The notes below the pieces were generated by a model that saw only the letters and a program-made list of their open reading frames with translations, did not search any database and had not been told where the DNA came from. From positions 1 to 64,000 of the forward strand of contig JADLEX010000098.1 in the NCBI GenBank assembly GCA_020845895.1: a DNA stretch of 64,000 bases. Reading direction: 5' to 3'. The stretch's first letter is position 1; the number at the start of each line of letters is the position of its first letter. This document shows, piece by piece, positions 1 to 64,000 of the stretch. The translations under genes and the position numbers were made by a program. The DNA comes from Deltaproteobacteria bacterium (GTDB taxonomy: Bacteria; Lernaellota; Lernaellaia; JACKCT01).

Positions 1-588
1 CCACACCGGAATCTCCTTCGACTTCACCCAGTCCACCCACCGGTCATTCTCCCCCAGCCGTTTCACCTCGCGCACGCCGACCGACCGCCGCGCGTTTTTC
101 CGCACGACGCAGTCCACCCCGCGTAGCTGAAGACACCACAGGTCCGCGAGCGCGGAGAATCCGCGATCCCCCAGCACCACATCCCCGGCCCGCAACCCCG
201 GCCACATCCGTCGAAACAGTGTGGTCTCCGCCGCGTGCAGCGAGTCCCAGGCCAGGTCGAGCATCGCCCCCGCGGCCAGGGAAAAGATCACCGCGATCCG
301 CGCCACGGGAAAGCCGCATCCGGGCTTCTGCGTGCGCGGCTGAGGGAACGCCGTCTGATTGGACGCGCTGTCCGGCATCGACACGGCCGAGCCGTCCACG
401 ACGACGACGTTGCGCCCGCACCACAGACCTCGACCGGCGAACCGGGTCTCCATGCTTCGCAGCAGCGACCCGTGAATCTCCCCGAGCCACGCCGGATCGA
501 GACGCGCGCGGGCCTGGCAGTAAGCGGACGTGCTCGCCGAGGCGACGCGCCCGCGAAAACACGGTCGACGAAATGCAAGCCCTGTCAC
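1..588 (-). CDS. IS4-family transposase, partial at window edge
   Basis: This frame stays open to the left edge, so the C-terminus lies outside the window. Visible IS4-type DDE features are the spacer motif SAYCQARARL, the first catalytic Asp in VVVVDGSAV and the second in VLGDRGF; the third acidic residue (YREK region) should be beyond base 1. No ATG occurs in frame: the frame is open back to a stop near 694, and GTG at 588 is only a nominal start. The stretch before SAYCQ does not look like the usual IS4 N-terminal region, whereas neighbouring frames give fragments such as LHFVDRVFAG. The 5' part is therefore probably frameshifted or truncated. Family assignment is confident, activity is doubtful. 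Confidence 0.75.
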   Translation of the reverse strand, partial: MTGLAFRRPCFRGRVASASTSAYCQARARLDPAWLGEIHGSLLRSMETRFAGRGLWCGRNVVVVDGSAVSMPDSASNQTAFPQPRTQKPGCGFPVARIAVIFSLAAGAMLDLAWDSLHAAETTLFRRMWPGLRAGDVVLGDRGFSALADLWCLQLRGVDCVVRKNARRSVGVREVKRLGENDRWVDWVKSKEIPVW

Positions 589-660
589 GCCAGATCCTCG
601 ATGCTTCCACCAAGGGCGTCCCAAAAAGAAAACGCGGAGATTCCGCGTAGATAGGGGCTT

Positions 661-750
661 ATCTTGGCGCCATTCGGGACCATTCAGGGCAATTCAGGGC
701 CATTCCGGACACAATACAGCCATTCAGGACACAATACCGATCTTGGGCGC
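661..750. repeat. short tandem repeat array beside the IS4 remnant
   Basis: Four 10-bp near-copies of CATTCRGGRC start at 671, 681, 691 and 701. A 17-bp unit, CATTCMGGACACAATAC, is then seen at 701 and again at 721. The block is bracketed by ATCTTGGCGC at 661 and ATCTTGGGCGC at 740, an imperfect direct repeat. This could be the outer end of the insertion element or debris from its insertion; no clear terminal inverted repeat can be defined without the other end. Confidence 0.6.
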
Positions 751-754
751 ATAG

Positions 755-892
755 AGGTCCACACTACGGCTTCGACGGGCTGTGCCAGTGGCCGATTCGT
801 GCGAGTGGGATGTGATGGACTGCACCGGCGCTCCCGTGTGCGTGCAGGTCGCAGCCACAGACTCCGAGAGGTCGGCCGAGGTCGCGTCGTAG
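755..892 (+). pseudogene. possible C-terminal remnant of a disrupted secreted protein
   Basis: Directly after the repeat array, one frame reads about 45 residues to a TAG at 890-892, containing EWDVMDCTGAPVCVQVA. This has the composition of a Cys-containing extracellular domain, and codon use is similar to nearby genes. There is no start codon and an in-frame stop lies at 752-754, at the repeat boundary. I infer a gene tail cut off by the insertion, but this is weak and could be chance. Confidence 0.3.
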
Positions 893-1003
893 AGACCGGG
901 GACACGCACCCGGGGGCACGCTGCGTCTCCCCGGTGTTGGAGAAGGTTTATTCGGGTCCTGGCCGGGATCGAGGTGATGGCGGGTTGCCACACATTTTCC
1001 GGA

Positions 1004-1031
1004 TTCGACGGCGCAGGGTTTGTGCTATGAT
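1004..1031 (+). promoter_or_regulatory. sigma70-like promoter of the lipoprotein at 1075
   Basis: A -35-like TTCGAC at 1004 and a near-consensus -10 TATGAT at 1026 are separated by 16 bp. The start codon is 44 bp downstream with AAGGAGG at 1060. The rest of the 589-1074 gap holds only the repeat array and gene remnant. Confidence 0.5.
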
Positions 1032-1074
1032 CGGTCGCCCGCCGCGTGATCGGACGGGCAAGGAGGGTATTTCG

Positions 1075-1698
1075 ATGCGTGCGTGGCTGTATGCCGTGCT
1101 GATTTTGGCGATTGCTTCCCTGACGGTCGCGGGTTTCGTGGCCTGCGGCGGCGATGACGACGACGACGAGGAAGAGACCGGCGACGACGACGGCGGGGAC
1201 GACGACGACGCGTCCGACGACGATGACGACGATCTGGCGGACGACGATCTCGCGGATGACGACGCCGACGACGACCTCGACGACGACGCGGCGGACGACG
1301 ACACGTCCGAAGGCTGCGATCCGGTCGGCGACGAAGCGGTGACCATCTGCGACCCGGTCTACACCGAGGAGACGGAATTTCTGCAGGCCGTCAACGGTTG
1401 GCCCGTTTCGGTGAACGTGAATTACGAGGGCGAGATCCCGGCGGACACCGACCTGTGGCTCGACTGCCGCCCGCAGGAGCAGTGGCCGAATTCGCTGCCC
1501 CTGGACTCGCTGGCCGGAGACGATATCGGCATCATTCCGTGGAGTCTCGCGCTCGCCTATCACCAGATCCCGCCGGGCTTCACCGGTCAGGCCGACGTCA
1601 ATGCGAGTTGCGACCTCGTGATCGTCGACGCGAGCGATCTGCCGGTCTCGAACACGCTCGTCCTGACGATTCTGGTCAAGGCGGGCGGACCGGTCTGA
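1075..1698 (+). CDS. Asp-rich lipoprotein, unknown C-terminal domain
   Basis: A 207-residue protein. The signal peptide ends in a lipobox FVAC with Cys24, followed by about 55 residues that are almost entirely Asp with Gly, Ala, Leu and Thr. The remaining 120 residues form an unrecognised domain rich in beta-prone segments with three Cys residues (CDPVG, ICDP, LDCRP). The start is fixed by a strong AAGGAGG at 1060-1066; the frame is open upstream to 664, but that extension has no gene-like composition. It should be exported and lipid-anchored, with the Asp tract as a flexible acidic spacer (inference). It is one of twelve Asp-rich proteins in the window. It converges on the glycosyltransferase gene across a strong hairpin. 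Confidence 0.8.
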   Translation: MRAWLYAVLILAIASLTVAGFVACGGDDDDDEEETGDDDGGDDDDASDDDDDDLADDDLADDDADDDLDDDAADDDTSEGCDPVGDEAVTICDPVYTEETEFLQAVNGWPVSVNVNYEGEIPADTDLWLDCRPQEQWPNSLPLDSLAGDDIGIIPWSLALAYHQIPPGFTGQADVNASCDLVIVDASDLPVSNTLVLTILVKAGGPV

Positions 1699-1719
1699 TT
1701 GGAAATCCCTGGACAACAC

Positions 1720-1745
1720 GGCGGCCCGGTTCGCGCCGGGCCGCC
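1720..1745. terminator. bidirectional terminator hairpin
   Basis: A perfect 10-bp stem, GGCGGCCCGG paired with CCGGGCCGCC, with a 6-nt loop. It sits between two convergent genes ending at 1698 and 1748. A T-rich tail is short (CATTT on the plus strand). Confidence 0.7.
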
Positions 1746-1747
1746 GG

Positions 1748-3484
1748 TCATTTGGGCGACGGATTCTTCGGTTTGGGATTTTTTGCGGGATCGTCCTCGC
1801 CCATCAGCTCTTTGCGGCTGGGGCGGTCTATGTACTTGAACACCGGCGGCGCAAAGTGCGTCGCGACGATGTCATCGGGCAGCGGCGCGAACGCGCGCCA
1901 CGCATCGAGCCCGACGAGATCGCGGCGCAGCAGCCCAAACACGGTCTGCCCGGCCGCGTCGAAACGCACCGGAACATAAAGCCGCAGCGTGTCGTCGGCG
2001 ATGTAGAGGTCGCGCTGCGCCCATGCGACGGTGTGCGCGAACTGCCACTCACGCGGCTTGGGGCCGTCGCCCTCGTAGCGCTCGGGCCACGTCAGGATCA
2101 CGTCGGGCGCGCGGTCGAGCACGTATCGCGTGTCGAATTTTTCGTGGCCCTGCCGCCGCTGGCCGGTCGCGATTTCCTTGCGCCCGATGTGCAGATCGAC
2201 GAGACCCACCATGTCGAGGACGCGCCGGTGGGCGTAGTAGCCGAGCGCGCCGATGGGCAGCGTGGCGATGGTCGAACCCTCGGGCGTCGTTTGCGCGAGT
2301 GTCCGCCCGACCATGCCCCAGTCACGCGTCCATTTCACGAGCCGGTCGGCTTTGTACACGTCCAGAAACAGCGACACGCCGGACCACATCCACCATGCGA
2401 GAAACAGCCCCGCGGCGACGCGCAGGTTGGGCGCGCGTTCGGGCTCGCGGCCCTTGGCGATCGCGCGCGCGTCCCACCATGGACGCACGACGCGCCACGC
2501 CGCCAGCGCCGCCGGAGCGATGACCGGCACAAAGAAGCGGTGGAATGGGAAGAAGTCGCCGCCGACGGCGATGACGTAGGCCGTCTGCACGAGGGTCATG
2601 CCCATCGCCGCCCACCACCAGCGCGGCAGGGCGAGGCGATCGGCGTGCGGCATTTTCAGCCAGCGCCACGCGCACGCGGCGGGGAAGACGAGCGAGATCA
2701 CGGCCGAGAGCCAGTATTGCACGCCCTTCTTCGCGAGTTCGAAGCTCGTCGATCCCACCTTGGCCGCAAAAGTGTTGGGCATGAAGTAACCGAAGTATCG
2801 CCAGCGCCATAGCCAATACGCGCCGAACACTCCTATCACGATCGCCGCGAAGAGGGCCGCGCGGGCGAGACGGTCGCGGCGCGCCGGCCACGGCAGAATC
2901 CATGACAAAAAGAGCGGCACCGCGAGCAAAATCGCGTCGGGCCGCATGAGCCCCGCGCCCACGGTGATGAGCGCGCTGGCGATCGGCAAATTTCCCCGCT
3001 CGATCTCCCGCAGGTGCAGCGCCAGCCCCGCGGCGTAGAGCAGCGCGACGATCGGCGTCTCCATCGCCGACGACGACCAGACGAGGCTGGCGGGCGTGAG
3101 AAGCACGAACAGCGCGCCGGCGACATCGACCGACGCGGCGCGTCCGCCGAACGATGTGTCCCGCTCGCGTCGATAGATATGGAGAAGAATGGCGAACACC
3201 CCCGCCCACGCCGCGAGGCCGAGCGGCACGGCGACGAGATCGAGACGGCGCACGCCGAGGAGCGCGAAGACGGAGAGCAGGACCATCTGGCCGAAGGCGG
3301 TGCAACCCTCGACAACCTCGCCGGGATTGAAGACGATGCCTGCGCCCGCCGCGAGGTTGCGGCTGTACGTCATGGTGATGTACGCGTCGTCGACCGGGCC
3401 CGTGATCGGCAACGCGATCCACGCGACGACGAGCACCGCGAATGCGGCGATGAAGATGCGCGCTGATTCGGAAGTTCTCGTCAC
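1748..3484 (-). CDS. GT-C superfamily membrane glycosyltransferase (AftB/mannosyltransferase-like)
   Basis: About 578 residues with roughly nine to ten predicted membrane helices followed by a soluble C-terminal domain from about residue 400. The N-terminal luminal loop has PVDDAYITMTYSRNLAAG and then FNPGEVVEG, the acidic signature typical of polyprenyl-phosphate-sugar-dependent GT-C enzymes. These enzymes transfer a sugar from a lipid carrier to an envelope glycan or protein on the periplasmic face; donor and acceptor cannot be read here. The start is placed at the GTG opening VTRTSESARIF, because longer versions run into the divergent capA-like gene and are Arg/Pro-rich. No strong Shine-Dalgarno is seen. 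The C-terminal tail is Lys/Pro-rich. Confidence 0.75.
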   Translation of the reverse strand: MTRTSESARIFIAAFAVLVVAWIALPITGPVDDAYITMTYSRNLAAGAGIVFNPGEVVEGCTAFGQMVLLSVFALLGVRRLDLVAVPLGLAAWAGVFAILLHIYRRERDTSFGGRAASVDVAGALFVLLTPASLVWSSSAMETPIVALLYAAGLALHLREIERGNLPIASALITVGAGLMRPDAILLAVPLFLSWILPWPARRDRLARAALFAAIVIGVFGAYWLWRWRYFGYFMPNTFAAKVGSTSFELAKKGVQYWLSAVISLVFPAACAWRWLKMPHADRLALPRWWWAAMGMTLVQTAYVIAVGGDFFPFHRFFVPVIAPAALAAWRVVRPWWDARAIAKGREPERAPNLRVAAGLFLAWWMWSGVSLFLDVYKADRLVKWTRDWGMVGRTLAQTTPEGSTIATLPIGALGYYAHRRVLDMVGLVDLHIGRKEIATGQRRQGHEKFDTRYVLDRAPDVILTWPERYEGDGPKPREWQFAHTVAWAQRDLYIADDTLRLYVPVRFDAAGQTVFGLLRRDLVGLDAWRAFAPLPDDIVATHFAPPVFKYIDRPSRKELMGEDDPAKNPKPKNPSPK

Positions 3485-3593
3485 GGGGCGGTGAATCCGT
3501 TCAGGGTCGAAACGGCGGCGAATATACCGTCTCGCATGCCGGGACGTCCATGCCGCGCCCGGGTTCCGGTCCGGCGGCGAATCGGAGAGTTCG

Positions 3594-4688
3594 ATGGGAA
3601 AAAAGGTCGCGCTCGCATTCGGGGCTGTCGTCATGGCCACGCTGATCGCAGCGGTCGTTTGGGGTATCGCTCCGCGAATGTGGCCGTTCGAGGGGTTCCG
3701 GAAACACGCCGGTCCCTCGATGTCGCTCGTTTTCGTGGGCGACACGGGGCAAGGCGATCAGGCCAAGGACTTCGTCGCCAAGCACGGCTACCGCAAGTCC
3801 TTCGAAAAAATCCGTCCGCTCATCCGCGAACACGACTTCCTGATCGGAAACCTCGAAAGCACGCTGACGGATGAACCTCCGTTCCCGGGGCGCGAAACGA
3901 GACCGACGCAACCTCCGGAGGCCGTGAACGCGTACGCCGCCGAAGGGTTCGACGTCTTCGGTCTCGCCAACAACCACATGATGGACTTCGGACCGAACGG
4001 GCTGGCCGATACCCTCGCGGCGCTCGAGGGCGCTGGAATTCGATATTTCGGAGCAGGTCCGAACGAAGCGGCGGCGCGCGAACCGGCGATCCTTGAAAAG
4101 GACGGCCTGCGCGTGGCCCTGCTCGGGTATTGCCAGAACAATCGGCGCCTTCAAAAGGAAGCCGCGTACGCGGGACCGGACGGACCCGGGGTTGCCCGGC
4201 TCGATCCGAACATGGTGCGCGCCGACGTCGAACGCGCCCGCTCGCGCGCGGAGTACGTCGTCGTCGTGGTGCACTGGCTCGGGAATTACCGCCGAATCGA
4301 GGAAAAAAATGAAACGCTCATCCGCGAAATTGCTGCCGCGAAACCCTCGTTGATCGTCTGCCACGGGCCGCACATGCCTTGGCCGATCGATCTCGTCGAT
4401 GGCGTTCCGGTCCTCTACTCCATCGGCAACTTCATCTGGCACAGCAAGGGCCAGTTCAAACAGGAAGGCGTCGAGGATTTGGGTTATGGACTGGCGACCA
4501 ACGTCACCATGGACAAGTTTGGAATCCGCGGAATTCGATTGACGCCTTACGAGTGCAACAATCGCAAAGTGAAGTTCATTCCGGCCCCCGCGACAATCGG
4601 GCAGTCGCGCGAACTCTTCCGCCAACTGCTTCGCGTACCGCGAGGGAGGGTCCGGGAGGACGGCGCCTCGGTGATCTGGCGACCGTAA
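3594..4688 (+). CDS. CapA family protein (poly-gamma-glutamate/capsule synthesis-like)
   Basis: A 364-residue protein with one N-terminal membrane anchor (about residues 5-25) and a periplasmic calcineurin-like CapA domain. Metal-site motifs in order are VFVGDTGQGD, IGNLESTL, LANNHMMDFG, CHGPHMPWPI and LYSIGNF, all characteristic of PGA_cap. CapA proteins belong to poly-gamma-glutamate or capsule export and attachment, but most genomic copies have no demonstrated substrate, and capB/capC partners are not present here. It is transcribed divergently from the GT-C glycosyltransferase, which would fit an envelope-polymer locus. The GGAGAG before the ATG at 3594 supports the start. Confidence 0.85.
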   Translation: MGKKVALAFGAVVMATLIAAVVWGIAPRMWPFEGFRKHAGPSMSLVFVGDTGQGDQAKDFVAKHGYRKSFEKIRPLIREHDFLIGNLESTLTDEPPFPGRETRPTQPPEAVNAYAAEGFDVFGLANNHMMDFGPNGLADTLAALEGAGIRYFGAGPNEAAAREPAILEKDGLRVALLGYCQNNRRLQKEAAYAGPDGPGVARLDPNMVRADVERARSRAEYVVVVVHWLGNYRRIEEKNETLIREIAAAKPSLIVCHGPHMPWPIDLVDGVPVLYSIGNFIWHSKGQFKQEGVEDLGYGLATNVTMDKFGIRGIRLTPYECNNRKVKFIPAPATIGQSRELFRQLLRVPRGRVREDGASVIWRP

Positions 4689-4692
4689 TCGA

Positions 4693-6774
4693 CTACGAGC
4701 GCCGATACACGAACTCGTAGCCCTGTACCGCGATCACGTCGCCGTCCTTGAGAAACGATTCCGCCATCTCGACGCCGTTGAGCAGCACGTTCTCGACCTC
4801 GGGATCGGCCTTGCGCACGCGCAGCCGTCCTTCATTGCGCAGCACGCGGATTTCGAACGCCGCGTCGGGCACGAACTCACCATCGAGTACGTACGCGCAT
4901 TGGGGGTTTTTCCCCGCCACCCACGACGACCCCGTCATCGCCGCCAGGTTGATCTCATCGCGGCTCGCACCTTCGGGCGCGTTGGCGACGTTCAACTTGC
5001 CGCCGACATCGGCGATGCGCGGCGAACGCAGCACGGTGCGTCGCAGCACCACGACCACGCCGCCCAGAATGATGGCGACCACGACGGCAATGCCGGCAAC
5101 GTAAGGCCAATCGCTCTTCACCGTGTAACTGAACGTCCCCTTCCAGCTCGCCTGATCGCCCTCGAAGACGACATGCGCCTTCGACGAACGCAGTTCGATG
5201 ATCGCCCGCTGCGGCCCTTTACCGAAACCCGGTCGCAAACGGATCTCGAGTTCGTCGAGGCCGAGCTCGGACCCGGACGCGATCGCGATGTCGTTTCGCA
5301 GGATCTCGAAAAAGGACTCGTCGTATTCGATCGTGAATACCGGTCCCGTGGGGATGAACGAGTCGGACTTGAACGCGATGCGTCCCGCATCGACGCGGCC
5401 GGCGGTGATGTCGCCCTGCGAGTAGCCGCCCAGATCCCATGTCGGGCCGTCGGATTGCGCAACCACGTGGCCGGGCGGCGTCACCTCGACCTTCACGCGA
5501 CTCGTCGGAGGCGAGAGATCGGCGTCCAGATAGACGTAGAGTTCGGGTGCGCCGCTCTCCAGAAACAGCGGCATCCGGCCGGTCGTTTCCGTCGGCAACG
5601 TCAGGCGCACCTTGGAGGTCACCGTCTCGAGACCCGATTGCAGCAGTTCATTCGCCCCGCTCAACCGAAACGTGATGTCGGTCGCCGCCGATGCGGGCGT
5701 CTGCGTCGCCGGGGTTTCGATGGAGACTCCCGCTCCCGCCGGGGACTGCGTGACGGGAGAATCCTCGACGGCCGCCGAGAGCGACGGCGGCGAGCCCGCC
5801 TTGATGACGATGCCCGAGTTGAAGACGAGCGTTCCGCCGACGTAACGGCTAGGGTCGCGCAGCCCCTCGGCGTACACCAGGTCTTCGGCCGCGAGGCGCA
5901 CCATCTCGGTCGGAGGCGGAAGCGCCTTGTCCTTGATCCGATAGACGCCGCGCGCCGATTGCGCGATGCGGCGTTCCTCGAACAGCTCGGCATCCACGGT
6001 CTCGTCGGGAATCTTGCCTTCCATGTAAACGCGCGTCAGCCAGAAGCGCCCATCCATCTCGTCGCGATGCAGCTCGGCACCCTGGACGATGTGCGGGTAG
6101 CTGGCCGACTTCACGGCATTCTTCCCGTCGGAAAAGACGACCAGCTTGTGCTGGTGCGTGCGCGCGTACTGAATCCGCAGGTCGCGGTCGCGGGGCACCA
6201 GGGAACGCAAGTGATTGAGCCCCTCGACCGTCGCGTCATACAGCGCCGGCGTCAGGTAATCGTGGGCGAGCGACGCCTCATGGAATCCCGGCCACGGCTC
6301 CTGCGCGCCGCGCGACGGGCCGTAGGTGGGCAGCAGTTTCGACATGGGCGGCTCGGCGCCCGGGGGCGTTGCCTTGCCTTTTTTGGGATCGAGATACTCG
6401 GCCAAGGCGTCGACATCCAAGTCGTTCGTGATCTCGAATTTTCGCCAGGGCTCGAAAGGGCCGTCGCCGTCGAAATCGACCACGCCGCGCGAAAACGGCA
6501 CGACGTACGCAACGACGGGTTTATTCGCGAGACGCAGCTCATCGATGATGTGCTCGAATGTCGCCGGCAGCATGTCGTCGGTGCGCCGGCCCATGTAGCA
6601 TTTCACGCACCCGGTCATCGTGTTCGTGACATCGACCATGTACACGAAGACCGACCGGGTGACCGGTCGGTCCGCGGCGATCGCGGGCGCCCCAAGAACG
6701 CACGCCGCCATCAGTGCCAGCGTGAGATATCCGATCGCGCATCGCCCAAGTCCGCGAGAGTGCCGGGGATTCAT
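4693..6774 (-). CDS. membrane-anchored vWA-like protein with C-terminal FHA-like domain
   Basis: A 693-residue protein: signal peptide ending near AIAA, an N-terminal von Willebrand A-like domain starting VFVYMVDVTNTM (a variant of the DxSxS site), a long region with beta-rich segments, one membrane helix near residues 560-583 (WPYVAGIAVVVAIILGG) and a cytoplasmic FHA-like tail ending NVLLNGVEM, LKDGDVIAVQGYEFVY. Two Cys in GCVKCYMG may form a disulfide or metal site. The topology would place the vWA part outside and the phosphothreonine-reader-like domain inside, suggesting trans-envelope signalling (inference). It converges closely on the capA-like gene, with 4 bp between stops. No characterised homologue is recognised. 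Confidence 0.7.
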   Translation of the reverse strand: MNPRHSRGLGRCAIGYLTLALMAACVLGAPAIAADRPVTRSVFVYMVDVTNTMTGCVKCYMGRRTDDMLPATFEHIIDELRLANKPVVAYVVPFSRGVVDFDGDGPFEPWRKFEITNDLDVDALAEYLDPKKGKATPPGAEPPMSKLLPTYGPSRGAQEPWPGFHEASLAHDYLTPALYDATVEGLNHLRSLVPRDRDLRIQYARTHQHKLVVFSDGKNAVKSASYPHIVQGAELHRDEMDGRFWLTRVYMEGKIPDETVDAELFEERRIAQSARGVYRIKDKALPPPTEMVRLAAEDLVYAEGLRDPSRYVGGTLVFNSGIVIKAGSPPSLSAAVEDSPVTQSPAGAGVSIETPATQTPASAATDITFRLSGANELLQSGLETVTSKVRLTLPTETTGRMPLFLESGAPELYVYLDADLSPPTSRVKVEVTPPGHVVAQSDGPTWDLGGYSQGDITAGRVDAGRIAFKSDSFIPTGPVFTIEYDESFFEILRNDIAIASGSELGLDELEIRLRPGFGKGPQRAIIELRSSKAHVVFEGDQASWKGTFSYTVKSDWPYVAGIAVVVAIILGGVVVVLRRTVLRSPRIADVGGKLNVANAPEGASRDEINLAAMTGSSWVAGKNPQCAYVLDGEFVPDAAFEIRVLRNEGRLRVRKADPEVENVLLNGVEMAESFLKDGDVIAVQGYEFVYRRS

Positions 6775-6837
6775 GCCGCAAGTCTAGAAGCGGCGCGCGC
6801 CAAGATCAATGCGTGGCCACCAGGGTCGGCCGGCTGC

Positions 6838-8364
6838 TCAGATCGACACCGGGGCCCGCAGATTGAAGAACCGACGCACCATGTTCCAGGTGAGCTCGCG
6901 CCTCCACAACATCTCCAGCGCGGTCAGGCCGAGTTTCACGAAATTCGTGAATCCCGACAGCCACATGACGACGCCCGGGTTTCGCCGAAGCGCGGGCGAG
7001 CGGCCCATCCACGCGATCAGCGCGCGGGGCACGAAACTCTTGCTCGTCAGATGGTAGAGCGCCATGAATAAACGCTCCTCCGCCGGGCGCGTCATCGTGT
7101 CGTCGGCGCGAAACTGCGTGAGCACCTTGTCGCAGACGCCGGCCACCTCGCTCGGTGAGACGATATTCTGCTCGAGCAGCGACTCGGTCAGATCGGTCCC
7201 CGGCCACAGCGACAACGAAAACGAATAGAGGTCGAAAGGCCGCGCCATGCGAAGCAGCAGATCCAGCGTCGCCTCGCGGTCCTGCGTTGTGGTCGTCGGG
7301 ATATCGAGGATGATCTGATAACTCGCCTTCACGCGATGGCGGCGCAGGATGCGGCTGACCTCGACCACCCGGTCGTCCGAGTGGTGTCGCCCGAAGAGCC
7401 GGCGATTCACGTCTTCCGACGCCTGCACGCCCATCAGCACGTGATCGAGGCCCGCGCTCTTCAATTCGGCGATGTTCTCGTCCGCGACGACGCGCGGGTC
7501 GGTGAGAATCTCGAAGGGCCAGTCGAACTCGGCTTTGTAGAGTCGGGCGAACTCGCGCGTCCACTCACGGTCGAAGGGAAACAGTTCGTCGTCGAACCGT
7601 ATCCGCGTGAGACCCGGGAAACACTTGCGCGCGTAACGCAGTTCCTCGATCACGTTTTGCGGCGAGCGCACGCGGAAGTACATGCCCTTGCCCTTGTAGA
7701 TCTTGCGCAGGATGTTGACGTCGCAGAACTTGCACGAAAACGCGCAGCCGCGCGACGAGAGCATCAGATAGATTCGCTCGCCGATCACCGGATCGCCCCG
7801 ATCGAAGCGGTCGCCGTCGATCACCCACTTGAAGTCGTGGCTGTGGTAGTCGCGGAACGGCAGGCGATCGAGATCCTGCACGAGATCGCGCACCTCGTTT
7901 CGCCGGATCGTCCCGCCCACATTGGCCCAGATGCCGGGGATCGCGGTCGCGTCGCCTCCGGTTTCGATGGCCCGGGCGAGCTCGACAATCGAGTCCTCTG
8001 CTTCGCCCACGGCGAGGTAGTCGCAGTGGTGGATGCCCACCTCGCGGTCAAACGAGATGTGCGCGCCGCCGAATGCGACCGGCACGCCGAGCCGCTCGCG
8101 AATCAGATTCGAAAACTGGATGCCGACCTTCAGATACGCGCCCGCGCGCACTGAGATGCCCACGAACCCAATGCCCTGGTCGCGAAGAAGGCCGAGCATC
8201 CGTTCGATTTCGGTTTCGGTCGGGCCGACGTAGTGATGATGCAGGTAGTCCTTGAAATAGATCTCGTGGACCTCAAACCCGGCCCGGCGCAGACACGCGG
8301 CGAGCAGACGCACGCCGTTGTTCTCGAACACGTACAGCGAGATGAGCGCGATTTTGAGCCGCAT
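6838..8364 (-). CDS. B12-binding-like radical SAM protein
   Basis: A 508-residue protein. Residues 1-135 form a Rossmann-like cobalamin-binding-type domain (KIALISLYVFENNGVRLLA; VAFGGAHIS; LAVGEAED) in which the canonical DxHxxG of B12 ligation is not obvious. The radical SAM core carries CAFSCKFC (CxxxCxxC) at about residue 208 for the 4Fe-4S cluster, followed by DDELFPF and SLSLWPGTD motifs. The C-terminal 80 residues contain hydrophobic helices. It belongs to the large family that includes BchE/HpnJ-like methylases and cyclases. The substrate is unknown and no biosynthetic partner is adjacent. TATAAA at 8416-8421 (reverse complement) may be a -10 element. Confidence 0.8.
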   Translation of the reverse strand: MRLKIALISLYVFENNGVRLLAACLRRAGFEVHEIYFKDYLHHHYVGPTETEIERMLGLLRDQGIGFVGISVRAGAYLKVGIQFSNLIRERLGVPVAFGGAHISFDREVGIHHCDYLAVGEAEDSIVELARAIETGGDATAIPGIWANVGGTIRRNEVRDLVQDLDRLPFRDYHSHDFKWVIDGDRFDRGDPVIGERIYLMLSSRGCAFSCKFCDVNILRKIYKGKGMYFRVRSPQNVIEELRYARKCFPGLTRIRFDDELFPFDREWTREFARLYKAEFDWPFEILTDPRVVADENIAELKSAGLDHVLMGVQASEDVNRRLFGRHHSDDRVVEVSRILRRHRVKASYQIILDIPTTTTQDREATLDLLLRMARPFDLYSFSLSLWPGTDLTESLLEQNIVSPSEVAGVCDKVLTQFRADDTMTRPAEERLFMALYHLTSKSFVPRALIAWMGRSPALRRNPGVVMWLSGFTNFVKLGLTALEMLWRRELTWNMVRRFFNLRAPVSI

Positions 8365-8484
8365 GGTCGACGCGTCGCCTTCCGCTCCGCCCGAAATGCC
8401 GGGACAGGATCGGGATTTATACCACGGCGCGGTCGAAAAATCCGCCGCCCCTATCCACTTCGTGGCCGGCGTTACGGGGATTCG

Positions 8485-9036
8485 TCACGGTCGGATCTCA
8501 ATCGGCGTTCCATCGGCCACCGCGTCCCAAAGCTCGTCGATCTCGTCATCGGTCATCGCGATGCACCCGAGGGTCCAGTCGGTCCGTGCGTGATTCTTGC
8601 CGACCCACGACCACGACGGCGGGAGGCCGTGGATCATGATGTCGCCGCCGGGCGGGCAGCCCTCGCGCTTCGCCTCGGCGCGGTCGGCCTCGTCGGGATA
8701 CGAGATGCGCAGGGAGCGGTGATAGGCGCTGCTGGGATTGCGTCCCGCGATGCGGTAGCGGCCCTCGGGCGTGCGTCGGTCGCCTTCGCAGCGCTTGTCG
8801 CCCTCGGGGTTCGTGCCGAGCGCGACGCGGTAGCGGCGAAGCTCACGATCACCGCGGAACAGCGCGAGTTCACGCCGTCCCTTTTCCACGAGGATGCGAT
8901 CGGCCTTTTCGGTGAGCGGCAAAAGATCGGTTTCGATTTCGGGTTCGGTCGGCTGTGGCGTCGCGGGCGCGCACCCGAAGACCGGCGTCAGGAGGATGAT
9001 CGCCCACGAGAACACTACGGCCCTGAATCGGGGCAT
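8485..9036 (-). CDS. L,D-transpeptidase (YkuD) lipoprotein
   Basis: A 183-residue protein with a lipobox signal peptide (LLTPVFGC) and a YkuD catalytic domain. The conserved IMIHGLPP His at about residue 132 and TLGCIAM Cys at about 157 form the expected HxxxxxxGCI arrangement. The family makes 3-3 cross-links in peptidoglycan or attaches lipoproteins to it; here the enzyme would be periplasmic and membrane-tethered. The start ATG at 9036 is chosen because it gives a clean signal peptide and a GGCGAGG-like site upstream; the 70-residue extension above it is Arg-rich and unlike coding sequence. A short domain with only a catalytic core is typical of the ErfK subgroup. Confidence 0.85.
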   Translation of the reverse strand: MPRFRAVVFSWAIILLTPVFGCAPATPQPTEPEIETDLLPLTEKADRILVEKGRRELALFRGDRELRRYRVALGTNPEGDKRCEGDRRTPEGRYRIAGRNPSSAYHRSLRISYPDEADRAEAKREGCPPGGDIMIHGLPPSWSWVGKNHARTDWTLGCIAMTDDEIDELWDAVADGTPIEIRP

Positions 9037-9229
9037 GATGCGCCTCGCCACCCGGGACAGGCGGCGCGACAAACCGCGACGCCTTGCCCGATGCGCGAAA
9101 TGACCGGACGGCCCTTTCCATGGGACGACATGCGCCGAGCGCATTCGGTTCCCGGCCCGACGGCTCACCGAGCCGAATTTCCCGACGATCTTGCTTGACA
9201 GTGCAAACGCGCGCGTGACAAATAGCCGC

Positions 9230-9619
9230 GTGTTTCGCTCCCCGCTCAAACATTCGCTTCACCCGCTCGCAGCCGCATTCGTCGTGGCCGCGGCGGTGTT
9301 CGCGTTTTCCGCCTGTTCCGACGACGACAAGGCGGACGACGGCCCGCCGTGGTTCGACTGCGAGCCGATGCTCGCCAAGCTCGACGAATGCGGCGTCGTG
9401 ATCGCGTTCGACGACCTCACCGAGGCCGACCCGGAAGAGGCATACGAATCCTGCCAGTTCGCCAAGGGCAACATGTGGCTTGCCGCATACAAGTGCTACA
9501 AGGAAAAGCCCGCCTGCGACGATTTCGCCGAGTGCCTGCCCGAACACGGATTCATCACGCCCGCGGAAATCGGCGACGACGACGCGGATGACGATGCGGC
9601 GGACGACGACACGGCCTGA
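9230..9619 (+). CDS. small Cys-containing lipoprotein with Asp-rich C-terminal tail
   Basis: About 129 residues. A long hydrophobic signal sequence ends at VFAFSAC, followed by a compact helical domain with six Cys (FDCEP, DECGV, ESCQF, YKCYK, PACDD, AECLP) that probably form disulfides. The protein ends in a 15-residue Asp tract (GDDDADDDAADDDTA), so here the tract is at the C-terminus. The start is uncertain: GTG at 9230 and GTG at 9215 are in frame with no clear ribosome site. TTGACA at 9195 with ACAAAT at 9218 could be a promoter, which would favour 9230 and a nearly leaderless message. Function unknown. Confidence 0.65.
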   Translation: MFRSPLKHSLHPLAAAFVVAAAVFAFSACSDDDKADDGPPWFDCEPMLAKLDECGVVIAFDDLTEADPEEAYESCQFAKGNMWLAAYKCYKEKPACDDFAECLPEHGFITPAEIGDDDADDDAADDDTA

Positions 9620-9675
9620 CATTGCGCGTCGTCCGGAATCCGGCGACTCGATCCCACGACCTGACTCCCCGCGCC

Positions 9676-9704
9676 TTGACCGGCTCCGCGCCGCCGTTTA
9701 GACA
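9676..9704 (+). promoter_or_regulatory. sigma70-like promoter of the AsmA-GT51 gene
   Basis: TTGACC at 9676, a 17-bp spacer and TAGACA at 9699. Transcription would begin near 9711, which argues against the TTG at 9713 as the start codon of the next gene. Confidence 0.5.
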
Positions 9705-9733
9705 TTCCCCGTTTGCGTCGCGGCCATCCGTTC

Positions 9734-11917
9734 ATGAAGGCAGGGGTCCACGTGTCGCTCGACAAGACCCGGGTTCTGCGCCGAAAAAAGCGCGCCCGCA
9801 CGGTGCTGCTGATCGTGCTGCTCGTCGGTGCGTCCGCTCTCGCCGGGGTCTCGTGGCTTCTGCGCGGCAAGGACCGACTCATCTCGGCGAAAATCGACGC
9901 CGCTCTCGCGGTCGTGGAACGCAAGACGGGCCTTCGCATCGGATACGAGACATTCACGACCAACATGACCAGCAGCGCGTCGTTTACCGGCGTGCGCGTG
10001 GCGATGAAGGACGGACCCGTCGGCGCGGAAACGACACTCGCCGAGGTCGGGCGCGTCGATCTGGAGTTTGAACTCGGTCAGAGCGCGGCCGCACCGGCGC
10101 GGCTGCGGCAGATCACGCTCGCGGCGCCCAAGGGTACGATCGAGCTGGACGAGAGCGGAAACCCAAGGCTACCCGCACCGCTACTGGAGCGCATCAGGCG
10201 GCTTTCGCATACAGACCTGGAACTCCCCGCGCCCAGCGAAAACGGCAACGGCAACGGCGGCGGGATCGGCGGCGTCGACCCCGAGGCGCTCATGCGCGCG
10301 GCCATGTCGTCGCTGCTCGGATTCGAGATCAACCTGCGCGGCGGCGCGCTCAAGTTCATCGACCGCCACTACGCCAAGGCCGGACCGGGGGTGCTGGAGA
10401 CCCGCGACGTGTCGGGCCGCGTCTTCATCGACCTGCTTCGCCGGCGGCTCGACACCGATATCCAGGGGCTCGTCGTGGGCGGCGGCGGGGCGTTCGAACT
10501 GCGCGCGATGGTCAAGGACGATGCGCGGTTTTTCGAGCTGCGCGGCAAGGATCTGTCGCTGAATCCCGTCGCGCCCTATCTGTCGCGCCGCGTGCACGTG
10601 GGCGAGGAAACGCGGCTCGACGGGCGCGTTTCCATCACGCTCGAGTCCGACGCCAAGGTGCTGCCGGTCGAGTTCGACGGCGAACTGCGCAACCTTTATC
10701 TCGAGGATCCGCGTCTTGCGAGCGCGCCGCTTCGCGACGTCTCCGTCCGCGCGGTGGGCCGCGTGGTGGTCGATCCGGTTCAGCGGTTCGTCGAGGTACC
10801 CGAGGCGCGTGTGCTCATGGGTCGCGCGCACATGGATGTCGTCTCCCGCGTCGAGTTTCCCGATGGGCGAAAGCCCGTCGTCGATCTGTCGCTTCAGTCG
10901 AAGGAGTTGCCGATCCAGGCCGCCCTCGACGCGATTCCCAAGGACTTCGCGCCGAAGCTGCAAGGGGCCCAGGTCGAGGGACGCATGTCGCTGCGCGTTG
11001 ATCTGAACGTCGATCTGAACGATCCCAACGCGACCGTCTTCGAGCCGTCGGTCGAGGTCACCGACTTCCACGTCATCACGCCGCCGCCCGACGCGAACGT
11101 ACTGGCGCTCAATGCTCCCTTCGAGCACAAGATCTACAAGAACGGCCAGTACGTGAAAACGATCACGGTGGGGCCGGCGAATTCCGACTTCGTGGCGTAC
11201 AACGATCTGGGCCGCGTGCTCGTCGGCGCGGTGCTGACCTGCGAGGACGGCAGCTTCTTCCGCCACAACGGATTCGCGATGCGTCACATCATGGACAGCA
11301 TCCGTACGAATATCCGTCAGGAGCGCTTCGCGCGCGGGGCGAGCACCGTAACGATGCAGACCGCCAAGAACCTGTTTCTCGGCGGCGAAAAAACCGCGTC
11401 GCGCAAGTTCCAGGAGATGCTCGTCACATGGTGGCTGGAGGAAGAGCTGCCCAAGGAGCGGATTCTGGAAATCTACATGAACATCATCGAGTGGGGGCCG
11501 AAACTCTACGGCGTGGGCCCCGCCTCGCGCCATTACTTCGGACGCAAGCCCAAAGACCTGTCTCCGCTGCAGGCCGCATACCTCGGTTCGATCATCAGCA
11601 ACCCCGTTGGCTACTATCGCTTTTACGAACGCGGATACGCGGGCAACGGCGCGACGCTGGCGTTCATTCTGCGCAAGATGGCCGAGCGCGGCACGATCCC
11701 CGCCGAAATGGTGGAGTGGTGCGATCCCTACCGGCCGAGCTTCTCCAAGGACGGCAAAGCCGCGGCGGGCGGGTGCGTGAAACCCCCGGAAGACGAAGAA
11801 GGCGAGGCGACCGGCGGGACGACCGGCGACGCGACGCCGAAGTCTGCGCCGGTAGATGAACCGATCCCGCCACCGGAGGACGAACCCGAGCCGGGACCGT
11901 CCGCGGCTGCCGAATGA
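9734..11917 (+). CDS. AsmA-like/GT51 peptidoglycan transglycosylase fusion
   Basis: About 727 residues: a short cytoplasmic stretch, one membrane helix (TVLLIVLLVGASALAGV), then some 430 residues of repeated beta-rich AsmA/DUF748-like sequence, and a C-terminal GT51 domain. GT51 motifs are EDGSFFRHNG at about residue 504, RGASTVTMQTAKNLFL near 533, PKERILEIYMN and YGVGPASRHYFG. There is no penicillin-binding transpeptidase domain, so it would polymerise lipid II glycan only. The tail is Pro/Glu/Asp-rich. Starts at ATG 9734 or GTG 9752 are both possible; GCAGGGG just before 9752 favours the latter. The placement of a polymerase at the far end of an AsmA-like periplasmic bridge is unusual. Confidence 0.8.
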   Translation: MKAGVHVSLDKTRVLRRKKRARTVLLIVLLVGASALAGVSWLLRGKDRLISAKIDAALAVVERKTGLRIGYETFTTNMTSSASFTGVRVAMKDGPVGAETTLAEVGRVDLEFELGQSAAAPARLRQITLAAPKGTIELDESGNPRLPAPLLERIRRLSHTDLELPAPSENGNGNGGGIGGVDPEALMRAAMSSLLGFEINLRGGALKFIDRHYAKAGPGVLETRDVSGRVFIDLLRRRLDTDIQGLVVGGGGAFELRAMVKDDARFFELRGKDLSLNPVAPYLSRRVHVGEETRLDGRVSITLESDAKVLPVEFDGELRNLYLEDPRLASAPLRDVSVRAVGRVVVDPVQRFVEVPEARVLMGRAHMDVVSRVEFPDGRKPVVDLSLQSKELPIQAALDAIPKDFAPKLQGAQVEGRMSLRVDLNVDLNDPNATVFEPSVEVTDFHVITPPPDANVLALNAPFEHKIYKNGQYVKTITVGPANSDFVAYNDLGRVLVGAVLTCEDGSFFRHNGFAMRHIMDSIRTNIRQERFARGASTVTMQTAKNLFLGGEKTASRKFQEMLVTWWLEEELPKERILEIYMNIIEWGPKLYGVGPASRHYFGRKPKDLSPLQAAYLGSIISNPVGYYRFYERGYAGNGATLAFILRKMAERGTIPAEMVEWCDPYRPSFSKDGKAAAGGCVKPPEDEEGEATGGTTGDATPKSAPVDEPIPPPEDEPEPGPSAAAE

Positions 11918-11932
11918 ACGCCGCCGATACGG

Positions 11933-12403
11933 TTATTCGGGACCGCGGCGGTTCACGATGGCCGACAGCTTTTTCGGCCAGATGCGCTTGCGCCACTCGC
12001 GTGGATGCTTGACGACCTGGGCGAGCGTGATGCGCCGCAGATTGAGCTCGATCTTGCCCTGCTCCTTCGCCCAGAATTGGTGGACCGGGCACGGGTATTC
12101 GTCGGAGCACTCCGAGAGCCCGAGCAGGCACTTGTGCTCCCAGTTGCCGCCGTGCGTGGCCTGCAGGACTTCCCAAAGGGTGATGTCATTCGCCGGGCGC
12201 GCGAGGCTGACGCCGCCGTGGTAGCCTCGCTTCGAGAAGATCAGCCCGGAGACGGTCAGTTCGCGCAGAATCTTGGACAGGTACGACTTCGGGATGTCCG
12301 CCGTCTCGGCGATGTCCTTGGCCAGGATCAATTCGTCGTCGTGCTCGGCGATGTACGACAGGGCGACGATCGCGTAGCCGGTGGTCTGGTTCATCGTCAG
12401 CAT
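11933..12403 (-). CDS. Rrf2 family transcriptional regulator
   Basis: A 156-residue protein with the Rrf2 winged helix at the N-terminus (YAIVALSYIAEHDDE, ETADIPKSYLSKILREL, KRGYHGGVSLARP). A three-Cys cluster follows, C-x7-C-x5-C within residues 95-115, matching the Fe-S ligands of IscR, NsrR and RsrR-type members. It probably senses nitric oxide, redox state or Fe-S status and represses or activates a small regulon; no isc or hmp gene is adjacent. The start has GAGGGGG about 6 bp upstream. It converges on the AsmA-GT51 gene and is divergent from the C25 protease gene, which is a possible target. Confidence 0.85.
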   Translation of the reverse strand: MLTMNQTTGYAIVALSYIAEHDDELILAKDIAETADIPKSYLSKILRELTVSGLIFSKRGYHGGVSLARPANDITLWEVLQATHGGNWEHKCLLGLSECSDEYPCPVHQFWAKEQGKIELNLRRITLAQVVKHPREWRKRIWPKKLSAIVNRRGPE

Positions 12404-12436
12404 GTGTCCCCCTCGAACCGCGGGTTGTTCCCGCGA

Positions 12437-12465
12437 AAAGTACGACCGGTGGATGTTCAGGTCAA
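12437..12465 (-). promoter_or_regulatory. promoter of the Rrf2 gene
   Basis: On the minus strand TTGACC (12460-12465), a 17-bp spacer and TACTTT (12437-12442). The start codon at 12403 is about 34 bp downstream. Confidence 0.55.
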
Positions 12466-12469
12466 GAAT

Positions 12470-12492
12470 ATTTTAGATGTATGTATCCAAAT
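12470..12492. promoter_or_regulatory. AT-rich imperfect dyad upstream of the Rrf2 promoter
   Basis: In an otherwise GC-rich gap, a 23-bp AT-rich segment carries the imperfect dyad TAGATGTATGTATCCA just upstream of the -35 box. The AGATGTAT half resembles NsrR-type half sites. It may be an operator or an UP element; the evidence is only position and symmetry. Confidence 0.35.
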
Positions 12493-12624
12493 AAGCCGCG
12501 CGTGTCGATCTTTTTCCGCGCGGGCCGGGCAGGGAAATCCAGTTTTTGTTGCCCTCGTCACGATCGGGCGGTTTGGGGTCTCCCGACCCCCGTTCGCGCG
12601 TCGGGCGCACGGGGAGTCGCGACA

Positions 12625-12662
12625 GACATGGCAATTTTAGCGACATCGGACATGGCGATTTT
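12625..12662 (+). repeat. two direct copies of GACATGGCRATTTT
   Basis: GACATGGCAATTTT at 12625 and GACATGGCGATTTT at 12649 are spaced 24 bp, separated by AGCGACATCG. Arrays of this style are found at the ends of integrase-catalytic-type insertion elements, but no transposase gene is adjacent. They could equally be protein-binding sites upstream of the C25 protease gene. Confidence 0.5.
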
Positions 12663-12712
12663 TCGCCGCCTGACTTATCATGAAGGGTCTTCTGTCCGGG
12701 GAGTATCGACCC

Positions 12713-14818
12713 ATGCGTTCGACGTTCGGCATCATCACGACGCTTTTGATGGCGCTGGTGTCCTTTTCGGCTTCGGCTGAGCCGCTCGCGATTCACGCCG
12801 CTCCCACGGCGAACGGGCTTCGACTCGTCGTCGACATCCCCGAAGTGATCGTGGGAACGACGGTCATCGACGGCGAGACGTGGGACACGCTCGCGATGGA
12901 CGGCGCGGGACGGATGACCGAGCTCGGCCGGCCGGCGTTGCCTCTCATTCACCGTCTGATCGCGCTGCCGCCCGGGGTCGCAGGCGCCGACGTTCGCGTG
13001 GTCGAAATCGACTCCGGCATTCGTGGAAACCTCAAGGTCGGGCCGTGGCAACGACCCCTCGACCGCAACGGCGGAAGCGCCTCGGCCTTCGCGTTCGACT
13101 CCGACATGTACGAAACCGACGCCTCGTGGCCGGCATCGCCGATCCGCGTCGGCGCGGTTGCCTCGATCGGCGGTGCGCGGGTACTTCCCGTGACGATCCA
13201 TCCCGTTCGTTGGCGAGGCTCCGCCAATGAGATCGAAATCGCCTCTCGCCTCGTCCTCGACATCGCATGGACGCACTCGCATTCGGGCGCGCCCCCATCG
13301 CGCGTTTCTCGGGCGATCGACGGCATTTTGCGCCGCGTCGCGATCGTTCCGAGTCCGATCTCGGAGGGCGAGGACGCATGGTTGCCCGCGGACGGGACGT
13401 ACCTGATCGTCTGCGAGGACAGCCTGTGCGAGGCGGCCGCGCCGCTGGCCGAATGGAAGGCGCGCAAGGGATTCGCGGTCGAGGTCGTGCCGGTCTCCGA
13501 TATCGACGAATCGCCGACCGCGGCGCAGATCAAGGCATTTCTCGCCGATCGCTACGCGAACGACGAACCCGGGCTGGATTACGTGCTGCTCGTGGGCGAC
13601 GTTGATCAGATTCCGACTTTTCTCGGAATCTGGGGCACTCTCGCCGACCACGATTACACAACGGTGGACGGGGACGACTATTTCGCCGACTTCATCATTG
13701 GACGGCTTTCCGGGCAAACGCCGGAAGAGATCGCGGTGCAGGTGACGAAGACGCTTAGCTACGAGCGAGCGCCGGTCGTGACCAACGACGTCTGGTTCAC
13801 CTCGGCGCTGACGATCTCGGGATCGGACTACTTTGACGACGAAAACGCGGGTTACTGCGCCGACCAGGCCGAGAGCTACGGTTTCCCGGTGGCCGACCGC
13901 TACTTTCAGTCCAACGGCCAGAATACGAACGACAACGTGACGGCCTCGCTCGAGGCGGGACGGAGCTGGATCAGCTACTTCGGCCACGGATGGGAAGAGG
14001 CGTGGTCGAGCGTGAGTCCGCAGTTTTCGAACAGCGACGCGACGGGGTTGGAGAACACGGGGATGCCGCCCGCGATTTCTTCGATCGCGTGCTCCAACGG
14101 CGCGTTCGACTGGGGAGGCGACTGCTTCGCCGAGGCGCTCATGAAGGCCGGCGAGGACAAGGGCGCGGCCGCGGTCTTCGCGGCGGCGCGGCTGACGCCG
14201 TTCTTCTACACGGACAGCCTGGGCAAGGCGATGGCGCGCGGTTACTTCTCCGAGGGCATGGACAGCTTCGGCGCGGCGGCGTTTTACGGAAAAATGGGCA
14301 TGTACGAAGAGTACCCGGAGGCCGCGGGCGGACAGACCGAAGAGGTCATGCAGCACTTCCACATCTTCGGCGATCCCGACTTGCCGGTGTGGAGCGCCGT
14401 TCCGAGCGCGTTCGATGAGCCGGTCGCCGCGTGGGACGACGCCGCGAAAATCCTCACGGTCACCATCACGCAGGGGCGCGGCGGCTTCGAGGGCGCGCTG
14501 GTGCACGTGTTCGGCGAGGGCGCGGACTTCGTCGCGCGCACCGACGCGGAGGGAACCGTCGTTTTCCCGTATGAGACGATGCCCGCCGAGCCGTGGGAGA
14601 TTGTGGTCACCGCGCGAAACCGTGTCCCCTTCGAGGGCTTCATCGAGCCGCTCACCGAACCGGGCGACGACGATACCACCGGGGATGACGACACCAGCGG
14701 CGACGACGATACGCAGCCGGACGACGACGCGGCCGACGACGATACGCAGTCGGACGACGCCGCCGGCGGGGATTCCGACGGTGCGTCGCGCGACAACGAG
14801 GGCGCCTGCGGGTGCTGA
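12713..14818 (+). CDS. gingipain-like C25 cysteine protease with Asp-rich tail
   Basis: About 701 residues with a clean signal peptide (MRSTFGIITTLLMALVSFSASA), a beta-rich propeptide-like region (to about 220) and a peptidase C25 domain. The catalytic pair is seen as ISYFGHGWEEAW (His near 424) and SSIACSNGAFDW (Cys near 460). A C-terminal Ig/carboxypeptidase-regulatory-like beta domain follows. The last 55 residues are an Asp-Thr-rich tract ending NEGACGC at the stop. C25 enzymes are secreted by the T9SS or T2SS and need C-terminal sorting signals; neither a T9SS CTD nor a MYXO-CTERM helix is visible, so the acidic Cys-ended tail may take that role (inference). ATG 12713 is preferred over 12680 because GGGGAG precedes it. 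Confidence 0.8.
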   Translation: MRSTFGIITTLLMALVSFSASAEPLAIHAAPTANGLRLVVDIPEVIVGTTVIDGETWDTLAMDGAGRMTELGRPALPLIHRLIALPPGVAGADVRVVEIDSGIRGNLKVGPWQRPLDRNGGSASAFAFDSDMYETDASWPASPIRVGAVASIGGARVLPVTIHPVRWRGSANEIEIASRLVLDIAWTHSHSGAPPSRVSRAIDGILRRVAIVPSPISEGEDAWLPADGTYLIVCEDSLCEAAAPLAEWKARKGFAVEVVPVSDIDESPTAAQIKAFLADRYANDEPGLDYVLLVGDVDQIPTFLGIWGTLADHDYTTVDGDDYFADFIIGRLSGQTPEEIAVQVTKTLSYERAPVVTNDVWFTSALTISGSDYFDDENAGYCADQAESYGFPVADRYFQSNGQNTNDNVTASLEAGRSWISYFGHGWEEAWSSVSPQFSNSDATGLENTGMPPAISSIACSNGAFDWGGDCFAEALMKAGEDKGAAAVFAAARLTPFFYTDSLGKAMARGYFSEGMDSFGAAAFYGKMGMYEEYPEAAGGQTEEVMQHFHIFGDPDLPVWSAVPSAFDEPVAAWDDAAKILTVTITQGRGGFEGALVHVFGEGADFVARTDAEGTVVFPYETMPAEPWEIVVTARNRVPFEGFIEPLTEPGDDDTTGDDDTSGDDDTQPDDDAADDDTQSDDAAGGDSDGASRDNEGACGC

Positions 14819-15266
14819 ACGACGCCCGATGCGGCCCCTGATGTTCGGATCGTGTTCGTAAATCCTTGAAATTCGGCGCTCCGGTGATCGTTCGGTTACA
14901 ATTCAGTTCCATTCGATGCGCTTAAGCGAACAAATTCCGAATATAATCGAAAAAGTTCGACAATTCGCGAGCTTTGGCGCGATGCGTCAACGTTGATTTC
15001 GTGATCTTCGTTACTATTAGTTCACTTCGGGGATTGCTTTCGATTCAAAACGTGCCACAATGAATGTGCGCGTTAGGGGGAACCATGATCGACCCCTGAT
15101 GTCCCAATCCGACATGACGAGATGAGTGCGGCAGATTCGAAGGACGCGGCGTCTTTTTCGCCCGTCAGGCATTTCGATTCGAGAATGATTGCGGCACGCG
15201 GCTTGCTAAATACCTGCCCGAGACCGAAATCGGCCACGGGAGTTGACGAAAATGGAGAGAAGGTTC
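14819..15266. other. AT-rich intergenic region with no recognised gene
   Basis: About 450 bp, clearly lower in G+C than the surroundings, with stretches such as ATATAATCGAAAAAG and TTACTATTAGTTCAC. No frame has coding composition. The low melting stability suggests regulatory sequence for the STAS-like gene at 15267, but no convincing promoter was chosen. Confidence 0.5.
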
Positions 15267-15758
15267 ATGACGATTGTACAAACAAATGACGTTTTTGTCG
15301 ATTCCGATGAAAAGGGTCGGGATATCGCAATCGAACGCTTGGATACCGCGAAGGACATCGCGATTGTCCGCGTCCGCTCCGCTTTCGACCGCTACTGCGC
15401 AGCCTATCTGACCGGAAAGGTTGAAGAATTGGCGGCGCAGGGCGTGCGCGAGTTCGTCCTCGACCTGACCGAAGCCCGCTCCGTTTACCGTCTCGGCATC
15501 GCCGAGTTTTCGCTACGCGCCCGCGCCAAGTCGCTCGACGACCGGTTTTCATTCGTCCCGCAAGGCAACGAACTCGACGGCGTCTTCGAGCAGCTCCGCT
15601 GGAAACGCGCGGATCTCGCCGCTCTGCGGACCCGGCCCCGCCGGCCGCTGCTGGCGACCATCTCGGCGAAGACCGGTTCGGATCAAAAGCCCGAAGCCCG
15701 CGGTTTCATTCCGCTTTCGGCTTCGGAGGCTTTTCTCCCAGTTCCAAAGCCAGCGTGA
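15267..15758 (+). CDS. STAS-like (anti-sigma-factor antagonist-like) protein
   Basis: About 163 residues. A single STAS-like alpha/beta domain spans about 25-110: DIAIVRVRSAFDRY, REFVLDLTEAR, YRLGIAEFSLRAR and NELDGVFEQLRW fit the strand-helix order. The phosphorylatable Ser/Thr of SpoIIAA-like proteins is not at its usual place (EARSVYRLG). It is probably a cytosolic protein-protein switch; no cognate kinase or sigma factor is nearby. AGAAGG seven bases upstream fixes the ATG at 15267. The last 53 bp overlap the 3' end of valS on the other strand, so the C-terminal 15-18 residues may be read-through sequence rather than functional. Confidence 0.55.
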   Translation: MTIVQTNDVFVDSDEKGRDIAIERLDTAKDIAIVRVRSAFDRYCAAYLTGKVEELAAQGVREFVLDLTEARSVYRLGIAEFSLRARAKSLDDRFSFVPQGNELDGVFEQLRWKRADLAALRTRPRRPLLATISAKTGSDQKPEARGFIPLSASEAFLPVPKPA

Positions 15759-18186
15759 TTGCCGCTTCCTCGGTGGCGACGTCGCCGCCGGAGGCAAACT
15801 CCAGCACCTCGGCGTGCGCCGCGGCACGTAGGTCGTCGGATAGCGGCGAGAGCTTCGCGGCCAATTCCGCAGGCGCGGAAATCGTCAGCCGGCGCAGCGG
15901 AAAATTCTGATTGACCTGCCGCTCGGTCTTCCACCGACGCGCGCCGGTCAGCACCGCGATCAGCAGCCGCCCCGCCTCCAGCGCGTCCTCGTCCACCTGC
16001 GCCGAGTCGGGCACCGGCCACTCCGCCCGGTGAATCGACACCGGTTCGGCACCCTGCCGATAGACGACCTGATACAGCTCGTCGGTGATGTACGGGATGA
16101 ACGGAGCGAACAGCTTGAGCACCGTGAACCCGACCTCGTGCAGCGTGAACCGCGCCGCCTCGGCCGCACCGGCGGGGAACCGGTCCGGGTTCCAAAAGCG
16201 CTCCTTCACGATCTCGATGTAGTTGTCGCAGAACTCGGAGAAGAAGAATCGCTCCACGGTCCCTAGCGCGTGGCTGTATTCGTAGCGGTCCAGGTAGCGC
16301 GTCGCGTCCTCGATCACCCGCTGCAGGCGCGACCGAATCCACCGGTCCACCAGCGTCGGATCGCCGGGGACCAGCGTGCGCAGCGTGCCGTCTTCGTTCA
16401 GGAACTGCGTCGCCGCGAATTTTGTGGCGTTCCAAAGCTTGGTCATCAGCTTGCGGCCGTTCGCCACGTCGCGCTCGTTGTAACGCAGGTCGTTGCCCAG
16501 CGTCGCGCCCGCGGACCAGTAGCGCAGCGCGTCGGCGCCGTACTTGTCGACCACGATCTTGGGATCGACGAAGTTTCCGGCGCGCTTGCTCATCTTCTTG
16601 CCCTTGTCGTCGAGGCCCCAGCCCGAGATCATCACGTCCGACCATGGCAGCGTGTCGGTGTGGTGGTGGCTCTTGACCACCGTGTAGAAGAGCCATGTGC
16701 GGATGATCTCGAAGGCTTGCACGCGGATCGACATCGGGTAGATCCGGTCCATCAGCGGCGAGTCCTCGGCCCAGCGCGCGTTGATGAGCGGCGTGAGGCT
16801 GCTCGTCATCCACGTGTCCATCACATCTTTTTCGGGCGTGAAGGCGTTGTGACCGCACGCGCAGCGCGTGCCGTCGGGCGGCGTCGCGGCCATGGGATCG
16901 ACCGGCAGTTCAGCCAGCGTCGCAATACGCGGCGCATTGCAGGCCGCGCAGTACCAGACCGGAAACGGCACGCCGTAAAACCGCTGGCGGCTGATGCACC
17001 AGTCCCACTTGAGACCGTTGACCCAGTCGTCGAAACGCACCTGAAAGTGCGACGGATACCAGCGCAGCTCGGCGCCGCGTTTCAGGTATTCCTCGCGCCC
17101 GCCCAGCACGTTGATGAACCACTGCGGCGAATGGTGGAACTCGACCGGCGTGTTGCAGCGGTCGTGGATGCCGACGAGCTGGCGCAGCGGCGAGCGTTTG
17201 AGGAGCCGCCCCTCGGCTTCGAGATCCTTGAGGATCGCGGCGCGCGTGGCGTCGGGCTTCATGCCCGCGTAGGGGCCGCCCAGGTCGTTGAGCTTACCCC
17301 ACGCCGTGAACAGGGCGCGCGTGTCGAGTTGGTGTTCCTTCCACTTCTTCACGTCGTCGCTGTCGCCCCAGGTGCACACCATCATGAGGCCGGTGCCGAA
17401 ATCCATCGCCACGTCTTCGTGCGTTCGGATCTCGACCTCGTAGTCGCACAGCGGCACGCGCGCCTTTTTGCCGACGAGCGCGCGGTAACGGTCGTCGTCG
17501 GGATTCACGTACAGCGCCACGCACGCGGGGATCAGCTCGGGGCGCGTCGTCGAGATGACAAGCTGCTCGCCGCTCGGGCCCGTGAACACGATGTCGTTCA
17601 GCGTGGTGTCTCGCTCCTCGGTGTCGATGTCGGCCTGCGCGAGCGAGGTCTGGCACGTGTAGCACCAGGTGATCGGCTCATCGCGGCGCGTCACGAGGCC
17701 CTTTTGCGCGAGATCGAGAAAGCTCTTTTGCGCCGTGTGCACCGAGCGCGGCTGGATTGTCGAATAGGTCATGTCCCAATCGACCGAGATCGCGAGCGAC
17801 TCCCACAGGTCGCGATAGACCTGAGCCCCCGCGCGCGTTTCCTCGAGGCAGAGCTTGACGAACTCCTCGCGGGTGATCTTCGACTTGTCGATCTTGTACT
17901 TCTGCTCGACGTAGCGCTCGGTGGGCAGGCCGTTGTCGTCGAAGCCCATGGGATAAAAGACGTTGAAGCCCTTCATGCGCTTGTAACGCACGATGAACTC
18001 CGCCTGCGAATAGCTCATCGCGTGGCCGACGTGCAGATGCGCCGACGACACGTAGGGCGGCGGCGTATCGACCGAAAAGATCGGCCGCGTGTCCGACGGG
18101 TCGAATTTGTAAACGCCGTGCTCGTCCCACAGCTTGCGGATGCGGGGTTCGACGTTGGCGTGTTCGTAATGCTTGGGAAATTCCAT
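15706..18186 (-). CDS. valS: valyl-tRNA synthetase
   Basis: An 826-residue class I synthetase that charges tRNA-Val with valine in the cytosol. The HIGH-type motif is HLHVGHAMSY near residue 51 and the KMSKS loop is KKMSKRAGN. The editing domain (about 190-350) and a valyl-type anticodon domain (LVDRWIRSRLQRVIEDA) are present. The protein ends near KPPKPKAE with no C-terminal coiled coil. Typical bacterial ValRS is about 880-950 residues with that coiled coil, so this is the short, archaeal/alphaproteobacterial-like subtype. Four Cys in ACNAPR and RCACGH regions may bind zinc. This is the only apparent aminoacyl-tRNA synthetase in the window. Confidence 0.95.
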   Translation of the reverse strand: MEFPKHYEHANVEPRIRKLWDEHGVYKFDPSDTRPIFSVDTPPPYVSSAHLHVGHAMSYSQAEFIVRYKRMKGFNVFYPMGFDDNGLPTERYVEQKYKIDKSKITREEFVKLCLEETRAGAQVYRDLWESLAISVDWDMTYSTIQPRSVHTAQKSFLDLAQKGLVTRRDEPITWCYTCQTSLAQADIDTEERDTTLNDIVFTGPSGEQLVISTTRPELIPACVALYVNPDDDRYRALVGKKARVPLCDYEVEIRTHEDVAMDFGTGLMMVCTWGDSDDVKKWKEHQLDTRALFTAWGKLNDLGGPYAGMKPDATRAAILKDLEAEGRLLKRSPLRQLVGIHDRCNTPVEFHHSPQWFINVLGGREEYLKRGAELRWYPSHFQVRFDDWVNGLKWDWCISRQRFYGVPFPVWYCAACNAPRIATLAELPVDPMAATPPDGTRCACGHNAFTPEKDVMDTWMTSSLTPLINARWAEDSPLMDRIYPMSIRVQAFEIIRTWLFYTVVKSHHHTDTLPWSDVMISGWGLDDKGKKMSKRAGNFVDPKIVVDKYGADALRYWSAGATLGNDLRYNERDVANGRKLMTKLWNATKFAATQFLNEDGTLRTLVPGDPTLVDRWIRSRLQRVIEDATRYLDRYEYSHALGTVERFFFSEFCDNYIEIVKERFWNPDRFPAGAAEAARFTLHEVGFTVLKLFAPFIPYITDELYQVVYRQGAEPVSIHRAEWPVPDSAQVDEDALEAGRLLIAVLTGARRWKTERQVNQNFPLRRLTISAPAELAAKLSPLSDDLRAAAHAEVLEFASGGDVATEEAAITLALELGEKPPKPKAE

Positions 18187-18352
18187 GGACCGCTCTCTTT
18201 CATCCGGTGACGGCGCGGCGCCGGGCTCGCCCGGCGGGTCGTCCGCGAAGGTGTCGTCTTCGTCCGGTTCGGTGAACCGCGAACATCGCGTCGCGAAGCG
18301 GCGGGATGATAGGGAGAAGGACCGGGGCGATCAAGGTGCGCGCGGGGTGCGT

Positions 18353-21300
18353 TCAGTCGTCCTCGTCGGCGTCTTCGGCGAGCGCCTCCGACGATTTTGC
18401 GAGCGCGGCCTGACGACGAAGCAATTCGACGCGATCCACACGCCGGGGATAACGCGCGGCTACCGTGCGCTGCTCCGTGTCGAGTTCATAGAGATCGCAC
18501 ACGCGCTCGTCGAGCTGCCGCCAGCAGTGATCGAGCGCGGCTTCGACCGCCGCCATCGCCCCTTCGCTCGACGGCAATAGCGCCTGCGCCTGTAGCCGCG
18601 AAATCTTGTCGGCGAGTTCCGCGAGCGGCTTCGCGTGTCGATCGACCGATTTCGCCTTGCCCGGAAAAGGGACAAGTCGCGCGTATTGACGGTTGAATTT
18701 CCGCCACCCCGAATCGTTTAGACCGCACTTGAGTCGGGCGAGCGCGCTGAAGAGCGATGAATTGAATACGGCGGTGATCGCCTTCAACTCATCGTCCGCC
18801 GCTCCGTTCCAGACGAGCGCGTTCACGTTGACGTTGTCCTGGTAGATGTTTCCTTCGAGGTCCAACGACGCGACCGTGTCCTCGATCGTCATGGGAAACA
18901 GCACCTTTCGACGCGCCTGTTCCACCAGATTTTTCGGATAACGATAGAGATGCCACCGGTCGGGTTCGGGGAAGCATTCCACGGCCTTCTTGATGTCGCG
19001 TTTGCGTTCCTTCAAGTAGTCCGCGGTCTTGCGGAACCGTTCCTCGAACTCCTTCCAGCGGATCTCGCGGGCCGCGCCGTTTTCGATCTCGTAGGGGAAG
19101 ATGACCCACACGTCGGCGTTGTCGGGGCGAAAGGGGTAGAACGCCCGGTTGCGGCACATGGGACGCATCGACGCCGTGTTCAGGTAGTGCCGCCGGCCGT
19201 CGGCGCCCTCTCCGAAAAAGAGTTTTTCGTCCATGTTCACGAGCCGGAACTGATATGCCTGCCCCCACAGCACCTGCAGACCGACAATGATCTCCACGCC
19301 CGCGTGATCGCCGAGCGCGCCGAATTTCGTGCGCAGATCGCGGTGCAGTCGCATCAGGTCGGGCTGGTCGAACGCCCACACCGTGTCGTCGATCTCGTCG
19401 ATGCCGATCCGCACGTCCAGGCACGGCTGTTCCGTTTCGGCGTCGTGCGTGGTGTCGAAGGTCCGGTATCGAAACGACTCCGACCCGCGTTGCAGCGCGA
19501 GAATGGCGGTATAGGTCGTTCGCTTCGGAAAGATCTGCAGATCGCGGAAATCCTCGATTTCGCCCAGCAGCTTCTCGCGACGCAGCCACCGGCGTGTGTG
19601 TTCGCCGTAATCGGTTTTGAAGAACCGGTTCTGTACGATGAACCCCAGCCGCCCCCCGGGTTTGAGCACGCGCACGCCCAGTTCGACAAACGGCATGGCG
19701 ATGTCGGTCTTCCCCTGCGCGGCGGTCTCGTAGCGGCCCGAGGATTTGAGATATCGGTACATGTCGGGCAGCCACTCGCGGTAACGTTTCACTTCGATGT
19801 AGGGCGGATTTCCAACGACCGCGTCGAATCCACCCTCGTTCATCACTTCGGCGAATCCGTGCCGTTCGTGACGCCAGTCGAATGGGACGAGATCCATCAG
19901 ATGTTCGGCGTCGATGCCGAGGCCAAGAATGTCCGGCTCGACCAGTGCGTTTCCGTGGCGGATATTGCGGCCGATCCCTCGCAGCAGATCGGCCGGTTCG
20001 TCCGGCCCGTCGATCGCCGTTCGCTCCACGTAACGCAGCGCGAGCGACATGCGCGCGATTTCGACCGCTTCGGGGTCGATGTCCACGCCGAAGAGGCAAT
20101 GGTCGATGATTCGGCGGGCGGCGGCGGGCGTGAGCCGCCAACCGCGGGAGTCGTAAGTGGCGTAAGGACCCTTGTGCTCGCCGCGAACGCGGCACCACTT
20201 CAGAATCCGGTCTTCGAGATGGCTGAAGGTCCCCAGCAGAAAGCTCCCGCTGCCGCAAGCGGGATCGAGAATGCGCAGGGAAAGGATGCGCTCGGGGTCG
20301 GCGTCGTCCACGAACGGGGCGAGCGCGCGATCGACCACGCGTGCCACGACCCAGGTAGGCGTGTACACCGCTCCTTTGGAGCGCTGATACTCCGGTTTGA
20401 ACTCGTCTACGACCTTGCCGCCGACAAGACGCAGCCGCTTTCCGAGGTAGCGTTCGTAAACGCCGCCCAGGGTTTCGAGCGGGATGACGTCGAACCGGTA
20501 GGGATTCGGGAAGTAGAGGCTCTCGATCAGCTTCCGGAAGACGCGGCCCTTGATCGAAAACCGGAGCAGGTGGTGCTCGACACCGGTCGGATCGTCCTCT
20601 TCCGAGTGCGGAAATAGGATGCCGTCGTAAACACGGCGCCAGCGTCGTTCGTTCTCCTCGGCGAAATCCGGCCAGAAGTCGCCCTGGCTGCCGAGCGAGT
20701 TGACGGTACCCGTTTCCTCCAACCCGATTTCCTCGCAGAAGCGGATGAAGAGAATACGGTCGAGAATCCGCTGCGCCGCCGCCGAGACGATGCGCATGTC
20801 GCGGATCTCTTCCTGACGGACGATCAGCCGCGCGATCTCCAGCCGCCACTCCCCGAGAAGCGCCTCGAACTCCTGATCGAGCGACGTTGTCCCCTTCGGG
20901 AGCCGGTCATCCGGATGCATGCGCGCGAGGGAGCCGTCCATCACGGCATCGCGCGAGAAGTATTCCCAGAGCGTGTCGAAATATTCGAGGTACTGGTCGT
21001 GTCGCAGGTAGAGCACTCGGGCAACGCGGGCGTCGTCGTTCTGCTTCGGTTTGATACGCGTGTCGTAGATGCCGAGTTCTTCGAAATCGCACACGTATCC
21101 AAGGCGCATGCCCGCGGACCAGCCATAGGTGCGAATCTGAAACGACGCGTTCATGTCCGTTTCGAGATTCACCGCGAACTTCTTCGCGTCGAGATAGAAC
21201 ATGCGCCGGCCGTTGACCACCAGCGCATAGTCCGGGCGCGTGTGATGCCGGTCGCCGGTTCCCCGACTGCGCCGGGCCTCGCGCCCGGCGATCTGGAATT

Positions 21301-21487
21301 CCTGGATAACTTCACCCGGATCGGCGGGATTCCAGCCGAAGACCGAAAGCATCCGCTCGATCCACGTTCGGACCTGTGCTTCGGACTGATTCTGAAGGCC
21401 GTGCGTCGCGGCGATCGCATTGAACTCCGCGAGGAGCGCCTCGAGCTTCCGATATGCCTCTTTTCTTCGCGCCGCGATGTCGCCCAT
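18353..21487 (-). CDS. type IIG restriction-modification enzyme (Eco57I/BREX PglX-like methylase)
   Basis: About 1044 residues combining nuclease and N6-adenine methyltransferase. An N-terminal PD-(D/E)xK-like region has RPDYALVVNGRRMFYLDAKK at about residues 78-97. The SAM-binding motif I is DPACGSGSFLL near 407, the catalytic motif IV is NPPYIEV near 559, and a TaqI-type specificity region follows. One polypeptide would thus methylate and cut unmodified foreign DNA. No separate R, S or BREX genes adjoin, which supports a stand-alone IIG enzyme. Start choice is between ATG 21487 (AGGTG upstream, preferred) and ATG 21502. It is divergent from the Asp-rich lipoprotein at 21653. Confidence 0.85.
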   Translation of the reverse strand: MGDIAARRKEAYRKLEALLAEFNAIAATHGLQNQSEAQVRTWIERMLSVFGWNPADPGEVIQEFQIAGREARRSRGTGDRHHTRPDYALVVNGRRMFYLDAKKFAVNLETDMNASFQIRTYGWSAGMRLGYVCDFEELGIYDTRIKPKQNDDARVARVLYLRHDQYLEYFDTLWEYFSRDAVMDGSLARMHPDDRLPKGTTSLDQEFEALLGEWRLEIARLIVRQEEIRDMRIVSAAAQRILDRILFIRFCEEIGLEETGTVNSLGSQGDFWPDFAEENERRWRRVYDGILFPHSEEDDPTGVEHHLLRFSIKGRVFRKLIESLYFPNPYRFDVIPLETLGGVYERYLGKRLRLVGGKVVDEFKPEYQRSKGAVYTPTWVVARVVDRALAPFVDDADPERILSLRILDPACGSGSFLLGTFSHLEDRILKWCRVRGEHKGPYATYDSRGWRLTPAAARRIIDHCLFGVDIDPEAVEIARMSLALRYVERTAIDGPDEPADLLRGIGRNIRHGNALVEPDILGLGIDAEHLMDLVPFDWRHERHGFAEVMNEGGFDAVVGNPPYIEVKRYREWLPDMYRYLKSSGRYETAAQGKTDIAMPFVELGVRVLKPGGRLGFIVQNRFFKTDYGEHTRRWLRREKLLGEIEDFRDLQIFPKRTTYTAILALQRGSESFRYRTFDTTHDAETEQPCLDVRIGIDEIDDTVWAFDQPDLMRLHRDLRTKFGALGDHAGVEIIVGLQVLWGQAYQFRLVNMDEKLFFGEGADGRRHYLNTASMRPMCRNRAFYPFRPDNADVWVIFPYEIENGAAREIRWKEFEERFRKTADYLKERKRDIKKAVECFPEPDRWHLYRYPKNLVEQARRKVLFPMTIEDTVASLDLEGNIYQDNVNVNALVWNGAADDELKAITAVFNSSLFSALARLKCGLNDSGWRKFNRQYARLVPFPGKAKSVDRHAKPLAELADKISRLQAQALLPSSEGAMAAVEAALDHCWRQLDERVCDLYELDTEQRTVAARYPRRVDRVELLRRQAALAKSSEALAEDADEDD

Positions 21488-21593
21488 CAACGCACCTGTC
21501 ATCGTGATGGCACCCGCATAACAGAGTCGCCCCGGATTGAAAAGCCGAAGTCGGACGACGGGTCTCGATCCGCTCCCGAATCTACCGACGTCC

Positions 21594-21623
21594 TTGACCC
21601 GCCTCGCGCACGGTTGATACGGT
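21594..21623 (+). promoter_or_regulatory. promoter of the lipoprotein at 21653
   Basis: TTGACC at 21594, an 18-bp spacer and TACGGT at 21618, 30 bp before the start codon. The same -10 and spacing occur upstream of the pseudo-receiver gene at 47550. Confidence 0.45.
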
Positions 21624-21652
21624 AGCGTCGTCCACCGGAACACGGAGCCGAA

Positions 21653-22156
<504 letters not shown>

Positions 22157-22191
22157 GTCTCGATCCCGTTCCCGTTTCCCCAGAGGTTTCG

Positions 22192-23442
22192 ATGCCGTAT
22201 CCGATGGACCATCCGCTGCCCTCGCTTCGCTACGTCGAGACCTTCAACGTCGAGGTCGAGGGCCGCGGCATGATCGCGATCAAGGACCCTCGCCGCTACG
22301 CCACCGCCATGCTGACACTCGAGAGCGGCGCGCTCTTCGCCGTCGCCGCCTGCGACGGCAAGACCACCATGCGCCAGCTCGCCGAGTCGTATGAGAGCAG
22401 GACCGGCCACCCGATGCCCATGGCCGCCGTCGAGCGAATCCTCGACGTCTTCGACCAGCATTACTTCTTCGACAATCCGCGCTTCGGCGAACATCGCAAG
22501 CAGGTGGACGAGGCGTGGCTCGCCGCGCCGGTGCGTCCCGCCGCGCACTTCGATTACGCCGAACCCGGCGCAGAGGCCGCCGCGTGGGCCGAGCTGCGCG
22601 CCATGCTCGACGGGTTTTTTCGTGAGGAAGGCTTCGCGCCGGGACCCGAGATCGCGAGCGAAGACAATTCGGCTCTTGCGCTGATTGCGCCGCACATTGA
22701 CTTCCTGCGCGGCGGGCGGATCTGGGCACGGGCCTACGGCGAATTCATCCGCCACTTTCGCGGGCGCACCGTGGTCATCGTGGGGACGAACCACCAGCCG
22801 TCCAAACTGCCCGTGAGCATGACGCGCAAGGCGTTCGCCACGCCCTTCGGCATCCTGAAGGTCGACGACGTGGTGCAGGACGACATCGCGTCGGCGCTCG
22901 CGATCGATCCCTTCGAGGATGAGCTCACGCACCGCGTGGAGCATTCGATCGAGCTCGCGGCGGTGATGATCGCGTACCTGCGTCCCGACTTGCGTATCGT
23001 GCCGATTCTCGTGGGCGACGCGCGCCATCTGATCGACGGCGAGGAAGACGAGGAGACCGACGAGGCCCTGGCGGATCTCGCGACCGCGTGCCGGGAGGCG
23101 GTCGAGGACGGCGACGGCGAGGTTGCGCTGGTGGCGAGCGCCGACCTCGCCCACATCGGCGAGATGTTCGACGACACCTTTCGGGTGGACGACGAAAAGG
23201 CGCGCATCAACCGCGAACGCGATCTCGAAATGCTCGCGCCGCTGACCGAGGGCGAGCCCGAGGGCTTCGTGCGTTTCGTCGCCGAGGAGCGCGACGTGCG
23301 CAAGGTCTGCGGCCTCACACCGATCTACGTGGTCGCGTCGGCCTGCGCCCGGCCATTCCGAATGCTCGGCCACGACACCTGGGTCGATCCGAACGGCGCG
23401 GGGATGGTCAGCTACGCCGCGCTCATCGCTCGCCGCGAATAG
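22192..23442 (+). CDS. MEMO family protein (AmmeMemoRadiSam system protein B-like)
   Basis: A 416-residue protein. An N-terminal region of about 130 residues resembles a small winged-helix/PqqD-like module (DGKTTMRQLAESY). The MEMO domain follows with LIAPHIDFLRGG, VIVGTNHQPS, RVEHSIELAAVMIAYL and VASADLAHIGEMFDD, the His/Asp/Glu positions that bind metal in MEMO proteins and related extradiol-type enzymes. In the AmmeMemoRadiSam system this protein works with an AMMECR1 protein and a radical SAM enzyme; neither partner is adjacent, and the radical SAM gene at 6838 is of another type. AGAGG lies upstream of the ATG. The gene ends at a strong hairpin. Confidence 0.85.
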   Translation: MPYPMDHPLPSLRYVETFNVEVEGRGMIAIKDPRRYATAMLTLESGALFAVAACDGKTTMRQLAESYESRTGHPMPMAAVERILDVFDQHYFFDNPRFGEHRKQVDEAWLAAPVRPAAHFDYAEPGAEAAAWAELRAMLDGFFREEGFAPGPEIASEDNSALALIAPHIDFLRGGRIWARAYGEFIRHFRGRTVVIVGTNHQPSKLPVSMTRKAFATPFGILKVDDVVQDDIASALAIDPFEDELTHRVEHSIELAAVMIAYLRPDLRIVPILVGDARHLIDGEEDEETDEALADLATACREAVEDGDGEVALVASADLAHIGEMFDDTFRVDDEKARINRERDLEMLAPLTEGEPEGFVRFVAEERDVRKVCGLTPIYVVASACARPFRMLGHDTWVDPNGAGMVSYAALIARRE

Positions 23443-23445
23443 AGA

Positions 23446-23469
23446 AACGGCGGGGCGAACCCCGCCGTT
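23446..23469. terminator. bidirectional terminator hairpin
   Basis: AACGGCGGGG, a CGAA loop and CCCCGCCGTT form a perfect 10-bp stem between convergent genes ending at 23442 and 23493. Confidence 0.8.
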
Positions 23470-23492
23470 CTTCGAGCTGTATTCCGTTGAAT

Positions 23493-25514
23493 TCAGGGCG
23501 CGACGAACTCGTCCGCGCCGATATCCCACGCCGCGCCGCCGGGGCGCGCGTCGCCGTCCACATCCCACAGCGCGAATTCGGCCAGATCGGTGGGAAGGAA
23601 CGGCAGGGGATTGGTGCCCGCGTCGATCATCGCCGCACCGTCCGCGAGATGGAAGTCCAGGTCGCCCGGGTCGGCGAAGTCGGGCGCGTCGTCGATGTTG
23701 CCCCCAGCCGAGAGGCAATGGTCGATCTCGCAGTCGTTGATGTCGTCGATGTCGTCCCAGCAATCGACCGCGTCCTCGACGTAGCACCCGCCGCCGTCGG
23801 CGTAGAACGCGTTGTTGTGGAAAACGGACATGTCGAGCATCGGCACACCCGGTTGATAGACCACGGACTCGATCGCCGCTCCGCTTCCGATTCCGAGGAT
23901 GTTGTTGACGATGTTCCGCGGGGTGCTCTCCAGGCCCGCCCAGGGCGCGAAGATCGCCGCGGTGACGTTGCCGTCGTAAGCCAGAATCGTATTGCCCACG
24001 ACCGTGATCGGGCGCGCCGGAGCGTAGAACCCAAAGGATTCGCTGCTCGCGCTTCCCGCCTGGATGATCGAGTTGACCACGCGGACCGCCTTGAACGGAG
24101 ATCCCGGAGCATACACCCCCCACGTGGTGCCGGCCGGCGTGTCGCCGGAGAACGCCTGAACGCCGATGAGCGTCAGATCTCCGTCGGACGAGAAGATCGC
24201 CGCGGCCGAGGCGGCCGTCGAGCCGCCCACATCCACGAGGCTGTCCGTCATCCAGACCGGGGACATCGAGACGAAGATACCGAATCGGGATCCCGTTCCC
24301 TCCGAGATCGTCATCGCCAAGTCGGCGGCACGCACGGGCAAGCCCGTCGCGTAAATTCCGTAAACCGTTCCATCGGCCTCGACGTCGATGTCGACGTCTG
24401 ACAGATCCAATTGACACGTTCCCCCGAACACGCCTGATGCCGTGGACGTGGTGTCGCCGACCGAGATGGACAGACGACGTGCGACGAGGGCCCCGGTCGA
24501 GGCGTAAATACCATATCCGTCATCGCCCGCCGTGCCTTCGCCGACCACGATGAGGGAGTCCGCGATATCGAGCAGCGTCGCGCCGGTCGCGTAAATGCCG
24601 TAGCGGTCACCGACGTTGTCCGGAATGTCAATGTCCAAATGCCGCGCGACGATCGTCGCCGCGCCCATCGTCTGGATACCGATCGGGCCGCCCGTCGTGT
24701 TGCCGTTGATCGTGAGCCCGTCGAAAACGACGCTCGCATTCGCCTCGACCAGCAGGTTCGGCGACGCGCCCACCGCTTCGAGTTCGGTCGCGTTTCCGCC
24801 GATGTCGCGCGTCCAGTCCTCGTTATATCCACCGAAGAGCGACGCGGCGACCATCAGGTTTTCTTCGTACGATCCGCCCGTGATGTAGACGTTTGGGCGA
24901 TCGGTGTCGGTCTCGGCCTCGTCCGCGCCCTTCTGGATCGTCTCGAAGGGTTCGGCCATCGTCCCGGGATTCGCGTCGTTGCCGTTGTCGCCGTCCACGA
25001 AGTAGCCGTTGTCGTCACTCGCGGCGGCGTCGCCGCCCGCGCAGTCCTGATCGACCCCGTCATCAGGCAGATCGGTCGCGCCCGGATGCACGAGCGCGTC
25101 GGTATCGTCGCAGTCGTCCGAGGTCGAAAAGTATTCTCCCGGCGGAAGGCTCTCGCCCGCGCACACGTCCACGGCGGTTCCGGCATAGCCATCGCCGTCC
25201 GCATCCACGTATCCCGTCAGAATCTGCCACGCGTTCGCGTCGCCGTCGTTGCAGTCGGGGCCGGCCGCGCAGTTCTCTCCAAATGTATCGCCGTCCGTAT
25301 CGACGCACTCCGCCGCGTCGTCGTCGTCGTCATCGTCCGAGTCGTCGTCCGAGTCGTCGTCCGAGTCGTCGTCCGAGTCGTCGTCCGAGTCGTCGTCCGA
25401 GTCGTCATCTCCGCCGCCGGAGTCGTCGTCATCGTCGTCGTCGCCGCAAGAGCAGCCGGCAACAAGCGTAACAAGCAGCATCAACCAGATCGCCAAACAG
25501 GGGATTCCCTTCAT
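23493..25514 (-). CDS. Asp-rich lipoprotein with MopE-like repeats and beta-helix domain
   Basis: About 673 residues. The signal peptide ends in LVAGC (Cys21); an Asp/Ser tract of about 45 residues contains perfect SDDD repeats. Two MopE-type Cys/Asp segments follow ([45 protein letters not shown]), which in other bacteria bind metal or calcium. The main body is a right-handed parallel beta-helix ([15 protein letters not shown] start, many IYAT/IFAS rungs), closing with IDAGTNPLP and [10 protein letters not shown], the common end of PbH1 surface proteins. The start at 25514 has GGGAGGT upstream. It is probably a long, lipid-anchored surface protein; a ligand is not predictable. Confidence 0.85.
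25339..25398. repeat. 12-bp coding microsatellite (SDDD repeats)
   Basis: Five perfect tandem copies of GAGTCGTCGTCC (plus-strand sense) encode SDDD units on the minus strand inside the gene at 23493. Because the unit is 12 bp, slippage would change tract length without shifting frame. Confidence 0.9.
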
Positions 25515-25660
25515 CGCATACCTCCCGAACGAATGGGGCGAATCGCGTGTTAACACATCCAGTGAGATCAATGACGGTTATTTTCGCGCCCGAAGGAACG
25601 GGCCGGAACGGTCATCTGTCTCTCCCATGGCAAATCATGTTACACACGATGCGAGACGAA

Positions 25661-27322
25661 ATGAAGACGACTCGAATCCCCATCGCGGACACGGTGCGCC
25701 GGATGCGCGCGAGAAAGATCGCGGCCGCGGCGATCGCCTGCGCGTTGGCCGCGTGCGCGGACGGCGACCGATCGGTTGACCTGCGCGCCGTCGATTCGGC
25801 GCATTCGCTCGCGCCGACCCCATCGCCGCCGACGGTCGAACTCGAAGAGGATTCGCGCGTCGTTCGTGAATACACGCTCGTTCCCGGTGAGCCCGCCCCG
25901 CCCAATCCCCTCACCGGCGCGGTCACGCCCGACGAATTCAACGTCATTCCCCTGTTTCGTTTCCGCCTGACCGCACCGGGCGGCGCGGTGATGCCGGCGC
26001 GCGCGATCGTCATCACCCAGGCGGGCTACGTGGCGGGCGCGAACCAGATGTTTCACATCGCACGCACACTCGTGGAGATGTCGGGCGGCGATGTCGAGGT
26101 CTGGGTGCCCGACAAACGACACACGCTGCTCGAGGACCACTTCGGCATGGACCGCGCCGAGGCGCGGCGTGATCCGTGGCTCGCATATCGCTACTACATC
26201 CTCGGCGAAGAGGTCGAGGGACATTCGTATCAGGACGTGGATGCGTGGGGCCCCGAGACCGACATGATGAGCGAGTGGGGGCTCGACCTGTGGATGAAGG
26301 ACATGCGCCGTCTCGTGCATCTCGTGCCCGAGGAATCGCGACGCGCCAACGTCTTCATCGCGGGCGATTCGCGCGGCGTGGCGTTCGCGCAGGCGTTCGC
26401 GGCATATGAGTTCGAGGACGGCGTGCAGGGCGGCGACGAGATCGCCGGGCTCATCCTCTGGGATGGCGCGGTGCGGCCCGATCCCGACGTCAATGAAACG
26501 ACGTATCCGCAGGAAATCGCGATGATCCGCTCGGGCGCGACGCGGCGCACCGAGCCCATGGACGCGGCCTCGACGTGGTTCATGGAGGTCTTCGGCATGG
26601 CGGCGGCCGAAAACTTCGGCGATCCGGACGATCCCACCCTCGGCCCCGAAGGGTTTTTCCCCGACTACGCCGCCTTCGAATCGATCTATTGGATGCTCAT
26701 GCGCGGACAGCCGATTACGCTCACCAACGAGGCGTTTTTCGGCGTGGTCCTCGATTCCGATTATCTCCCCTACCCGAAGTTCATGGGGCACCTCGGCCGA
26801 CTCACCGGTGGGCCGATTCGAGAGGGGTTGCTCGGCGACGTGCCGACCGACGTCGACGCCGTGTACCGATGGCAGCGCTACGACGAATGCGACCCGCCGG
26901 AGCTCGTTGATATCCAGCAACTCATCCGCATGCTCTGGGAAGGCCCGTCGAACTTCACGGATCTGCACTACTCCGCGCGGCTCGATCTCGACCTGCTCGC
27001 GGCGACGCCGTTCGAAAGCGAAGGCACTTGGGTTCACGATCATTTTCAGCTTTACACATCGCTCGTGGATGCGCCCGTCTTCGCCCTCATCTCGCTCAAC
27101 TATCACGGCGAGGGCATCATGGAAGCCTACCGCGACGCCCTGCCGCCCGTGCGCGGATCGGCCTTGCCCAGGAGCGAAACCGGCTTCGTTCTGATCGACT
27201 ATCCCCAGTGGAGCCACCTCGACGCGATCGCGGTCGAGGAAGACCGCAACCCGGTTTATCCCAAGCTGCTCGCGTGGCTGCGGAACTGGTCGTCGGGCGA
27301 GGTGGCGGTACCGACGTTCTGA
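25661..27322 (+). CDS. lipoprotein with alpha/beta hydrolase fold
   Basis: About 553 residues. A signal sequence with lipobox ALAAC is preceded by a polar N-terminus. The body begins with a beta-rich segment and contains a nucleophile elbow IAGDSRGVAFA (GxSxG-type) near residue 229 and a late His in PQWSHLDAIA near 521, consistent with a serine hydrolase or esterase. The acid residue is not assigned. The closest family feel is secreted PhoPQ/lipase-like hydrolases, but no substrate can be named. The start ATG 25661 gives the best signal peptide; ATG 25649 and 25703 are alternatives. It converges on the sulfatase-like gene with 7 bp between stops. Confidence 0.65.
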   Translation: MKTTRIPIADTVRRMRARKIAAAAIACALAACADGDRSVDLRAVDSAHSLAPTPSPPTVELEEDSRVVREYTLVPGEPAPPNPLTGAVTPDEFNVIPLFRFRLTAPGGAVMPARAIVITQAGYVAGANQMFHIARTLVEMSGGDVEVWVPDKRHTLLEDHFGMDRAEARRDPWLAYRYYILGEEVEGHSYQDVDAWGPETDMMSEWGLDLWMKDMRRLVHLVPEESRRANVFIAGDSRGVAFAQAFAAYEFEDGVQGGDEIAGLILWDGAVRPDPDVNETTYPQEIAMIRSGATRRTEPMDAASTWFMEVFGMAAAENFGDPDDPTLGPEGFFPDYAAFESIYWMLMRGQPITLTNEAFFGVVLDSDYLPYPKFMGHLGRLTGGPIREGLLGDVPTDVDAVYRWQRYDECDPPELVDIQQLIRMLWEGPSNFTDLHYSARLDLDLLAATPFESEGTWVHDHFQLYTSLVDAPVFALISLNYHGEGIMEAYRDALPPVRGSALPRSETGFVLIDYPQWSHLDAIAVEEDRNPVYPKLLAWLRNWSSGEVAVPTF

Positions 27323-27329
27323 CGAGGCG

Positions 27330-29564
27330 TCAATTGAGGTAGCCGAGGGCCTGAAGCTTTTCGCGCAGTTCCTTTTGATTGCGCGACTTCCACCCCACCC
27401 CCGGCGCGCCGATCCACACCAGCGCGTGCGCGCCGTCGCCCGCGGGGACCGGCGGCGACGAGATCGAGTACAGGTGCTCGCGCGCCGCGCCATCCATCAC
27501 GTTGGCGAGAAGCGCCGACGGATTCGCCTCGCCCGGCGTCGGCAAGACGAGCGCTCCCGGCGGCAGCTCGCGTCCATCCGCCAAGATCTTGAGCGAAAGC
27601 GCTTTCATGTCGCCGCGCGCGGGCAAAGTCACGGAGAGTTCTCCGCCGCTATCCGTTCGACCCGTCACGCGCACGCGGCGATAGTCGTCCGACGCGCTCC
27701 ACCCCCGCTGATCGTCCGGCGCGGCGTGCAGCATCGGGATGATCGCCTGATCGCCGCTGGCTTCGATGGTCCACTCCACGGGCGCGCTCGACACGAGACG
27801 CAGTTCGACGAGGTAGCGGCCGCGATCGATGGACAGCTGCCGGTTGAACGACTGGAACGCGAAGCGGCCCTGCTCGAGCCGTCCGGCCTGCGTCGCGAGG
27901 TTGGTTTGCTCGCCCGGGTCGGCGGTGAGGTCGAACACCTGCTCGCGGCCCGACTCGTACTCGTAGATGTATTTCAGGTTCGGTGTGCGGATCGCCGCGC
28001 TCTCGGGTCCGGAGTTCAGGTATTCGGCGAGCACCGCGTCGCGCGGCGCGCCCAGATCGCCCAGCATCGCGCGACCCACGAAGCTCTCGGGAATCGGCAA
28101 GCCGAGCAGCCCCAGCACCGTGGGAGCGACGTCGATCAGCGCGACCTGCTCGTCGATGCGCTTTTGCGTATCGAGCCCCGGCGGCAGCAGGATCAGCGGC
28201 ACGCGAAGCTGCTCGTCGAAAAGCGACTGGCCGTGCCCCCACGCCTGATGCTCCAGAAACTCCTCGCCGTGATCCGAGACGATGACGACGACGGTGTTGT
28301 CCGAAAGGCCCGCGTCGGAGAGCGCGCGGCGCACGCGGCCCATCAGCCGGTCGGTGGCGAGCAGCTTGCCGTCGTACATGGCGATGAGCGCCTCGCGATC
28401 GGCAGGATCGACGCCCGCGAAGAGTGCGCCCGCGGCTTTGTATTTTTCCTCCAGCGCCCGCCCCGACGCCTCGTCGATGAACGTCTCGCTCGCTCCAGGG
28501 ATGAATCCGTACGGGCCGTGCGGCCCGAGAAAGTGCAGGTACGCGAAAAACGGTCGCTCGCCGCCGTGGCCGCGCATCCACGTCGTCATTCCCGCCGCCG
28601 CGTCGTCGTCGCTTCGCGCCTGTACGAAACGGTCGAATCCCCGCGCGGTGCCGTAGCTGTGGTCCAAAATGTCGTTGGCGACATACGCGACGGTGGAGAA
28701 CCCCGCCTCGCGAAACGCGCCGGGCAGATTCGGCATGGGCCGCTCGATGACAAATCCGCCGCCGGCGCACGTGGGCTTCGCGCAGATCTGGTGCGGGTAC
28801 GCGGAATACAGCATCGACGACACCGACGTGCGCGTCCACGGCGACTGCGCGATGGCCTGCGTGAACACGAGGCCCTTTTGCGCCCATGCGTCGATCTCGG
28901 GCGTCGTCGGTTTCGCGTAGCCATATGCGCCGACCTGCGTGGGACGCAGCGTGTCGATCGTGATCCACAAAACGTTCATGACCTTGGGCGCGGTGAGGCT
29001 TTGCACCACGGCGCGCGACCAAACCGGCACGCCCTCGCGGTAGGCCAGCGGTGCGGCGCCGGGTGTCTTTGGCGCGCGCTCGACCTGCATCACGATATCC
29101 ACGCGCCGCCCCGCCCACGGCGCGAGATCGGCAACCACGTCGATCCAGTCGTCCGGCGGCGACTCACCGGTCTCGCCGATCGTGCCGCGATGCAGCGACG
29201 TCACCGGACGGTCGCCGTCGCGAACGAGAATGCTGAAGGTCGACTTCGTCGTGGCGTTCGGCCAGTCGCGATCGGCCACGGTGTAGCCCGCGCGCAGCTC
29301 GCCGTCCGGGGGCACGTCCACCCCAAACGCGAAGGTGGGGATGGAGATGGCCGACACGCCCTCGCGCGCCTGCAAGCCCTGCCGGTAGCTTTGCACGAGC
29401 CCGGTTTCGCCCTGCGCTTCGAGCGCGGCGAACAGGTCGGTCACCGGGGGATTCGCGGGTTTCGTCAGACCGGGTGGCGCGCACGAAGCGGCGAAGACGA
29501 GCATCGCGACGATGAAACATCGCGGGCAACGCGGGCGGCGAATCGGATCGATGCGTCGTCTCAT
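27330..29564 (-). CDS. sulfatase/alkaline-phosphatase superfamily lipoprotein
   Basis: About 744 residues with a lipobox signal peptide (LVFAASC). An N-terminal beta-sandwich (about 30-190) precedes a sulfatase-fold domain: metal motif NVLWITIDTLRPTQVG, then SPWTRTSVSSMLYSAYP at the nucleophile region, LHFLGPHGPYG and VIVSDHGEEFLEH. The canonical C/S-x-P-x-R formylglycine motif is replaced by SPWTRTS, so a Ser or Thr would be the nucleophile and FGE-type maturation is not expected. Members of this branch may be phosphodiesterases or phosphoglycerol transferases. The C-terminal 170 residues form another beta-rich domain. It is predicted to act in the periplasm or on the surface. Confidence 0.75.
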   Translation of the reverse strand: MRRRIDPIRRPRCPRCFIVAMLVFAASCAPPGLTKPANPPVTDLFAALEAQGETGLVQSYRQGLQAREGVSAISIPTFAFGVDVPPDGELRAGYTVADRDWPNATTKSTFSILVRDGDRPVTSLHRGTIGETGESPPDDWIDVVADLAPWAGRRVDIVMQVERAPKTPGAAPLAYREGVPVWSRAVVQSLTAPKVMNVLWITIDTLRPTQVGAYGYAKPTTPEIDAWAQKGLVFTQAIAQSPWTRTSVSSMLYSAYPHQICAKPTCAGGGFVIERPMPNLPGAFREAGFSTVAYVANDILDHSYGTARGFDRFVQARSDDDAAAGMTTWMRGHGGERPFFAYLHFLGPHGPYGFIPGASETFIDEASGRALEEKYKAAGALFAGVDPADREALIAMYDGKLLATDRLMGRVRRALSDAGLSDNTVVVIVSDHGEEFLEHQAWGHGQSLFDEQLRVPLILLPPGLDTQKRIDEQVALIDVAPTVLGLLGLPIPESFVGRAMLGDLGAPRDAVLAEYLNSGPESAAIRTPNLKYIYEYESGREQVFDLTADPGEQTNLATQAGRLEQGRFAFQSFNRQLSIDRGRYLVELRLVSSAPVEWTIEASGDQAIIPMLHAAPDDQRGWSASDDYRRVRVTGRTDSGGELSVTLPARGDMKALSLKILADGRELPPGALVLPTPGEANPSALLANVMDGAAREHLYSISSPPVPAGDGAHALVWIGAPGVGWKSRNQKELREKLQALGYLN

Positions 29565-29632
29565 GGGTCCGGCAACATAACATGAGCCTAGCAACATGAC
29601 ACGGGATGCGCACACGACAAACAAATCCGCGC

Positions 29633-29661
29633 TTGACCGGGCCGGGGCGCGTGGCTAGCGT
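29633..29661 (+). promoter_or_regulatory. possible promoter of the acyl-CoA synthetase gene
   Basis: TTGACC at 29633, a 17-bp spacer and TAGCGT at 29656; the start codon is at 29725. The -10 match is modest. Confidence 0.35.
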
Positions 29662-29724
29662 CGGCGTCGCGGTTGACGCGGCCGATGTCGCGCACTTCGC
29701 CGCACATGCCGATTTGAGGGGCGC

Positions 29725-31806
29725 ATGCACACATTTTTCAACGCGGGCAGTATCGCCGTGATCGGCGTGAGCCCGCGCCCGGGCAACCTCGGCCAGAAGA
29801 TCGTCGAAAACCTCCACGCGTTTTCGTACAACGGCGTCATCGAGCTCGTCGGGCAGCGCGGCGGCACGTTCCACGGTCATTACATTCATCAAAGCGTCGC
29901 CGAGATCGCGCGGCCCATCGACCTCGCCGTGATCTTCACCCCCGCGCGCATCGTGCCGGGCATGATGGAAGAGTGCGCCCGCGCGGGCATCAAACGCATC
30001 GTCATCGAGTCCGGCGGATTCGCGGAAAAAGACAAAGGCGGCGCGCAGCTCGCCGAGCGCATCCGCACGATCGCCACCGAAAACGACATCCGCTTCGTCG
30101 GCCCCAACGGCATCGGCACCTTCAACACGCACACGGGCCTGTGCGTGAGCTTTTCGTACATGCCTCAAGTCCGCCCGGGCGGCATTTCCATCGTCACGCA
30201 GTCCGGCGGCGTCGGGATTTCGTATCTGAGCGAATTCGCCAACGAACACCTGGGCGTCGCCAAGTTCGCGTCGATCGGCAACAAGATGAGCGTGGACGAG
30301 GTCGACCTGCTCGAATACCTCATCGACGATCCCGACACCCAGCAGATCGTCTTTTACCTGGAGAGCTTCGCCCGCGCGCGCGAGTTCTGCCGGCTCGTCG
30401 GTTCGACCGACAAACCCGTCGTCGTGCACAAGAGCAACACCGGCGAGCTTTCGAGCGCCATCGCCGCGAGCCACACCACGGCGATGCTCTCCGACGACCA
30501 CGTCGCCGAGGAGGCGCTGCGTCAGATGGGCGTACTGCGCACGCGCACGCTGCACGGCGCGGTCAGCGGGGCGAAGATCTTCTCGCTGCCGCCGCTGCGC
30601 GGCACGCGAATCGGCGTGATCTCGCGCTCGGGCGGTCACGCGGTCATCGCGGCCGACACCTGCGCGCGCCACGGCTTCACGCTGCCGCCCTTCGACGACC
30701 ACGTGCTGAACGTCGTGAGCGAGCACGTGCGCGCCGGCGTCATCCGCCTGCAAAATCCGCTCGACCTCGGCGACCTGTTCGAGATCGAGGCGTACAAGGC
30801 CGTTCTCTCCGACATTCTCGCGCAGCCGCAGATCGACGGCGTCGTCTTTTTGCTCGCGTATTTTTCCGCGGCGAACACGCAGGCGCCTCTCGATCTTCTC
30901 CGCCACCTCGCCGAGCAGTGCGAGCGCCACAAAAAGCCCGTGGCGATGGTGCTGCACGCGTGGCCCGAGGAGATCGTGCGCGTCAAATCGCTCGCGATCT
31001 TCCCCATCTTCGGCACCGCGGACGAGGCCGTGGACGCGCTCGCCGTCAGCCTCGTGCATCACCGGCGCGTCGATCGCCGCCGCGAACCGCCGCCGCGCCT
31101 GCGCGTCGACCGCGCCCGGGCGGGCGAAATCCTCGACGCGTCGCGCGGCAAATCGCACCTCGGCGTCGAAGCGTACGACGTGTGCCGCGCCTACGGCCTG
31201 CCGGTCATCGACACGCGCTTCGCCCCGACCGGCGCGAAGGCCGCATCCGCCGCGCGCGAACTCGGCTTCCCCGTCGCGCTCAAGGTCGAAAGCCCCGACG
31301 CGAGCCACAAGACCGACGTGGGCGGCGTGGCGCTCAAGCTCGCGAACGCCAAGGCCGTGCGCGAAGCGTTCGAACGCGTGCGTGCGTCGCTCGGCAAACA
31401 CGTGCGCGGCGCGCGCTTCGACGGCGTCGTGGTGCAGCCGATGGTGACGGGCGGGCTCGAGCTCATCGTCGGCGCGGCGCGCGACCGCGACTTCGGCCCG
31501 CTGGTCGCGCTCGGCTGGGGCGGCATCGCTGCCGAGGTACTGGGCAAACCCGTCACGCGCCTCGCGCCCATCTCGCGCGACGAGGCGCTGCGCATGATCG
31601 ACAAGCTCCCCGCGCGCAAGGTGCTCGACGCCATGCGCGGCCGGCCGCCCTTCGACATCGCCGCCCTCGCCGACATCATCGTGCGCGTCGGCCTCATGAT
31701 CGCGAACCACGACGACCTCGCCGAACTCGACCTCAACCCCGTGCGCCTGTTCGAACGCGGAAAGGGCGCGGCGATCCTCGACGTGCGCATGATTCCGGGG
31801 GCGTGA
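29725..31806 (+). CDS. NDP-forming acyl-CoA synthetase (acetyl-CoA synthetase, ADP-forming-like)
   Basis: A 693-residue fused alpha-beta protein. Order of domains: CoA-binding Rossmann (SIAVIGVSPRPGNLGQKI), two succinyl-CoA-ligase-like domains (SIVTQSGGVGISYLSEFA; RIGVISRSGGHAVIAAD) and ATP-grasp domain 5 (VALKVESPDASHKTDVGGV; VVVQPMVTGGLELIVGAARD; DLNPVRL). The phosphorylated His is likely in AIAASHTTAM near residue 252. These cytosolic enzymes interconvert acyl-CoA plus ADP and Pi with acid plus ATP, used in energy-conserving acid formation or aromatic and fatty acid metabolism. GAGGGG precedes the ATG. No fermentation partner gene adjoins. Confidence 0.85.
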   Translation: MHTFFNAGSIAVIGVSPRPGNLGQKIVENLHAFSYNGVIELVGQRGGTFHGHYIHQSVAEIARPIDLAVIFTPARIVPGMMEECARAGIKRIVIESGGFAEKDKGGAQLAERIRTIATENDIRFVGPNGIGTFNTHTGLCVSFSYMPQVRPGGISIVTQSGGVGISYLSEFANEHLGVAKFASIGNKMSVDEVDLLEYLIDDPDTQQIVFYLESFARAREFCRLVGSTDKPVVVHKSNTGELSSAIAASHTTAMLSDDHVAEEALRQMGVLRTRTLHGAVSGAKIFSLPPLRGTRIGVISRSGGHAVIAADTCARHGFTLPPFDDHVLNVVSEHVRAGVIRLQNPLDLGDLFEIEAYKAVLSDILAQPQIDGVVFLLAYFSAANTQAPLDLLRHLAEQCERHKKPVAMVLHAWPEEIVRVKSLAIFPIFGTADEAVDALAVSLVHHRRVDRRREPPPRLRVDRARAGEILDASRGKSHLGVEAYDVCRAYGLPVIDTRFAPTGAKAASAARELGFPVALKVESPDASHKTDVGGVALKLANAKAVREAFERVRASLGKHVRGARFDGVVVQPMVTGGLELIVGAARDRDFGPLVALGWGGIAAEVLGKPVTRLAPISRDEALRMIDKLPARKVLDAMRGRPPFDIAALADIIVRVGLMIANHDDLAELDLNPVRLFERGKGAAILDVRMIPGA

Positions 31807-31860
31807 ATTGTCAACTTTCTCTTGACGAAAGAGGATCGATTCCCCTAACTGGATTTCGAA

Positions 31861-33699
31861 ATGGCTGTTCCTTCCTTTGATGCCTTTTTGGAACCGCTCC
31901 TGCGCGCACTGGCTGCTGCGCCGGAGGGATTGCGAGCGTCCGAGGCCTACGAGCACGTGGCAATTCGACTCGGGTTGAATGAAGCCGACAAGAAAATAAC
32001 ACTCCCAAAGAACCCGCAATTCGCGTATCGGCACCGGACCCGCTGGGCAAGCCAGTACCTCCGGTGGGCTGGCTACGTGGACAGTCCGTCTCGAGGCTTT
32101 TGGAAGATTTCTGCTGATGGGAGCCTGTTCTTAGCCAATCATCCGAATCCCCTTACCCAAGCTGAAATCAAGCACGTTGTCGAGATCGGCGAACGGAATT
32201 CGAAAACCCTTCCGATCGACGAAGAACTCGATGTGGCAGCCGCTGACAAAGATGTGAATCTTGTTGGCAAGACGAGTGATCGGCAATTTGGCGTAGGCGT
32301 TGTGCTCGCCCATGAGGCGCGAACTCTTAGCACCAAACGTACGTGGCTGATTTCGCTCGGCCCCAGATCGATGTACTGGGACGAATTTCATCGCGAAGGC
32401 ATCATCGCGATCGGTTGGGATTACCTCGGAGATCTCCGTCAGTACGCAGACATCGGCACGATTCGGGACAAGATCCGCGAGGAGCGCGAAACCGACGAGA
32501 ACCCGATCAACGACGGCTTGGCGTGCTGGCAGTTTGTCCACGATATGCGGGAAGGCGACGGTGTTTTCGTCATCAAGGGGCAATATGGAATTCTAGGGTA
32601 TGGAGTCGTCACTTCCGATTATCGATACGAGGAGTACCGCCCATATCCCAACGTCCGCAGCGTCCGTTGGATCAAGCGCGGCGATTGGACGCTAAAAGAT
32701 AGGTTCAGGGCCAAGGCGCTGACGGAGGTCACCCCATACGAAGAATGGTTGCAAGGGCTCCGCGCGATTGTCGGGATCAGCACTGAAGACGTCGCGATCG
32801 AAACGAGCGCGTACGAAGTCATGTGGCCGCCGTATGACCTCGACTCCGCGATCAGCGACCTCTTCCTTTCGGCGGATCGAGTCCGCGAGTTGCTCGACCT
32901 TTGTCGGCGAAAGAAGAATCTGATCTTGCAAGGCCCACCCGGCGTCGGCAAGACCTTCGTCGCCTCGCGGCTCGCTTACCTGCTGATCGGCGTGAAGGAC
33001 GACACTCGCGTCGAGCGTGTGCAGTTTCACCCGTCGTATTCCTACGAGGACTTCGTCCAAGGGCTTCGCCCTGCCGAGGGCGGCGGATTCGAACGGACGG
33101 ACGGACCATTCCTGCGCTTCGCGCGGCGCGCGGTCGAGGACCCGGACCACGCCTACGTTCTCGTGATCGACGAGATCAATCGCGGCAATATCAGCAAGAT
33201 TCTGGGAGAACTGCTCTCGCTGATTGAGGCCGACAAACGCGAAGCCATGTACGGCGTGACGCTCGCGTATTCGCGCGACGGCGAGTTACGCTTCCACCTC
33301 CCGCCGAACCTATTCCTGATCGGAACCATGAACACCGCCGATCGCGCCCTAGCCTTTGTCGACTACGCCCTGCGACGCCGATTCGCTTTCTTCGATATCG
33401 CCCCCGCGTTTTCAAGCGACCGCTTCGAGGAGGATCTCCGAAGGCGTGGCGTCGGCGACGAATTGCGAAAGACGATCGTTGACCGAATGAGCGCCTTGAA
33501 CAACCGGATCCGCGAGGACAAAACGCTTGGCGATGGATTTTGCGTCGGGCACAGCTACTTCTGCCAAGCCGAAGGTCCATTCGATCTCGACTGGTTTCGC
33601 CAAATCGTCCGTTACGAAATCGTGCCGCTGCTGCGCGAGTACTGGTTCGACAATACGAGCGGTTGGGAGTCGGAACGCGACCAGCTGCTCGGCGATTAG
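31861..33699 (+). CDS. mcrB: McrB-type AAA+ GTPase with Mrr_N and EVE-like domains
   Basis: A 612-residue motor subunit of a type IV restriction system. Residues 5-95 match Mrr_N, a winged helix (HRTRWASQYLRWAGYVDS, RGFWKIS). Residues about 155-300 look like an EVE/YTH-type modified-base reader (TWLISLGPRSMYWDEF, EGIIAIGWDYLGDL, GYGVV). The AAA+ McrB core has LQGPPGVGKT near 358, VLVIDEINRGN near 433 and GTMNTADR near 489. It should bind modified cytosine and drive GTP-dependent translocation for McrC. The N-terminal third is visibly lower in G+C than flanking genes, consistent with transfer. The ribosome site before ATG 31861 is weak. The next gene starts 3 bp downstream of the stop. Confidence 0.85.
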   Translation: MAVPSFDAFLEPLLRALAAAPEGLRASEAYEHVAIRLGLNEADKKITLPKNPQFAYRHRTRWASQYLRWAGYVDSPSRGFWKISADGSLFLANHPNPLTQAEIKHVVEIGERNSKTLPIDEELDVAAADKDVNLVGKTSDRQFGVGVVLAHEARTLSTKRTWLISLGPRSMYWDEFHREGIIAIGWDYLGDLRQYADIGTIRDKIREERETDENPINDGLACWQFVHDMREGDGVFVIKGQYGILGYGVVTSDYRYEEYRPYPNVRSVRWIKRGDWTLKDRFRAKALTEVTPYEEWLQGLRAIVGISTEDVAIETSAYEVMWPPYDLDSAISDLFLSADRVRELLDLCRRKKNLILQGPPGVGKTFVASRLAYLLIGVKDDTRVERVQFHPSYSYEDFVQGLRPAEGGGFERTDGPFLRFARRAVEDPDHAYVLVIDEINRGNISKILGELLSLIEADKREAMYGVTLAYSRDGELRFHLPPNLFLIGTMNTADRALAFVDYALRRRFAFFDIAPAFSSDRFEEDLRRRGVGDELRKTIVDRMSALNNRIREDKTLGDGFCVGHSYFCQAEGPFDLDWFRQIVRYEIVPLLREYWFDNTSGWESERDQLLGD

Positions 33700-33702
33700 C
33701 GC

Positions 33703-34782
33703 ATGCAGGTTCGCCCCGAAAACATCTATTTCCTCCTCAGCTACGCTTGGCAGCGACTGGACGAGTCCGATCGCGCCCGCGTTTGCGCCGAAGAGGTCCG
33801 GAACGCCGAGGAGCTGTTTGCGCGGGTGCTTTGCCGAGCAGCACACCGACTGCTGCGGCAACGTCTCGATCGCGGATACGTAGAGACAACGGACGATCTG
33901 CGACGCCCGCGCGGGAAGATTCACGTCGCGAGAAGCGAGGCGAGCGGGATCGCGATGCGCGGCGCGCTGGAATGCGATTTCGACGAACACACCGAAGACC
34001 TACTCCACAACCGCATTATCCGCGCGACGGTCAAACGGCTCGCCACGGTCGAAGGATTGACTCCCACAATTCGGCACGATCTTCGAGAAATCTGGCGGGA
34101 AATGCGCGCCGTCGCGGATGTACCGATCAGCGCTCGCGACTTTCGTCAGGTGCAGCTTCACGCGAACATCCGGCGATATCGCTTTGCCCTGAACGTCTGC
34201 GAACTTCTGCACCGCTGCCTGCTCCCCCACGAGCGCGAAGGCGAGTGGCGATTCCGGACTTTCACGGGCGACGAGCGGGAGATGGGAAGGCTCTTCGAAG
34301 AGTTCGTGCGCGAGTTTCTGAGACTGGAACAAACAGTCTTCGACGACGTTCGAAGCCGCAATCTCGTCTGGATCGCCACGGGCGACACGAGCGGAATGCT
34401 CCCGGAGATGCGGACGGACATCACGATGCGACGGCCCGGCCAGAGCGTCGTCATTGAGACGAAGTGTGTGGGCGATCCTCTGGCAAACAGCCGGCGAGAT
34501 TCCAAGCCCGTTTTTCAATCCGATCACCTCTACCAACTGGCCGCGTACTTGGCCAATTTCCCGGCAAGCGGCGAACGCGTGTCGGGCATGCTTCTTTACG
34601 CCGTCGATGACGAGAACGATTTCGTTCCAAAAACCCGCATGACTTGGCTTCAGCACGAGATATTCATCATGAGCTTGAATCTCAGCCGCCCGTGGAAGGA
34701 CATCGACCGGCAACTACGCGAAATGGTCGATTGGATTGCATCCGACGCGCGGCCGACCCATTCCACCTTCGACGTGGCCTGA
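33703..34782 (+). CDS. mcrC: McrC-type nuclease subunit
   Basis: A 359-residue McrC. The N-terminal and middle parts (NIYFLLSYAWQRL, RGKIHVARS, DEHTEDLLHNRIIRATVKRL) match the McrBC 5-methylcytosine restriction subunit, and the C-terminal PD-(D/E)xK nuclease has LPEMRTDITM followed by VVIETKC near residues 225-250. It cuts DNA when McrB rings translocate and collide. It lies 3 bp after mcrB in a clear operon. It is full length and all nuclease residues seem present, so the pair is likely active. Confidence 0.85.
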   Translation: MQVRPENIYFLLSYAWQRLDESDRARVCAEEVRNAEELFARVLCRAAHRLLRQRLDRGYVETTDDLRRPRGKIHVARSEASGIAMRGALECDFDEHTEDLLHNRIIRATVKRLATVEGLTPTIRHDLREIWREMRAVADVPISARDFRQVQLHANIRRYRFALNVCELLHRCLLPHEREGEWRFRTFTGDEREMGRLFEEFVREFLRLEQTVFDDVRSRNLVWIATGDTSGMLPEMRTDITMRRPGQSVVIETKCVGDPLANSRRDSKPVFQSDHLYQLAAYLANFPASGERVSGMLLYAVDDENDFVPKTRMTWLQHEIFIMSLNLSRPWKDIDRQLREMVDWIASDARPTHSTFDVA

Positions 34783-34794
34783 CGAAAGGGCGAC

Positions 34795-35796
34795 ATGACC
34801 GAGATGAACCCCGAACCCACGCACGAACGCCTGCTGCGTCTGGAGCGCATCACGCACACGCGGATGAAGGCGCTCGATCCGAAACGCACGTTCGTGCTGG
34901 CGACGATGAGCCCGCTCGAGGTCCACGGCCCGCACCTGCCGCTGGGGCAGGACGTGTTCGAGGCGCGGGCCATGGCCGAGCACGCCGCGCTCGCCGTGCT
35001 CGAAAAGCGGCCCGACTGGACCGTGCTGCTCGTGCCGCCGCTTCATGTCGCCGCCGACACGCTGCCCATGCTCGGCTCGGTCGAGTTTTCGCCGCATCTG
35101 GTCGAGCGCGTCGCGTTCGCGTTGCTCGAACCCTTCGCCAAGGCGGGTTTCGCGCGGATGGGCTACAGCTCGTTTCACGGCGGGCCCCGGCATTTTCTCG
35201 CGCTCGAGCTCGCGGGCGAGCGGCTCGCGCGCAAATACGGCGTCGCGGTCGTCTCGATGTTTTCGATGCTGCTCGCGCGCGTGAAAGAGGGGCAGGTGTT
35301 TCTCGACGCCGTCGCGGACGTCCCCGGCAGACAGGCCGAGCTGCGCCACATGGTGCGCGACCAACACGCGGGCTACGTCGAGACCTCGATGGCGCTGCAC
35401 CTGTACGGATCGCTCGTCGAAAACGGATGGCAGACGCTCCCCGGCGCGACGCCGCGCGAGGAACCCGGCGAGGGCGAAAACGACTCGTTTCTGTTTTCGG
35501 GCGAGGTGGGCGGGGGAATCGCGGCGCGGCTGCGTCGCGTTCGCGGTACGGCGACGCTGCTGGTGCGCGCGGTGAAGTTCTTCCGCGCAAACTCGTATTA
35601 CGGCTACCCCGCCTTCGCGAGCGAGGAGGAAGGGCGGCGGATTTTCGAACACCTCGTCGCCCTCACCGCCGATGCCGCGGGAGACTTCATCGATCGCGGA
35701 ATGGACGCGGGGGTGCACTCGCCGCTGTGGGCCTACCGGCGAATCCTGCTCAACCGCCCGCTAAACGCCGTCGCCGATGCGCTGATGGCCAAATGA
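34795..35796 (+). CDS. creatininase family amidohydrolase
   Basis: A 333-residue cytosolic protein with the creatininase/MftE fold. The metal ligands are visible as SPLEVHGPHLPLGQD near residue 43-57 and SSFHGGPRHF near 124, with DQHAGYVETSMAL near 187. The family includes creatininase, formamidases of riboflavin/F420 biosynthesis and MftE peptidase, so the substrate is open; no mycofactocin or F420 gene is nearby. It begins 12 bp after mcrC, so it may be co-transcribed, but this is probably positional only. The sequence is back to the high-G+C, GCG/CGC-rich style of the chromosome. Confidence 0.8.
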   Translation: MTEMNPEPTHERLLRLERITHTRMKALDPKRTFVLATMSPLEVHGPHLPLGQDVFEARAMAEHAALAVLEKRPDWTVLLVPPLHVAADTLPMLGSVEFSPHLVERVAFALLEPFAKAGFARMGYSSFHGGPRHFLALELAGERLARKYGVAVVSMFSMLLARVKEGQVFLDAVADVPGRQAELRHMVRDQHAGYVETSMALHLYGSLVENGWQTLPGATPREEPGEGENDSFLFSGEVGGGIAARLRRVRGTATLLVRAVKFFRANSYYGYPAFASEEEGRRIFEHLVALTADAAGDFIDRGMDAGVHSPLWAYRRILLNRPLNAVADALMAK

Positions 35797-35948
35797 CGCC
35801 CAATCAGACGAACGCGGCGGCCGCGCGTTCCGATGTCGACTCAACCGCAACGGCGGGTATCGCACAAGACCGGCGGTTACCGTGCCGGACATCGCCGGAG
35901 CGCGACGATGTGCGGCGGATGCCACCGCGCTTCGAACGCAAATTTGTG

Positions 35949-35977
35949 TTGACTCAAGAAAACGATCGGCGTGTAAT
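35949..35977 (+). promoter_or_regulatory. sigma70-like promoter of the Asp-rich protein at 36010
   Basis: TTGACT at 35949, a 17-bp spacer and TGTAAT at 35972; the start codon is 33 bp downstream with GGGAG between. Confidence 0.65.
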
Positions 35978-36009
35978 CGTGTCGGATCGGCCAGAGGGAG
36001 AAAATCATC

Positions 36010-36963
36010 ATGACCCGCCGACTTACCATCGTGTTGATCGCGTCGATGGTTGTTCTGTACGCAGCACCCGCAAACGCCGCGTGCTGGACCGACGGTGGCG
36101 ATGACGACTCCGCCGAGCCCGCGGGGAGTTCATCGACCCCGGATGACGACGCCAGTGCGACGGACGACGACACGATCGACGACGACACGATCGACGACGA
36201 CGCCACGGACGATGATGAGGTGGACGACGATGTCGACGACGATGCCAGTGACGACGATAGCAGCGATGACGACGCGACGGACGACGACACCGACGACGAT
36301 ACGGGTGACGATGACAGCTCGGATGACGACGGTGACGACGATGCGTACGCAGGCTGCGAGGGAGACATCTACGGTTCGGACGACTGCGCCGAATGGATGT
36401 ACGAGCTGTATTGCGAGTTCGAGTACCCGGTTATCCTGGACGACGTCCTGTTCTCGCAGGGGGAAGCGGTGAGGCAATGCCGCCTCGCGCGGGATCCCCG
36501 TTGGCAGGCCATCATCGACTGCGCGACGCGTGCCGCTCCCGAACCGGGGGAAGGAACGTTCTGCGAATTTGTATCGTGTCTGTCGAACAACGGCTGGACC
36601 GAGCAACACTTGGATATCTTCGACTCGGGGGCTTATTGGCATCCTGTGGACGGAGATCCGGCCACGGAAACAGTCGGCGCATTCAACTTCCGCTGCCTCA
36701 TCTCGGACGATCCGTTCCACCAATTTCGTTACTGGCAACTGAACGGGGCCATTCGGCGTCTCCCGCACCCGGAACTTCGTGCCGAAATTTTTTCATTTGG
36801 CGTCGTCGGCGGGTACCCGTTTGCCGGGATCGGCGCTGGCGATTCGACGTTCATCAGTGATGCTCTCGTTTCTTTCTGGATGTCGGGGTGGTGGATTGCG
36901 GAAGGATCCGAAGGGGGCTCGATGGAGTACTTCGAAGGTGAATTCGACCTCGTGAAACCTTGA
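36010..36963 (+). CDS. Asp-rich exported protein
   Basis: A 317-residue protein. The signal peptide ends ANAAC; the lipobox is not canonical, so cleavage by signal peptidase I or II is open. Residues 33-112 are an Asp tract with TDDDTID, ATDDDE and SDDDSSD units. The C-terminal 200 residues contain six or more Cys (GCEGD, DDCAEW, LYCEFE, RQCRLA, IDCATR, FCEFVSC) followed by a Cys-poor beta-rich segment. The first half resembles the small Cys-rich domain of the lipoprotein at 21653, but the second half is not recognised. It has its own promoter and terminator. Confidence 0.75.
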   Translation: MTRRLTIVLIASMVVLYAAPANAACWTDGGDDDSAEPAGSSSTPDDDASATDDDTIDDDTIDDDATDDDEVDDDVDDDASDDDSSDDDATDDDTDDDTGDDDSSDDDGDDDAYAGCEGDIYGSDDCAEWMYELYCEFEYPVILDDVLFSQGEAVRQCRLARDPRWQAIIDCATRAAPEPGEGTFCEFVSCLSNNGWTEQHLDIFDSGAYWHPVDGDPATETVGAFNFRCLISDDPFHQFRYWQLNGAIRRLPHPELRAEIFSFGVVGGYPFAGIGAGDSTFISDALVSFWMSGWWIAEGSEGGSMEYFEGEFDLVKP

Positions 36964-37051
36964 GCGCCGTTGCCGGAGCCGTCCTTGGTGTCCCCTTCGC
37001 CGCCTTGCCCCTGCACGGTCCATCTGTTAAAGGAAGGTGCGAACGGGCTTA

Positions 37052-37095
37052 CCCGATCGCGAGGACGCTCGTTCGCGATCGGGCGACGTTTTTCG
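37052..37095 (+). terminator. intrinsic terminator
   Basis: CCCGATCGCGA pairs with TCGCGATCGGG (11 bp, 10-nt loop), followed by CGACGTTTTT. It ends the transcript of the gene at 36010. The rest of the 316-bp gap up to 37279 shows nothing I can identify. Confidence 0.75.
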
Positions 37096-37279
37096 ATCGC
37101 GCGGGCGTGCCTTGCGTGAATCACCGCGAAAAAACCGGGCTTTCGCGCCTTCGGCGTGGCGGCACGAGGATTGCTTGAACACAGCTCAGACTTCATCCCT
37201 CCTTTCCGAGGCGGTTCGGTCGGTCCCCGAAAACCGACAGAACGCCTCCTTTTTTTGTTGATCGAGGGATCGCGCCGAA

Positions 37280-39064
37280 ATGCCGACCAGAATTCTCGGA
37301 CTCGACATCGGAGCGGCCGGCGTCAAAGCCGCGCTGGTCGAGGCGCATTTTCGCAAGTTCGAGATCCAGCAATGCGTGACGCAGCGCGTGCCGACGCCGG
37401 AAGAGGTCGCGGGACGACCCGTGCCCGAATCCGTGGCGACGTTTCGCGCCAAGCGAGCTGCGGAAAATCCCCCACCGCCCACGGTCGAGGGTGCGGAGCC
37501 GTCGTCCGCCGTTGAAGAGCCGATCCCGCCCATCGTTTGGGCGCTCATCGATTTGCTGCGCCGCCCCGGCCTCGCGTACGACGAAATCGTCTGCGCCGTC
37601 GCCGGCGGATTCGTCGCGACACGAATCCTGAAGCTGCCGTTCTCGGGCCGCTCGAAGATCAATCAGGTCCTTCCCATGACGATCGAGGACGAGGTCCCCT
37701 TCGACATGGACGAGATGGTGCTCAGCCACGAAATCCTGCACACGGCCAAGGACGGCGCGACGGTGCTTGCCGCCATGGCGAAGCGCGACGACGTCGCCCG
37801 TCTGCTGGAATGGCTGGAGATGGCCGGCATCGAGCCCAAGGCGCTCACGATGACCGGATCGGCGCTCTCGGTGACGGCGGCCCACGTGCTCGCCGGCGTC
37901 GAGGGAGCCTCGGCGGTGGTGGACATCGGCGAACAGAGCACCGACGCCGTCATCATGAACGAAGGGCGCATCGCGCTGGTGCGTTCGATCCCCGAAGGCG
38001 GCGAGGAGGTCACGGCCAACCTCGCCAGGACGCTTGGCATCGAGGCCGCGGCGGCCGAACGGCTCAAGGTCGAGGCGGGTCGCGTTCTCGCGACCGACGA
38101 CGAATCCGGGGATGCGCGCGTGGTGAAACTCTCGCACGCACTCGTCGACGCGCATCAGCTTCTCCTCGGTCGTCTGCGTCAAACGATTCGCTCCAGCGAA
38201 ATGGCGGGGCAGTTCAAGATCCGAACGCTCTACCTGACGGGCGGCGCGAGCCGGTTGCCGGGTTTCGCCGAGCACCTGTCGCGCGAGCTCGGCGTGCCGG
38301 TCGAGCCTTTCCCGAGCCTGTCGCCCAAGCTGCCGAGCCTTGTCGAGGCCGACGACGAAAAGAACCGCGCCTTCGGCGTCGCGATCGGCGCCGCGGTGTG
38401 GACCGCGCCGTCGAACCGCGCGCGCGCGATCAACTTCCGTCAGGGTGCGTTTGCGTATCGCAAGGTCGCGCAGGCCGTGCAGGGCAGCCTCCGGGGCGCG
38501 GCGGTGATGGCGGGCATCGTCATCGCCCTGTTCATCGTGCTGGTTCTCCAGTCGCGTTCGGTGCAGGCGAAACGCATCGACGCGCTCGATCAGCAGGCGC
38601 GCAAGATCTACCTCGACACCTTCACGCAGCAACCGCCGCCGGGCAGCATCGTGCAGGCGTTCCGCACGCAGGCCGATCAGGTAATCCAGAAATACAAGAT
38701 CATCGGGCTGCTCGGCGAGGGAAACCTGCGGGCGCTCGACGTGATCCGCGCGATGTCCGAGGCACTCCCGAAAGAGGTCGAGATCGAGGTGGTGAAGCTC
38801 GATCTCAAGCCCGAGTTCGTGAAGATCGAGGCGGTCACGGACAAGTTCGAAACGGTCAACAAGATCGAGACGGAACTGGGCAAGAAGACGGACGTGTTCA
38901 AAGCGGTGAACCGCGACGAGGCCAAGAAGACCGCCGGCGACAAGATCAAGTTCAAGTTGACGATGCAGCTCGTGCAAAAGTCCAAGTCGGCCTCGGGCGT
39001 GACCACGCTGTTCGGCAGCGGACAGCCGGCCTCGACGCCGGTCATTCCGGGGTCCGAGCCATGA
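37280..39064 (+). CDS. gspL: type II secretion GspL-like (PilM-like ATPase fold plus periplasmic domain)
   Basis: A 594-residue protein. The N-terminal actin-like PilM/GspL domain starts ILGLDIGAAGVKAALVEA and includes AVVDIGEQSTDAVIMNEG and LYLTGGASRLPGFAEHL, the phosphate and adenosine loops. A membrane helix near 408-425 (AVMAGIVIALFIVLVL) leads to a coiled/ferredoxin-like periplasmic part. In type II secretion GspL links the cytoplasmic GspE ATPase to GspM. The intact ATP-site motifs make it closer to PilM than to enterobacterial GspL. The gspM-like gene follows after 20 bp. Other gsp genes (D, E, F, G) are not in the window. Confidence 0.8.
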   Translation: MPTRILGLDIGAAGVKAALVEAHFRKFEIQQCVTQRVPTPEEVAGRPVPESVATFRAKRAAENPPPPTVEGAEPSSAVEEPIPPIVWALIDLLRRPGLAYDEIVCAVAGGFVATRILKLPFSGRSKINQVLPMTIEDEVPFDMDEMVLSHEILHTAKDGATVLAAMAKRDDVARLLEWLEMAGIEPKALTMTGSALSVTAAHVLAGVEGASAVVDIGEQSTDAVIMNEGRIALVRSIPEGGEEVTANLARTLGIEAAAAERLKVEAGRVLATDDESGDARVVKLSHALVDAHQLLLGRLRQTIRSSEMAGQFKIRTLYLTGGASRLPGFAEHLSRELGVPVEPFPSLSPKLPSLVEADDEKNRAFGVAIGAAVWTAPSNRARAINFRQGAFAYRKVAQAVQGSLRGAAVMAGIVIALFIVLVLQSRSVQAKRIDALDQQARKIYLDTFTQQPPPGSIVQAFRTQADQVIQKYKIIGLLGEGNLRALDVIRAMSEALPKEVEIEVVKLDLKPEFVKIEAVTDKFETVNKIETELGKKTDVFKAVNRDEAKKTAGDKIKFKLTMQLVQKSKSASGVTTLFGSGQPASTPVIPGSEP

Positions 39065-39083
39065 CCGGAGCGGGACACAGTCG

Positions 39084-39671
39084 ATGACGCTCTCCGACCG
39101 CGACAAAAAACTGCTCGTCATCCTCGGCGCGTTTTTCGCCGTGGTGGCGGTCTATCTGCTCGCCGACTGGGCGATGGGCGGCGGCACGGTCGGCGGATCG
39201 GTATCGAACAAGGAACAGGAACTGCGCGACATCATCCAGGTCTATCGCACGTTCCAGAAGACGCAGGCCGACTTCCAGACCGCCGAGCGCGAGATCCAGA
39301 AGGCGGGGGATTTCGAACTGCTGACCGAGCTCGAAAACCTCGCGGTCAAGGCGAGCGTGAAGGACCACATCGAGTCGATGGACAAAAAGAGCCAGGCAAA
39401 AAATCCGTACTACGAGGAGGAAGCGGTCGAGGTGAAGATGCAGAAGATCAACATCATTCAGCTCATCACCTTCCTCTACGAACTCGAGTACGCAAACAAG
39501 GTCCTGCGCGTGCGCGAGATGCACCTCGAAACGCGTTTCGACAGCAAGGATCTCTTCAACGCTCGCGTGTTGGTGAGCACCTACCGCAAGATGAAGGGCG
39601 CGCCCGACGCCAAGCCCGCCGCGGGAGGCCCTGTCCCGGGCAAGCCGCCCGCTCCCACCGACGAAGAGTAG
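39084..39671 (+). CDS. gspM: type II secretion GspM/PilO-like protein
   Basis: A 195-residue bitopic protein: short cytoplasmic start, one helix (LLVILGAFFAVVAVYLLADW), then a coiled coil (about 45-80) and a small ferredoxin-like domain (VEVKMQKINIIQLITFLYELE, RVREMHLETRFDSKDLFNARVLVSTY), the usual GspM/PilO layout. The C-terminus is Pro/Ala-rich. It would pair with the preceding GspL-like protein in the inner-membrane platform. The gene pair alone indicates that the rest of the machine is encoded elsewhere. Confidence 0.75.
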   Translation: MTLSDRDKKLLVILGAFFAVVAVYLLADWAMGGGTVGGSVSNKEQELRDIIQVYRTFQKTQADFQTAEREIQKAGDFELLTELENLAVKASVKDHIESMDKKSQAKNPYYEEEAVEVKMQKINIIQLITFLYELEYANKVLRVREMHLETRFDSKDLFNARVLVSTYRKMKGAPDAKPAAGGPVPGKPPAPTDEE

Positions 39672-39740
39672 AGCCTCGTCGGCACCGCCGCGTTCGCGCG
39701 ATAACAAGCCGATTTCATGGACCTTTTTGTCGTGTTTTCG

Positions 39741-39769
39741 TTGACACCGAAGGTGTGCGCCGCTATGGT
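39741..39769 (+). promoter_or_regulatory. strong sigma70 promoter of the hydrolase at 39847
   Basis: Consensus TTGACA at 39741, a 17-bp spacer and TATGGT at 39764. Confidence 0.7.
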
Positions 39770-39846
39770 GCGCCGGTCTTGCCCCGTGCGTCGCGACGCG
39801 TTCGCGGCGTCGGTCTTGTGGGGCACGCGGGGTTCGGGGGATTTTC

Positions 39847-40737
39847 ATGAAGCGCGTCAAGCAGGCGTACGTCAATTCGTTTGACGGCACCGAGATCTGG
39901 TACGAGAGCGTCGGCGAGGGCCTGCCCTTCATCCTGCTCGACGGCATCGGTTGCTTCGGCTACGCGTGGAAATACCTGACGACGCACTTCGCCTCGACCA
40001 ACCGCTTCGTGCATCTGCATTATCGCGGCCACGGCAAGAGCCGCATCCCCGCCGACGAAAACAACCTGTCGATCCAGGACATTTGCCGCGACATCGCCGC
40101 CGTGCTCGATGACGACGGCGTGGATGGCGGTATCCTCGTCGGTCACTCGATGGGCGTGCAGGTGATTCTCGAATTCGCGCGCATGTACCCCGAGCGCGTG
40201 AAGGGCCTCGTGCCCGTGTGCGGCAGCTACGGCTACCCGCTGCGCACCTTCCACGACAATCGCCTGCTCGACATGGTGTTTCCGTTCATCTACACGCCCG
40301 CCGTGCTCGCGCCGTGGCTGTTCACGCCGATCTGGAAGGTGCTGCTGCCGACGCGCTTCTCGTGGGAGGTCGCGATCCGCGGCGAGGTCAACGGCCACCT
40401 GCTCAAATACGAGGACATGATGTCGTATTTCCACGACCTCTCCTCGGTGCCGATCAAGATCTTCGCCAAGATGCTCGATCACGCATCGCGCCACACCGCC
40501 GAGGACATGCTCGGCGATATCAAGGTGCCCACGCTCATCATCGGCGGCGAACACGACACGTTCACGCCGGGCTGGCTGTCCGAGAAAATGCACGAGCGCA
40601 TCGCGGGCTCCGAGCTGTTCATCATCCAGCACGGAACGCACACCGCGCCGATCGAGGCGCCCGAGCTGATCAACCTGCGCCTGGAGAAATGGCTGCGCCG
40701 CTACTACGGCCAGTTGCCGCCGGACGAGGCGAACTGA
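39847..40737 (+). CDS. alpha/beta hydrolase
   Basis: A 296-residue cytosolic hydrolase without signal peptide. The fold is typical of the haloperoxidase/esterase group: oxyanion region LDGIGCFGYAW, HLHYRGHGKS, nucleophile LVGHSMGVQV near residue 100, acid IGGEHDTFTPGW near 238 and His in QHGTHTAPIEAPEL near 266. All three triad members are present. A cap domain of about 60 residues lies between strands 6 and 7. Substrate is unknown. It is expressed from its own promoter, with an untranslated leader of about 70 nt. Confidence 0.8.
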   Translation: MKRVKQAYVNSFDGTEIWYESVGEGLPFILLDGIGCFGYAWKYLTTHFASTNRFVHLHYRGHGKSRIPADENNLSIQDICRDIAAVLDDDGVDGGILVGHSMGVQVILEFARMYPERVKGLVPVCGSYGYPLRTFHDNRLLDMVFPFIYTPAVLAPWLFTPIWKVLLPTRFSWEVAIRGEVNGHLLKYEDMMSYFHDLSSVPIKIFAKMLDHASRHTAEDMLGDIKVPTLIIGGEHDTFTPGWLSEKMHERIAGSELFIIQHGTHTAPIEAPELINLRLEKWLRRYYGQLPPDEAN

Positions 40738-40772
40738 AGCGGGATTCCAGCGGTTTCGCCTTCCTTCGGCGG

Positions 40773-40811
40773 TTGCGTTCTGCAACCACTTTCGCGGATA
40801 ATGGTTGCAGA
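40773..40811 (+). promoter_or_regulatory. toxin-antitoxin promoter overlapped by an inverted-repeat operator
   Basis: TTGCGT (40773), an 18-bp spacer and GATAAT (40797) form a promoter. A perfect 10-bp inverted repeat, TCTGCAACCA (40779-40788) and TGGTTGCAGA (40802-40811), lies within and just after it. This is where an RHH antitoxin or the toxin-antitoxin complex would bind for autorepression. Confidence 0.75.
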
Positions 40812-40823
40812 CGGAGAAAGCCC

Positions 40824-41072
40824 ATGGCGACCATTCACGCGCGAAATGTTCCGGACCATCTCTATGACTGGCTGAAGAAGTCCGCGAAATCGAATGATCG
40901 TTCGATCGCCGCGGAGGTCGTACGAATCGTTCAAGAGGCCCGCGAGCAGTCCGCCGAACGCGAACGAATCCGTAAGGCTCTTGCGAGAATTCGCGCCAAC
41001 GTCTTGAAAGAGATCCGACCGGTGGGCATGCCGAACGCGGTCGACCTGCTTCGGGAAGACCGCGATCGATGA
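40824..41072 (+). CDS. FitA/VapB-type ribbon-helix-helix antitoxin
   Basis: An 82-residue protein beginning MATIHARNVPDHLYDWLKK, the classic FitA-like RHH start, followed by SNDRSIAAEVVRIVQEAREQ (DNA-binding ribbon and helices to about residue 45) and a charged toxin-binding tail. GGAGAAAG lies just before the ATG. Its stop overlaps the toxin start (ATGA). It should neutralise the PIN toxin and repress the operon through the inverted repeat immediately upstream. A longer in-frame reading upstream exists but passes through the operator and another gene. Confidence 0.85.
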   Translation: MATIHARNVPDHLYDWLKKSAKSNDRSIAAEVVRIVQEAREQSAERERIRKALARIRANVLKEIRPVGMPNAVDLLREDRDR

Positions 41073-41521
41073 TCGCCCGTTCGTGGGTTCTCGATGCCAG
41101 CGTCGCGGTCAAGGCGTTTCTGCCGGATGAAGAACTGGCCGACGAAGCGTCTGAGTTTCTCGACGCGTTCGAAAGCGGTTTGATTAGGACGGTTTTTATT
41201 CCAGAACATTTTTTTGCAGAATGCGCCAATGTCTTCTGGAAATCGACCGTCCGTTACCGCCTGTCGCCGGAGCTCGCCATTCAGAAACTGGAAGGGCTGT
41301 CTGAGCTGAGTTTTTCCGTTGTGACGTCCATCGACAACAGGATCGAGGCGTTGAGGCTTGCCATCGAAACAGGAATCAGTGTGTATGATGCCTTGTACGT
41401 CAGCCTCGCCCGATCACTTCGTCTGCCGCTGATCAGCGCCGATGCGAAACTGATCAGGGCGGTTGCACCCCGATTCCGTGACATCGTGTGGCTCGCCGAC
41501 TGGGAGTCGGCCTCCCACTGA
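41069..41521 (+). CDS. VapC/FitB-type PIN-domain ribonuclease toxin
   Basis: A 150-residue PIN protein. Acidic active-site residues are in VLDASVAVKAF (Asp near 9), PEHFFAECANVFWK (Glu near 50), GISVYDALYVSLA (Asp near 111) and PLISADAKLIRA (Asp near 128). VapC-type toxins cleave tRNA or rRNA; the cognate RNA is unknown. The gene overlaps the antitoxin by 4 bp. The middle of the gene has lower G+C than the flanks, consistent with mobile toxin-antitoxin origin. Confidence 0.85.
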   Translation: MIARSWVLDASVAVKAFLPDEELADEASEFLDAFESGLIRTVFIPEHFFAECANVFWKSTVRYRLSPELAIQKLEGLSELSFSVVTSIDNRIEALRLAIETGISVYDALYVSLARSLRLPLISADAKLIRAVAPRFRDIVWLADWESASH

Positions 41522-41535
41522 ATCAGGTGCGCGCC

Positions 41536-42060
41536 CTACACCGTCCCGCAGCCGCCGTAACACGTGTCCCACGCTTCGATGTAGCAGGCCTGCGTGCAGG
41601 GGTGGTTGCCCGGACCGCACCCGACGACGCACCCTTCGAGGTCTGACCGGCAGCTCTGCCAGCACGAAAAACTCACGTGACATTCGTCGAAGCACGGGTC
41701 CGCCGTCGCCGCGCAGCCTTCGACGCACGCCGCATCGCCCGCGCAGCCCGATTCGCACGCGAAGTAGTCGCCGAAGCAACCGCCCGCCGCTCCGGTGCAG
41801 GCCGCGAGCGCGGTTTCGCAGTCGATGATTTCGGATGGTGTGGTCGCCGCACCGAAACACGCGATCAGCGAGTCGACGCAGTCCTGTTCCGCGGCGCAGG
41901 TCGGCGGCGGCGCATCGTCATCGTCGTCGTCATCATCATCGTCGTCGCCCGCGTCGTCATCCATCGCTTCATCGTCATCATCGTCCCCGCCGCCGCACGC
42001 AACGGCGATCGCGAACGCTCCCAGCAACGCGATGATCGTCAGCATCCACAAAGCGCGCAT
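41536..42060 (-). CDS. Asp-rich, Cys-rich lipoprotein
   Basis: A 174-residue protein. The lipobox is IAVAC (Cys22), followed by GGG and a 25-residue Asp tract with an uninterrupted run of about eleven Asp. The rest is a Cys-rich domain with some 18 Cys in C-x3-C and C-x2/4-C spacings (CFGDYFACESGC, CVEGCAATADPC, CFDECHVSFSCWQSC, CYIEAWDTCYGGC), which fits a disulfide-stapled helical repeat. ATG 42060 is preferred over 42063 because GGAGGG is 4 bp from it. The upstream gene's stop TGA overlaps this start, suggesting translational coupling. Confidence 0.8.
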   Translation of the reverse strand: MRALWMLTIIALLGAFAIAVACGGGDDDDDEAMDDDAGDDDDDDDDDDDAPPPTCAAEQDCVDSLIACFGAATTPSEIIDCETALAACTGAAGGCFGDYFACESGCAGDAACVEGCAATADPCFDECHVSFSCWQSCRSDLEGCVVGCGPGNHPCTQACYIEAWDTCYGGCGTV

Positions 42061-42281
42061 CATTCCCTCCGGAACCGCTCGGCGGCGTCGATCGGGGCGC
42101 CCGCCGCTCGGCGGTAGAAAATCAGGAACGCCATGCTCGGGCGTTTGGATGCCTCGCGCATGGCGAAGTGCATCGTGTCGAAATCGAACCCCTCGGCCGC
42201 CATCTCGTTGATGATCTGCGTGAGCGATTCCTCGGTCACGTCCATCGTTTCGCGCACGCGGCAGTAAGGGTTGTCATTCAT
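42060..42281 (-). CDS. small hypothetical protein, translationally coupled to the Cys-rich lipoprotein
   Basis: A 73-residue protein with helix-rich N-terminus (DVTEESLTQIINEMAAEGFDFD) and a strand-like MAFLIFYRRA, the look of DUF4177-like small alpha/beta proteins. AGAGGA precedes the ATG. The TGA stop overlaps the next gene's ATG. Not exported. Function unknown. Confidence 0.6.
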   Translation of the reverse strand: MNDNPYCRVRETMDVTEESLTQIINEMAAEGFDFDTMHFAMREASKRPSMAFLIFYRRAAGAPIDAAERFRRE

Positions 42282-42324
42282 CTTGCGCGTCCTCTGTCAA
42301 TTTCGTCCCGAGCGCTCTTGTCGC

Positions 42325-42432
42325 TGTCATCCTGAGCCCAGCGAAGGATTTTCTCCCACGTCAACCAGGTCCTTCGCTTCGCTCAGAGTGACAATCGTTC
42401 CAACCAGGCCCTTCGCTTCGCTCAGGGTGACA
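42325..42432. repeat. REP-like element: one inverted and two direct copies
   Basis: Copy 1 (42325-42348) reads TGTCATCCTGAGC then CCAGCGAAGGA. Copies 2 (42370-42393) and 3 (42409-42432) are its inverted form, CCTTCGCTTCGCTCAG then RGTGACA. Copies 2 and 3 also share CAACCAGG upstream, giving a 32-bp direct repeat. The core CTGAGCGAAGCGAAGG is a widespread intergenic repeat type in bacteria, and the inverted pair can form a hairpin between two minus-strand genes. Confidence 0.8.
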
Positions 42433-42448
42433 TGGGGTGCCAGCCATC

Positions 42449-43195
42449 CTACGCGAACCAGACCGCCGCGAGCACCGCCCCGATCACGGTATTTCCGAAA
42501 TTCATGAGCGTCTCGGGGCTCTCCTTGCCGAACTGATGATAGAGCCCGCCCAGAATCGACTCGATGAAGTTCGCCATCATTGCCGCGAGCGAAACTACCA
42601 CCACGGCTTTCAACCCATATTGATAATCGAAGGGATGCAGCGGCCACGCGACCAGCGCGAGCAGGATCGATGCGCCGAAGCCCAGCAGCGTGCCCTCCAT
42701 GCTGATCGCGCCCTCGGTGCCGGGTTTGACGCGTTCGAGCGTGATGAGCAAGTACGCGCGCTTGCCGTAAAGCTGGCCGAGCTCGGTGCTGATGGTGTCG
42801 CCGAGCGCGGTGGCGAGCGACGCGACGAACGCGACGAACCACACCATGCGTTCGCCGGGATCGGTGACGATGGCGACCGTGGCGCACGCCGCGCCGACGA
42901 AGCAGTTGGCGAACACGTGCTTCGCCCCGCGCTGCCCGCCTTTTTTTTGCGCGACGCCCATCTTCTCTTTCGTCGCGATCTTGAATTTGCTGGCGAACGA
43001 GCCGGCGATGAAGAACGTGAAGAGGATGATAAATCCTTCGTGGCCGAGGCCGACGTAAATGAGCACGCCGACGATCCAGCCCGCGATCACACCCGACATG
43101 TCGACGAGTTTGCCTCGTTGCGAGGCCGCCGCGATGATCGTGTTGAGGATCAGGGCGATCCAGATATTTCCCGGCAAGTCCTGAAAGTGAACCAA
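42449..43195 (-). CDS. DUF92 membrane protein (VTE6-like phytyl/polyprenyl-phosphate kinase family)
   Basis: A 248-residue protein with about six membrane helices. DUF92/TMEM19 markers are GWIVGVLIYVGLGHEGF, FIAGSFASKFK, VASLATALGDTISTELGQ, KPGTEGAISMEGTLLG and ANFIESILGGLYH. Plant and cyanobacterial VTE6, a phytyl-phosphate kinase, belongs to this family. Here it directly follows a CTP-dependent prenol kinase-like gene with a 9-bp gap. Together they could turn a free prenol into its diphosphate. The actual alcohol is unknown. Confidence 0.75.
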   Translation of the reverse strand: MVHFQDLPGNIWIALILNTIIAAASQRGKLVDMSGVIAGWIVGVLIYVGLGHEGFIILFTFFIAGSFASKFKIATKEKMGVAQKKGGQRGAKHVFANCFVGAACATVAIVTDPGERMVWFVAFVASLATALGDTISTELGQLYGKRAYLLITLERVKPGTEGAISMEGTLLGFGASILLALVAWPLHPFDYQYGLKAVVVVSLAAMMANFIESILGGLYHQFGKESPETLMNFGNTVIGAVLAAVWFA

Positions 43196-43204
43196 CGGAC
43201 GCTC

Positions 43205-43831
43205 CTAAACGACGCGCGTGAGCAGGTGCAGCAGCGCGCCGGCGAGACCCGGCACGAGGATGTTGTCGTCGATCGGCAGGCGCAGGGTCTCGAAGACCGC
43301 GCACACGCCGTTGGCGATGGCGGCGATCATGAAAAGCTGCCCGACCGAGTACGCGGCGAACGCGCCGTCGATGGTCGCGCCCACGTCTCCGGTGGCCTGC
43401 GTGTAGGCGAGAAGACCAAAGCACGCGAGCGTGCCGACGCAAAGGAATCCGGCGAGACCTGCCCAGCTTTTATCGCGGTTCCATGGCAACTTCTCACCAC
43501 CGAAGCGCGTGCCGAAGATCGACGCCGATCCGTCGCCCAGCGCCAGGATCGCCCACGCCCCCGCCACCACGTGCATGCGCTCGTGGAAAAGCAGGAGCAG
43601 GATGAGGATCATGATGCCGTAGGCGGCCTTGCCGATCGAAAACCCGCGCGCCAGTTCCGCCTCGCGCAGCGTGCCTTTCACGACGCGCTTGCTGACGAAA
43701 ATGCCGTACACGATGGCGGTGATGGAGAGCGTGAAGACCAGCCATTTGGGGAAGATCGTGAGCGTGAAGGCGAAGCCGAGCGGCGCGATGTGCTCGACCT
43801 TGCGTTTCATCTCGCTGTAGCTCGCGGTCAT
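43205..43831 (-). CDS. dolichol/phytol kinase-like membrane protein (VTE5-like)
   Basis: About 208 residues with six or so membrane helices. The CTP-transferase signature is clear: ILALGDGSASIFGTRFGGEK then PWNRDKSWAGLAGF, as in SEC59 dolichol kinase, VTE5 phytol kinase and CdsA-related enzymes. The N-terminal MKRKVEHIAPLGFAF is also typical. It would phosphorylate a membrane prenol with CTP, supplying the monophosphate for the DUF92 protein encoded downstream. ATG 43831 is chosen; ATG 43808 (MKRKVEH) is an alternative. Confidence 0.75.
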   Translation of the reverse strand: MTASYSEMKRKVEHIAPLGFAFTLTIFPKWLVFTLSITAIVYGIFVSKRVVKGTLREAELARGFSIGKAAYGIMILILLLLFHERMHVVAGAWAILALGDGSASIFGTRFGGEKLPWNRDKSWAGLAGFLCVGTLACFGLLAYTQATGDVGATIDGAFAAYSVGQLFMIAAIANGVCAVFETLRLPIDDNILVPGLAGALLHLLTRVV

Positions 43832-43856
43832 GGGCGCACCCGGCAAATGGACCACC

Positions 43857-43885
43857 GTTTTGGGGCCTTGATCGTGGCGTGTCAA
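43857..43885 (-). promoter_or_regulatory. possible promoter of the prenol kinase operon
   Basis: On the minus strand a consensus TTGACA (43880-43885), a 17-bp spacer and a weak CAAAAC (43857-43862), 26 bp before the start at 43831. Confidence 0.35.
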
Positions 43886-43947
43886 TCGCGCCCGGTTGCC
43901 ATTTGCGCGGCATCGCGCGAAACGAAGGGCAACGCGGGAGAGGGATC

Positions 43948-44718
43948 ATGACGGCGGATTCGGCGTTTTCGGGAACGGTCTTCGTCACGGGGGCGACCTC
44001 GGGATTCGGCGAGGCGTGCGCGCGGCGGTTCGCGCGGGCCGGGGCACGGGTCGTCGCCTGCGGGCGGCGCGTCGACCGCCTGATCCGTCTTCAGGAGGAC
44101 CTCGGCCCGCGCGCGTACGCGTTTGTGCTCGACGTGCGCGACCGCGACGCGGTGAGCGCGGCCCTCGCGGATCTTCCGCCGGATTTCGCCGCGATCGACG
44201 TGCTCGTGAATAACGCGGGGCTCGCGCTGGGGATCTCTCCCGCGCACGAAGCCGACCTCGACGACTGGGACCAAATGGTCGACACGAACATCAAGGGCCT
44301 GATGTACGTGACGCGCGCGGTGTTGCCGGGCATGGTGGCGCGCGGGCGCGGGCATGTCATCAACATCGGCTCGATCGCCGGCTCATACCCGTATCCCGGC
44401 GGCAACGCCTACGGCGCAACCAAGGCGTTCGTGAAACAGTTTTCGCTGAACCTCAAAGCCGACCTGCTGGGCACACCGGTGCGCGTGACGGATATCGAGC
44501 CCGGGCTCGCCGAGACGGAGTTTTCGCTGGTGCGTTTCCACGGTGATGCGGCGATGGCGAAGCGCGTGTACGAGGGCACGGCGCCGCTCACGGCGGACGA
44601 CATCGCCGAGGCCGCGTGGTGGGCGGCGACGCAGCCCGCGCACGTCAACGTCAACCGCATCGAGCTGATGCCCGTGTGCCAGGCCTTCGCGCCGCTCGCG
44701 GCGCACCGCGAGAAATGA
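43948..44718 (+). CDS. short-chain dehydrogenase, YdfG-like
   Basis: A 256-residue classical SDR. The cofactor motif is VFVTGATSGFGEACARRFA; the preference for Arg in CGRRVDRL suggests NADP. The active site shows NNAG, INIGSIAGSYPYPGGNAYGATK (Ser, Tyr and Lys of the triad) and PVRVTDIEPGLAETEFS. These match YdfG-like enzymes that oxidise L-allo-threonine, serine or 3-hydroxypropionate. GGGAGAGGGA lies upstream of the start. It is divergent from the prenol-kinase pair. Confidence 0.85.
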   Translation: MTADSAFSGTVFVTGATSGFGEACARRFARAGARVVACGRRVDRLIRLQEDLGPRAYAFVLDVRDRDAVSAALADLPPDFAAIDVLVNNAGLALGISPAHEADLDDWDQMVDTNIKGLMYVTRAVLPGMVARGRGHVINIGSIAGSYPYPGGNAYGATKAFVKQFSLNLKADLLGTPVRVTDIEPGLAETEFSLVRFHGDAAMAKRVYEGTAPLTADDIAEAAWWAATQPAHVNVNRIELMPVCQAFAPLAAHREK

Positions 44719-44724
44719 CGCGCG

Positions 44725-47550
44725 CTACCAAAAGATCTTGAGAATCGCCTTCTTGACCGTGTCGAGTTTGATGTCGGTCGAGAGGATGTCCTTGGTGCTC
44801 GTGGAGGATTTCGGGGGCATGGCGCCGCCGGGACGCCGCGCGCGCAGGGCCTGCAACGCCTTGAGCTGGATCTTGGCGTCGTTGTTGTTCTTGTTGTAGC
44901 GATACGCCTGCGCGAACATGATCGCGGCCTTGTCGAACTGGTCGTTGTCCTTGAGCAGCATGCCCATGAAAAAATATGCCTTGTCCGACCGGGCGTTCAG
45001 CGCGATGGCTTTTTCAAGCAGCGTTTTGGCCTGCGCAATTCGGTCCGCGCGGCCCAGATCGCCGAAGTTGTAGATCGACCAACCCAGACACGCGTGGTAC
45101 TCGGCCTCTTCGGGGAAAAGCTCGACGGCCTTCGTGAAGTGCCTCTTCGCCGCATCCCAGGCAGCCTGCTTCATCGCGGCGAGGCCCATCGAAAATTCGT
45201 TCTCCGCGGCGAGAATCATCGCCACGCTGCGTTCCTTCTTCGGCGACGTCCCTTCGGAGAGCTGCTTGTCGTATTCGCGTCGTCGCTTCGCGTCGTACAC
45301 GGTGCGATAGGCGTCGGTCGCGCGCTTGATGACGGCGTTCGCCTTTTCGAGCACCTCGGCGTTGAAACGGTCCTGCAGCTTGTCGGGATGAAACGACTTC
45401 ACCATCCGCGTATACGCCTCGCGGATCTGCGGGTCGGCCGCGTTGTTTTCGATCCCCAGGATCTCGTAGTGCGTCGCCTTGTCGACCGACACGTAGAGTC
45501 TGAGGATCTCGTCGAGGAGCGCCCGGTCGGCCTCCGGCATCGCGGCTTCGGCTGACGCCTCGTCAATGGCCGCCGATTCGATCTCGATCGGCTCCTCGCC
45601 GGATTCGTCCTCGCGGCGAATGAACTCGGTCTCGTCCCCGAGCGACAGTTCGGACCGAGACGGCGTGTCGTCCAGAAATCCGTCGAGCGCCTTCGACAGC
45701 GCGTCCGAGATCGGCAGCGGCTCTTCGTCCGCGGCCGCGTGCGCGTCGTCCGTACCCGGCCTCGGCGTCCTCCTCGACAACTCGTCGATCGAAATCGGGC
45801 GCGCCGGCTTGCGCTCCTCGATCTCGATGTCCAGCTCGTCCTCGTCCTCGTCGAGCGAAAAGACGTCGCCTTTCGCGCCGACCGTCGCGGGCGCGGGTTT
45901 CGCTGCCGGTTCCTCGTCCTCGTCGTCCAGAATGTCGAGGTCGAGCTCTTCGTCATCCGCGAACGGCGTTTCTTCGGAGAGCAATTTCGAGATTTCGCCC
46001 TCGGGCTCGAACTCGAAGCTCGGCGCGGGGGGCGGTTCCAGCATGTCGGCCAGATCCAGCGTCGCCTCGGCCGTGTCGGGCCCCGCGAAAACGGGTCCGA
46101 GATCCGCGGCGATCGCCTGTTCGACCAGCCGTTCGAAGCTGACCTCGGTCTCGGGAAGTTGCGGTGCGGCCTCGTCGCCCGTCTGCGCGGGGTCGAATTT
46201 GTCGAAAAGTTCGAGGATGAGCAGCACGTAGAAGACCTGAAAGGTCTTGTCGGGCCCGAATCGGCTCTCGCGGACCGCTTCGGAAACGGTGCGCGTGCCG
46301 TCCACCAGATCGTACAGGGCGCGCACCTCCGCCGGAAAACGAAGGTCATCGTAATCCACGGGCGGCGCGGCGCGTCGGCGCAACACGAAATCCTTGAGTT
46401 CGTTGAAGATTTCGCGGATGTCGGCGGGGTCATAATGACGAAGCACGCCCTGAAGGATGAGCAGCGGCGGCCACATATCGAACGTCGTGATCCGGGCGTC
46501 GTTGATCGGACGCTCGACGACGAGGTACTGGCCCGAATGCCAGCCGAACAGGCCCAGCATCTTCTCCCACGCCTGCATGCGCAGCGATTGATAGAGCTGC
46601 GTCGGCGTGAGCGCCCCCGCCGCGACGAGCGCATCGCCCTGACGCACCCCGCTCTCGTCCATGGCGCGCAGGGTACGCACGAGCATGGACTCGTCGATGA
46701 CGCCGCGCGCGAGCAGGAGTTGTCCGAGCGTCTCGGAGCGTACCTCGCCGGTCACCGAGATCGGGCAGCCGTCGCGCAGGTACACGGTCTTCGCCACGCG
46801 GCGGTTGGAGACGATTAGCAAGCCGGTGATCTTGGCAAAAAAGCACGCCGCGAGAATTTCCGGCACGCTGGCGTCGTCGAGCGAGCCGCGCGGCTCGATC
46901 ATCAGATCGTCGATCCGGCGTGGGCCGACCGGTGTCGGAGTCCGCAGGGTGGGAGTCGCGGCGCGCGCAGGTGTCGCGGCGTGCAACGACCCGCGCTCGC
47001 GCTCGATGCGCTCCGTCTCGAAAACCTCGATCTCCTCGGCGGCGAGGTCGGCCGCGGCGAGCGCGGCGTCGATCGGGTCGAAGTCGTCCTCGGCGGCGGA
47101 CGCCGCGAAGGGGTTGACCGCCGGCCTGGTCTTCCCGGCGGGCCGATCCGATTCCTCCGGCTCCGCCTCGAGGCGCGAATACGCCTCGATCTGTTCCGCG
47201 AGGGCCTCGGTGAGTTGCTCCGGCGTAAACGGCTCTTCGAGAAACGCGTCGACCTTCCACCGCTTCATCGCGATGCGGTCGAGACTCATGTTCTTGAAAA
47301 GCGAACTGGTCAAGATGATGGGAACGCGCCGCCCGACGGGCGTGTCCTTGATCTGAAGCGCGAATTCCGATCCCGCCACGCGCGGGAGCGTCATCGTCAC
47401 CACGATCGCGTCGGGACGCCCGCGTTCGACCGCCCGGCGGCCCGTTTCGGCGTCCTCGACGGCGATCGTTTCGTAACCCGCTTCGCCCAGAATCTGGGCC
47501 AGCCACGATCGCTTGACCTTGTGGTGATCGACGATCAGGACCTTATGCAA
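44725..47550 (-). CDS. pseudo-receiver / DUF4388 / J-domain / TPR regulatory protein
   Basis: About 941 residues. Residues 1-120 are a response-regulator receiver fold (KVLIVDHHKVKRSWLAQIL), but the phospho-acceptor Asp is Thr (DAIVVTMTLPRVAG, near 50) and the conserved Lys is Glu (FLEEPFTPEQ). Residues about 215-330 are a DUF4388/PATAN-like domain (GSLDDASVPEILAACFFAK), followed by an acidic linker (340-670), a J-domain with the HPD motif (VKSFHPDKL) near 687-760 and TPR repeats to 900. The C-terminus is basic. TTG 47550 is preferred as start because a promoter lies at 47603-47632 and overlaps the upstream ATG. Partners unknown; a scaffold that recruits DnaK to a regulatory or motility assembly is possible. 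Confidence 0.75.
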   Translation of the reverse strand: MHKVLIVDHHKVKRSWLAQILGEAGYETIAVEDAETGRRAVERGRPDAIVVTMTLPRVAGSEFALQIKDTPVGRRVPIILTSSLFKNMSLDRIAMKRWKVDAFLEEPFTPEQLTEALAEQIEAYSRLEAEPEESDRPAGKTRPAVNPFAASAAEDDFDPIDAALAAADLAAEEIEVFETERIERERGSLHAATPARAATPTLRTPTPVGPRRIDDLMIEPRGSLDDASVPEILAACFFAKITGLLIVSNRRVAKTVYLRDGCPISVTGEVRSETLGQLLLARGVIDESMLVRTLRAMDESGVRQGDALVAAGALTPTQLYQSLRMQAWEKMLGLFGWHSGQYLVVERPINDARITTFDMWPPLLILQGVLRHYDPADIREIFNELKDFVLRRRAAPPVDYDDLRFPAEVRALYDLVDGTRTVSEAVRESRFGPDKTFQVFYVLLILELFDKFDPAQTGDEAAPQLPETEVSFERLVEQAIAADLGPVFAGPDTAEATLDLADMLEPPPAPSFEFEPEGEISKLLSEETPFADDEELDLDILDDEDEEPAAKPAPATVGAKGDVFSLDEDEDELDIEIEERKPARPISIDELSRRTPRPGTDDAHAAADEEPLPISDALSKALDGFLDDTPSRSELSLGDETEFIRREDESGEEPIEIESAAIDEASAEAAMPEADRALLDEILRLYVSVDKATHYEILGIENNAADPQIREAYTRMVKSFHPDKLQDRFNAEVLEKANAVIKRATDAYRTVYDAKRRREYDKQLSEGTSPKKERSVAMILAAENEFSMGLAAMKQAAWDAAKRHFTKAVELFPEEAEYHACLGWSIYNFGDLGRADRIAQAKTLLEKAIALNARSDKAYFFMGMLLKDNDQFDKAAIMFAQAYRYNKNNNDAKIQLKALQALRARRPGGAMPPKSSTSTKDILSTDIKLDTVKKAILKIFW

Positions 47551-47602
47551 AATAACCCGTCTCCCCGGCCCGTCGCGGCTCCTTCGCCCGGCGGCGCGCG
47601 TC

Positions 47603-47632
47603 ACCGTAGCAATCGCCCGCGCGTCCTGTCAA
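47603..47632 (-). promoter_or_regulatory. promoter of the pseudo-receiver gene
   Basis: On the minus strand TTGACA (47627-47632), an 18-bp spacer and TACGGT (47603-47608). Transcription starts near 47596, downstream of the alternative ATG at 47604. Confidence 0.55.
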
Positions 47633-47797
47633 CGCGAATGCGACATGCGATTGCGCCCGCGCGAGCGCTCTCCGCTTTTCCATGGCCGTTTTTCATTCCC
47701 GTTGCGATTTCAATACAAAAAAAGTGGAGGGCCGTCTGGCCTCGACCCGGCTGGAGGGTGACCGTACGCTGCGTTCCCGGTCCCGTCAGTCGCCGTT

Positions 47798-48415
47798 TCA
47801 GCGGTTGGCGATCTCCGTGATCGAGACAACCTCCGCTGTCGGAGCGACCCGAAGATTCCGCGAGCCGAACCAGGCGGTTTCACCGGCACGCAGAACCTTC
47901 GGGCTCGTTCCGGACTCGTTTCGATGCCGAATGCGAACCGCGCCTTCGCGCACGGTCACGCGTGTGCCCTGGGCAAATTCCTCGATCTCCACGCGCGCTT
48001 CCGTGGAGGCCATTTCCGCGAACAGCGTATAGGCGGTCAGCCCCGGTCGCGAACTGTTTTCGTGAAACGTCAGCTCGTACCGCCCGATGTAGAGCTGAAT
48101 GTCGTTGGTCCACGGCTGCAAAACGCCGCCGACGAGCGTGCACAGGATCTCGAATTCGCCGTCGCCCATCACGGCCAGGTCGGCCTGCGGCATTTCGATC
48201 TGCGCATCGCCCGAACGCACCCGCACCCGGTCGCCGGCGCCGAGCACGAGGCCGTTGCGAGCGGGCTTCCACAGGTAATCGCCCACCGGACGCACGATGG
48301 TCTGCCCTGTCGCCGTCGCAATCGCCATGCGATCGTCGTCCTGCGCGGATGCGAACGTCGGTGAGGCGATCAGGGCGGCGAGGGCCAGGGAAACGGCGAG
48401 ATGGGAGTATTTCAC
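47798..48415 (-). CDS. exported FecR-domain protein
   Basis: A 205-residue protein with a cleavable signal peptide (SLALAALIASPTFASAQ) and a FecR-type beta domain: GLVLGAGDRVRVRSGDAQIEM, FAQGTRVTVREGAVRIRH, VLRAGETAWFG. Exported FecR domains in this kind of genome are often structural or binding modules rather than TonB-linked anti-sigma factors, and no sigma factor gene is adjacent. GTG at 48415 is the start, with GGAGGA seven bases upstream. The downstream gap to 47550 (about 250 bp) holds only the promoter noted above. Confidence 0.7.
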   Translation of the reverse strand: MKYSHLAVSLALAALIASPTFASAQDDDRMAIATATGQTIVRPVGDYLWKPARNGLVLGAGDRVRVRSGDAQIEMPQADLAVMGDGEFEILCTLVGGVLQPWTNDIQLYIGRYELTFHENSSRPGLTAYTLFAEMASTEARVEIEEFAQGTRVTVREGAVRIRHRNESGTSPKVLRAGETAWFGSRNLRVAPTAEVVSITEIANR

Positions 48416-48612
48416 AGCGCGTTCCTCCGTGAACCGCAGTGGACGAAAATGCGTCCAAGCGGTGTAGAGCAACGCGCGTGCCGCCGTTGCGAACGGTGAA
48501 TTTATCCCATGAAATCAATAGGTTGTCGCGTTCATCCGCCCACGGAAAAACGGACGTTCGATGTCGAGAGGTAACACGGTCGGTGGATTCGTAATCCGCG
48601 CAAAATAGCAAA

Positions 48613-48632
48613 GCCCCGCGCGAACGCGGGGC
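48613..48632 (-). terminator. intrinsic terminator of the gene at 48667
   Basis: On the minus strand GCCCCGCG, a TTCG tetraloop and CGCGGGGC, followed by TTTGCTATTTT. Confidence 0.85.
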
Positions 48633-48666
48633 CCTCGTGTTTGGTCGGCTTCGCTCTTGCGAGGGG

Positions 48667-48993
48667 TCAGACGGCCTTGGCCTGCTGCTTCAGCAGCCCC
48701 TCGAAATAGGATTTCACCGTGATCGGCAGGATCGTGGTGCGCTGGTAGCGAATCGGCTCGTTCAGGATGCGCAGTTCGAACTCGCTCGGGTTCGGTCCCT
48801 CGGCGAGGATCACCTTGTGCTGCCGGCGCTCGTCGGTGATCTCCTTCTTGAGCGACATGCAGGTGCGGTAGTACGCAAAGAGCTTGCGTCCGAAGGGCGT
48901 GTCGAAGCGGTCGAAGCAACGATTGCGGCTGACGCGCTCGCTTTCGTTGAGATCGAGCAGCTTCTTGAGTTCCTTGTGCAGCTTCTTGTCCAT
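48667..48993 (-). CDS. small basic hypothetical protein with own promoter and terminator
   Basis: A 108-residue cytosolic protein, rich in Lys and Arg, with helical start (MDKKLHKELKKLLDLNESER), two Cys (RNRCFDRF, YRTCMSLKK) and a C-terminal strand-helix part (TTILPITVKSYFEGLLKQQ). GAGGG precedes the ATG. It is a single-gene transcript with a near-consensus promoter and a strong UUCG-type terminator, implying solid expression. No family recognised. Confidence 0.65.
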   Translation of the reverse strand: MDKKLHKELKKLLDLNESERVSRNRCFDRFDTPFGRKLFAYYRTCMSLKKEITDERRQHKVILAEGPNPSEFELRILNEPIRYQRTTILPITVKSYFEGLLKQQAKAV

Positions 48994-49118
48994 GGATTTG
49001 CCCTCAATCGGAGGAGATATGAAAATCGGCCTCTCGGCCGAATACCGGACTCCGTCGTTGGATTCGCCACGTTTTTTGAATCGCCGGCGACCGACACGTC
49101 GCTGCGAAAAAGCGCAGG

Positions 49119-49147
49119 GATTTTAACGCGCGGCGTCATGGTCGTCA
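49119..49147 (-). promoter_or_regulatory. near-consensus promoter of the small gene at 48667
   Basis: On the minus strand TTGACG (49142-49147), a 17-bp spacer and TAAAAT (49119-49124). The leader to the start codon is about 120 nt. Confidence 0.7.
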
Positions 49148-49335
49148 AGCCGTCACCCGACAAACCGCGCAAATCCACAAATCCCGCGTCTGGCTCAAAT
49201 CGCCTGCCAAGCAAAATCGATTGTACGCCCCGACTGACCGGCGGTCAAGAAAAAATGAAGGGCCGTTCAAATCGCTCGCGATCCGGGGTCGGCGCAAACG
49301 GCCTCCACGCGCCGATGCGATTCGGCAACCCGCGA

Positions 49336-49364
49336 TTGACACCCGAAAACCTTTCGGATATAGA
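49336..49364 (+). promoter_or_regulatory. rplS promoter with a dyad inside the spacer
   Basis: Consensus TTGACA at 49336, a 17-bp spacer and TATAGA at 49359. The spacer contains the dyad CCGAAA (49343) - ACC - TTTCGG (49352), a possible repressor site. The start codon of rplS is 33 bp downstream. Confidence 0.8.
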
Positions 49365-49396
49365 CACCTGCCCTTCGGGAGGGGGAGGAATTCGCC

Positions 49397-49744
49397 ATGA
49401 ACGTCATCGAGCATTTCGAGCGGTCGCAGCCCCGCACCGCGCATCCCAAATTCGGCCCGGGCGACACCGTCCGCGTTCACGTGAAGATCACCGAAGGCGA
49501 CAAGACGCGCGTTCAGGTCTACGAGGGCGTGTGCATCGGCATCCGCAACAACGGCGTCCGCGGCTCCTTCGTCGTGCGCAAGATCAGTTACGGCACCGGC
49601 GTCGAGCGCGTGTTCCCCTTCAATTCTCCCGCGGTGGAAAAGGTCGAGGTCGTTCGCGAGGGCCGCGTGCGTCGCGCCAAGCTGTACTACCTGCGCGAAC
49701 TCACCGGCAAGGCCGCCCGCATCCGCGAGAAGAAACGCTACTAG
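49397..49744 (+). CDS. rplS: 50S ribosomal protein L19
   Basis: A 115-residue L19, located at the 30S-50S interface. Family motifs include [52 protein letters not shown] and [18 protein letters not shown]. It is full length. GGGAGGGGGAGGA lies just upstream. In most bacteria rplS ends an rpsP-rimM-trmD-rplS operon; here it stands alone with its own strong promoter and terminator, so the operon is broken in this genome. Confidence 0.97.
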
Positions 49745-49772
49745 CCTCGCCCCCGCATCGGAAGTCCAAATC

Positions 49773-49796
49773 AAAAGGCCCGTTTCCGGGCCTTTT
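49773..49796. terminator. bidirectional terminator
   Basis: AAAAGGCCCG, a TTTC loop and CGGGCCTTTT, a textbook intrinsic terminator with A/T tails on both sides, between rplS and the convergent biotinyl gene. Confidence 0.95.
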
Positions 49797-49822
49797 GTCG
49801 TTCGGGCGTCGCGCGCCCGGTC

Positions 49823-50041
49823 TCAGCATTCCTCGATCGTGACGAGCAGCTCGTCGGTGCCGATCTGCCGGCCCTCGGCGACGTGGATCTTCTTCACCAC
49901 GCCGTCGCACGGTGCTTCGACGGGGATCTCCATCTTCATCGACTCGAGGATCATCAGCTCGTCTTCCTCGCTCACCGTCTGCCCTTCGGTGACGACGATC
50001 TTCCACACACTGCCGGTGACCTCGCTCTTCACTTCCGCCAT
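49823..50041 (-). CDS. stand-alone biotinyl/lipoyl carrier domain
   Basis: A 72-residue protein consisting only of a biotinyl-lipoyl fold. The modified Lys sits in the ESMKMEIPVEAP motif near residue 37, and GTDELLVTIEEC is the closing strand. MKM is the biotin signature, so it probably serves a carboxylase or decarboxylase (propionyl-CoA, methylmalonyl-CoA or glutaconyl-CoA type) whose other subunits are elsewhere. It is 80 bp downstream of the BKACE-family gene on the same strand and may be co-transcribed. A G-rich ribosome site precedes the ATG. Confidence 0.85.
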   Translation of the reverse strand: MAEVKSEVTGSVWKIVVTEGQTVSEEDELMILESMKMEIPVEAPCDGVVKKIHVAEGRQIGTDELLVTIEEC

Positions 50042-50120
50042 GCCCCGCCCCTTCGTCGTCTGATCGTGATGTCGCCCGGCGTGTTGGTGCGGCGGGCGCG
50101 TTCACACTGGAAACAAGCCG

Positions 50121-50984
50121 TCACTTCGTCAAGCCCAGAACCTTGCGCGCCTCGGCGCCCTGCACGACTTTTCGGCCCACGTCGCGCACCATGCGCGCGG
50201 CCTTGCCGACGAGATCGCCGTTCGACGTCGCCATCACGCCCGGCTCCGTGTACAAGTGGTCTTCGAGCCCGCAGCGGATGTTGCCGCCGATCGATAACGC
50301 GCCAGCGATGAGCCGCCACTGCTCGTGGCTGATGCCGATGACCTCCCACACCGATCCCGGCGGGGCGATGCGCGCCATGTTCGACAGCGACTCGATCGAC
50401 GTGTCGATGCCGCCGACGACGCCCATGATGAACGAGAACTGATACGGCGGACGCAGCACGCCCTGGTCGATGAGCGGCCACACGGTGTTGACGTGCCCCG
50501 TGTCGAAGCACTCCATCTCGGGCTGCACGCCGTTTTCGAGCATGCTCGTGAGCAGGTATGTGATCTCGGCGATCGGATTGATGAACTGGAATTCGAATAC
50601 GAATTCGCGGCGTTTTTCACTGTACTTGGCGTAGTTCATCGTGCCCATGTTGAGCGCGGCGATGTCGGGCTTGCACAGCGTGACCGGGGCGATTTTCTCT
50701 TCCTTCGTGATCGTGATCGCGCCGGTCGAGAAGTTCAGAATGATCTCGGGGACCTCGGCGCGGATCGCGGTCGCGATCTCCTGATAGCGCTCGGGGCGAT
50801 AGCTCGGGCTGCCGTCGTCCTCGCGGGCGTGGATGTGCAGCACGGCCGCGCCGGCGTCAAAGGCGCGCCGGGCCTCGGCCGCGTATTCGGACACGGTGTA
50901 CGGAATGGCCGGGCACTGGGCGCGGTTGGCGATCACGCCGCTCATGGCACAGGTGATGACGACTTCGTCTCGAATGGCGGGCAC
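50121..50984 (-). CDS. BKACE family enzyme (beta-keto acid cleavage, DUF849)
   Basis: A 287-residue TIM-barrel enzyme. The zinc site is shown by AAVLHIHARED near residue 48, and the family motifs LNFSTGA, CFDTGHVNTVWPL and SIGGNIRCGLEDHLYTEPG are all present. BKACE enzymes condense a beta-keto acid with acetyl-CoA to give acetoacetate and a new CoA ester; the founding member, Kce, acts in lysine fermentation. Other kam or kdd genes are absent here, so the keto acid is not known. It is the first gene of a possible two-gene operon with the biotinyl protein. Confidence 0.85.
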   Translation of the reverse strand: MPAIRDEVVITCAMSGVIANRAQCPAIPYTVSEYAAEARRAFDAGAAVLHIHAREDDGSPSYRPERYQEIATAIRAEVPEIILNFSTGAITITKEEKIAPVTLCKPDIAALNMGTMNYAKYSEKRREFVFEFQFINPIAEITYLLTSMLENGVQPEMECFDTGHVNTVWPLIDQGVLRPPYQFSFIMGVVGGIDTSIESLSNMARIAPPGSVWEVIGISHEQWRLIAGALSIGGNIRCGLEDHLYTEPGVMATSNGDLVGKAARMVRDVGRKVVQGAEARKVLGLTK

Positions 50985-51100
50985 GGCGGGCTCCTGGTCG
51001 TTTGTCTCTGAAAGGAAGTCACAAAGCCGCTGAAACGTCGGCTCGGGCCATCATGCGGGTTGCCGATTCGCCGTCAAGACGCGATCGGCCGTGTTCCACC

Positions 51101-51126
51101 CCGCCGGGCGGCGAACCGCCCGGCGG
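51101..51126 (-). terminator. GC-rich terminator hairpin
   Basis: CCGCCGGGCGG, a CGAA loop and CCGCCCGGCGG: a perfect 11-bp stem just downstream of the LVIVD-protein gene stop at 51138. Confidence 0.65.
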
Positions 51127-51137
51127 AGATTTCGAGA

Positions 51138-52292
51138 TCAGTCGGCGATCTTCACGATGATGAGCATCTGCTCGCCGTTGTCGGCGAGGTAGGCGAATTC
51201 GCCCATGACCCAGACGCCGTGCGGCGCGGAACCCATGTCGACTGTCGTGTCGATCGCGTCGCCGATGAGCGCGAGCGCCGCCGGGTCGGTCGCATCGACG
51301 AGTGCGAGACCGCCCCACGAGTTCGCTGTCGCCACGACCTGTGCGTACGCCGTGCCGTCGATCGTCAGCGGCCCCGCGAGGAAGCTGCCGTAGAATCCGT
51401 CGCTCGTCTGGAGCACCGACGACTCGACCATGTTCGCCGGATCGGCGATGTCCACGGTGATGAGGCCCGCGCCCCAGTCGCTGTAGTACAGCACGTTGCC
51501 GTCGATCTTCACGTCCTGGCCCCAGGGCTCGAAACCCGCGGTGCCGGGATTGAAGTACGTGTCGAGCACGGCGATTGCCTCGGGGTCGGCCACGTCGACC
51601 GAGATCAGCGTGCCCTCGCCGCCGCCGCAATACGCCACGTCGTTCGCATAGCCCAGGTTGTAGCAGGTCTCGCCGGTGGCAACCTGCGCCTCGCCGAGCG
51701 ATTCCGGCGTGCCCTTGGCTTCGCCGACGACCTCGATGTAGCCGTTGCTGCCCGCGCTGCCGCCGATATAGACCACGCCTTCGCCCAACGTCACCGCGTT
51801 GAGAATGCCGATGGTGGTCGGCACGAAGGTCCACTCCTCGGTCGGATTCAATGGATCGGAGACGTCGAGTTTGATGAGATCGTCGCGGTTCGCGAGATAG
51901 AGCGCCGTGCCGTCGAGAGCGAGGTTGTAGACCTGCCCCGCGGGCGGCTCGAACTCGGCGACCACCGTCGGCGACGCTACGTCGGACACATCCACCACCC
52001 CCATGCCGCTGTCCTTGCACGCCACGAAGCAATAGCTGCCGTCGCAGACGAGGTCCTCGCCGTAGTCGACGTCGACCCAACCCGTGATGTCGCCGAACGA
52101 CCATTCGTCGCCCGTGTCGTCATCCGCGGCATCGTCATCGGTCGCGTCGTCATCGGCCGCGTCGTCATCCTCGGTGTCGTCGTCGCCGGCCACATCGTCA
52201 TCGGCGGTATCGTCGTCGTCATCGCCGCACGCAAGCGTCCAAGCGCTCGCGACCACCCAGATCATCACCAATAGCCAGGAAACGTTACGCAT
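51138..52292 (-). CDS. Asp-rich lipoprotein with LVIVD-type beta-propeller
   Basis: A 384-residue protein: lipobox WTLAC (Cys22), an Asp/Thr/Ala tract to about residue 55, and then a propeller of LVIVD-like repeats with recurring VVDVSDVASPT, KLDVSDPLNPT, SVDVADPEAI, TVDIADPANM and LVDATDPAAL, about one per 45 residues. Such propellers are surface binding modules. GGGGG eight bases upstream selects ATG 52292. It is the last of three same-strand Asp-rich genes (53275, 52370, 51138) separated by 65 and 77 bp, probably one operon. Confidence 0.85.
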   Translation of the reverse strand: MRNVSWLLVMIWVVASAWTLACGDDDDDTADDDVAGDDDTEDDDAADDDATDDDAADDDTGDEWSFGDITGWVDVDYGEDLVCDGSYCFVACKDSGMGVVDVSDVASPTVVAEFEPPAGQVYNLALDGTALYLANRDDLIKLDVSDPLNPTEEWTFVPTTIGILNAVTLGEGVVYIGGSAGSNGYIEVVGEAKGTPESLGEAQVATGETCYNLGYANDVAYCGGGEGTLISVDVADPEAIAVLDTYFNPGTAGFEPWGQDVKIDGNVLYYSDWGAGLITVDIADPANMVESSVLQTSDGFYGSFLAGPLTIDGTAYAQVVATANSWGGLALVDATDPAALALIGDAIDTTVDMGSAPHGVWVMGEFAYLADNGEQMLIIVKIAD

Positions 52293-52369
52293 TCGCACAA
52301 CCCCCATCTGGAAATTTGGAACGGTTCATCTCCATCGCATCACGCACCGGACGCGGCGTGCCGCGTCGA

Positions 52370-53209
52370 TCAGAATTTCACCGGCACCAGCGGTCCCGTC
52401 AGATTGTCGTACTGGACGAGCCCGCCGAGATCGGCGAATTGCCAGTCGCTGAACACGATGTATCCCACGTCATGCGTGGCGAGGTCGTCCATCGGCAGAT
52501 CGGAGCAGTCGTTCGTGTCGCCGTCGATCTCGATGGAGTACGTCCACGCCGACTGATTGAGCAGGAACGTCACCTCGTACCACTGGTCGTGATCGTAGGT
52601 CGTCAGGCACTCCACGTACGCGTCGGTGTCCATGTTCCACGCGACCAGGTACGTGTCGTCGCCGCGCGCGTTGTCGATCTGGGCGATCGTCGACGCCACG
52701 GTCCCGCCCCAGAGTTCGACCTTGAACACCGCTCCCACTTCGCGCCAGACCTCGAATGTGATCTCAATGTCCTCGGTCTGCGTCCCGAACGGGTAGTAGG
52801 CGCGGCCGCTGTCGCCGTTCACGCCGCTTCCGTCGGCGGAGATCACGTTGCCCGAGCCGTCCTTGCTGATCGTGGACACCGCGAAAGTGGTCGCCCCGAT
52901 GACGCTGACGTCCCACGGGCTCGGCAACGCGCCGGTCGAATAGTCCTCGAAGTCCAGGTCGAACAGCGCGGCGGTGTCGTCGTCGCCCGTGTCGTCGTCC
53001 GCCGTGTCGTCGTCGGTCGCGTCGTCATCGACATCGTCGTCCGCCGTGTCGTCGTCGGTATCATCATCCGTGTCATCGTCGGCATCGTCGTCCGTAGCGT
53101 CGTCGTCCGCCGTGTCGTCGTCATCATCGTCGTCGCCGCAGTCGCAGGCGACTGTGAACGACATGACCGTAATCGCAAACAGGATCCATACCCAGGAAAA
53201 TCCTCGCAT
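52370..53209 (-). CDS. Asp-rich lipoprotein with LamG-like beta-sandwich
   Basis: A 279-residue protein: lipobox FTVAC (Cys22), an Asp tract of about 60 residues (TDDD, ADDD and VDDD units) and a C-terminal concanavalin/LamG-like domain starting FDLDFEDYSTGALPSPWDV. Shared positions with the protein at 61442 (FEDY/FESY, SPW, GATT, AYVECLTTYDHDQWYEV against WLECDTVSYDEWQRV, and the final short CSDLP/CDDVP) show that the two are paralogues. A carbohydrate- or protein-binding surface role is likely. ATG 53209 has GGAGG eight bases upstream. Confidence 0.8.
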   Translation of the reverse strand: MRGFSWVWILFAITVMSFTVACDCGDDDDDDDTADDDATDDDADDDTDDDTDDDTADDDVDDDATDDDTADDDTGDDDTAALFDLDFEDYSTGALPSPWDVSVIGATTFAVSTISKDGSGNVISADGSGVNGDSGRAYYPFGTQTEDIEITFEVWREVGAVFKVELWGGTVASTIAQIDNARGDDTYLVAWNMDTDAYVECLTTYDHDQWYEVTFLLNQSAWTYSIEIDGDTNDCSDLPMDDLATHDVGYIVFSDWQFADLGGLVQYDNLTGPLVPVKF

Positions 53210-53274
53210 GGTCATGACCTCCGCAATTCGAATAAACGCACACCCACTGGGCGCACGGCGAACCGCGCGCACCG

Positions 53275-54894
53275 TCACTCGGCCCAGTATCCATCCGGAT
53301 CGTATTTCCGCAGCCAAACGTTCGTTCCTTCTCCGCTCGCGTCAACCTCGCCGACCACGTAAATATTCCCGGCACTGTCCAGAGCCACGTCGTAGGCGAG
53401 TTCCTCGCTGTCGATGTCCTCGAGATCCGTCCAAATCTCGTCGCCGGTCTGGGCGTCATAGCGCCTGACCAAAATGTCATAACCGCCGGCGGTGGTGACC
53501 AGCCAGCCCACGCCGTACAGAGCGCCGTCCAGTCCAACGGCGATGGCTTTTCCACGATCCGCCGAGTCCGCCGAACCGGCTTCGGTGACCGTCCATTGTT
53601 CGTCACCATCCACATCGAGTTTCCGCGTCCAGATGTCCGCGTTCGAGACGCCGTTCATGGTCATTCCGGTCACGTAGACGTTGTTTTCCGCGTCCACCGC
53701 GATGCCGTGCGCCTCATCCTCCAGATTTTGATCATCGTTGTTGTAGATGTGGGTCCAGACTTTGGTCCCGTCCGGGTCGTACTTGCGAACCCAGGCGTTG
53801 GCTTCCTCGCCGGTCTCGGTGATCAGCCCGGCGGCGTAGACGTTGCCGTCCCCATCCACCGCGATGCTCAGGCCATTGTCGTACGAGTCCGCGGACCCGT
53901 TGACGGTCTCGAACCACTCCTCGTCCCCATCGGAATCGTATTTCCCGACCCAGATATTGCTGCTCTCGAATTCAACGTCGATGAATCCGGTTGCGTAGAT
54001 GTAGCCGTCGGCGTCGACCGTTACGTCCTTTGCGGCATTGTCGCCGCCGTTCCCGCCGTCGAAGGAGATTTCCCAGACGAAGTCCTCGAGCGCGTCGTAT
54101 CGCCTGAGCGACGCGAAATTATCGCCCGACGAATCCGTGATATCCCCCGCAACGACAAAACCGCCGTCATCCGTCGGCGCGATCGCCCACCCTGCGTCAT
54201 AGCCCTCGTAGCCGCCGTCATGGCCGTACGACCAGACGTTGTTCCCCGACGCATTCCAGAGCTGGTACAACATGTTCTGGGACTCGGTGTCGCTCATCGT
54301 AATCCCGGCGACGAGGGCGCCGTTGGCCGCATCAACCGCCAAGCCCAGACCGCGATCGATGTCGCCGGCATCGCTGTTCCAGGTGCGCGTCCAAAGATCG
54401 ACCGTGGTGAAGGCGAAGGTTTCGTCCGCCGCCATCGCGTCGCCGTCCTGCGCGAGCGCCCCGGCGCCCAGCGCGAAGTTGTATGTGGTTTCCTCGTCCA
54501 GCGCCTCATCCGGGGTGAAGGTCAGGATTTCGCCGGACGCGTCCCACGAGAACGAGCCCGCCACGCTGCCCGTGTCGAACAGGTCCTCGACCGACGCCGC
54601 GTCCATGGCCTCGCTGAACGTGACCGTGACGACCGTCAGGAGGCGCTGGTCCTTCGCGCCGTCGGGCGGCGAAATGTCGACGACCGTGGGTCCTCCGGTG
54701 GCATCGTCGTCGCTGTCGTCGTCCACGGCGTCGTCGTCGGCGGCGTCGTCATCGTCGTCGTCGTCCGACGCATCGTCGTCGCCTCCGCCCGAATCGTCGT
54801 CGTCATCGCCGCACGAGCACCCGCAGATCGAAGCGGCCCAAAGAATTCCGAAAAGAAGACACGTCCACGCATACGGCCCCGCCGCGCATTTCAT
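53275..54894 (-). CDS. Asp-rich lipoprotein with Big_5-like domain and SBBP-type propeller
   Basis: A 539-residue protein. Cys at 24 or 26 could be the lipidation site (AASIC/ICGC), followed by an Asp tract to about 65, an Ig-like Big_5 domain (VVDISPPDGAKDQRLLTVVT) to about 165 and repeated propeller blades with the SBBP pattern: DGYIYATGF, GNVYAAGL, NNVYVTGM, GALYGVGW, GNIYVVGE, each preceded by a WVGKYD-like strand. Predicted to be surface-exposed. AGGAGG is exactly placed for ATG 54894. First gene of the three-gene Asp-rich cluster. Confidence 0.85.
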   Translation of the reverse strand: MKCAAGPYAWTCLLFGILWAASICGCSCGDDDDDSGGGDDDASDDDDDDDAADDDAVDDDSDDDATGGPTVVDISPPDGAKDQRLLTVVTVTFSEAMDAASVEDLFDTGSVAGSFSWDASGEILTFTPDEALDEETTYNFALGAGALAQDGDAMAADETFAFTTVDLWTRTWNSDAGDIDRGLGLAVDAANGALVAGITMSDTESQNMLYQLWNASGNNVWSYGHDGGYEGYDAGWAIAPTDDGGFVVAGDITDSSGDNFASLRRYDALEDFVWEISFDGGNGGDNAAKDVTVDADGYIYATGFIDVEFESSNIWVGKYDSDGDEEWFETVNGSADSYDNGLSIAVDGDGNVYAAGLITETGEEANAWVRKYDPDGTKVWTHIYNNDDQNLEDEAHGIAVDAENNVYVTGMTMNGVSNADIWTRKLDVDGDEQWTVTEAGSADSADRGKAIAVGLDGALYGVGWLVTTAGGYDILVRRYDAQTGDEIWTDLEDIDSEELAYDVALDSAGNIYVVGEVDASGEGTNVWLRKYDPDGYWAE

Positions 54895-55125
54895 CGACAT
54901 CCTCCTGAAAAGACCGACTTGAGACTCACGACCCTCGGGCAGAAATTCATCATGTTGTGCCCGTTACGGTTTCTATTAGCGAAAATGGCGTGAATTAGCC
55001 AGAAATTTCTTCATTTCGACGAAACGTTCGGCATCTCGCCGTCGAAGACGCGCGATCCTGACGGGGCCCATTTCCTTCAACGCGTGAAAGGTCTACGGTT
55101 GGCGTTTCCGATCCAAGAGGGGACC

Positions 55126-56178
55126 ATGCGGTTCAAGTTGCTGGGAAATTCCGGTCTGCGCGTGTCCGAGATGGCGCTCGGGGCCATGACCTTCGGCACG
55201 GAGTGGGGATTCGGCTCGGACAAGGACGAGTGCCGGCGGATTTGGGACACGTACGTCGAGGCCGGTGGCAACTTCATCGACACGGCGAACCACTACACGG
55301 CGGGGACGAGCGAGACGTGGGTGGGGGAATTCGCCCGCGAGGATCGCCACCGCTACGTGATCTCCACCAAATACACGCTCGCGACGCCGGCCGGCGACCC
55401 CAACGCCTCGGGCAACCATCGCAAGAGCGTGGTGCGCGCGGTCGAAGCCAGCCTGCGCCGGTTGGGCACGGACTTCATCGATTTGTACTGGGTCCACGCG
55501 TGGGACTACATCACGCCGGCGGAAGAGATCCTGCGCGCCCTCGACGATCTGGTGCGCGCGGGCAAGGTGCTCTACGTCGGCGTGTCCGACGCACCCGCCT
55601 GGGCGATCGCGCGGTCGAACGCCATCGCCGAACTGCGGGGATGGAGCGCATTTTGCGGCATGCAGCTGCAATACAGCCTGATCGAGCGCGGCATCGAGCG
55701 CGAGCACCTGCCGCTGGCCCGTGCGACCGACATGGCCGTCACCGTGTGGGGCGCGATCGGCGGAGGCGTGCTCTCGGGCAAATATCTGGACGGCCCGGTC
55801 GCGGGTCGATACGCATCGCGCGTCGATCATCCGCGCATCAAGGACGAGAGCAATCGCGCCATTGCCCGCGCCGCGGTGGACGCCGCGAAAGAGATCGGCT
55901 GCACGCCGACGCAGCTTGCGCTCGCGTGGGTGCGACGCCGCGACCCGCGCATCGTCCCGATCGTCGGGGTGCGTAACGCCGAGCAGACCGCCGAGGCGAT
56001 CGACGCTTTGGATGTGATGATTCCCGACGACGTCGACGCGCGCCTATGCGAAGCGTCGGCGATTGGGTCGGGCTTTCCCTACGATTTTCTGGAAACGAAC
56101 GAAGTGCGGGGCATCGTGTACGGGGGCGTACTCGATCGTCTGGATGTTCACCGCCCCGTTGGATGGAGCCGAGATTGA
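55126..56178 (+). CDS. aldo/keto reductase
   Basis: A 350-residue NADPH-dependent TIM-barrel oxidoreductase of the YajO/Tas-like group. The catalytic tetrad is visible: Asp in FIDTANHY, Tyr in the same motif, Lys in VISTKYTL and His in WVHAWD. The cofactor loop is VPIVGVRNAEQTAEAIDAL. AAGAGGGG before ATG 55126 supports the start. The downstream SnoaL-like gene overlaps its end, so the two are co-translated; a shared role in carbonyl metabolism is plausible but unproven. Confidence 0.85.
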   Translation: MRFKLLGNSGLRVSEMALGAMTFGTEWGFGSDKDECRRIWDTYVEAGGNFIDTANHYTAGTSETWVGEFAREDRHRYVISTKYTLATPAGDPNASGNHRKSVVRAVEASLRRLGTDFIDLYWVHAWDYITPAEEILRALDDLVRAGKVLYVGVSDAPAWAIARSNAIAELRGWSAFCGMQLQYSLIERGIEREHLPLARATDMAVTVWGAIGGGVLSGKYLDGPVAGRYASRVDHPRIKDESNRAIARAAVDAAKEIGCTPTQLALAWVRRRDPRIVPIVGVRNAEQTAEAIDALDVMIPDDVDARLCEASAIGSGFPYDFLETNEVRGIVYGGVLDRLDVHRPVGWSRD

Positions 56179-56555
56179 CCATCGAAGAAGCGAAAAAATT
56201 CTGTGACGAATGGCTGCCGGCGTGGTCCGGAAACCGGCCCGAGGCCCTGCTCGCGTTTTATGCGGATGACGCGGTGTATCGCGATCCCTCCCGGCCGCGC
56301 GGCCTGCGGGGCTGGTCCGCACTCGAACCTTATTTTCGCAAGCTGCTCGAGGCGAACCCCGCCTGGGTCTGGCGATCCGTGAAGATCATGCCGACCACCG
56401 GAGGGTTCACGCTCAAGTGGGAGGCGCGCATTCCCACTCCGGCCGGCGAGGTGGTCGAGCAGGGACTCGACATCGTCGAGATCGCCAACGGACGCATCAC
56501 GCGCAACGAGGTCTATTTCGATCGCTCGGCGCTGCTGGCCGCGCTGGCGAAGTGA
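56163..56555 (+). CDS. SnoaL-like nuclear transport factor 2-fold protein
   Basis: A 130-residue single-domain NTF2/SnoaL-like protein: FCDEWLPAWSGNRPEALLAFYADDAVYRDPS is split as the usual N-terminal helices and first strand, then WEARIPTPAGEVVEQGLDIVEI and NEVYFDRSALL. The family covers polyketide cyclases, isomerases and unknown ligand-binding proteins. It overlaps the aldo/keto reductase stop by about 15 bp; TTG 56175 (TTGA overlap) is an alternative start with GGAG upstream. Confidence 0.75.
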   Translation: MEPRLTIEEAKKFCDEWLPAWSGNRPEALLAFYADDAVYRDPSRPRGLRGWSALEPYFRKLLEANPAWVWRSVKIMPTTGGFTLKWEARIPTPAGEVVEQGLDIVEIANGRITRNEVYFDRSALLAALAK

Positions 56556-56594
56556 GCGATCGACACGGGTGCGGCGACGGCGCTTCCGATCGGC

Positions 56595-56623
56595 TTGCAA
56601 ACGCCGACGGCCGCACTTACACT
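56595..56623 (+). promoter_or_regulatory. promoter of the MazF-type toxin-antitoxin pair
   Basis: TTGCAA at 56595, a 17-bp spacer and TACACT at 56618, 30 bp before the antitoxin start. Confidence 0.5.
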
Positions 56624-56652
56624 TTTTTGCGAGGTCGCTGAGGGCATCCCGG

Positions 56653-56889
56653 ATGGGCACGGATTTCCAGATCGAATCGCTCGCGGACGGCCTGACAGAG
56701 GACGACAAGCGACTTCTCGGGCAGATCGCTCGACTGCTCGCGGAGCGTCATTCTTCGACCGGCAGCCCCGACGGACACGAAGACGACCTTTGGAATCTAA
56801 CCGCGCTTCAAGCACTCCTTCGCGATACCGACCACCCTGACGAAATCGACTACGCCCTGTCGGACGCGAAGGAAATTTTCCCCAAATGA
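56653..56889 (+). CDS. putative antitoxin of a MazF-type pair
   Basis: A 78-residue, acidic, helical protein (SLADGLTEDDKRLLGQIARL; DHPDEIDYALSDAKEIF). No classic DNA-binding motif is obvious, so it is called by context: its TGA overlaps the ATG of a PemK/MazF-type gene and it has its own promoter. GAGGG lies upstream. It may bind the toxin as an acidic peptide without repressing, or carry a divergent DNA-binding part. Confidence 0.6.
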   Translation: MGTDFQIESLADGLTEDDKRLLGQIARLLAERHSSTGSPDGHEDDLWNLTALQALLRDTDHPDEIDYALSDAKEIFPK

Positions 56890-57230
56890 ATGCGGGGGAT
56901 ATCGTTCTGGTGCCCTTTCCGACGGCGGAAGCCAAAGAGGGGAAACATCGCCCGGTCCTGATTCTCGCGTGCGTCCCAAGCCCGTTTCACGACTACGTCG
57001 CCTGTATGATCTCTTCGCGAATCCATCAGGCGATCGACAAATTCGACCTCGTTGTTCGACCCGAGGACGCTGGATTTGCCGAAACGGGATTAAAGGTCGC
57101 CTCGTTGGTCCGCCTGGGTCGCCTCGCAACGCTTAACGAATCGATCTTCGCCGGCGTGTTGGGGCGCGTCTCAGACACGGTCTTGGCCTCCGCTCATCGT
57201 CATCTTCGAGAGTTATTCTCGTTCAATTAA
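56886..57230 (+). CDS. MazF/PemK-like endoribonuclease toxin
   Basis: A 114-residue protein. The SH3-like barrel starts GDIVLVPFPTAEAKEGKHRPVLIL, the standard PemK/MazF opening with the conserved Arg-Pro, followed by VACMISSRIHQ and KVASLVRLGRLATLN, the usual S-R-I and L-x-R-L-x-T strands. MazF-type toxins cut mRNA at short sequences; the recognised sequence is not predictable. It overlaps the antitoxin by 4 bp. Confidence 0.85.
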   Translation: MNAGDIVLVPFPTAEAKEGKHRPVLILACVPSPFHDYVACMISSRIHQAIDKFDLVVRPEDAGFAETGLKVASLVRLGRLATLNESIFAGVLGRVSDTVLASAHRHLRELFSFN

Positions 57231-57231
57231 A

Positions 57232-57279
57232 GCCCCGTTCACGGCCAAGGCCGCCACATCGGTTCCAGGCGAACGGGGC
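57232..57279. terminator. possible bidirectional terminator overlapping a gene end
   Basis: GCCCCGTTC (57232) pairs with GAACGGGGC (57271), with an inner GGCC-AA-GGCC hairpin in the 30-nt loop. It begins 2 bp after the toxin gene and overlaps the last codons of the convergent hydrolase gene. Confidence 0.45.
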
Positions 57280-58918
57280 GGACCGTCTCCCGGCGTGATT
57301 TGTTCGCGTCGTTCTCCCACAGGTCGGCGGTGTCGAACATGTACTCAGCGAGCCCCGACACGCCCGCGAAATCCGTGGGCGCTGTATCCGCGACGCACAA
57401 CCCATCGGGCGCGGTGAGCGGATCGCGGACGAAATCGACGAAGATATTCATGCCGCACGTGGGCTCGACGCCGTATTCGCCGATCCACGAATCGCTCATC
57501 ACGCCGTGCGCCGAGTAGGGGAACTGATACCAATAGTGGTCTTCGGCATTTAGCGAGTCGGCGAGCGGCAACGCGACCTCGTTGGGCGTCGCCCCGTCCA
57601 GATCGCCCTGCAACATCAACACGGGCACGCTCGTCGTCGGCATCTCCCGGGCCTGCGGCTCGCTGTAGCGCGGCCACATCTCGTACATTTCGTACTCTTC
57701 GATCGTCGGCATCGAACCGAACATCATTTCCGTCTGCAACTCTTCCGTGAAGGCTTGCATGTCCGTGCCTTCGTACGCCGGATCGGGGTACTGATCGGAC
57801 ATGCCGATGTGCGTTCCGAGGACTTGGGAATACCAGCCGCCGGTGAGCCCCAGCAAATCGCCGTTTCCGTTGAAGGGGTTGTAGAACATATAGATGATCG
57901 CATCCATGTCGGCCGCCTCGCAGCGATCCAGACGATAGACCAGCGCGGGCGCGGCGGCGTTGTATGGGCTGTACCACGCGAGCCAGCCGAGCAGATACGA
58001 CAGCGTGTAGCGGTCGATGCCGAGTTCCGGGCAGTGGCCGCCCGCGAGCTTGTCGTAGAGGGCCGCGAGCACGCCCCAGGGGTCCGCGCCCAACTTGCCC
58101 TGGCAGAACTCGTCCGCGCCGCACAGGTCCATCAGCCGTTTGCCGTTCGCGTCGTACGCCGGATAGAAATCGCGCACCGAATCGCCCGACGCGTGGATGC
58201 TGTCCACGACCGCCCCGGTGGGCTGGTCGGGATGCAGCAGCAGATAGCGCTGGACGAGATAGGTTCCGTAGGAACCGCCCCACACGAAAACGCTCTGACC
58301 GTCCTCGCGCGTGGCGTCGATGAACCCTGCCAGATCGTGGGCCGCGTTGCGCGTGGAGTATGCGTCGAATTCGTCGCCGAGATTTTCGTCGATCCAGGCC
58401 AGGCAATCGCTCCATTCGGCCATCGTGGCGATATACGCGCCGCCCTCGCTGCCCTCGGCTTCCTCGTCGGGGCAGGCGAGCGGGCTGGAATAGCCGACGC
58501 CGCGGTGATCGATCGTATACAGGTCGTATTCGGGCACCGCCTCGCGAAGCGTCTGCATCATCGGTGCGAAGGTCATCATCCCCGATGCGCCGGGACCGCC
58601 CTGAATCAGCCAGATCTGGCCGGCGCCCGTGCTTTTCGCCTCGGCCAGCCACCTTTTGGCCGCCACTTCGACGGTGCGCCCGTCCTCGGGGTCTTCCCAG
58701 AAAAGGGGAACCTGCGCCGTGGCACATTCGGCGAGTCCGTCGCCCGCACCTTCCTCCAGCGAGCAGGGCTGCCAATCGATGTCGGGAACGAACGGCTCGT
58801 CGTCGGCCGTGTCGTCGTCCGATTCCGAGTCGTCGCCGCCGCCATCGCCGTCTTCACACCCCGCGCCCGCGCACGCGATCGCCAACACCGCCACCGCCCA
58901 GATCCATCGGATGTGCAT
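57239..58918 (-). CDS. S33-type alpha/beta hydrolase lipoprotein (TAP-like), short Asp-rich linker
   Basis: A 559-residue protein: lipobox AGAGC (Cys21), an acidic linker (about 15 residues with SESDDDTADDE) and a tripeptidyl-aminopeptidase-like hydrolase. LIQGGPGASGM is the oxyanion loop, YTIDHRGVGYSSPL follows, the nucleophile is FVWGGSYGTYLVQRY near residue 220, the acid lies in LMLQGDLDGATPNE and the His in PYSAHGVMSD near 505, with a TAP C-terminal segment. Cys residues in the cap may form disulfides. It is probably a cell-surface exopeptidase or proline iminopeptidase-like enzyme. AAGGGGG precedes ATG 58918. Confidence 0.8.
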   Translation of the reverse strand: MHIRWIWAVAVLAIACAGAGCEDGDGGGDDSESDDDTADDEPFVPDIDWQPCSLEEGAGDGLAECATAQVPLFWEDPEDGRTVEVAAKRWLAEAKSTGAGQIWLIQGGPGASGMMTFAPMMQTLREAVPEYDLYTIDHRGVGYSSPLACPDEEAEGSEGGAYIATMAEWSDCLAWIDENLGDEFDAYSTRNAAHDLAGFIDATREDGQSVFVWGGSYGTYLVQRYLLLHPDQPTGAVVDSIHASGDSVRDFYPAYDANGKRLMDLCGADEFCQGKLGADPWGVLAALYDKLAGGHCPELGIDRYTLSYLLGWLAWYSPYNAAAPALVYRLDRCEAADMDAIIYMFYNPFNGNGDLLGLTGGWYSQVLGTHIGMSDQYPDPAYEGTDMQAFTEELQTEMMFGSMPTIEEYEMYEMWPRYSEPQAREMPTTSVPVLMLQGDLDGATPNEVALPLADSLNAEDHYWYQFPYSAHGVMSDSWIGEYGVEPTCGMNIFVDFVRDPLTAPDGLCVADTAPTDFAGVSGLAEYMFDTADLWENDANKSRRETVRPVRLEPMWRPWP

Positions 58919-58963
58919 CGGAACCCCCTTCCGCGACGGTCCTTTCCCGCCGTGGGCAAAGAG

Positions 58964-58993
58964 ATATTTGATTCTGCCGGTTCGCGAGGTCAA
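58964..58993 (-). promoter_or_regulatory. possible promoter of the S33 hydrolase gene
   Basis: On the minus strand TTGACC (58988-58993), an 18-bp spacer and AAATAT (58964-58969). Confidence 0.4.
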
Positions 58994-59088
58994 GTTATTT
59001 CTTGTTCGCGCCTTTCCACGGCTACCGTACGTCCCAACAGGGCGGAATTGTGACGGTCAAGGCCAATCCGAGGTTTTAGGGTAAGGGC

Positions 59089-59139
59089 GACCCGGCCTTT
59101 CTCCGAAGGGAGGTTTACAGGCCCGCGTTTTCGGGGGTC
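59089..59139 (+). other. nested stem-loop upstream of the B-box protein gene
   Basis: In the 302-bp divergent gap, GACCC-GGCC (59089) can pair with GGCC (59120) and GGGTC (59135), enclosing a CTCC-gaag-GGAG hairpin. This may be a structured RNA, but it lies upstream of the predicted promoter at 59168 and may be chance in G/C-rich DNA. Confidence 0.2.
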
Positions 59140-59167
59140 ATTTGGTGTGGTGTGCGTCACGTTCGCG

Positions 59168-59196
59168 TTGCGCGATGCGGGCGCATGTGTTAACGA
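59168..59196 (+). promoter_or_regulatory. weak promoter candidate for the gene at 59221
   Basis: TTGCGC at 59168, a 17-bp spacer and TAACGA at 59191. Confidence 0.3.
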
Positions 59197-59220
59197 ATTG
59201 CGTTATCCAGAAATCGGGGC

Positions 59221-60516
59221 ATGGCCTTGGCCAAGATCGATCCCAAAGAGCCCGGAATTGAGCGCGCGAAAGTCACCCTGATCGGGTTCGACAGCGAGGA
59301 CGTCCGTTACGAGGCGGTCAAGAAGATCGCCGAATTGCTGGACATCAGCTTCGACGAGGCGACCGAGTTGGCCGAGTCGGCGCCCGTGGACCTGCTGCCG
59401 TCGGCGCCGGTCGAGGCGGCCGAACTGCTGGCCGAAAAGCTCGCCAATGCCGGGTGCATCGCCGAAGCGCTTCCCCTTGGACAGGTCTATCGGTACTGCG
59501 AAACGCACCCCCACCGACGTGCGCGGGCGCGGTGCAAGACCTGCGAGATCAACATCTGCGAGCTGTGCCTGCGCAACAGCAAGGGCCGTTTCTACTGCCC
59601 CGAGCATTACGAAATCTTCAAGCAGAAGCGCACGTTGCGGATGGTGGGGGTCGCACTCGCCGGCGTCGCGGCGCTCTTCGTCGCCGCGTTCTTCTCCGCG
59701 CCGCTGATTCGGATGTGGAAATTTTACATCTCGTCGTTCGACACGCACGTGGCCGTCATCTACGTCTCGCAAAAACCCAACGAGGCGCAGAGCACGTTCT
59801 TTACGAAAAACATGGCGCGATCGCTGGAAGAACCGGGCTACCACCCGGGAGACGCGCACACGATCGCCGACCTCGCCGACTGGTTCAACCACGAGTACCA
59901 GCGCGTCACGACCGATTCGGATTCGCCCTTCGAACTGACGTCGTACGGGTTCTATACGATCAAGATCGGTCCGCCGCCCGCCGCGCCCGCGGGGGACAAG
60001 TCGTACAAGGGCCTGGAAATGAAGGCGGCCTACTGGGGCTACTTCAAGGACCTGATCGAGCAGAACCACCTGACCGACCGCGTGGACGCCGACGTGGTGC
60101 TGCTCGTGGAGCTCGTCGACGACACGGGCCGCGACCGCGACTTCATCGAGGATCTGGGCAGCGCGCAGTTCGGTTACGCTTACATTCAGATTCCAGTAGC
60201 GAATATGAAGTGGTCGAACGATTACTACGTCGCCGCCGCCGGCCACTACATCGCCCGCGCGCTCGGGGCGTCGCTCAAGCTCTCGGACAAGGGATTCCCG
60301 AAGAACCCCGAGGGGCTCGCGAGCCCGCAGCAGCAGCCGCCGTTCCCGCAGCCGCAAGCCGAGATCGCCGCGGGTTACCGCGCGGTCGAGGAGTTTACGA
60401 TCGAGCGGCCGAGCACGCTGGACGACTACGTGGTCGGTCCGCTGACCGGATACGAATTCGGATGGATTTCGGCCAACCTCGTTCAGGGGATCTATCCGAA
60501 CGCCACGTTCCAATAA
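59221..60516 (+). CDS. membrane protein with L7/L12-CTD-like and B-box zinc-finger domains
   Basis: A 431-residue protein. Residues 15-82 resemble the ribosomal L7/L12 C-terminal domain (AKVTLIGFDSEDVRYEAVKK, FDEATELAESAPVDLLP, AELLAEKLANAGC). Residues 89-130 are a B-box-type zinc finger with the ligands in YCETHPHRRARARCKTCEI, CELCLRN, FYCPEHY. One membrane helix follows (about 140-163). The C-terminal 265 residues, probably periplasmic, contain VAVIYVSQKP, VVLLVELVDDTGRDRD and AAAGHYIARALG, recalling archaemetzincin-like metallopeptidases but without an HExxH. No known protein combines these by my recall. The gene at 60547 follows within 30 bp. Confidence 0.7.
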   Translation: MALAKIDPKEPGIERAKVTLIGFDSEDVRYEAVKKIAELLDISFDEATELAESAPVDLLPSAPVEAAELLAEKLANAGCIAEALPLGQVYRYCETHPHRRARARCKTCEINICELCLRNSKGRFYCPEHYEIFKQKRTLRMVGVALAGVAALFVAAFFSAPLIRMWKFYISSFDTHVAVIYVSQKPNEAQSTFFTKNMARSLEEPGYHPGDAHTIADLADWFNHEYQRVTTDSDSPFELTSYGFYTIKIGPPPAAPAGDKSYKGLEMKAAYWGYFKDLIEQNHLTDRVDADVVLLVELVDDTGRDRDFIEDLGSAQFGYAYIQIPVANMKWSNDYYVAAAGHYIARALGASLKLSDKGFPKNPEGLASPQQQPPFPQPQAEIAAGYRAVEEFTIERPSTLDDYVVGPLTGYEFGWISANLVQGIYPNATFQ

Positions 60517-60546
60517 CCCGGCCGCCGCGCGGCCCGGGGGACGACC

Positions 60547-61371
60547 GTGAAAACAACGCGGGCGGCGATCGCTCGAATCGCTTTCATGTCCGTTTGCCTC
60601 GCCGTCGCGTGCGGTGCTTGTGCCGGCGATCTCGCCCCATCCCCCGCCCGATTCGAACTCGAACTCGTGCAATCCGCCGCCGGGCGACTCGTGCTCACCG
60701 GCCGCGCGCCGGTTCCCGACGGCACGTGGGTCTATCTCGACGTGGTCGGCGATCCCGGACGGCTGGACGCCCTGTGGGGAGAGGCCGCACCGGTCTTCGA
60801 TGGTCGGTTCGCGCTCACGCTGCCCTTCACGGAGCCGCTGGTCTATCACGCGCGGGCCGGGCTCTCGCCGAGCCTCAATCCGTCGCTCGCCGATGCGTTC
60901 GCGAAGATCCCGGAGCGCCCCGGCATCGAAATTTTGAAGACCGATGCGGGGCCAGAAATCGTCGTGCGTCTCAAGACCGCCATCGGCACGCCCGCCGAGC
61001 GCGCCGCCGCCCACAAGGCGGTGATTGCCGATCTGCGTGCGTGGGAAAAGTCGTTCGCCCGCGAGACGGAGGATCTGGCAAACGGCGACGCGAAGGCGTT
61101 GCCCGAGATCTGGCGACGATACGCACGAGAGCGCGACCGGCTTCGCGGCGCCACGCCCGGGCGGCTGCTCTACGCGCCCGCGGCCGCGGCGGATCTGACG
61201 AAATGGGCCGACGACCTGGACGACCTGATGCGCCTCGCCGCCGCTCGCGCGACGGGTGCGCACGACGCCGACGCGTGGGAAAAGTCCCTTCGTTCAGCCC
61301 AAAAACGAGCCGAATCTTACGCCAAGCGAATCGCCGATCTCGACGCCGCGATGGAGAGCGACGCGCACTGA
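60547..61371 (+). CDS. lipoprotein, unknown function
   Basis: A 274-residue protein with lipobox LAVAC, a beta-sandwich-like N-terminal half (FELELVQSAAGRLVLTGRAP, TWVYLDVVGD, RFALTLPF) and a helical, charged C-terminal half (EKSFARETEDLANGDAKALP; RSAQKRAESYAKRIADLD). GTG 60547 is preceded by GGGGG. It sits 30 bp behind the B-box membrane protein and is probably translated from the same message, so the two may act together at the inner face of the periplasm (inference). Confidence 0.65.
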   Translation: MKTTRAAIARIAFMSVCLAVACGACAGDLAPSPARFELELVQSAAGRLVLTGRAPVPDGTWVYLDVVGDPGRLDALWGEAAPVFDGRFALTLPFTEPLVYHARAGLSPSLNPSLADAFAKIPERPGIEILKTDAGPEIVVRLKTAIGTPAERAAAHKAVIADLRAWEKSFARETEDLANGDAKALPEIWRRYARERDRLRGATPGRLLYAPAAAADLTKWADDLDDLMRLAAARATGAHDADAWEKSLRSAQKRAESYAKRIADLDAAMESDAH

Positions 61372-61376
61372 GCCGA

Positions 61377-61405
61377 TTGCCCCAACCGCTTCACATCGAT
61401 AAAAT
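61377..61405 (+). promoter_or_regulatory. promoter candidate of the gene at 61442
   Basis: TTGCCC at 61377, a 17-bp spacer and a near-consensus -10 TAAAAT at 61400. Confidence 0.45.
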
Positions 61406-61441
61406 GCTTCCATCTGAAACTTCGGACGAAAGAGGTGCCCC

Positions 61442-62302
61442 ATGCGCGCGGCATTGGTGTCGGTATTGTTCGCGGTGCTCGTGTTTGCTTCGGGACTGAC
61501 CGGTTGCGGCGGCGATGACGACGATTCCGGCGGCGGATCGGGCGGCGACGACGATACCGGCGACGACGATACGGGTGACGACGATGCCGGTGACGACGAC
61601 GTGTCGGACGATGACGCCGATGACGACACCGACGACGACACGGGCGACGACGACACCGGCACCACGACGACGACCGTGACGACGACGACCACCACCACGA
61701 CGATCCCCGATCTCTACTTCGACGACTTCGAGTCTTATGCGCCGGACGCGGCGCCGACGTCACCGTGGGTCATCCAGGTCAATGGCGCGACCACGATCAC
61801 CGTTGCGGACGAAATCGCCAAGGACGGCGAGGGGCAGTTCCTGAAGTACGTCGCGGGCGCGGATTCCGGCGACTTCGGAAATGCGTCCACCTACATCAAC
61901 ATCGCCGATGACGCGGTCTATTCGTTCGACGTCTACCGCCTCGCCGGGGCGTCGCTGGAAATGCGGATTTCATACCATGACGGGTTTTGGCTCGACGAAG
62001 TCATCGTGGGATTCGCCGGAGCGACCAACAAACTCCAGGCGTGGGATTCGTCCGTCCCGGGCTGGCTCGAGTGCGACACCGTGTCCTACGACGAGTGGCA
62101 GCGCGTCGAGGTCGTGTACTACTGGTACATGGGTAAGTTCGACGTCTATCTCGACGGCGTTCTGACTGCCTGCGACGACGTCCCATTGAACCACGACGAC
62201 GAACAGCCCCTGACCCTCGTCCAGTTCCTCGACTTCACGTCGGCGGGATACGGCGGCACCGCGTACCTCGACAACGTCGGTATCCAATCTTACGGAGACT
62301 GA
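61442..62302 (+). CDS. Asp-rich lipoprotein with poly-Thr linker and LamG-like domain
   Basis: A 286-residue protein: lipobox GLTGC (Cys22), an Asp tract of about 45 residues, a run of about 15 residues that are nearly all Thr, and a LamG-like beta-sandwich starting YFDDFESYAPDAAPTSPWV. The last domain is paralogous to that of 52370. The Thr run could be an O-glycosylation site (inference). AGAGG lies upstream of the ATG. It is followed by a hairpin at 62328. Confidence 0.8.
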   Translation: MRAALVSVLFAVLVFASGLTGCGGDDDDSGGGSGGDDDTGDDDTGDDDAGDDDVSDDDADDDTDDDTGDDDTGTTTTTVTTTTTTTTIPDLYFDDFESYAPDAAPTSPWVIQVNGATTITVADEIAKDGEGQFLKYVAGADSGDFGNASTYINIADDAVYSFDVYRLAGASLEMRISYHDGFWLDEVIVGFAGATNKLQAWDSSVPGWLECDTVSYDEWQRVEVVYYWYMGKFDVYLDGVLTACDDVPLNHDDEQPLTLVQFLDFTSAGYGGTAYLDNVGIQSYGD

Positions 62303-62327
62303 GCCCCGCGCTTCTCGCGACGCGCCG

Positions 62328-62368
62328 GGCCGCGCGCAGCGCATGACCTTCGTCATGGCGCGCGGTCC
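62328..62368 (+). terminator. possible terminator hairpin
   Basis: GCATGAC, a CTTC loop and GTCATG, extended by CGCGC/GCGCG pairs with a bulge, 25 bp after the stop at 62302. No T-run follows. Confidence 0.35.
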
Positions 62369-62450
62369 GGGCCGGGTTCACGCTGCCCCCGTCCCCATTT
62401 CACAAATCTGAACGGGCGCGGCGCACAGGTGTGTTCGCGCGGGAGGTCGC

Positions 62451-63317
62451 ATGAGGCTGTTTCGTGTGCGCGCGCTGTGTGTTCTCGTGCCGATTTTGAT
62501 CTTCGCGGTCGCGTGCGGCGGAGCGCCGCCCAAGGAGCCGCCGACGACTCCGGTCGCCAAGACCGAACCGGCACCGCCTCCCCCGCCGCCCCCACCTCCG
62601 CCGCCGCCCGCCGAGATGAAGGCTCAGTCGACGATCGTGGTCGCCCCGATCCTGCCGGGCAAGATGGACACGTGGAAGGGGTTCATTTCGGCGGCCAACG
62701 GCCCGCGAAAAGGTGAATACGAGGCGTCGCGTAAAACCGCCGGCATGACGCAGGAATCCGTCTTCGTTCAGAAGACGCCGCACGGCGATTTCGCCGTGGT
62801 GTATATCGAAGCCGCGGATCCCAAGGCCGCGTTCGAGACGTTCAAGAATGGCGCGACGCCCATGGACAAGGACTTTGTCGCCCTGCTCAAGGACGTGCAC
62901 GGCATCGACGTCTCCCAGCCGATGCCGCCGGTCGAACTGCGCGCGGGCTACGAGGGCGACGGCAAGCGCGGCGGGGGAAACAACGCGTTCTTCATTCCGG
63001 TTCTTCCCGGCAGGGAGGCCGACGCGGACAAGTGGATGACCGACATGGAAGGCCCCAAGGCCGCGGAATTCGATCGCACCCGTGCCCTGACGGGCGTGAC
63101 CTTCGAGCGCGTGTTCAAGGTGAGCACGCCGAACGGCATGCTGATCGCGGTTTACATCGAGGCGGCGGACCCGGCCGCGGCGCTGAAGAACATGGGGACC
63201 TCGACGGACCCTTTCCTCGTGCAGTTCTTCAAGGACGCGCAGGCCGTGACCGGAATCGACTTCACGAAGGGGAGTCCACCGGTGAACGAGAAGCTCTCCG
63301 AATACAAGGCGATGTGA
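62451..63317 (+). CDS. lipoprotein with duplicated alpha/beta barrel domain
   Basis: A 288-residue protein: lipobox FAVAC (Cys22), a Pro-rich linker with twelve consecutive Pro, and two homologous domains of about 100 residues. In the first, VAPILPGKMDTWKGF, ESVFVQKTPHGDFAVVYIEA, ADPKAAFETF and HGIDVSQPMPP are matched in the second by FFIPVLPGREADADKW, ERVFKVSTPNGMLIAVYIEA, ADPAAALKNM and TGIDFTKGSPP. The repeated VVYIEAADP strand suggests a ferredoxin-like dimeric alpha/beta barrel (ABM-like) folded as a pseudodimer. A signal-anchored periplasmic sensor or small-molecule binder is possible. Not Asp-rich. Confidence 0.75.
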   Translation: MRLFRVRALCVLVPILIFAVACGGAPPKEPPTTPVAKTEPAPPPPPPPPPPPPAEMKAQSTIVVAPILPGKMDTWKGFISAANGPRKGEYEASRKTAGMTQESVFVQKTPHGDFAVVYIEAADPKAAFETFKNGATPMDKDFVALLKDVHGIDVSQPMPPVELRAGYEGDGKRGGGNNAFFIPVLPGREADADKWMTDMEGPKAAEFDRTRALTGVTFERVFKVSTPNGMLIAVYIEAADPAAALKNMGTSTDPFLVQFFKDAQAVTGIDFTKGSPPVNEKLSEYKAM

Positions 63318-63360
63318 ACGACGAGCCGCAAGGCCATGTGATCGGCACACATGAATCGCG

Positions 63361-63394
63361 AAACGGCCGGGGCGACGCGCTCCGGCCGTTTTTT
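63361..63394 (+). terminator. intrinsic terminator
   Basis: AAACGGCCGG pairs with CCGGCCGTTT over an 11-nt loop and runs into TTTTT; it lies between genes convergent at 63317 and 63405. Confidence 0.9.
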
Positions 63395-63404
63395 CATCCG
63401 ACGG

Positions 63405-64000
63405 CTACTCGACGGGACGCATGACGTCGGGCGTGATCTCCCACGGCTCGATGCCGTCCGTCTTCGACTTCACGACGACGCGAAAGTCCTTGCCGTTCGC
63501 GGTGTAGGACTCGACCGTCACCGTCTCGCTCAGCCTGCCCGAGCCCTCGTCGATCTTCGCCAGATCCGCCGTGCCGAAGGTGAGCGGCGCGGCGTCGTTG
63601 TTCGCGATCTGAACCGCCATGTGCATGCGAATCTTCGCCGCGACCGCCCGCATGCGCGCGCTCTCGGCCTGGCGCTCGGCCGTATCCACGAGCGAGATGT
63701 TGTTGAGCAATGCGTTGACTTCCGCCGCGCGCTCGCCCTTGGGATTCGCGGCGAGCAGCCGTTCGAGGATCTTCTTCGCCGCGCCCTGCCGGTGCTTCAT
63801 CAACAGCGACTTCGCGTGCATCATCGGCAGCTCCCACTCGAGCTGCTTCGCCGCGGCCTTCCCGGCGGCCGTGTTCGCGAAGTTCGACGCGACGTCCTCG
63901 AGCGTGGCTGTCGCCGCGCGGAACTCGCCGTTGCGCGCGCGGTCGAGGGCGCGGTTGACCGTGTCGTCCAGGTCCGCCTCGATCTCCGCGATCGCCTTTT
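63405..64000 (-). CDS. helical-repeat protein, 5' part outside the window
   Basis: The frame is open to base 64000, so at least 198 C-terminal residues are seen. The N-terminal visible part is alpha-helical and TPR-like (NRALDRARNGEFRAATATLE; KSLLMKHRQGAAKKILERLL), then a helix with NALLNNISLVDTAERQ and a C-terminal beta segment (ETVTVESYTANGKDFRVVVK). This resembles the tail of vWA-TPR proteins (Ca-activated chloride channel homologues), where a helical domain follows a vWA domain, but the diagnostic part is missing. Confidence 0.65.
   Translation of the reverse strand, partial: KAIAEIEADLDDTVNRALDRARNGEFRAATATLEDVASNFANTAAGKAAAKQLEWELPMMHAKSLLMKHRQGAAKKILERLLAANPKGERAAEVNALLNNISLVDTAERQAESARMRAVAAKIRMHMAVQIANNDAAPLTFGTADLAKIDEGSGRLSETVTVESYTANGKDFRVVVKSKTDGIEPWEITPDVMRPVE

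Follow-up and report, generated by a model that had tools for sequence, protein, structure and literature searches.

The window analysed here, a whole stretch of 64,000 nucleotides, belongs to a 4.98 Mb genome of family FEN-1099 (Candidatus Lernaellota). It encodes a set of exported proteins with tracts of Asp triplets, (DDDX)n, together with two genes of a type II secretion system (T2SS; Table 1). Genes are cited below by their first coordinate. An earlier note on this DNA had counted twelve proteins with long poly-Asp. Ten proteins in the window indeed carry long (DDDX)n tracts, while 9230 and 57239 have short ones only; the translation of the latter contains merely CEDGDGGGDDSESDDDTADDE, which falls under the tract threshold of our analysis. 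Translations place the tract straight after the lipobox Cys, as had been claimed, at 1075, 23493, 41536, 51138, 52370, 53275 and 61442, but at 21653 and 36010 the onset lies 15-20 residues downstream, and the lipobox of 36010 is poor. Of the two C-terminal tails described earlier, that of 12713 is present, and its terminus, ...EGACGC-COOH, had been overlooked; that of 9230 is weak, being just 12 residues long (DDDADDDAADDD) and attached to a lipoprotein (CSDDDK...). The attached domains are mostly unrelated, except for those of 52370 and 61442, which are homologous and both match L020:18058.

Table 1. Exported proteins with Asp-rich stretches and T2SS genes in the window
Gene	Strand	Product	Tract or other feature	Pfam
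1075..1698	+	Lipoprotein, lipobox ...GFVA/CGGDDDDD (cleavage before C)	tract 1144-1302	
9230..9619	+	Small Cys-rich lipoprotein, FSA/CSDDDKADD	short C-terminal tail DDDADDDAADDDTA at 9575-9610; last residue not Cys	
12713..14818	+	Gingipain-like C25 peptidase, ordinary signal peptide	C-terminal tract 14666-14743; terminus ACGC-COOH (GACGC at 14801-14815, then stop)	PF01364 (E 3e-61), PF08126
21653..22156	+	Small lipoprotein, TTA/CFDADKEPP...	tract 21767-21907, onset 15 residues past Cys	
23493..25514	-	Lipoprotein	tract 25317-25454	
36010..36963	+	Exported protein, PANAA/CWTDGGDDD, poor lipobox	tract 36142-36342	
37280..39671	+	T2SS genes	GspL/PilM-like 37280-39064; GspM 39084-39671	
41536..42063	-	Small Cys-rich lipoprotein, AVA/CGGGDDDDD	tract 41914-41997	
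51138..52307	-	LVIVD-repeat lipoprotein, TLA/CGDDDDD	tract 52116-52229	PF08309 (E 2e-22)
52370..53209	-	Lipoprotein, domain homologous to that of 61442	tract 52976-53146	
53275..54900	-	Big_5 + beta-propeller lipoprotein	tract 54703-54819	PF13205, PF06739
57239..58918	-	Alpha/beta-hydrolase lipoprotein	weak acidic stretch CEDGDGGGDDSESDDDTADDE 58796-58858	PF00561 (E 6e-15)
61442..62302	+	Lipoprotein, LTG/CGGDDDD	tract 61505-61654, then Thr-rich linker	

A Pfam search with the lipoprotein 1075 gave zero matches. The GspL/PilM-like gene matches PilM_2 (2e-18), T2SSL (3e-6) and GspL_C (2e-3), and the GspM gene matches T2SSM weakly (2e-4). Two window lipoproteins have homologues with C-terminal tracts in relatives: 23493 resembles L167:760-2709 (243 aa, 37%), and the propeller of 53275 is homologous to that of L185:17206-19173.

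The tracts are a property of the whole genome and of its class, for which six further genomes were compared. The codon pattern for DDDxDDD occurs 971 times in the source genome (reversed-pattern control, 0) and 290-1,700 times in each of the six class relatives, against 0-16 times in 53 unrelated genomes, more than chance would produce. Statistics are based on 1.02 Mb of stretches. From 0.65 Mb picked regardless of tracts we estimate that a genome encodes about 175 proteins with an N-terminal tract and 85 with a C-terminal one (in total about 250-260), signal peptides being called by a home-made rule and not by SignalP. Among 826 sampled genes of the source genome, a tract is present in 60 of 125 lipoproteins and in 25 of the remaining 701 genes (Fisher p = 5e-36). 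Seven tract genes have no detected N-terminal signal; six of these encode C-tail/Cys proteins and one is cut by a contig end. No demonstrably cytosolic protein with a tract was found among the sampled genes. A candidate second case, Myxococcales FL481 (3,872 DDDxDDD matches), was rejected: it gave no C-tail signal (2 matches), and in the two stretches read its D-rich proteins look like DG/DDD linkers.

The tract nearly always adjoins a Cys that serves, or probably serves, as the anchor. Lipoproteins have this Cys at the N-terminus; where the signal peptide is an ordinary one, it lies at the C-terminus (GCGC-COOH). The earlier interpretation, which holds in part, had missed this organising rule, i.e. 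that the tract lies between a folded domain and a terminal Cys. In 85 lipoproteins the first DDD starts a median of 4 residues past the lipobox Cys. At the other end, 53 of 55 non-lipoprotein C-tails have a Cys within their last four residues and 38 have it as the final one; 19 end in GCGC and 11 in CCGC. By comparison, lipoproteins with a C-terminal tract have a Cys in the last four residues in only 1 of 6 cases, and one of 1,278 proteins that lack a tract has a strict CGC/CCG end. The NCBIfam matches listed for the 53 tails included no sorting-tag model. In 20 homologous pairs that cross the two classes, tract and Cys switch ends together; for example, L153:11068 (C-tail) and L155:898 (lipoprotein) of one genome match at 33% over ~430 aa. 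Such homologues, anchored at opposite ends within one genome, supply natural control pairs.

Residues +2 to +8 after the lipobox are G or D in 61% of positions in tract lipoproteins and in 23% in tract-less ones, and at least four of the seven are G, D or N in 76% and 9% of the proteins, respectively. Since Asp is what the tract is made of, this enrichment is in part circular; Gly, which does not depend on the tract, stands at 23% against 14%. Neither Lys nor Gln is common at these positions. Cargo differs as well. Tract lipoproteins include glycosidases, lipases, PI-PLC and propellers, and C-tail proteins include C25, S8 and trypsin-like proteases, kelch and PKD proteins, two of them matching M36 models whose names refer to dependence on myxosortase and rhombosortase. 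Tract-less lipoproteins (among others BamD/YfiO, CcmH-type TPR, HlyD, Peripla_BP_6 and beta-lactamase) look periplasmic.

GspD is present in all seven class genomes, full-length in six and split across two contigs in one; the full-length copy of the source genome lies outside the window (G000:C107, E 2e-170). Three Lgt clades (A, B and C) occur in 7/7 genomes, and three matches are reached in 2-3 of 91 other genomes.

We suggest, with modest confidence, that the tract is an acidic surface stalk combined with a sorting motif beside the anchor, and that its carriers are exported by T2SS and held by two types of anchor. Of the functions proposed earlier, acidic spacer and sorting signal are still the best readings. 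The stalk, up to about 100 residues of presumably disordered Asp triplets, would separate a folded extracellular domain from the Cys anchoring it in the outer membrane. In lipoproteins processed by signal peptidase II, the lipid would sit on the N-terminal Cys; Gly and Asp right after it would act as a motif for Lol avoidance or type II secretion, which the repeat extends to a stalk. Proteins with an ordinary signal peptide would instead carry the stalk at the C-terminus, ending in GCGC-COOH, a putative sorting tag equivalent to MYXO-CTERM minus its cleavable transmembrane helix and arginines and therefore in no need of a myxosortase. We infer surface exposure of tract proteins, use of T2SS and an anchoring role of the C-terminal Cys; that one of the two additional Lgt paralogues lipidates this Cys is a conjecture.

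Several observations count against this explanation. Surface lipoproteins of Acinetobacter and Klebsiella require GspN; a search for it (PF01203) gave 0 matches in the source genome and two sub-cut-off matches in relatives, though a divergent protein could be missed. The short motif CG-DDDDD is not special and is seen behind lipoboxes in many phyla, including Actinobacteria and Chloroflexi, where T2SS is not expected. CPBP proteins (PF02517) number 2-5 in each of the six relatives, as candidate myxosortases only. Finally, some tails deviate (GCCG, CGR, CGF, CSK).

The C-terminal CGC might be no lipid anchor at all, but a site of disulfides (intramolecular or with a partner) or a redox- or metal-active CXC, tying the tail to an envelope component. 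CGC and CCGC are classic disulfide and thiol motifs, the tails lack a transmembrane helix with which to reach a lipidating enzyme, and several accept residues beyond the final Cys. Against this, the co-movement with a lipid-anchored Cys at the opposite end argues for an equivalent role, and in relatives poly-Asp with GCGC precedes a full MYXO-CTERM helix, where lipidation of the Cys is presumed (PMC11980579). We consider this alternative unlikely. Lipidation is in turn mechanistically awkward, because a C-terminus without a transmembrane segment would not stay at the inner membrane, the site of Lgt action. Slightly less doubtful, yet still tentative, is a bolder version: the tails may define a second bacterial lipoprotein class, fully translocated periplasmic proteins whose free poly-Asp-GCGC-COOH would be lipidated directly by a dedicated Lgt of clade B or C, with neither helix nor protease. 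If true, this would mirror the standard lipobox and parallel, in the periplasm, the C-terminal CxC lipidation of eukaryotic Rab proteins.

N-terminal tracts could also be ordinary disordered linkers of outer-membrane lipoproteins, serving Lol release only and unrelated to surface export. Such linkers are known after the lipobox in E. coli, LolA is encoded in all seven genomes and short acidic post-lipobox motifs occur in many phyla; the C-terminal tails on non-lipoproteins are left unexplained, as is the different cargo of lipoproteins with and without a tract, which makes this reading rather improbable. We give still less weight to a mainly low-affinity device for Ca2+ or other metals, or for charge (hydration, repulsion from acidic surface polysaccharide), placed where disorder is tolerated. 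The strict DDD units and the choice of Asp nearly to the exclusion of Glu (2,032 Asp and 22 Glu in source-genome tracts) would suit it, but not the terminal GCGC, the short distance to Cys or the periplasmic look of tract-less lipoproteins; no particular support was found for the Ca2+ binding envisaged in the earlier note. As for functionless GAC/GAT microsatellite expansion, the DNA is repetitive and the genome G+C-rich, but codon, frame and run-length tests reject it: GAC makes up 72% of Asp codons inside tracts and 73% outside, neighbouring D codons are identical in 59% of cases (62% would be expected), 235 occurrences of the pattern fall in the Asp frame and 8 in all other frames together, and 331 of 419 Asp runs are exactly three long. 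Given also that the tracts are confined to exported proteins and kept across seven genomes, we regard such an origin as virtually impossible. With both refuters, the cytosolic background and the microsatellite, having failed, common selection on the tract of exported proteins is strongly supported.

Gram-negative C-terminal surface tags described so far have, to our knowledge, either a helix and a protease or a folded domain; a tag ending at GCGC would be their minimal version. Organisms with many such tags and three conserved Lgt clades bear on the question which enzyme lipidates the MYXO-CTERM Cys. The tracts also offer a sequence-only route to listing the probable surface proteome (~260 proteins) of an uncultured phylum.

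Known systems resemble the present one in part. Lipoproteins dependent on T2SS carry a Gly/Asp sorting motif after the lipobox (PMC12802150). Surface lipoproteins of this kind (PulA, InvL) share with ours the Gly/Asp-rich residues directly past the lipidated Cys and the presence of T2SS; here, however, the motif is drawn out to a (DDDX)n stalk on an estimated 175 proteins, and GspN is undetected in the source genome. The LES of Bacteroidetes likewise places acidic residues beside the lipidated Cys of surface lipoproteins, but our tract lipoproteins show neither K-(D/E)2 nor Q-A-(D/E)2 after Cys: the tract has Asp only and no Lys, is much longer, belongs to another phylum and has a C-terminal counterpart. 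GlyGly-CTERM, PEP-CTERM, LPXTG and T9SS CTD are also C-terminal signals common to many unrelated exported proteins, all of them, as far as we know, with a helix and basic tail or a folded domain.

The closest relation is to MYXO-CTERM (TIGR03901) and myxosortase of Myxococcota, where many Sec-exported proteins of unrelated kinds likewise bear a tag at the C-terminus, with a GCGC signature, an adjoining disordered region and T2SS. Its signature has been described as "a generic GCGC" with T2SS export, and its Cys is thought to be lipidated, the enzyme being an open question with Lgt as leading candidate (PMC11980579). Unlike it, the main form here stops at GCGC without transmembrane helix or Arg cluster, and the source genome has 0 matches both to TIGR03901 and to the CPBP family of myxosortases (PF02517), in favour of a tag that needs no such protease. 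Our tails end at, or at most three residues past, the last Cys, leaving no room for a helix. A helix hidden past GCGC by frameshift, sequencing error or readthrough was rejected, there being no excess of helix plus basic sequence downstream (by frame, readthrough and others, 2, 0 and 2 of 52 tails against 23, 27 and 55 of 1,273). Each relative, however, has 1-4 full MYXO-CTERM tags, a small minority, some of them behind poly-Asp (L281: DDDDDGCGC-SVTSGK...-TM-LRRSR). The GCGC-COOH tail, newly noticed here, looks like a shortened form of this myxobacterial tag.

All twelve Asp-tract proteins claimed in the earlier note exist and ten of them carry long tracts; the other two, at 9230 and 57239, have short acidic stretches only. 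The repeating unit consists of DDD and one or two residues drawn from A, T, S, G, P and V, and Glu, in the proteome almost as frequent as Asp, is nearly missing. In 1.02 Mb of the genome holding the window (own genome) and about 0.67 Mb from six relatives, with genes called by a simple G+C-frame method, tract proteins form two classes. Class N proteins (n = 85) have a lipobox and then the tract, at a median distance of 4 residues from the Cys, with C-x-C-G ahead of the Asp run in 21; in this class 331 of 419 Asp runs are exactly three residues long, while at random about 36% of the runs of at least three would have this length. Class C proteins (n = 55) lack a lipobox and have a C-terminal tract (C-tail), with Cys within the last four residues in 53 cases, the most frequent ends being GCGC (19), CCGC (11), GCCG (5), ACGC (3) and SCGC (3). 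Such a near-terminal Cys occurs in only one of six lipoproteins with a C-terminal tract, and a strict CGC/CCG end in only 1 of 1,278 tract-less proteins. Extrapolation from 0.65 Mb picked irrespective of tracts (23 class N and 11 class C proteins) gives about 175 and 85 per genome, respectively.

The tracts are neither chance nor microsatellite products. Their DDDxDDD codon pattern has 971 matches in the own genome against 0 for the reversed control. The GAC/GAT microsatellite expansion that the earlier note had kept as an alternative is ruled out by the synonymous codon mix, the same inside and outside tracts (GAC 72% versus 73% of other Asp codons), by the likeness of adjacent tract codons, which does not exceed expectation (59% identical, 62% expected), and by the frame bias, as the coding frame holds the pattern 235 times and all other frames together 8.

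The own genome is one of a small class and, as we infer from matching pattern counts, falls in FEN-1099 / Ca. Lernaellota, two names connected in PMC13248872. All seven class genomes (own and six relatives) have 290-1,700 DDDxDDD matches, versus 0-16 in 53 other genomes. The C-tail DNA pattern gives 13-178 matches per class genome, an over-count, and almost always 0-3 in 283 others; the highest count among these, 11, came from a 9.2-Mb genome where the control reaches 10. We regard the tract architecture and its conservation throughout the class as almost certain. In Myxococcales bacterium FL481 (G067; stretches L063, L186) the DDDxDDD pattern occurs 3,872 times and lipoboxes are followed by long GDGDGD repeats, but the C-terminal GCGC tail is missing; its acidic linkers are apparently an independent expansion.

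With tracts masked, BLAST yielded 20 homologous pairs linking class N and class C. For example, the protein at L153:11068 has an ordinary signal peptide, a C-terminal tract and a GCGC end, and L155:898 of the same genome is a lipoprotein with an N-terminal tract and no tail; their domains share 33% over about 430 residues. Window proteins 53275 and 23493 likewise have C-tail homologues in relatives. Because homologues bear the tract at opposite ends, what the tract accompanies is the anchor, not the domain; we consider this tie very probable.

Presumed sorting of class N can be compared with Acinetobacter T2SS-dependent lipoproteins, which require GGG or ND(N/D) just past the lipobox; Gly/Asp hybrid motifs exist in Burkholderia and Shewanella (PMC12802150). 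Tract lipoproteins begin CGGDDD, CGDDD or CxCGDDD, and G+D make up 61% of their residues +2 to +8, versus 23% in tract-less ones. GspD is full length in six class genomes and split between two contigs in the seventh; LolA is found in all. GspN was searched for in the own genome and not found, which is the main gap in the T2SS-sorting argument for N-terminal motifs. Short CGDDDDD after a lipobox is widespread among phyla (79 of 121 hits); within these hits, only the FEN-1099 genome showed the long (DDDX)n form. Cys-Gly-Asp5 right behind the lipobox (L029-L146) was seen in Chloroflexi, Actinobacteria, Bacteroidales and Clostridia; since these include monoderms, the short motif is general and not explained by T2SS. 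Tract lipoproteins match glycoside hydrolases 1, 31 and 114, PI-PLC, lipase/PETase, lactonase and other propellers; tract-less ones match BamD/YfiO, CcmH-type TPR, HlyD, Peripla_BP_6, penicillin amidase and beta-lactamase. Among C-tail proteins there are hits to kelch, PKD, trypsin, subtilase and C25, and two proteins hit M36 models whose names refer to myxosortase and rhombosortase dependence. By annotation only, the cargo split fits outside-facing versus periplasm-facing proteins.

Class genomes have three Lgt copies each, elsewhere usually one; three matches occur in 3 of 91 other genomes, one of them counting a split gene. In a tree, the copies (L239-L241, own genome; L242-L258, relatives) fall into three orthologous clades; clade B groups with C as its sister (support 100/97), both being older than the families of the class. 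Clade A adjoins lspA, and clade B an ispH-like gene in L241 and L243. With a few substitutions and one frameshifted gene as exceptions, all clades retain the residues that correspond to E. coli Tyr26, the H/Y103-GG motif, Arg143, Arg239 and Glu243, which are important in the E. coli enzyme.

Coordinates of features in the window and in stretches read outside it
Stretch	Position	Feature	Remark
Window	18353-21670	Eco57I-type restriction-modification methylase gene	
Window	37280-39671	GspL- and GspM-like genes	GspM call weak
Window	60547-61371	Tract-less lipoprotein	CGACAGDLAP
Window	62451-63317	Tract-less lipoprotein	CGGAPPKEPP, then poly-Pro run
L153	11068-19947	Four C-tail proteins inside 9 kb	Three are trypsin-like proteases
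L239 (own genome)	6739-7254, 7251-7805	Two tandem lspA-like genes	
L281 (relative G002)	1011-2375	Small Cys-rich paralogues in cluster	Full tag: poly-Asp, GCGC, helix, Arg
L283 (relative G005)	1423-2304	Small Cys-rich paralogues in cluster	Full tag: poly-Asp, GCGC, helix, Arg

MYXO-CTERM (TIGR03901), the myxobacterial C-terminal surface tag, joins a 'generic GCGC' signature to a helix and an Arg cluster; it is cleaved by a CPBP protease and exported by T2SS, and its Cys presumably receives a lipid, with Lgt as the leading candidate for the enzyme (PMC11980579). For our C-tails, lipidation of the terminal Cys by Lgt of clade B or C is a rather unlikely conjecture; lacking a helix, such a tail would need some other way to the membrane. 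The main form of our C-tail, unlike MYXO-CTERM, ends at GCGC, and for want of the helix and the Arg cluster it does not qualify as a member: helix-like sequence downstream of C-tails, sought in all frames, was nowhere above background, and neither TIGR03901 nor CPBP has a match in the own genome. Relatives contain 1-4 full MYXO-CTERM tags each, several preceded by the same poly-Asp ('...DDDDDGCGCSVTSGKASGFALPVGMLAIGILAFGLGLRRSR' in L281; 'DDDDDDDDGCGCVIGGG...SLRKKR' in L283), and this connects the two forms. We somewhat favor the view that the C-tail is a TM-less, MYXO-CTERM-like surface tag.
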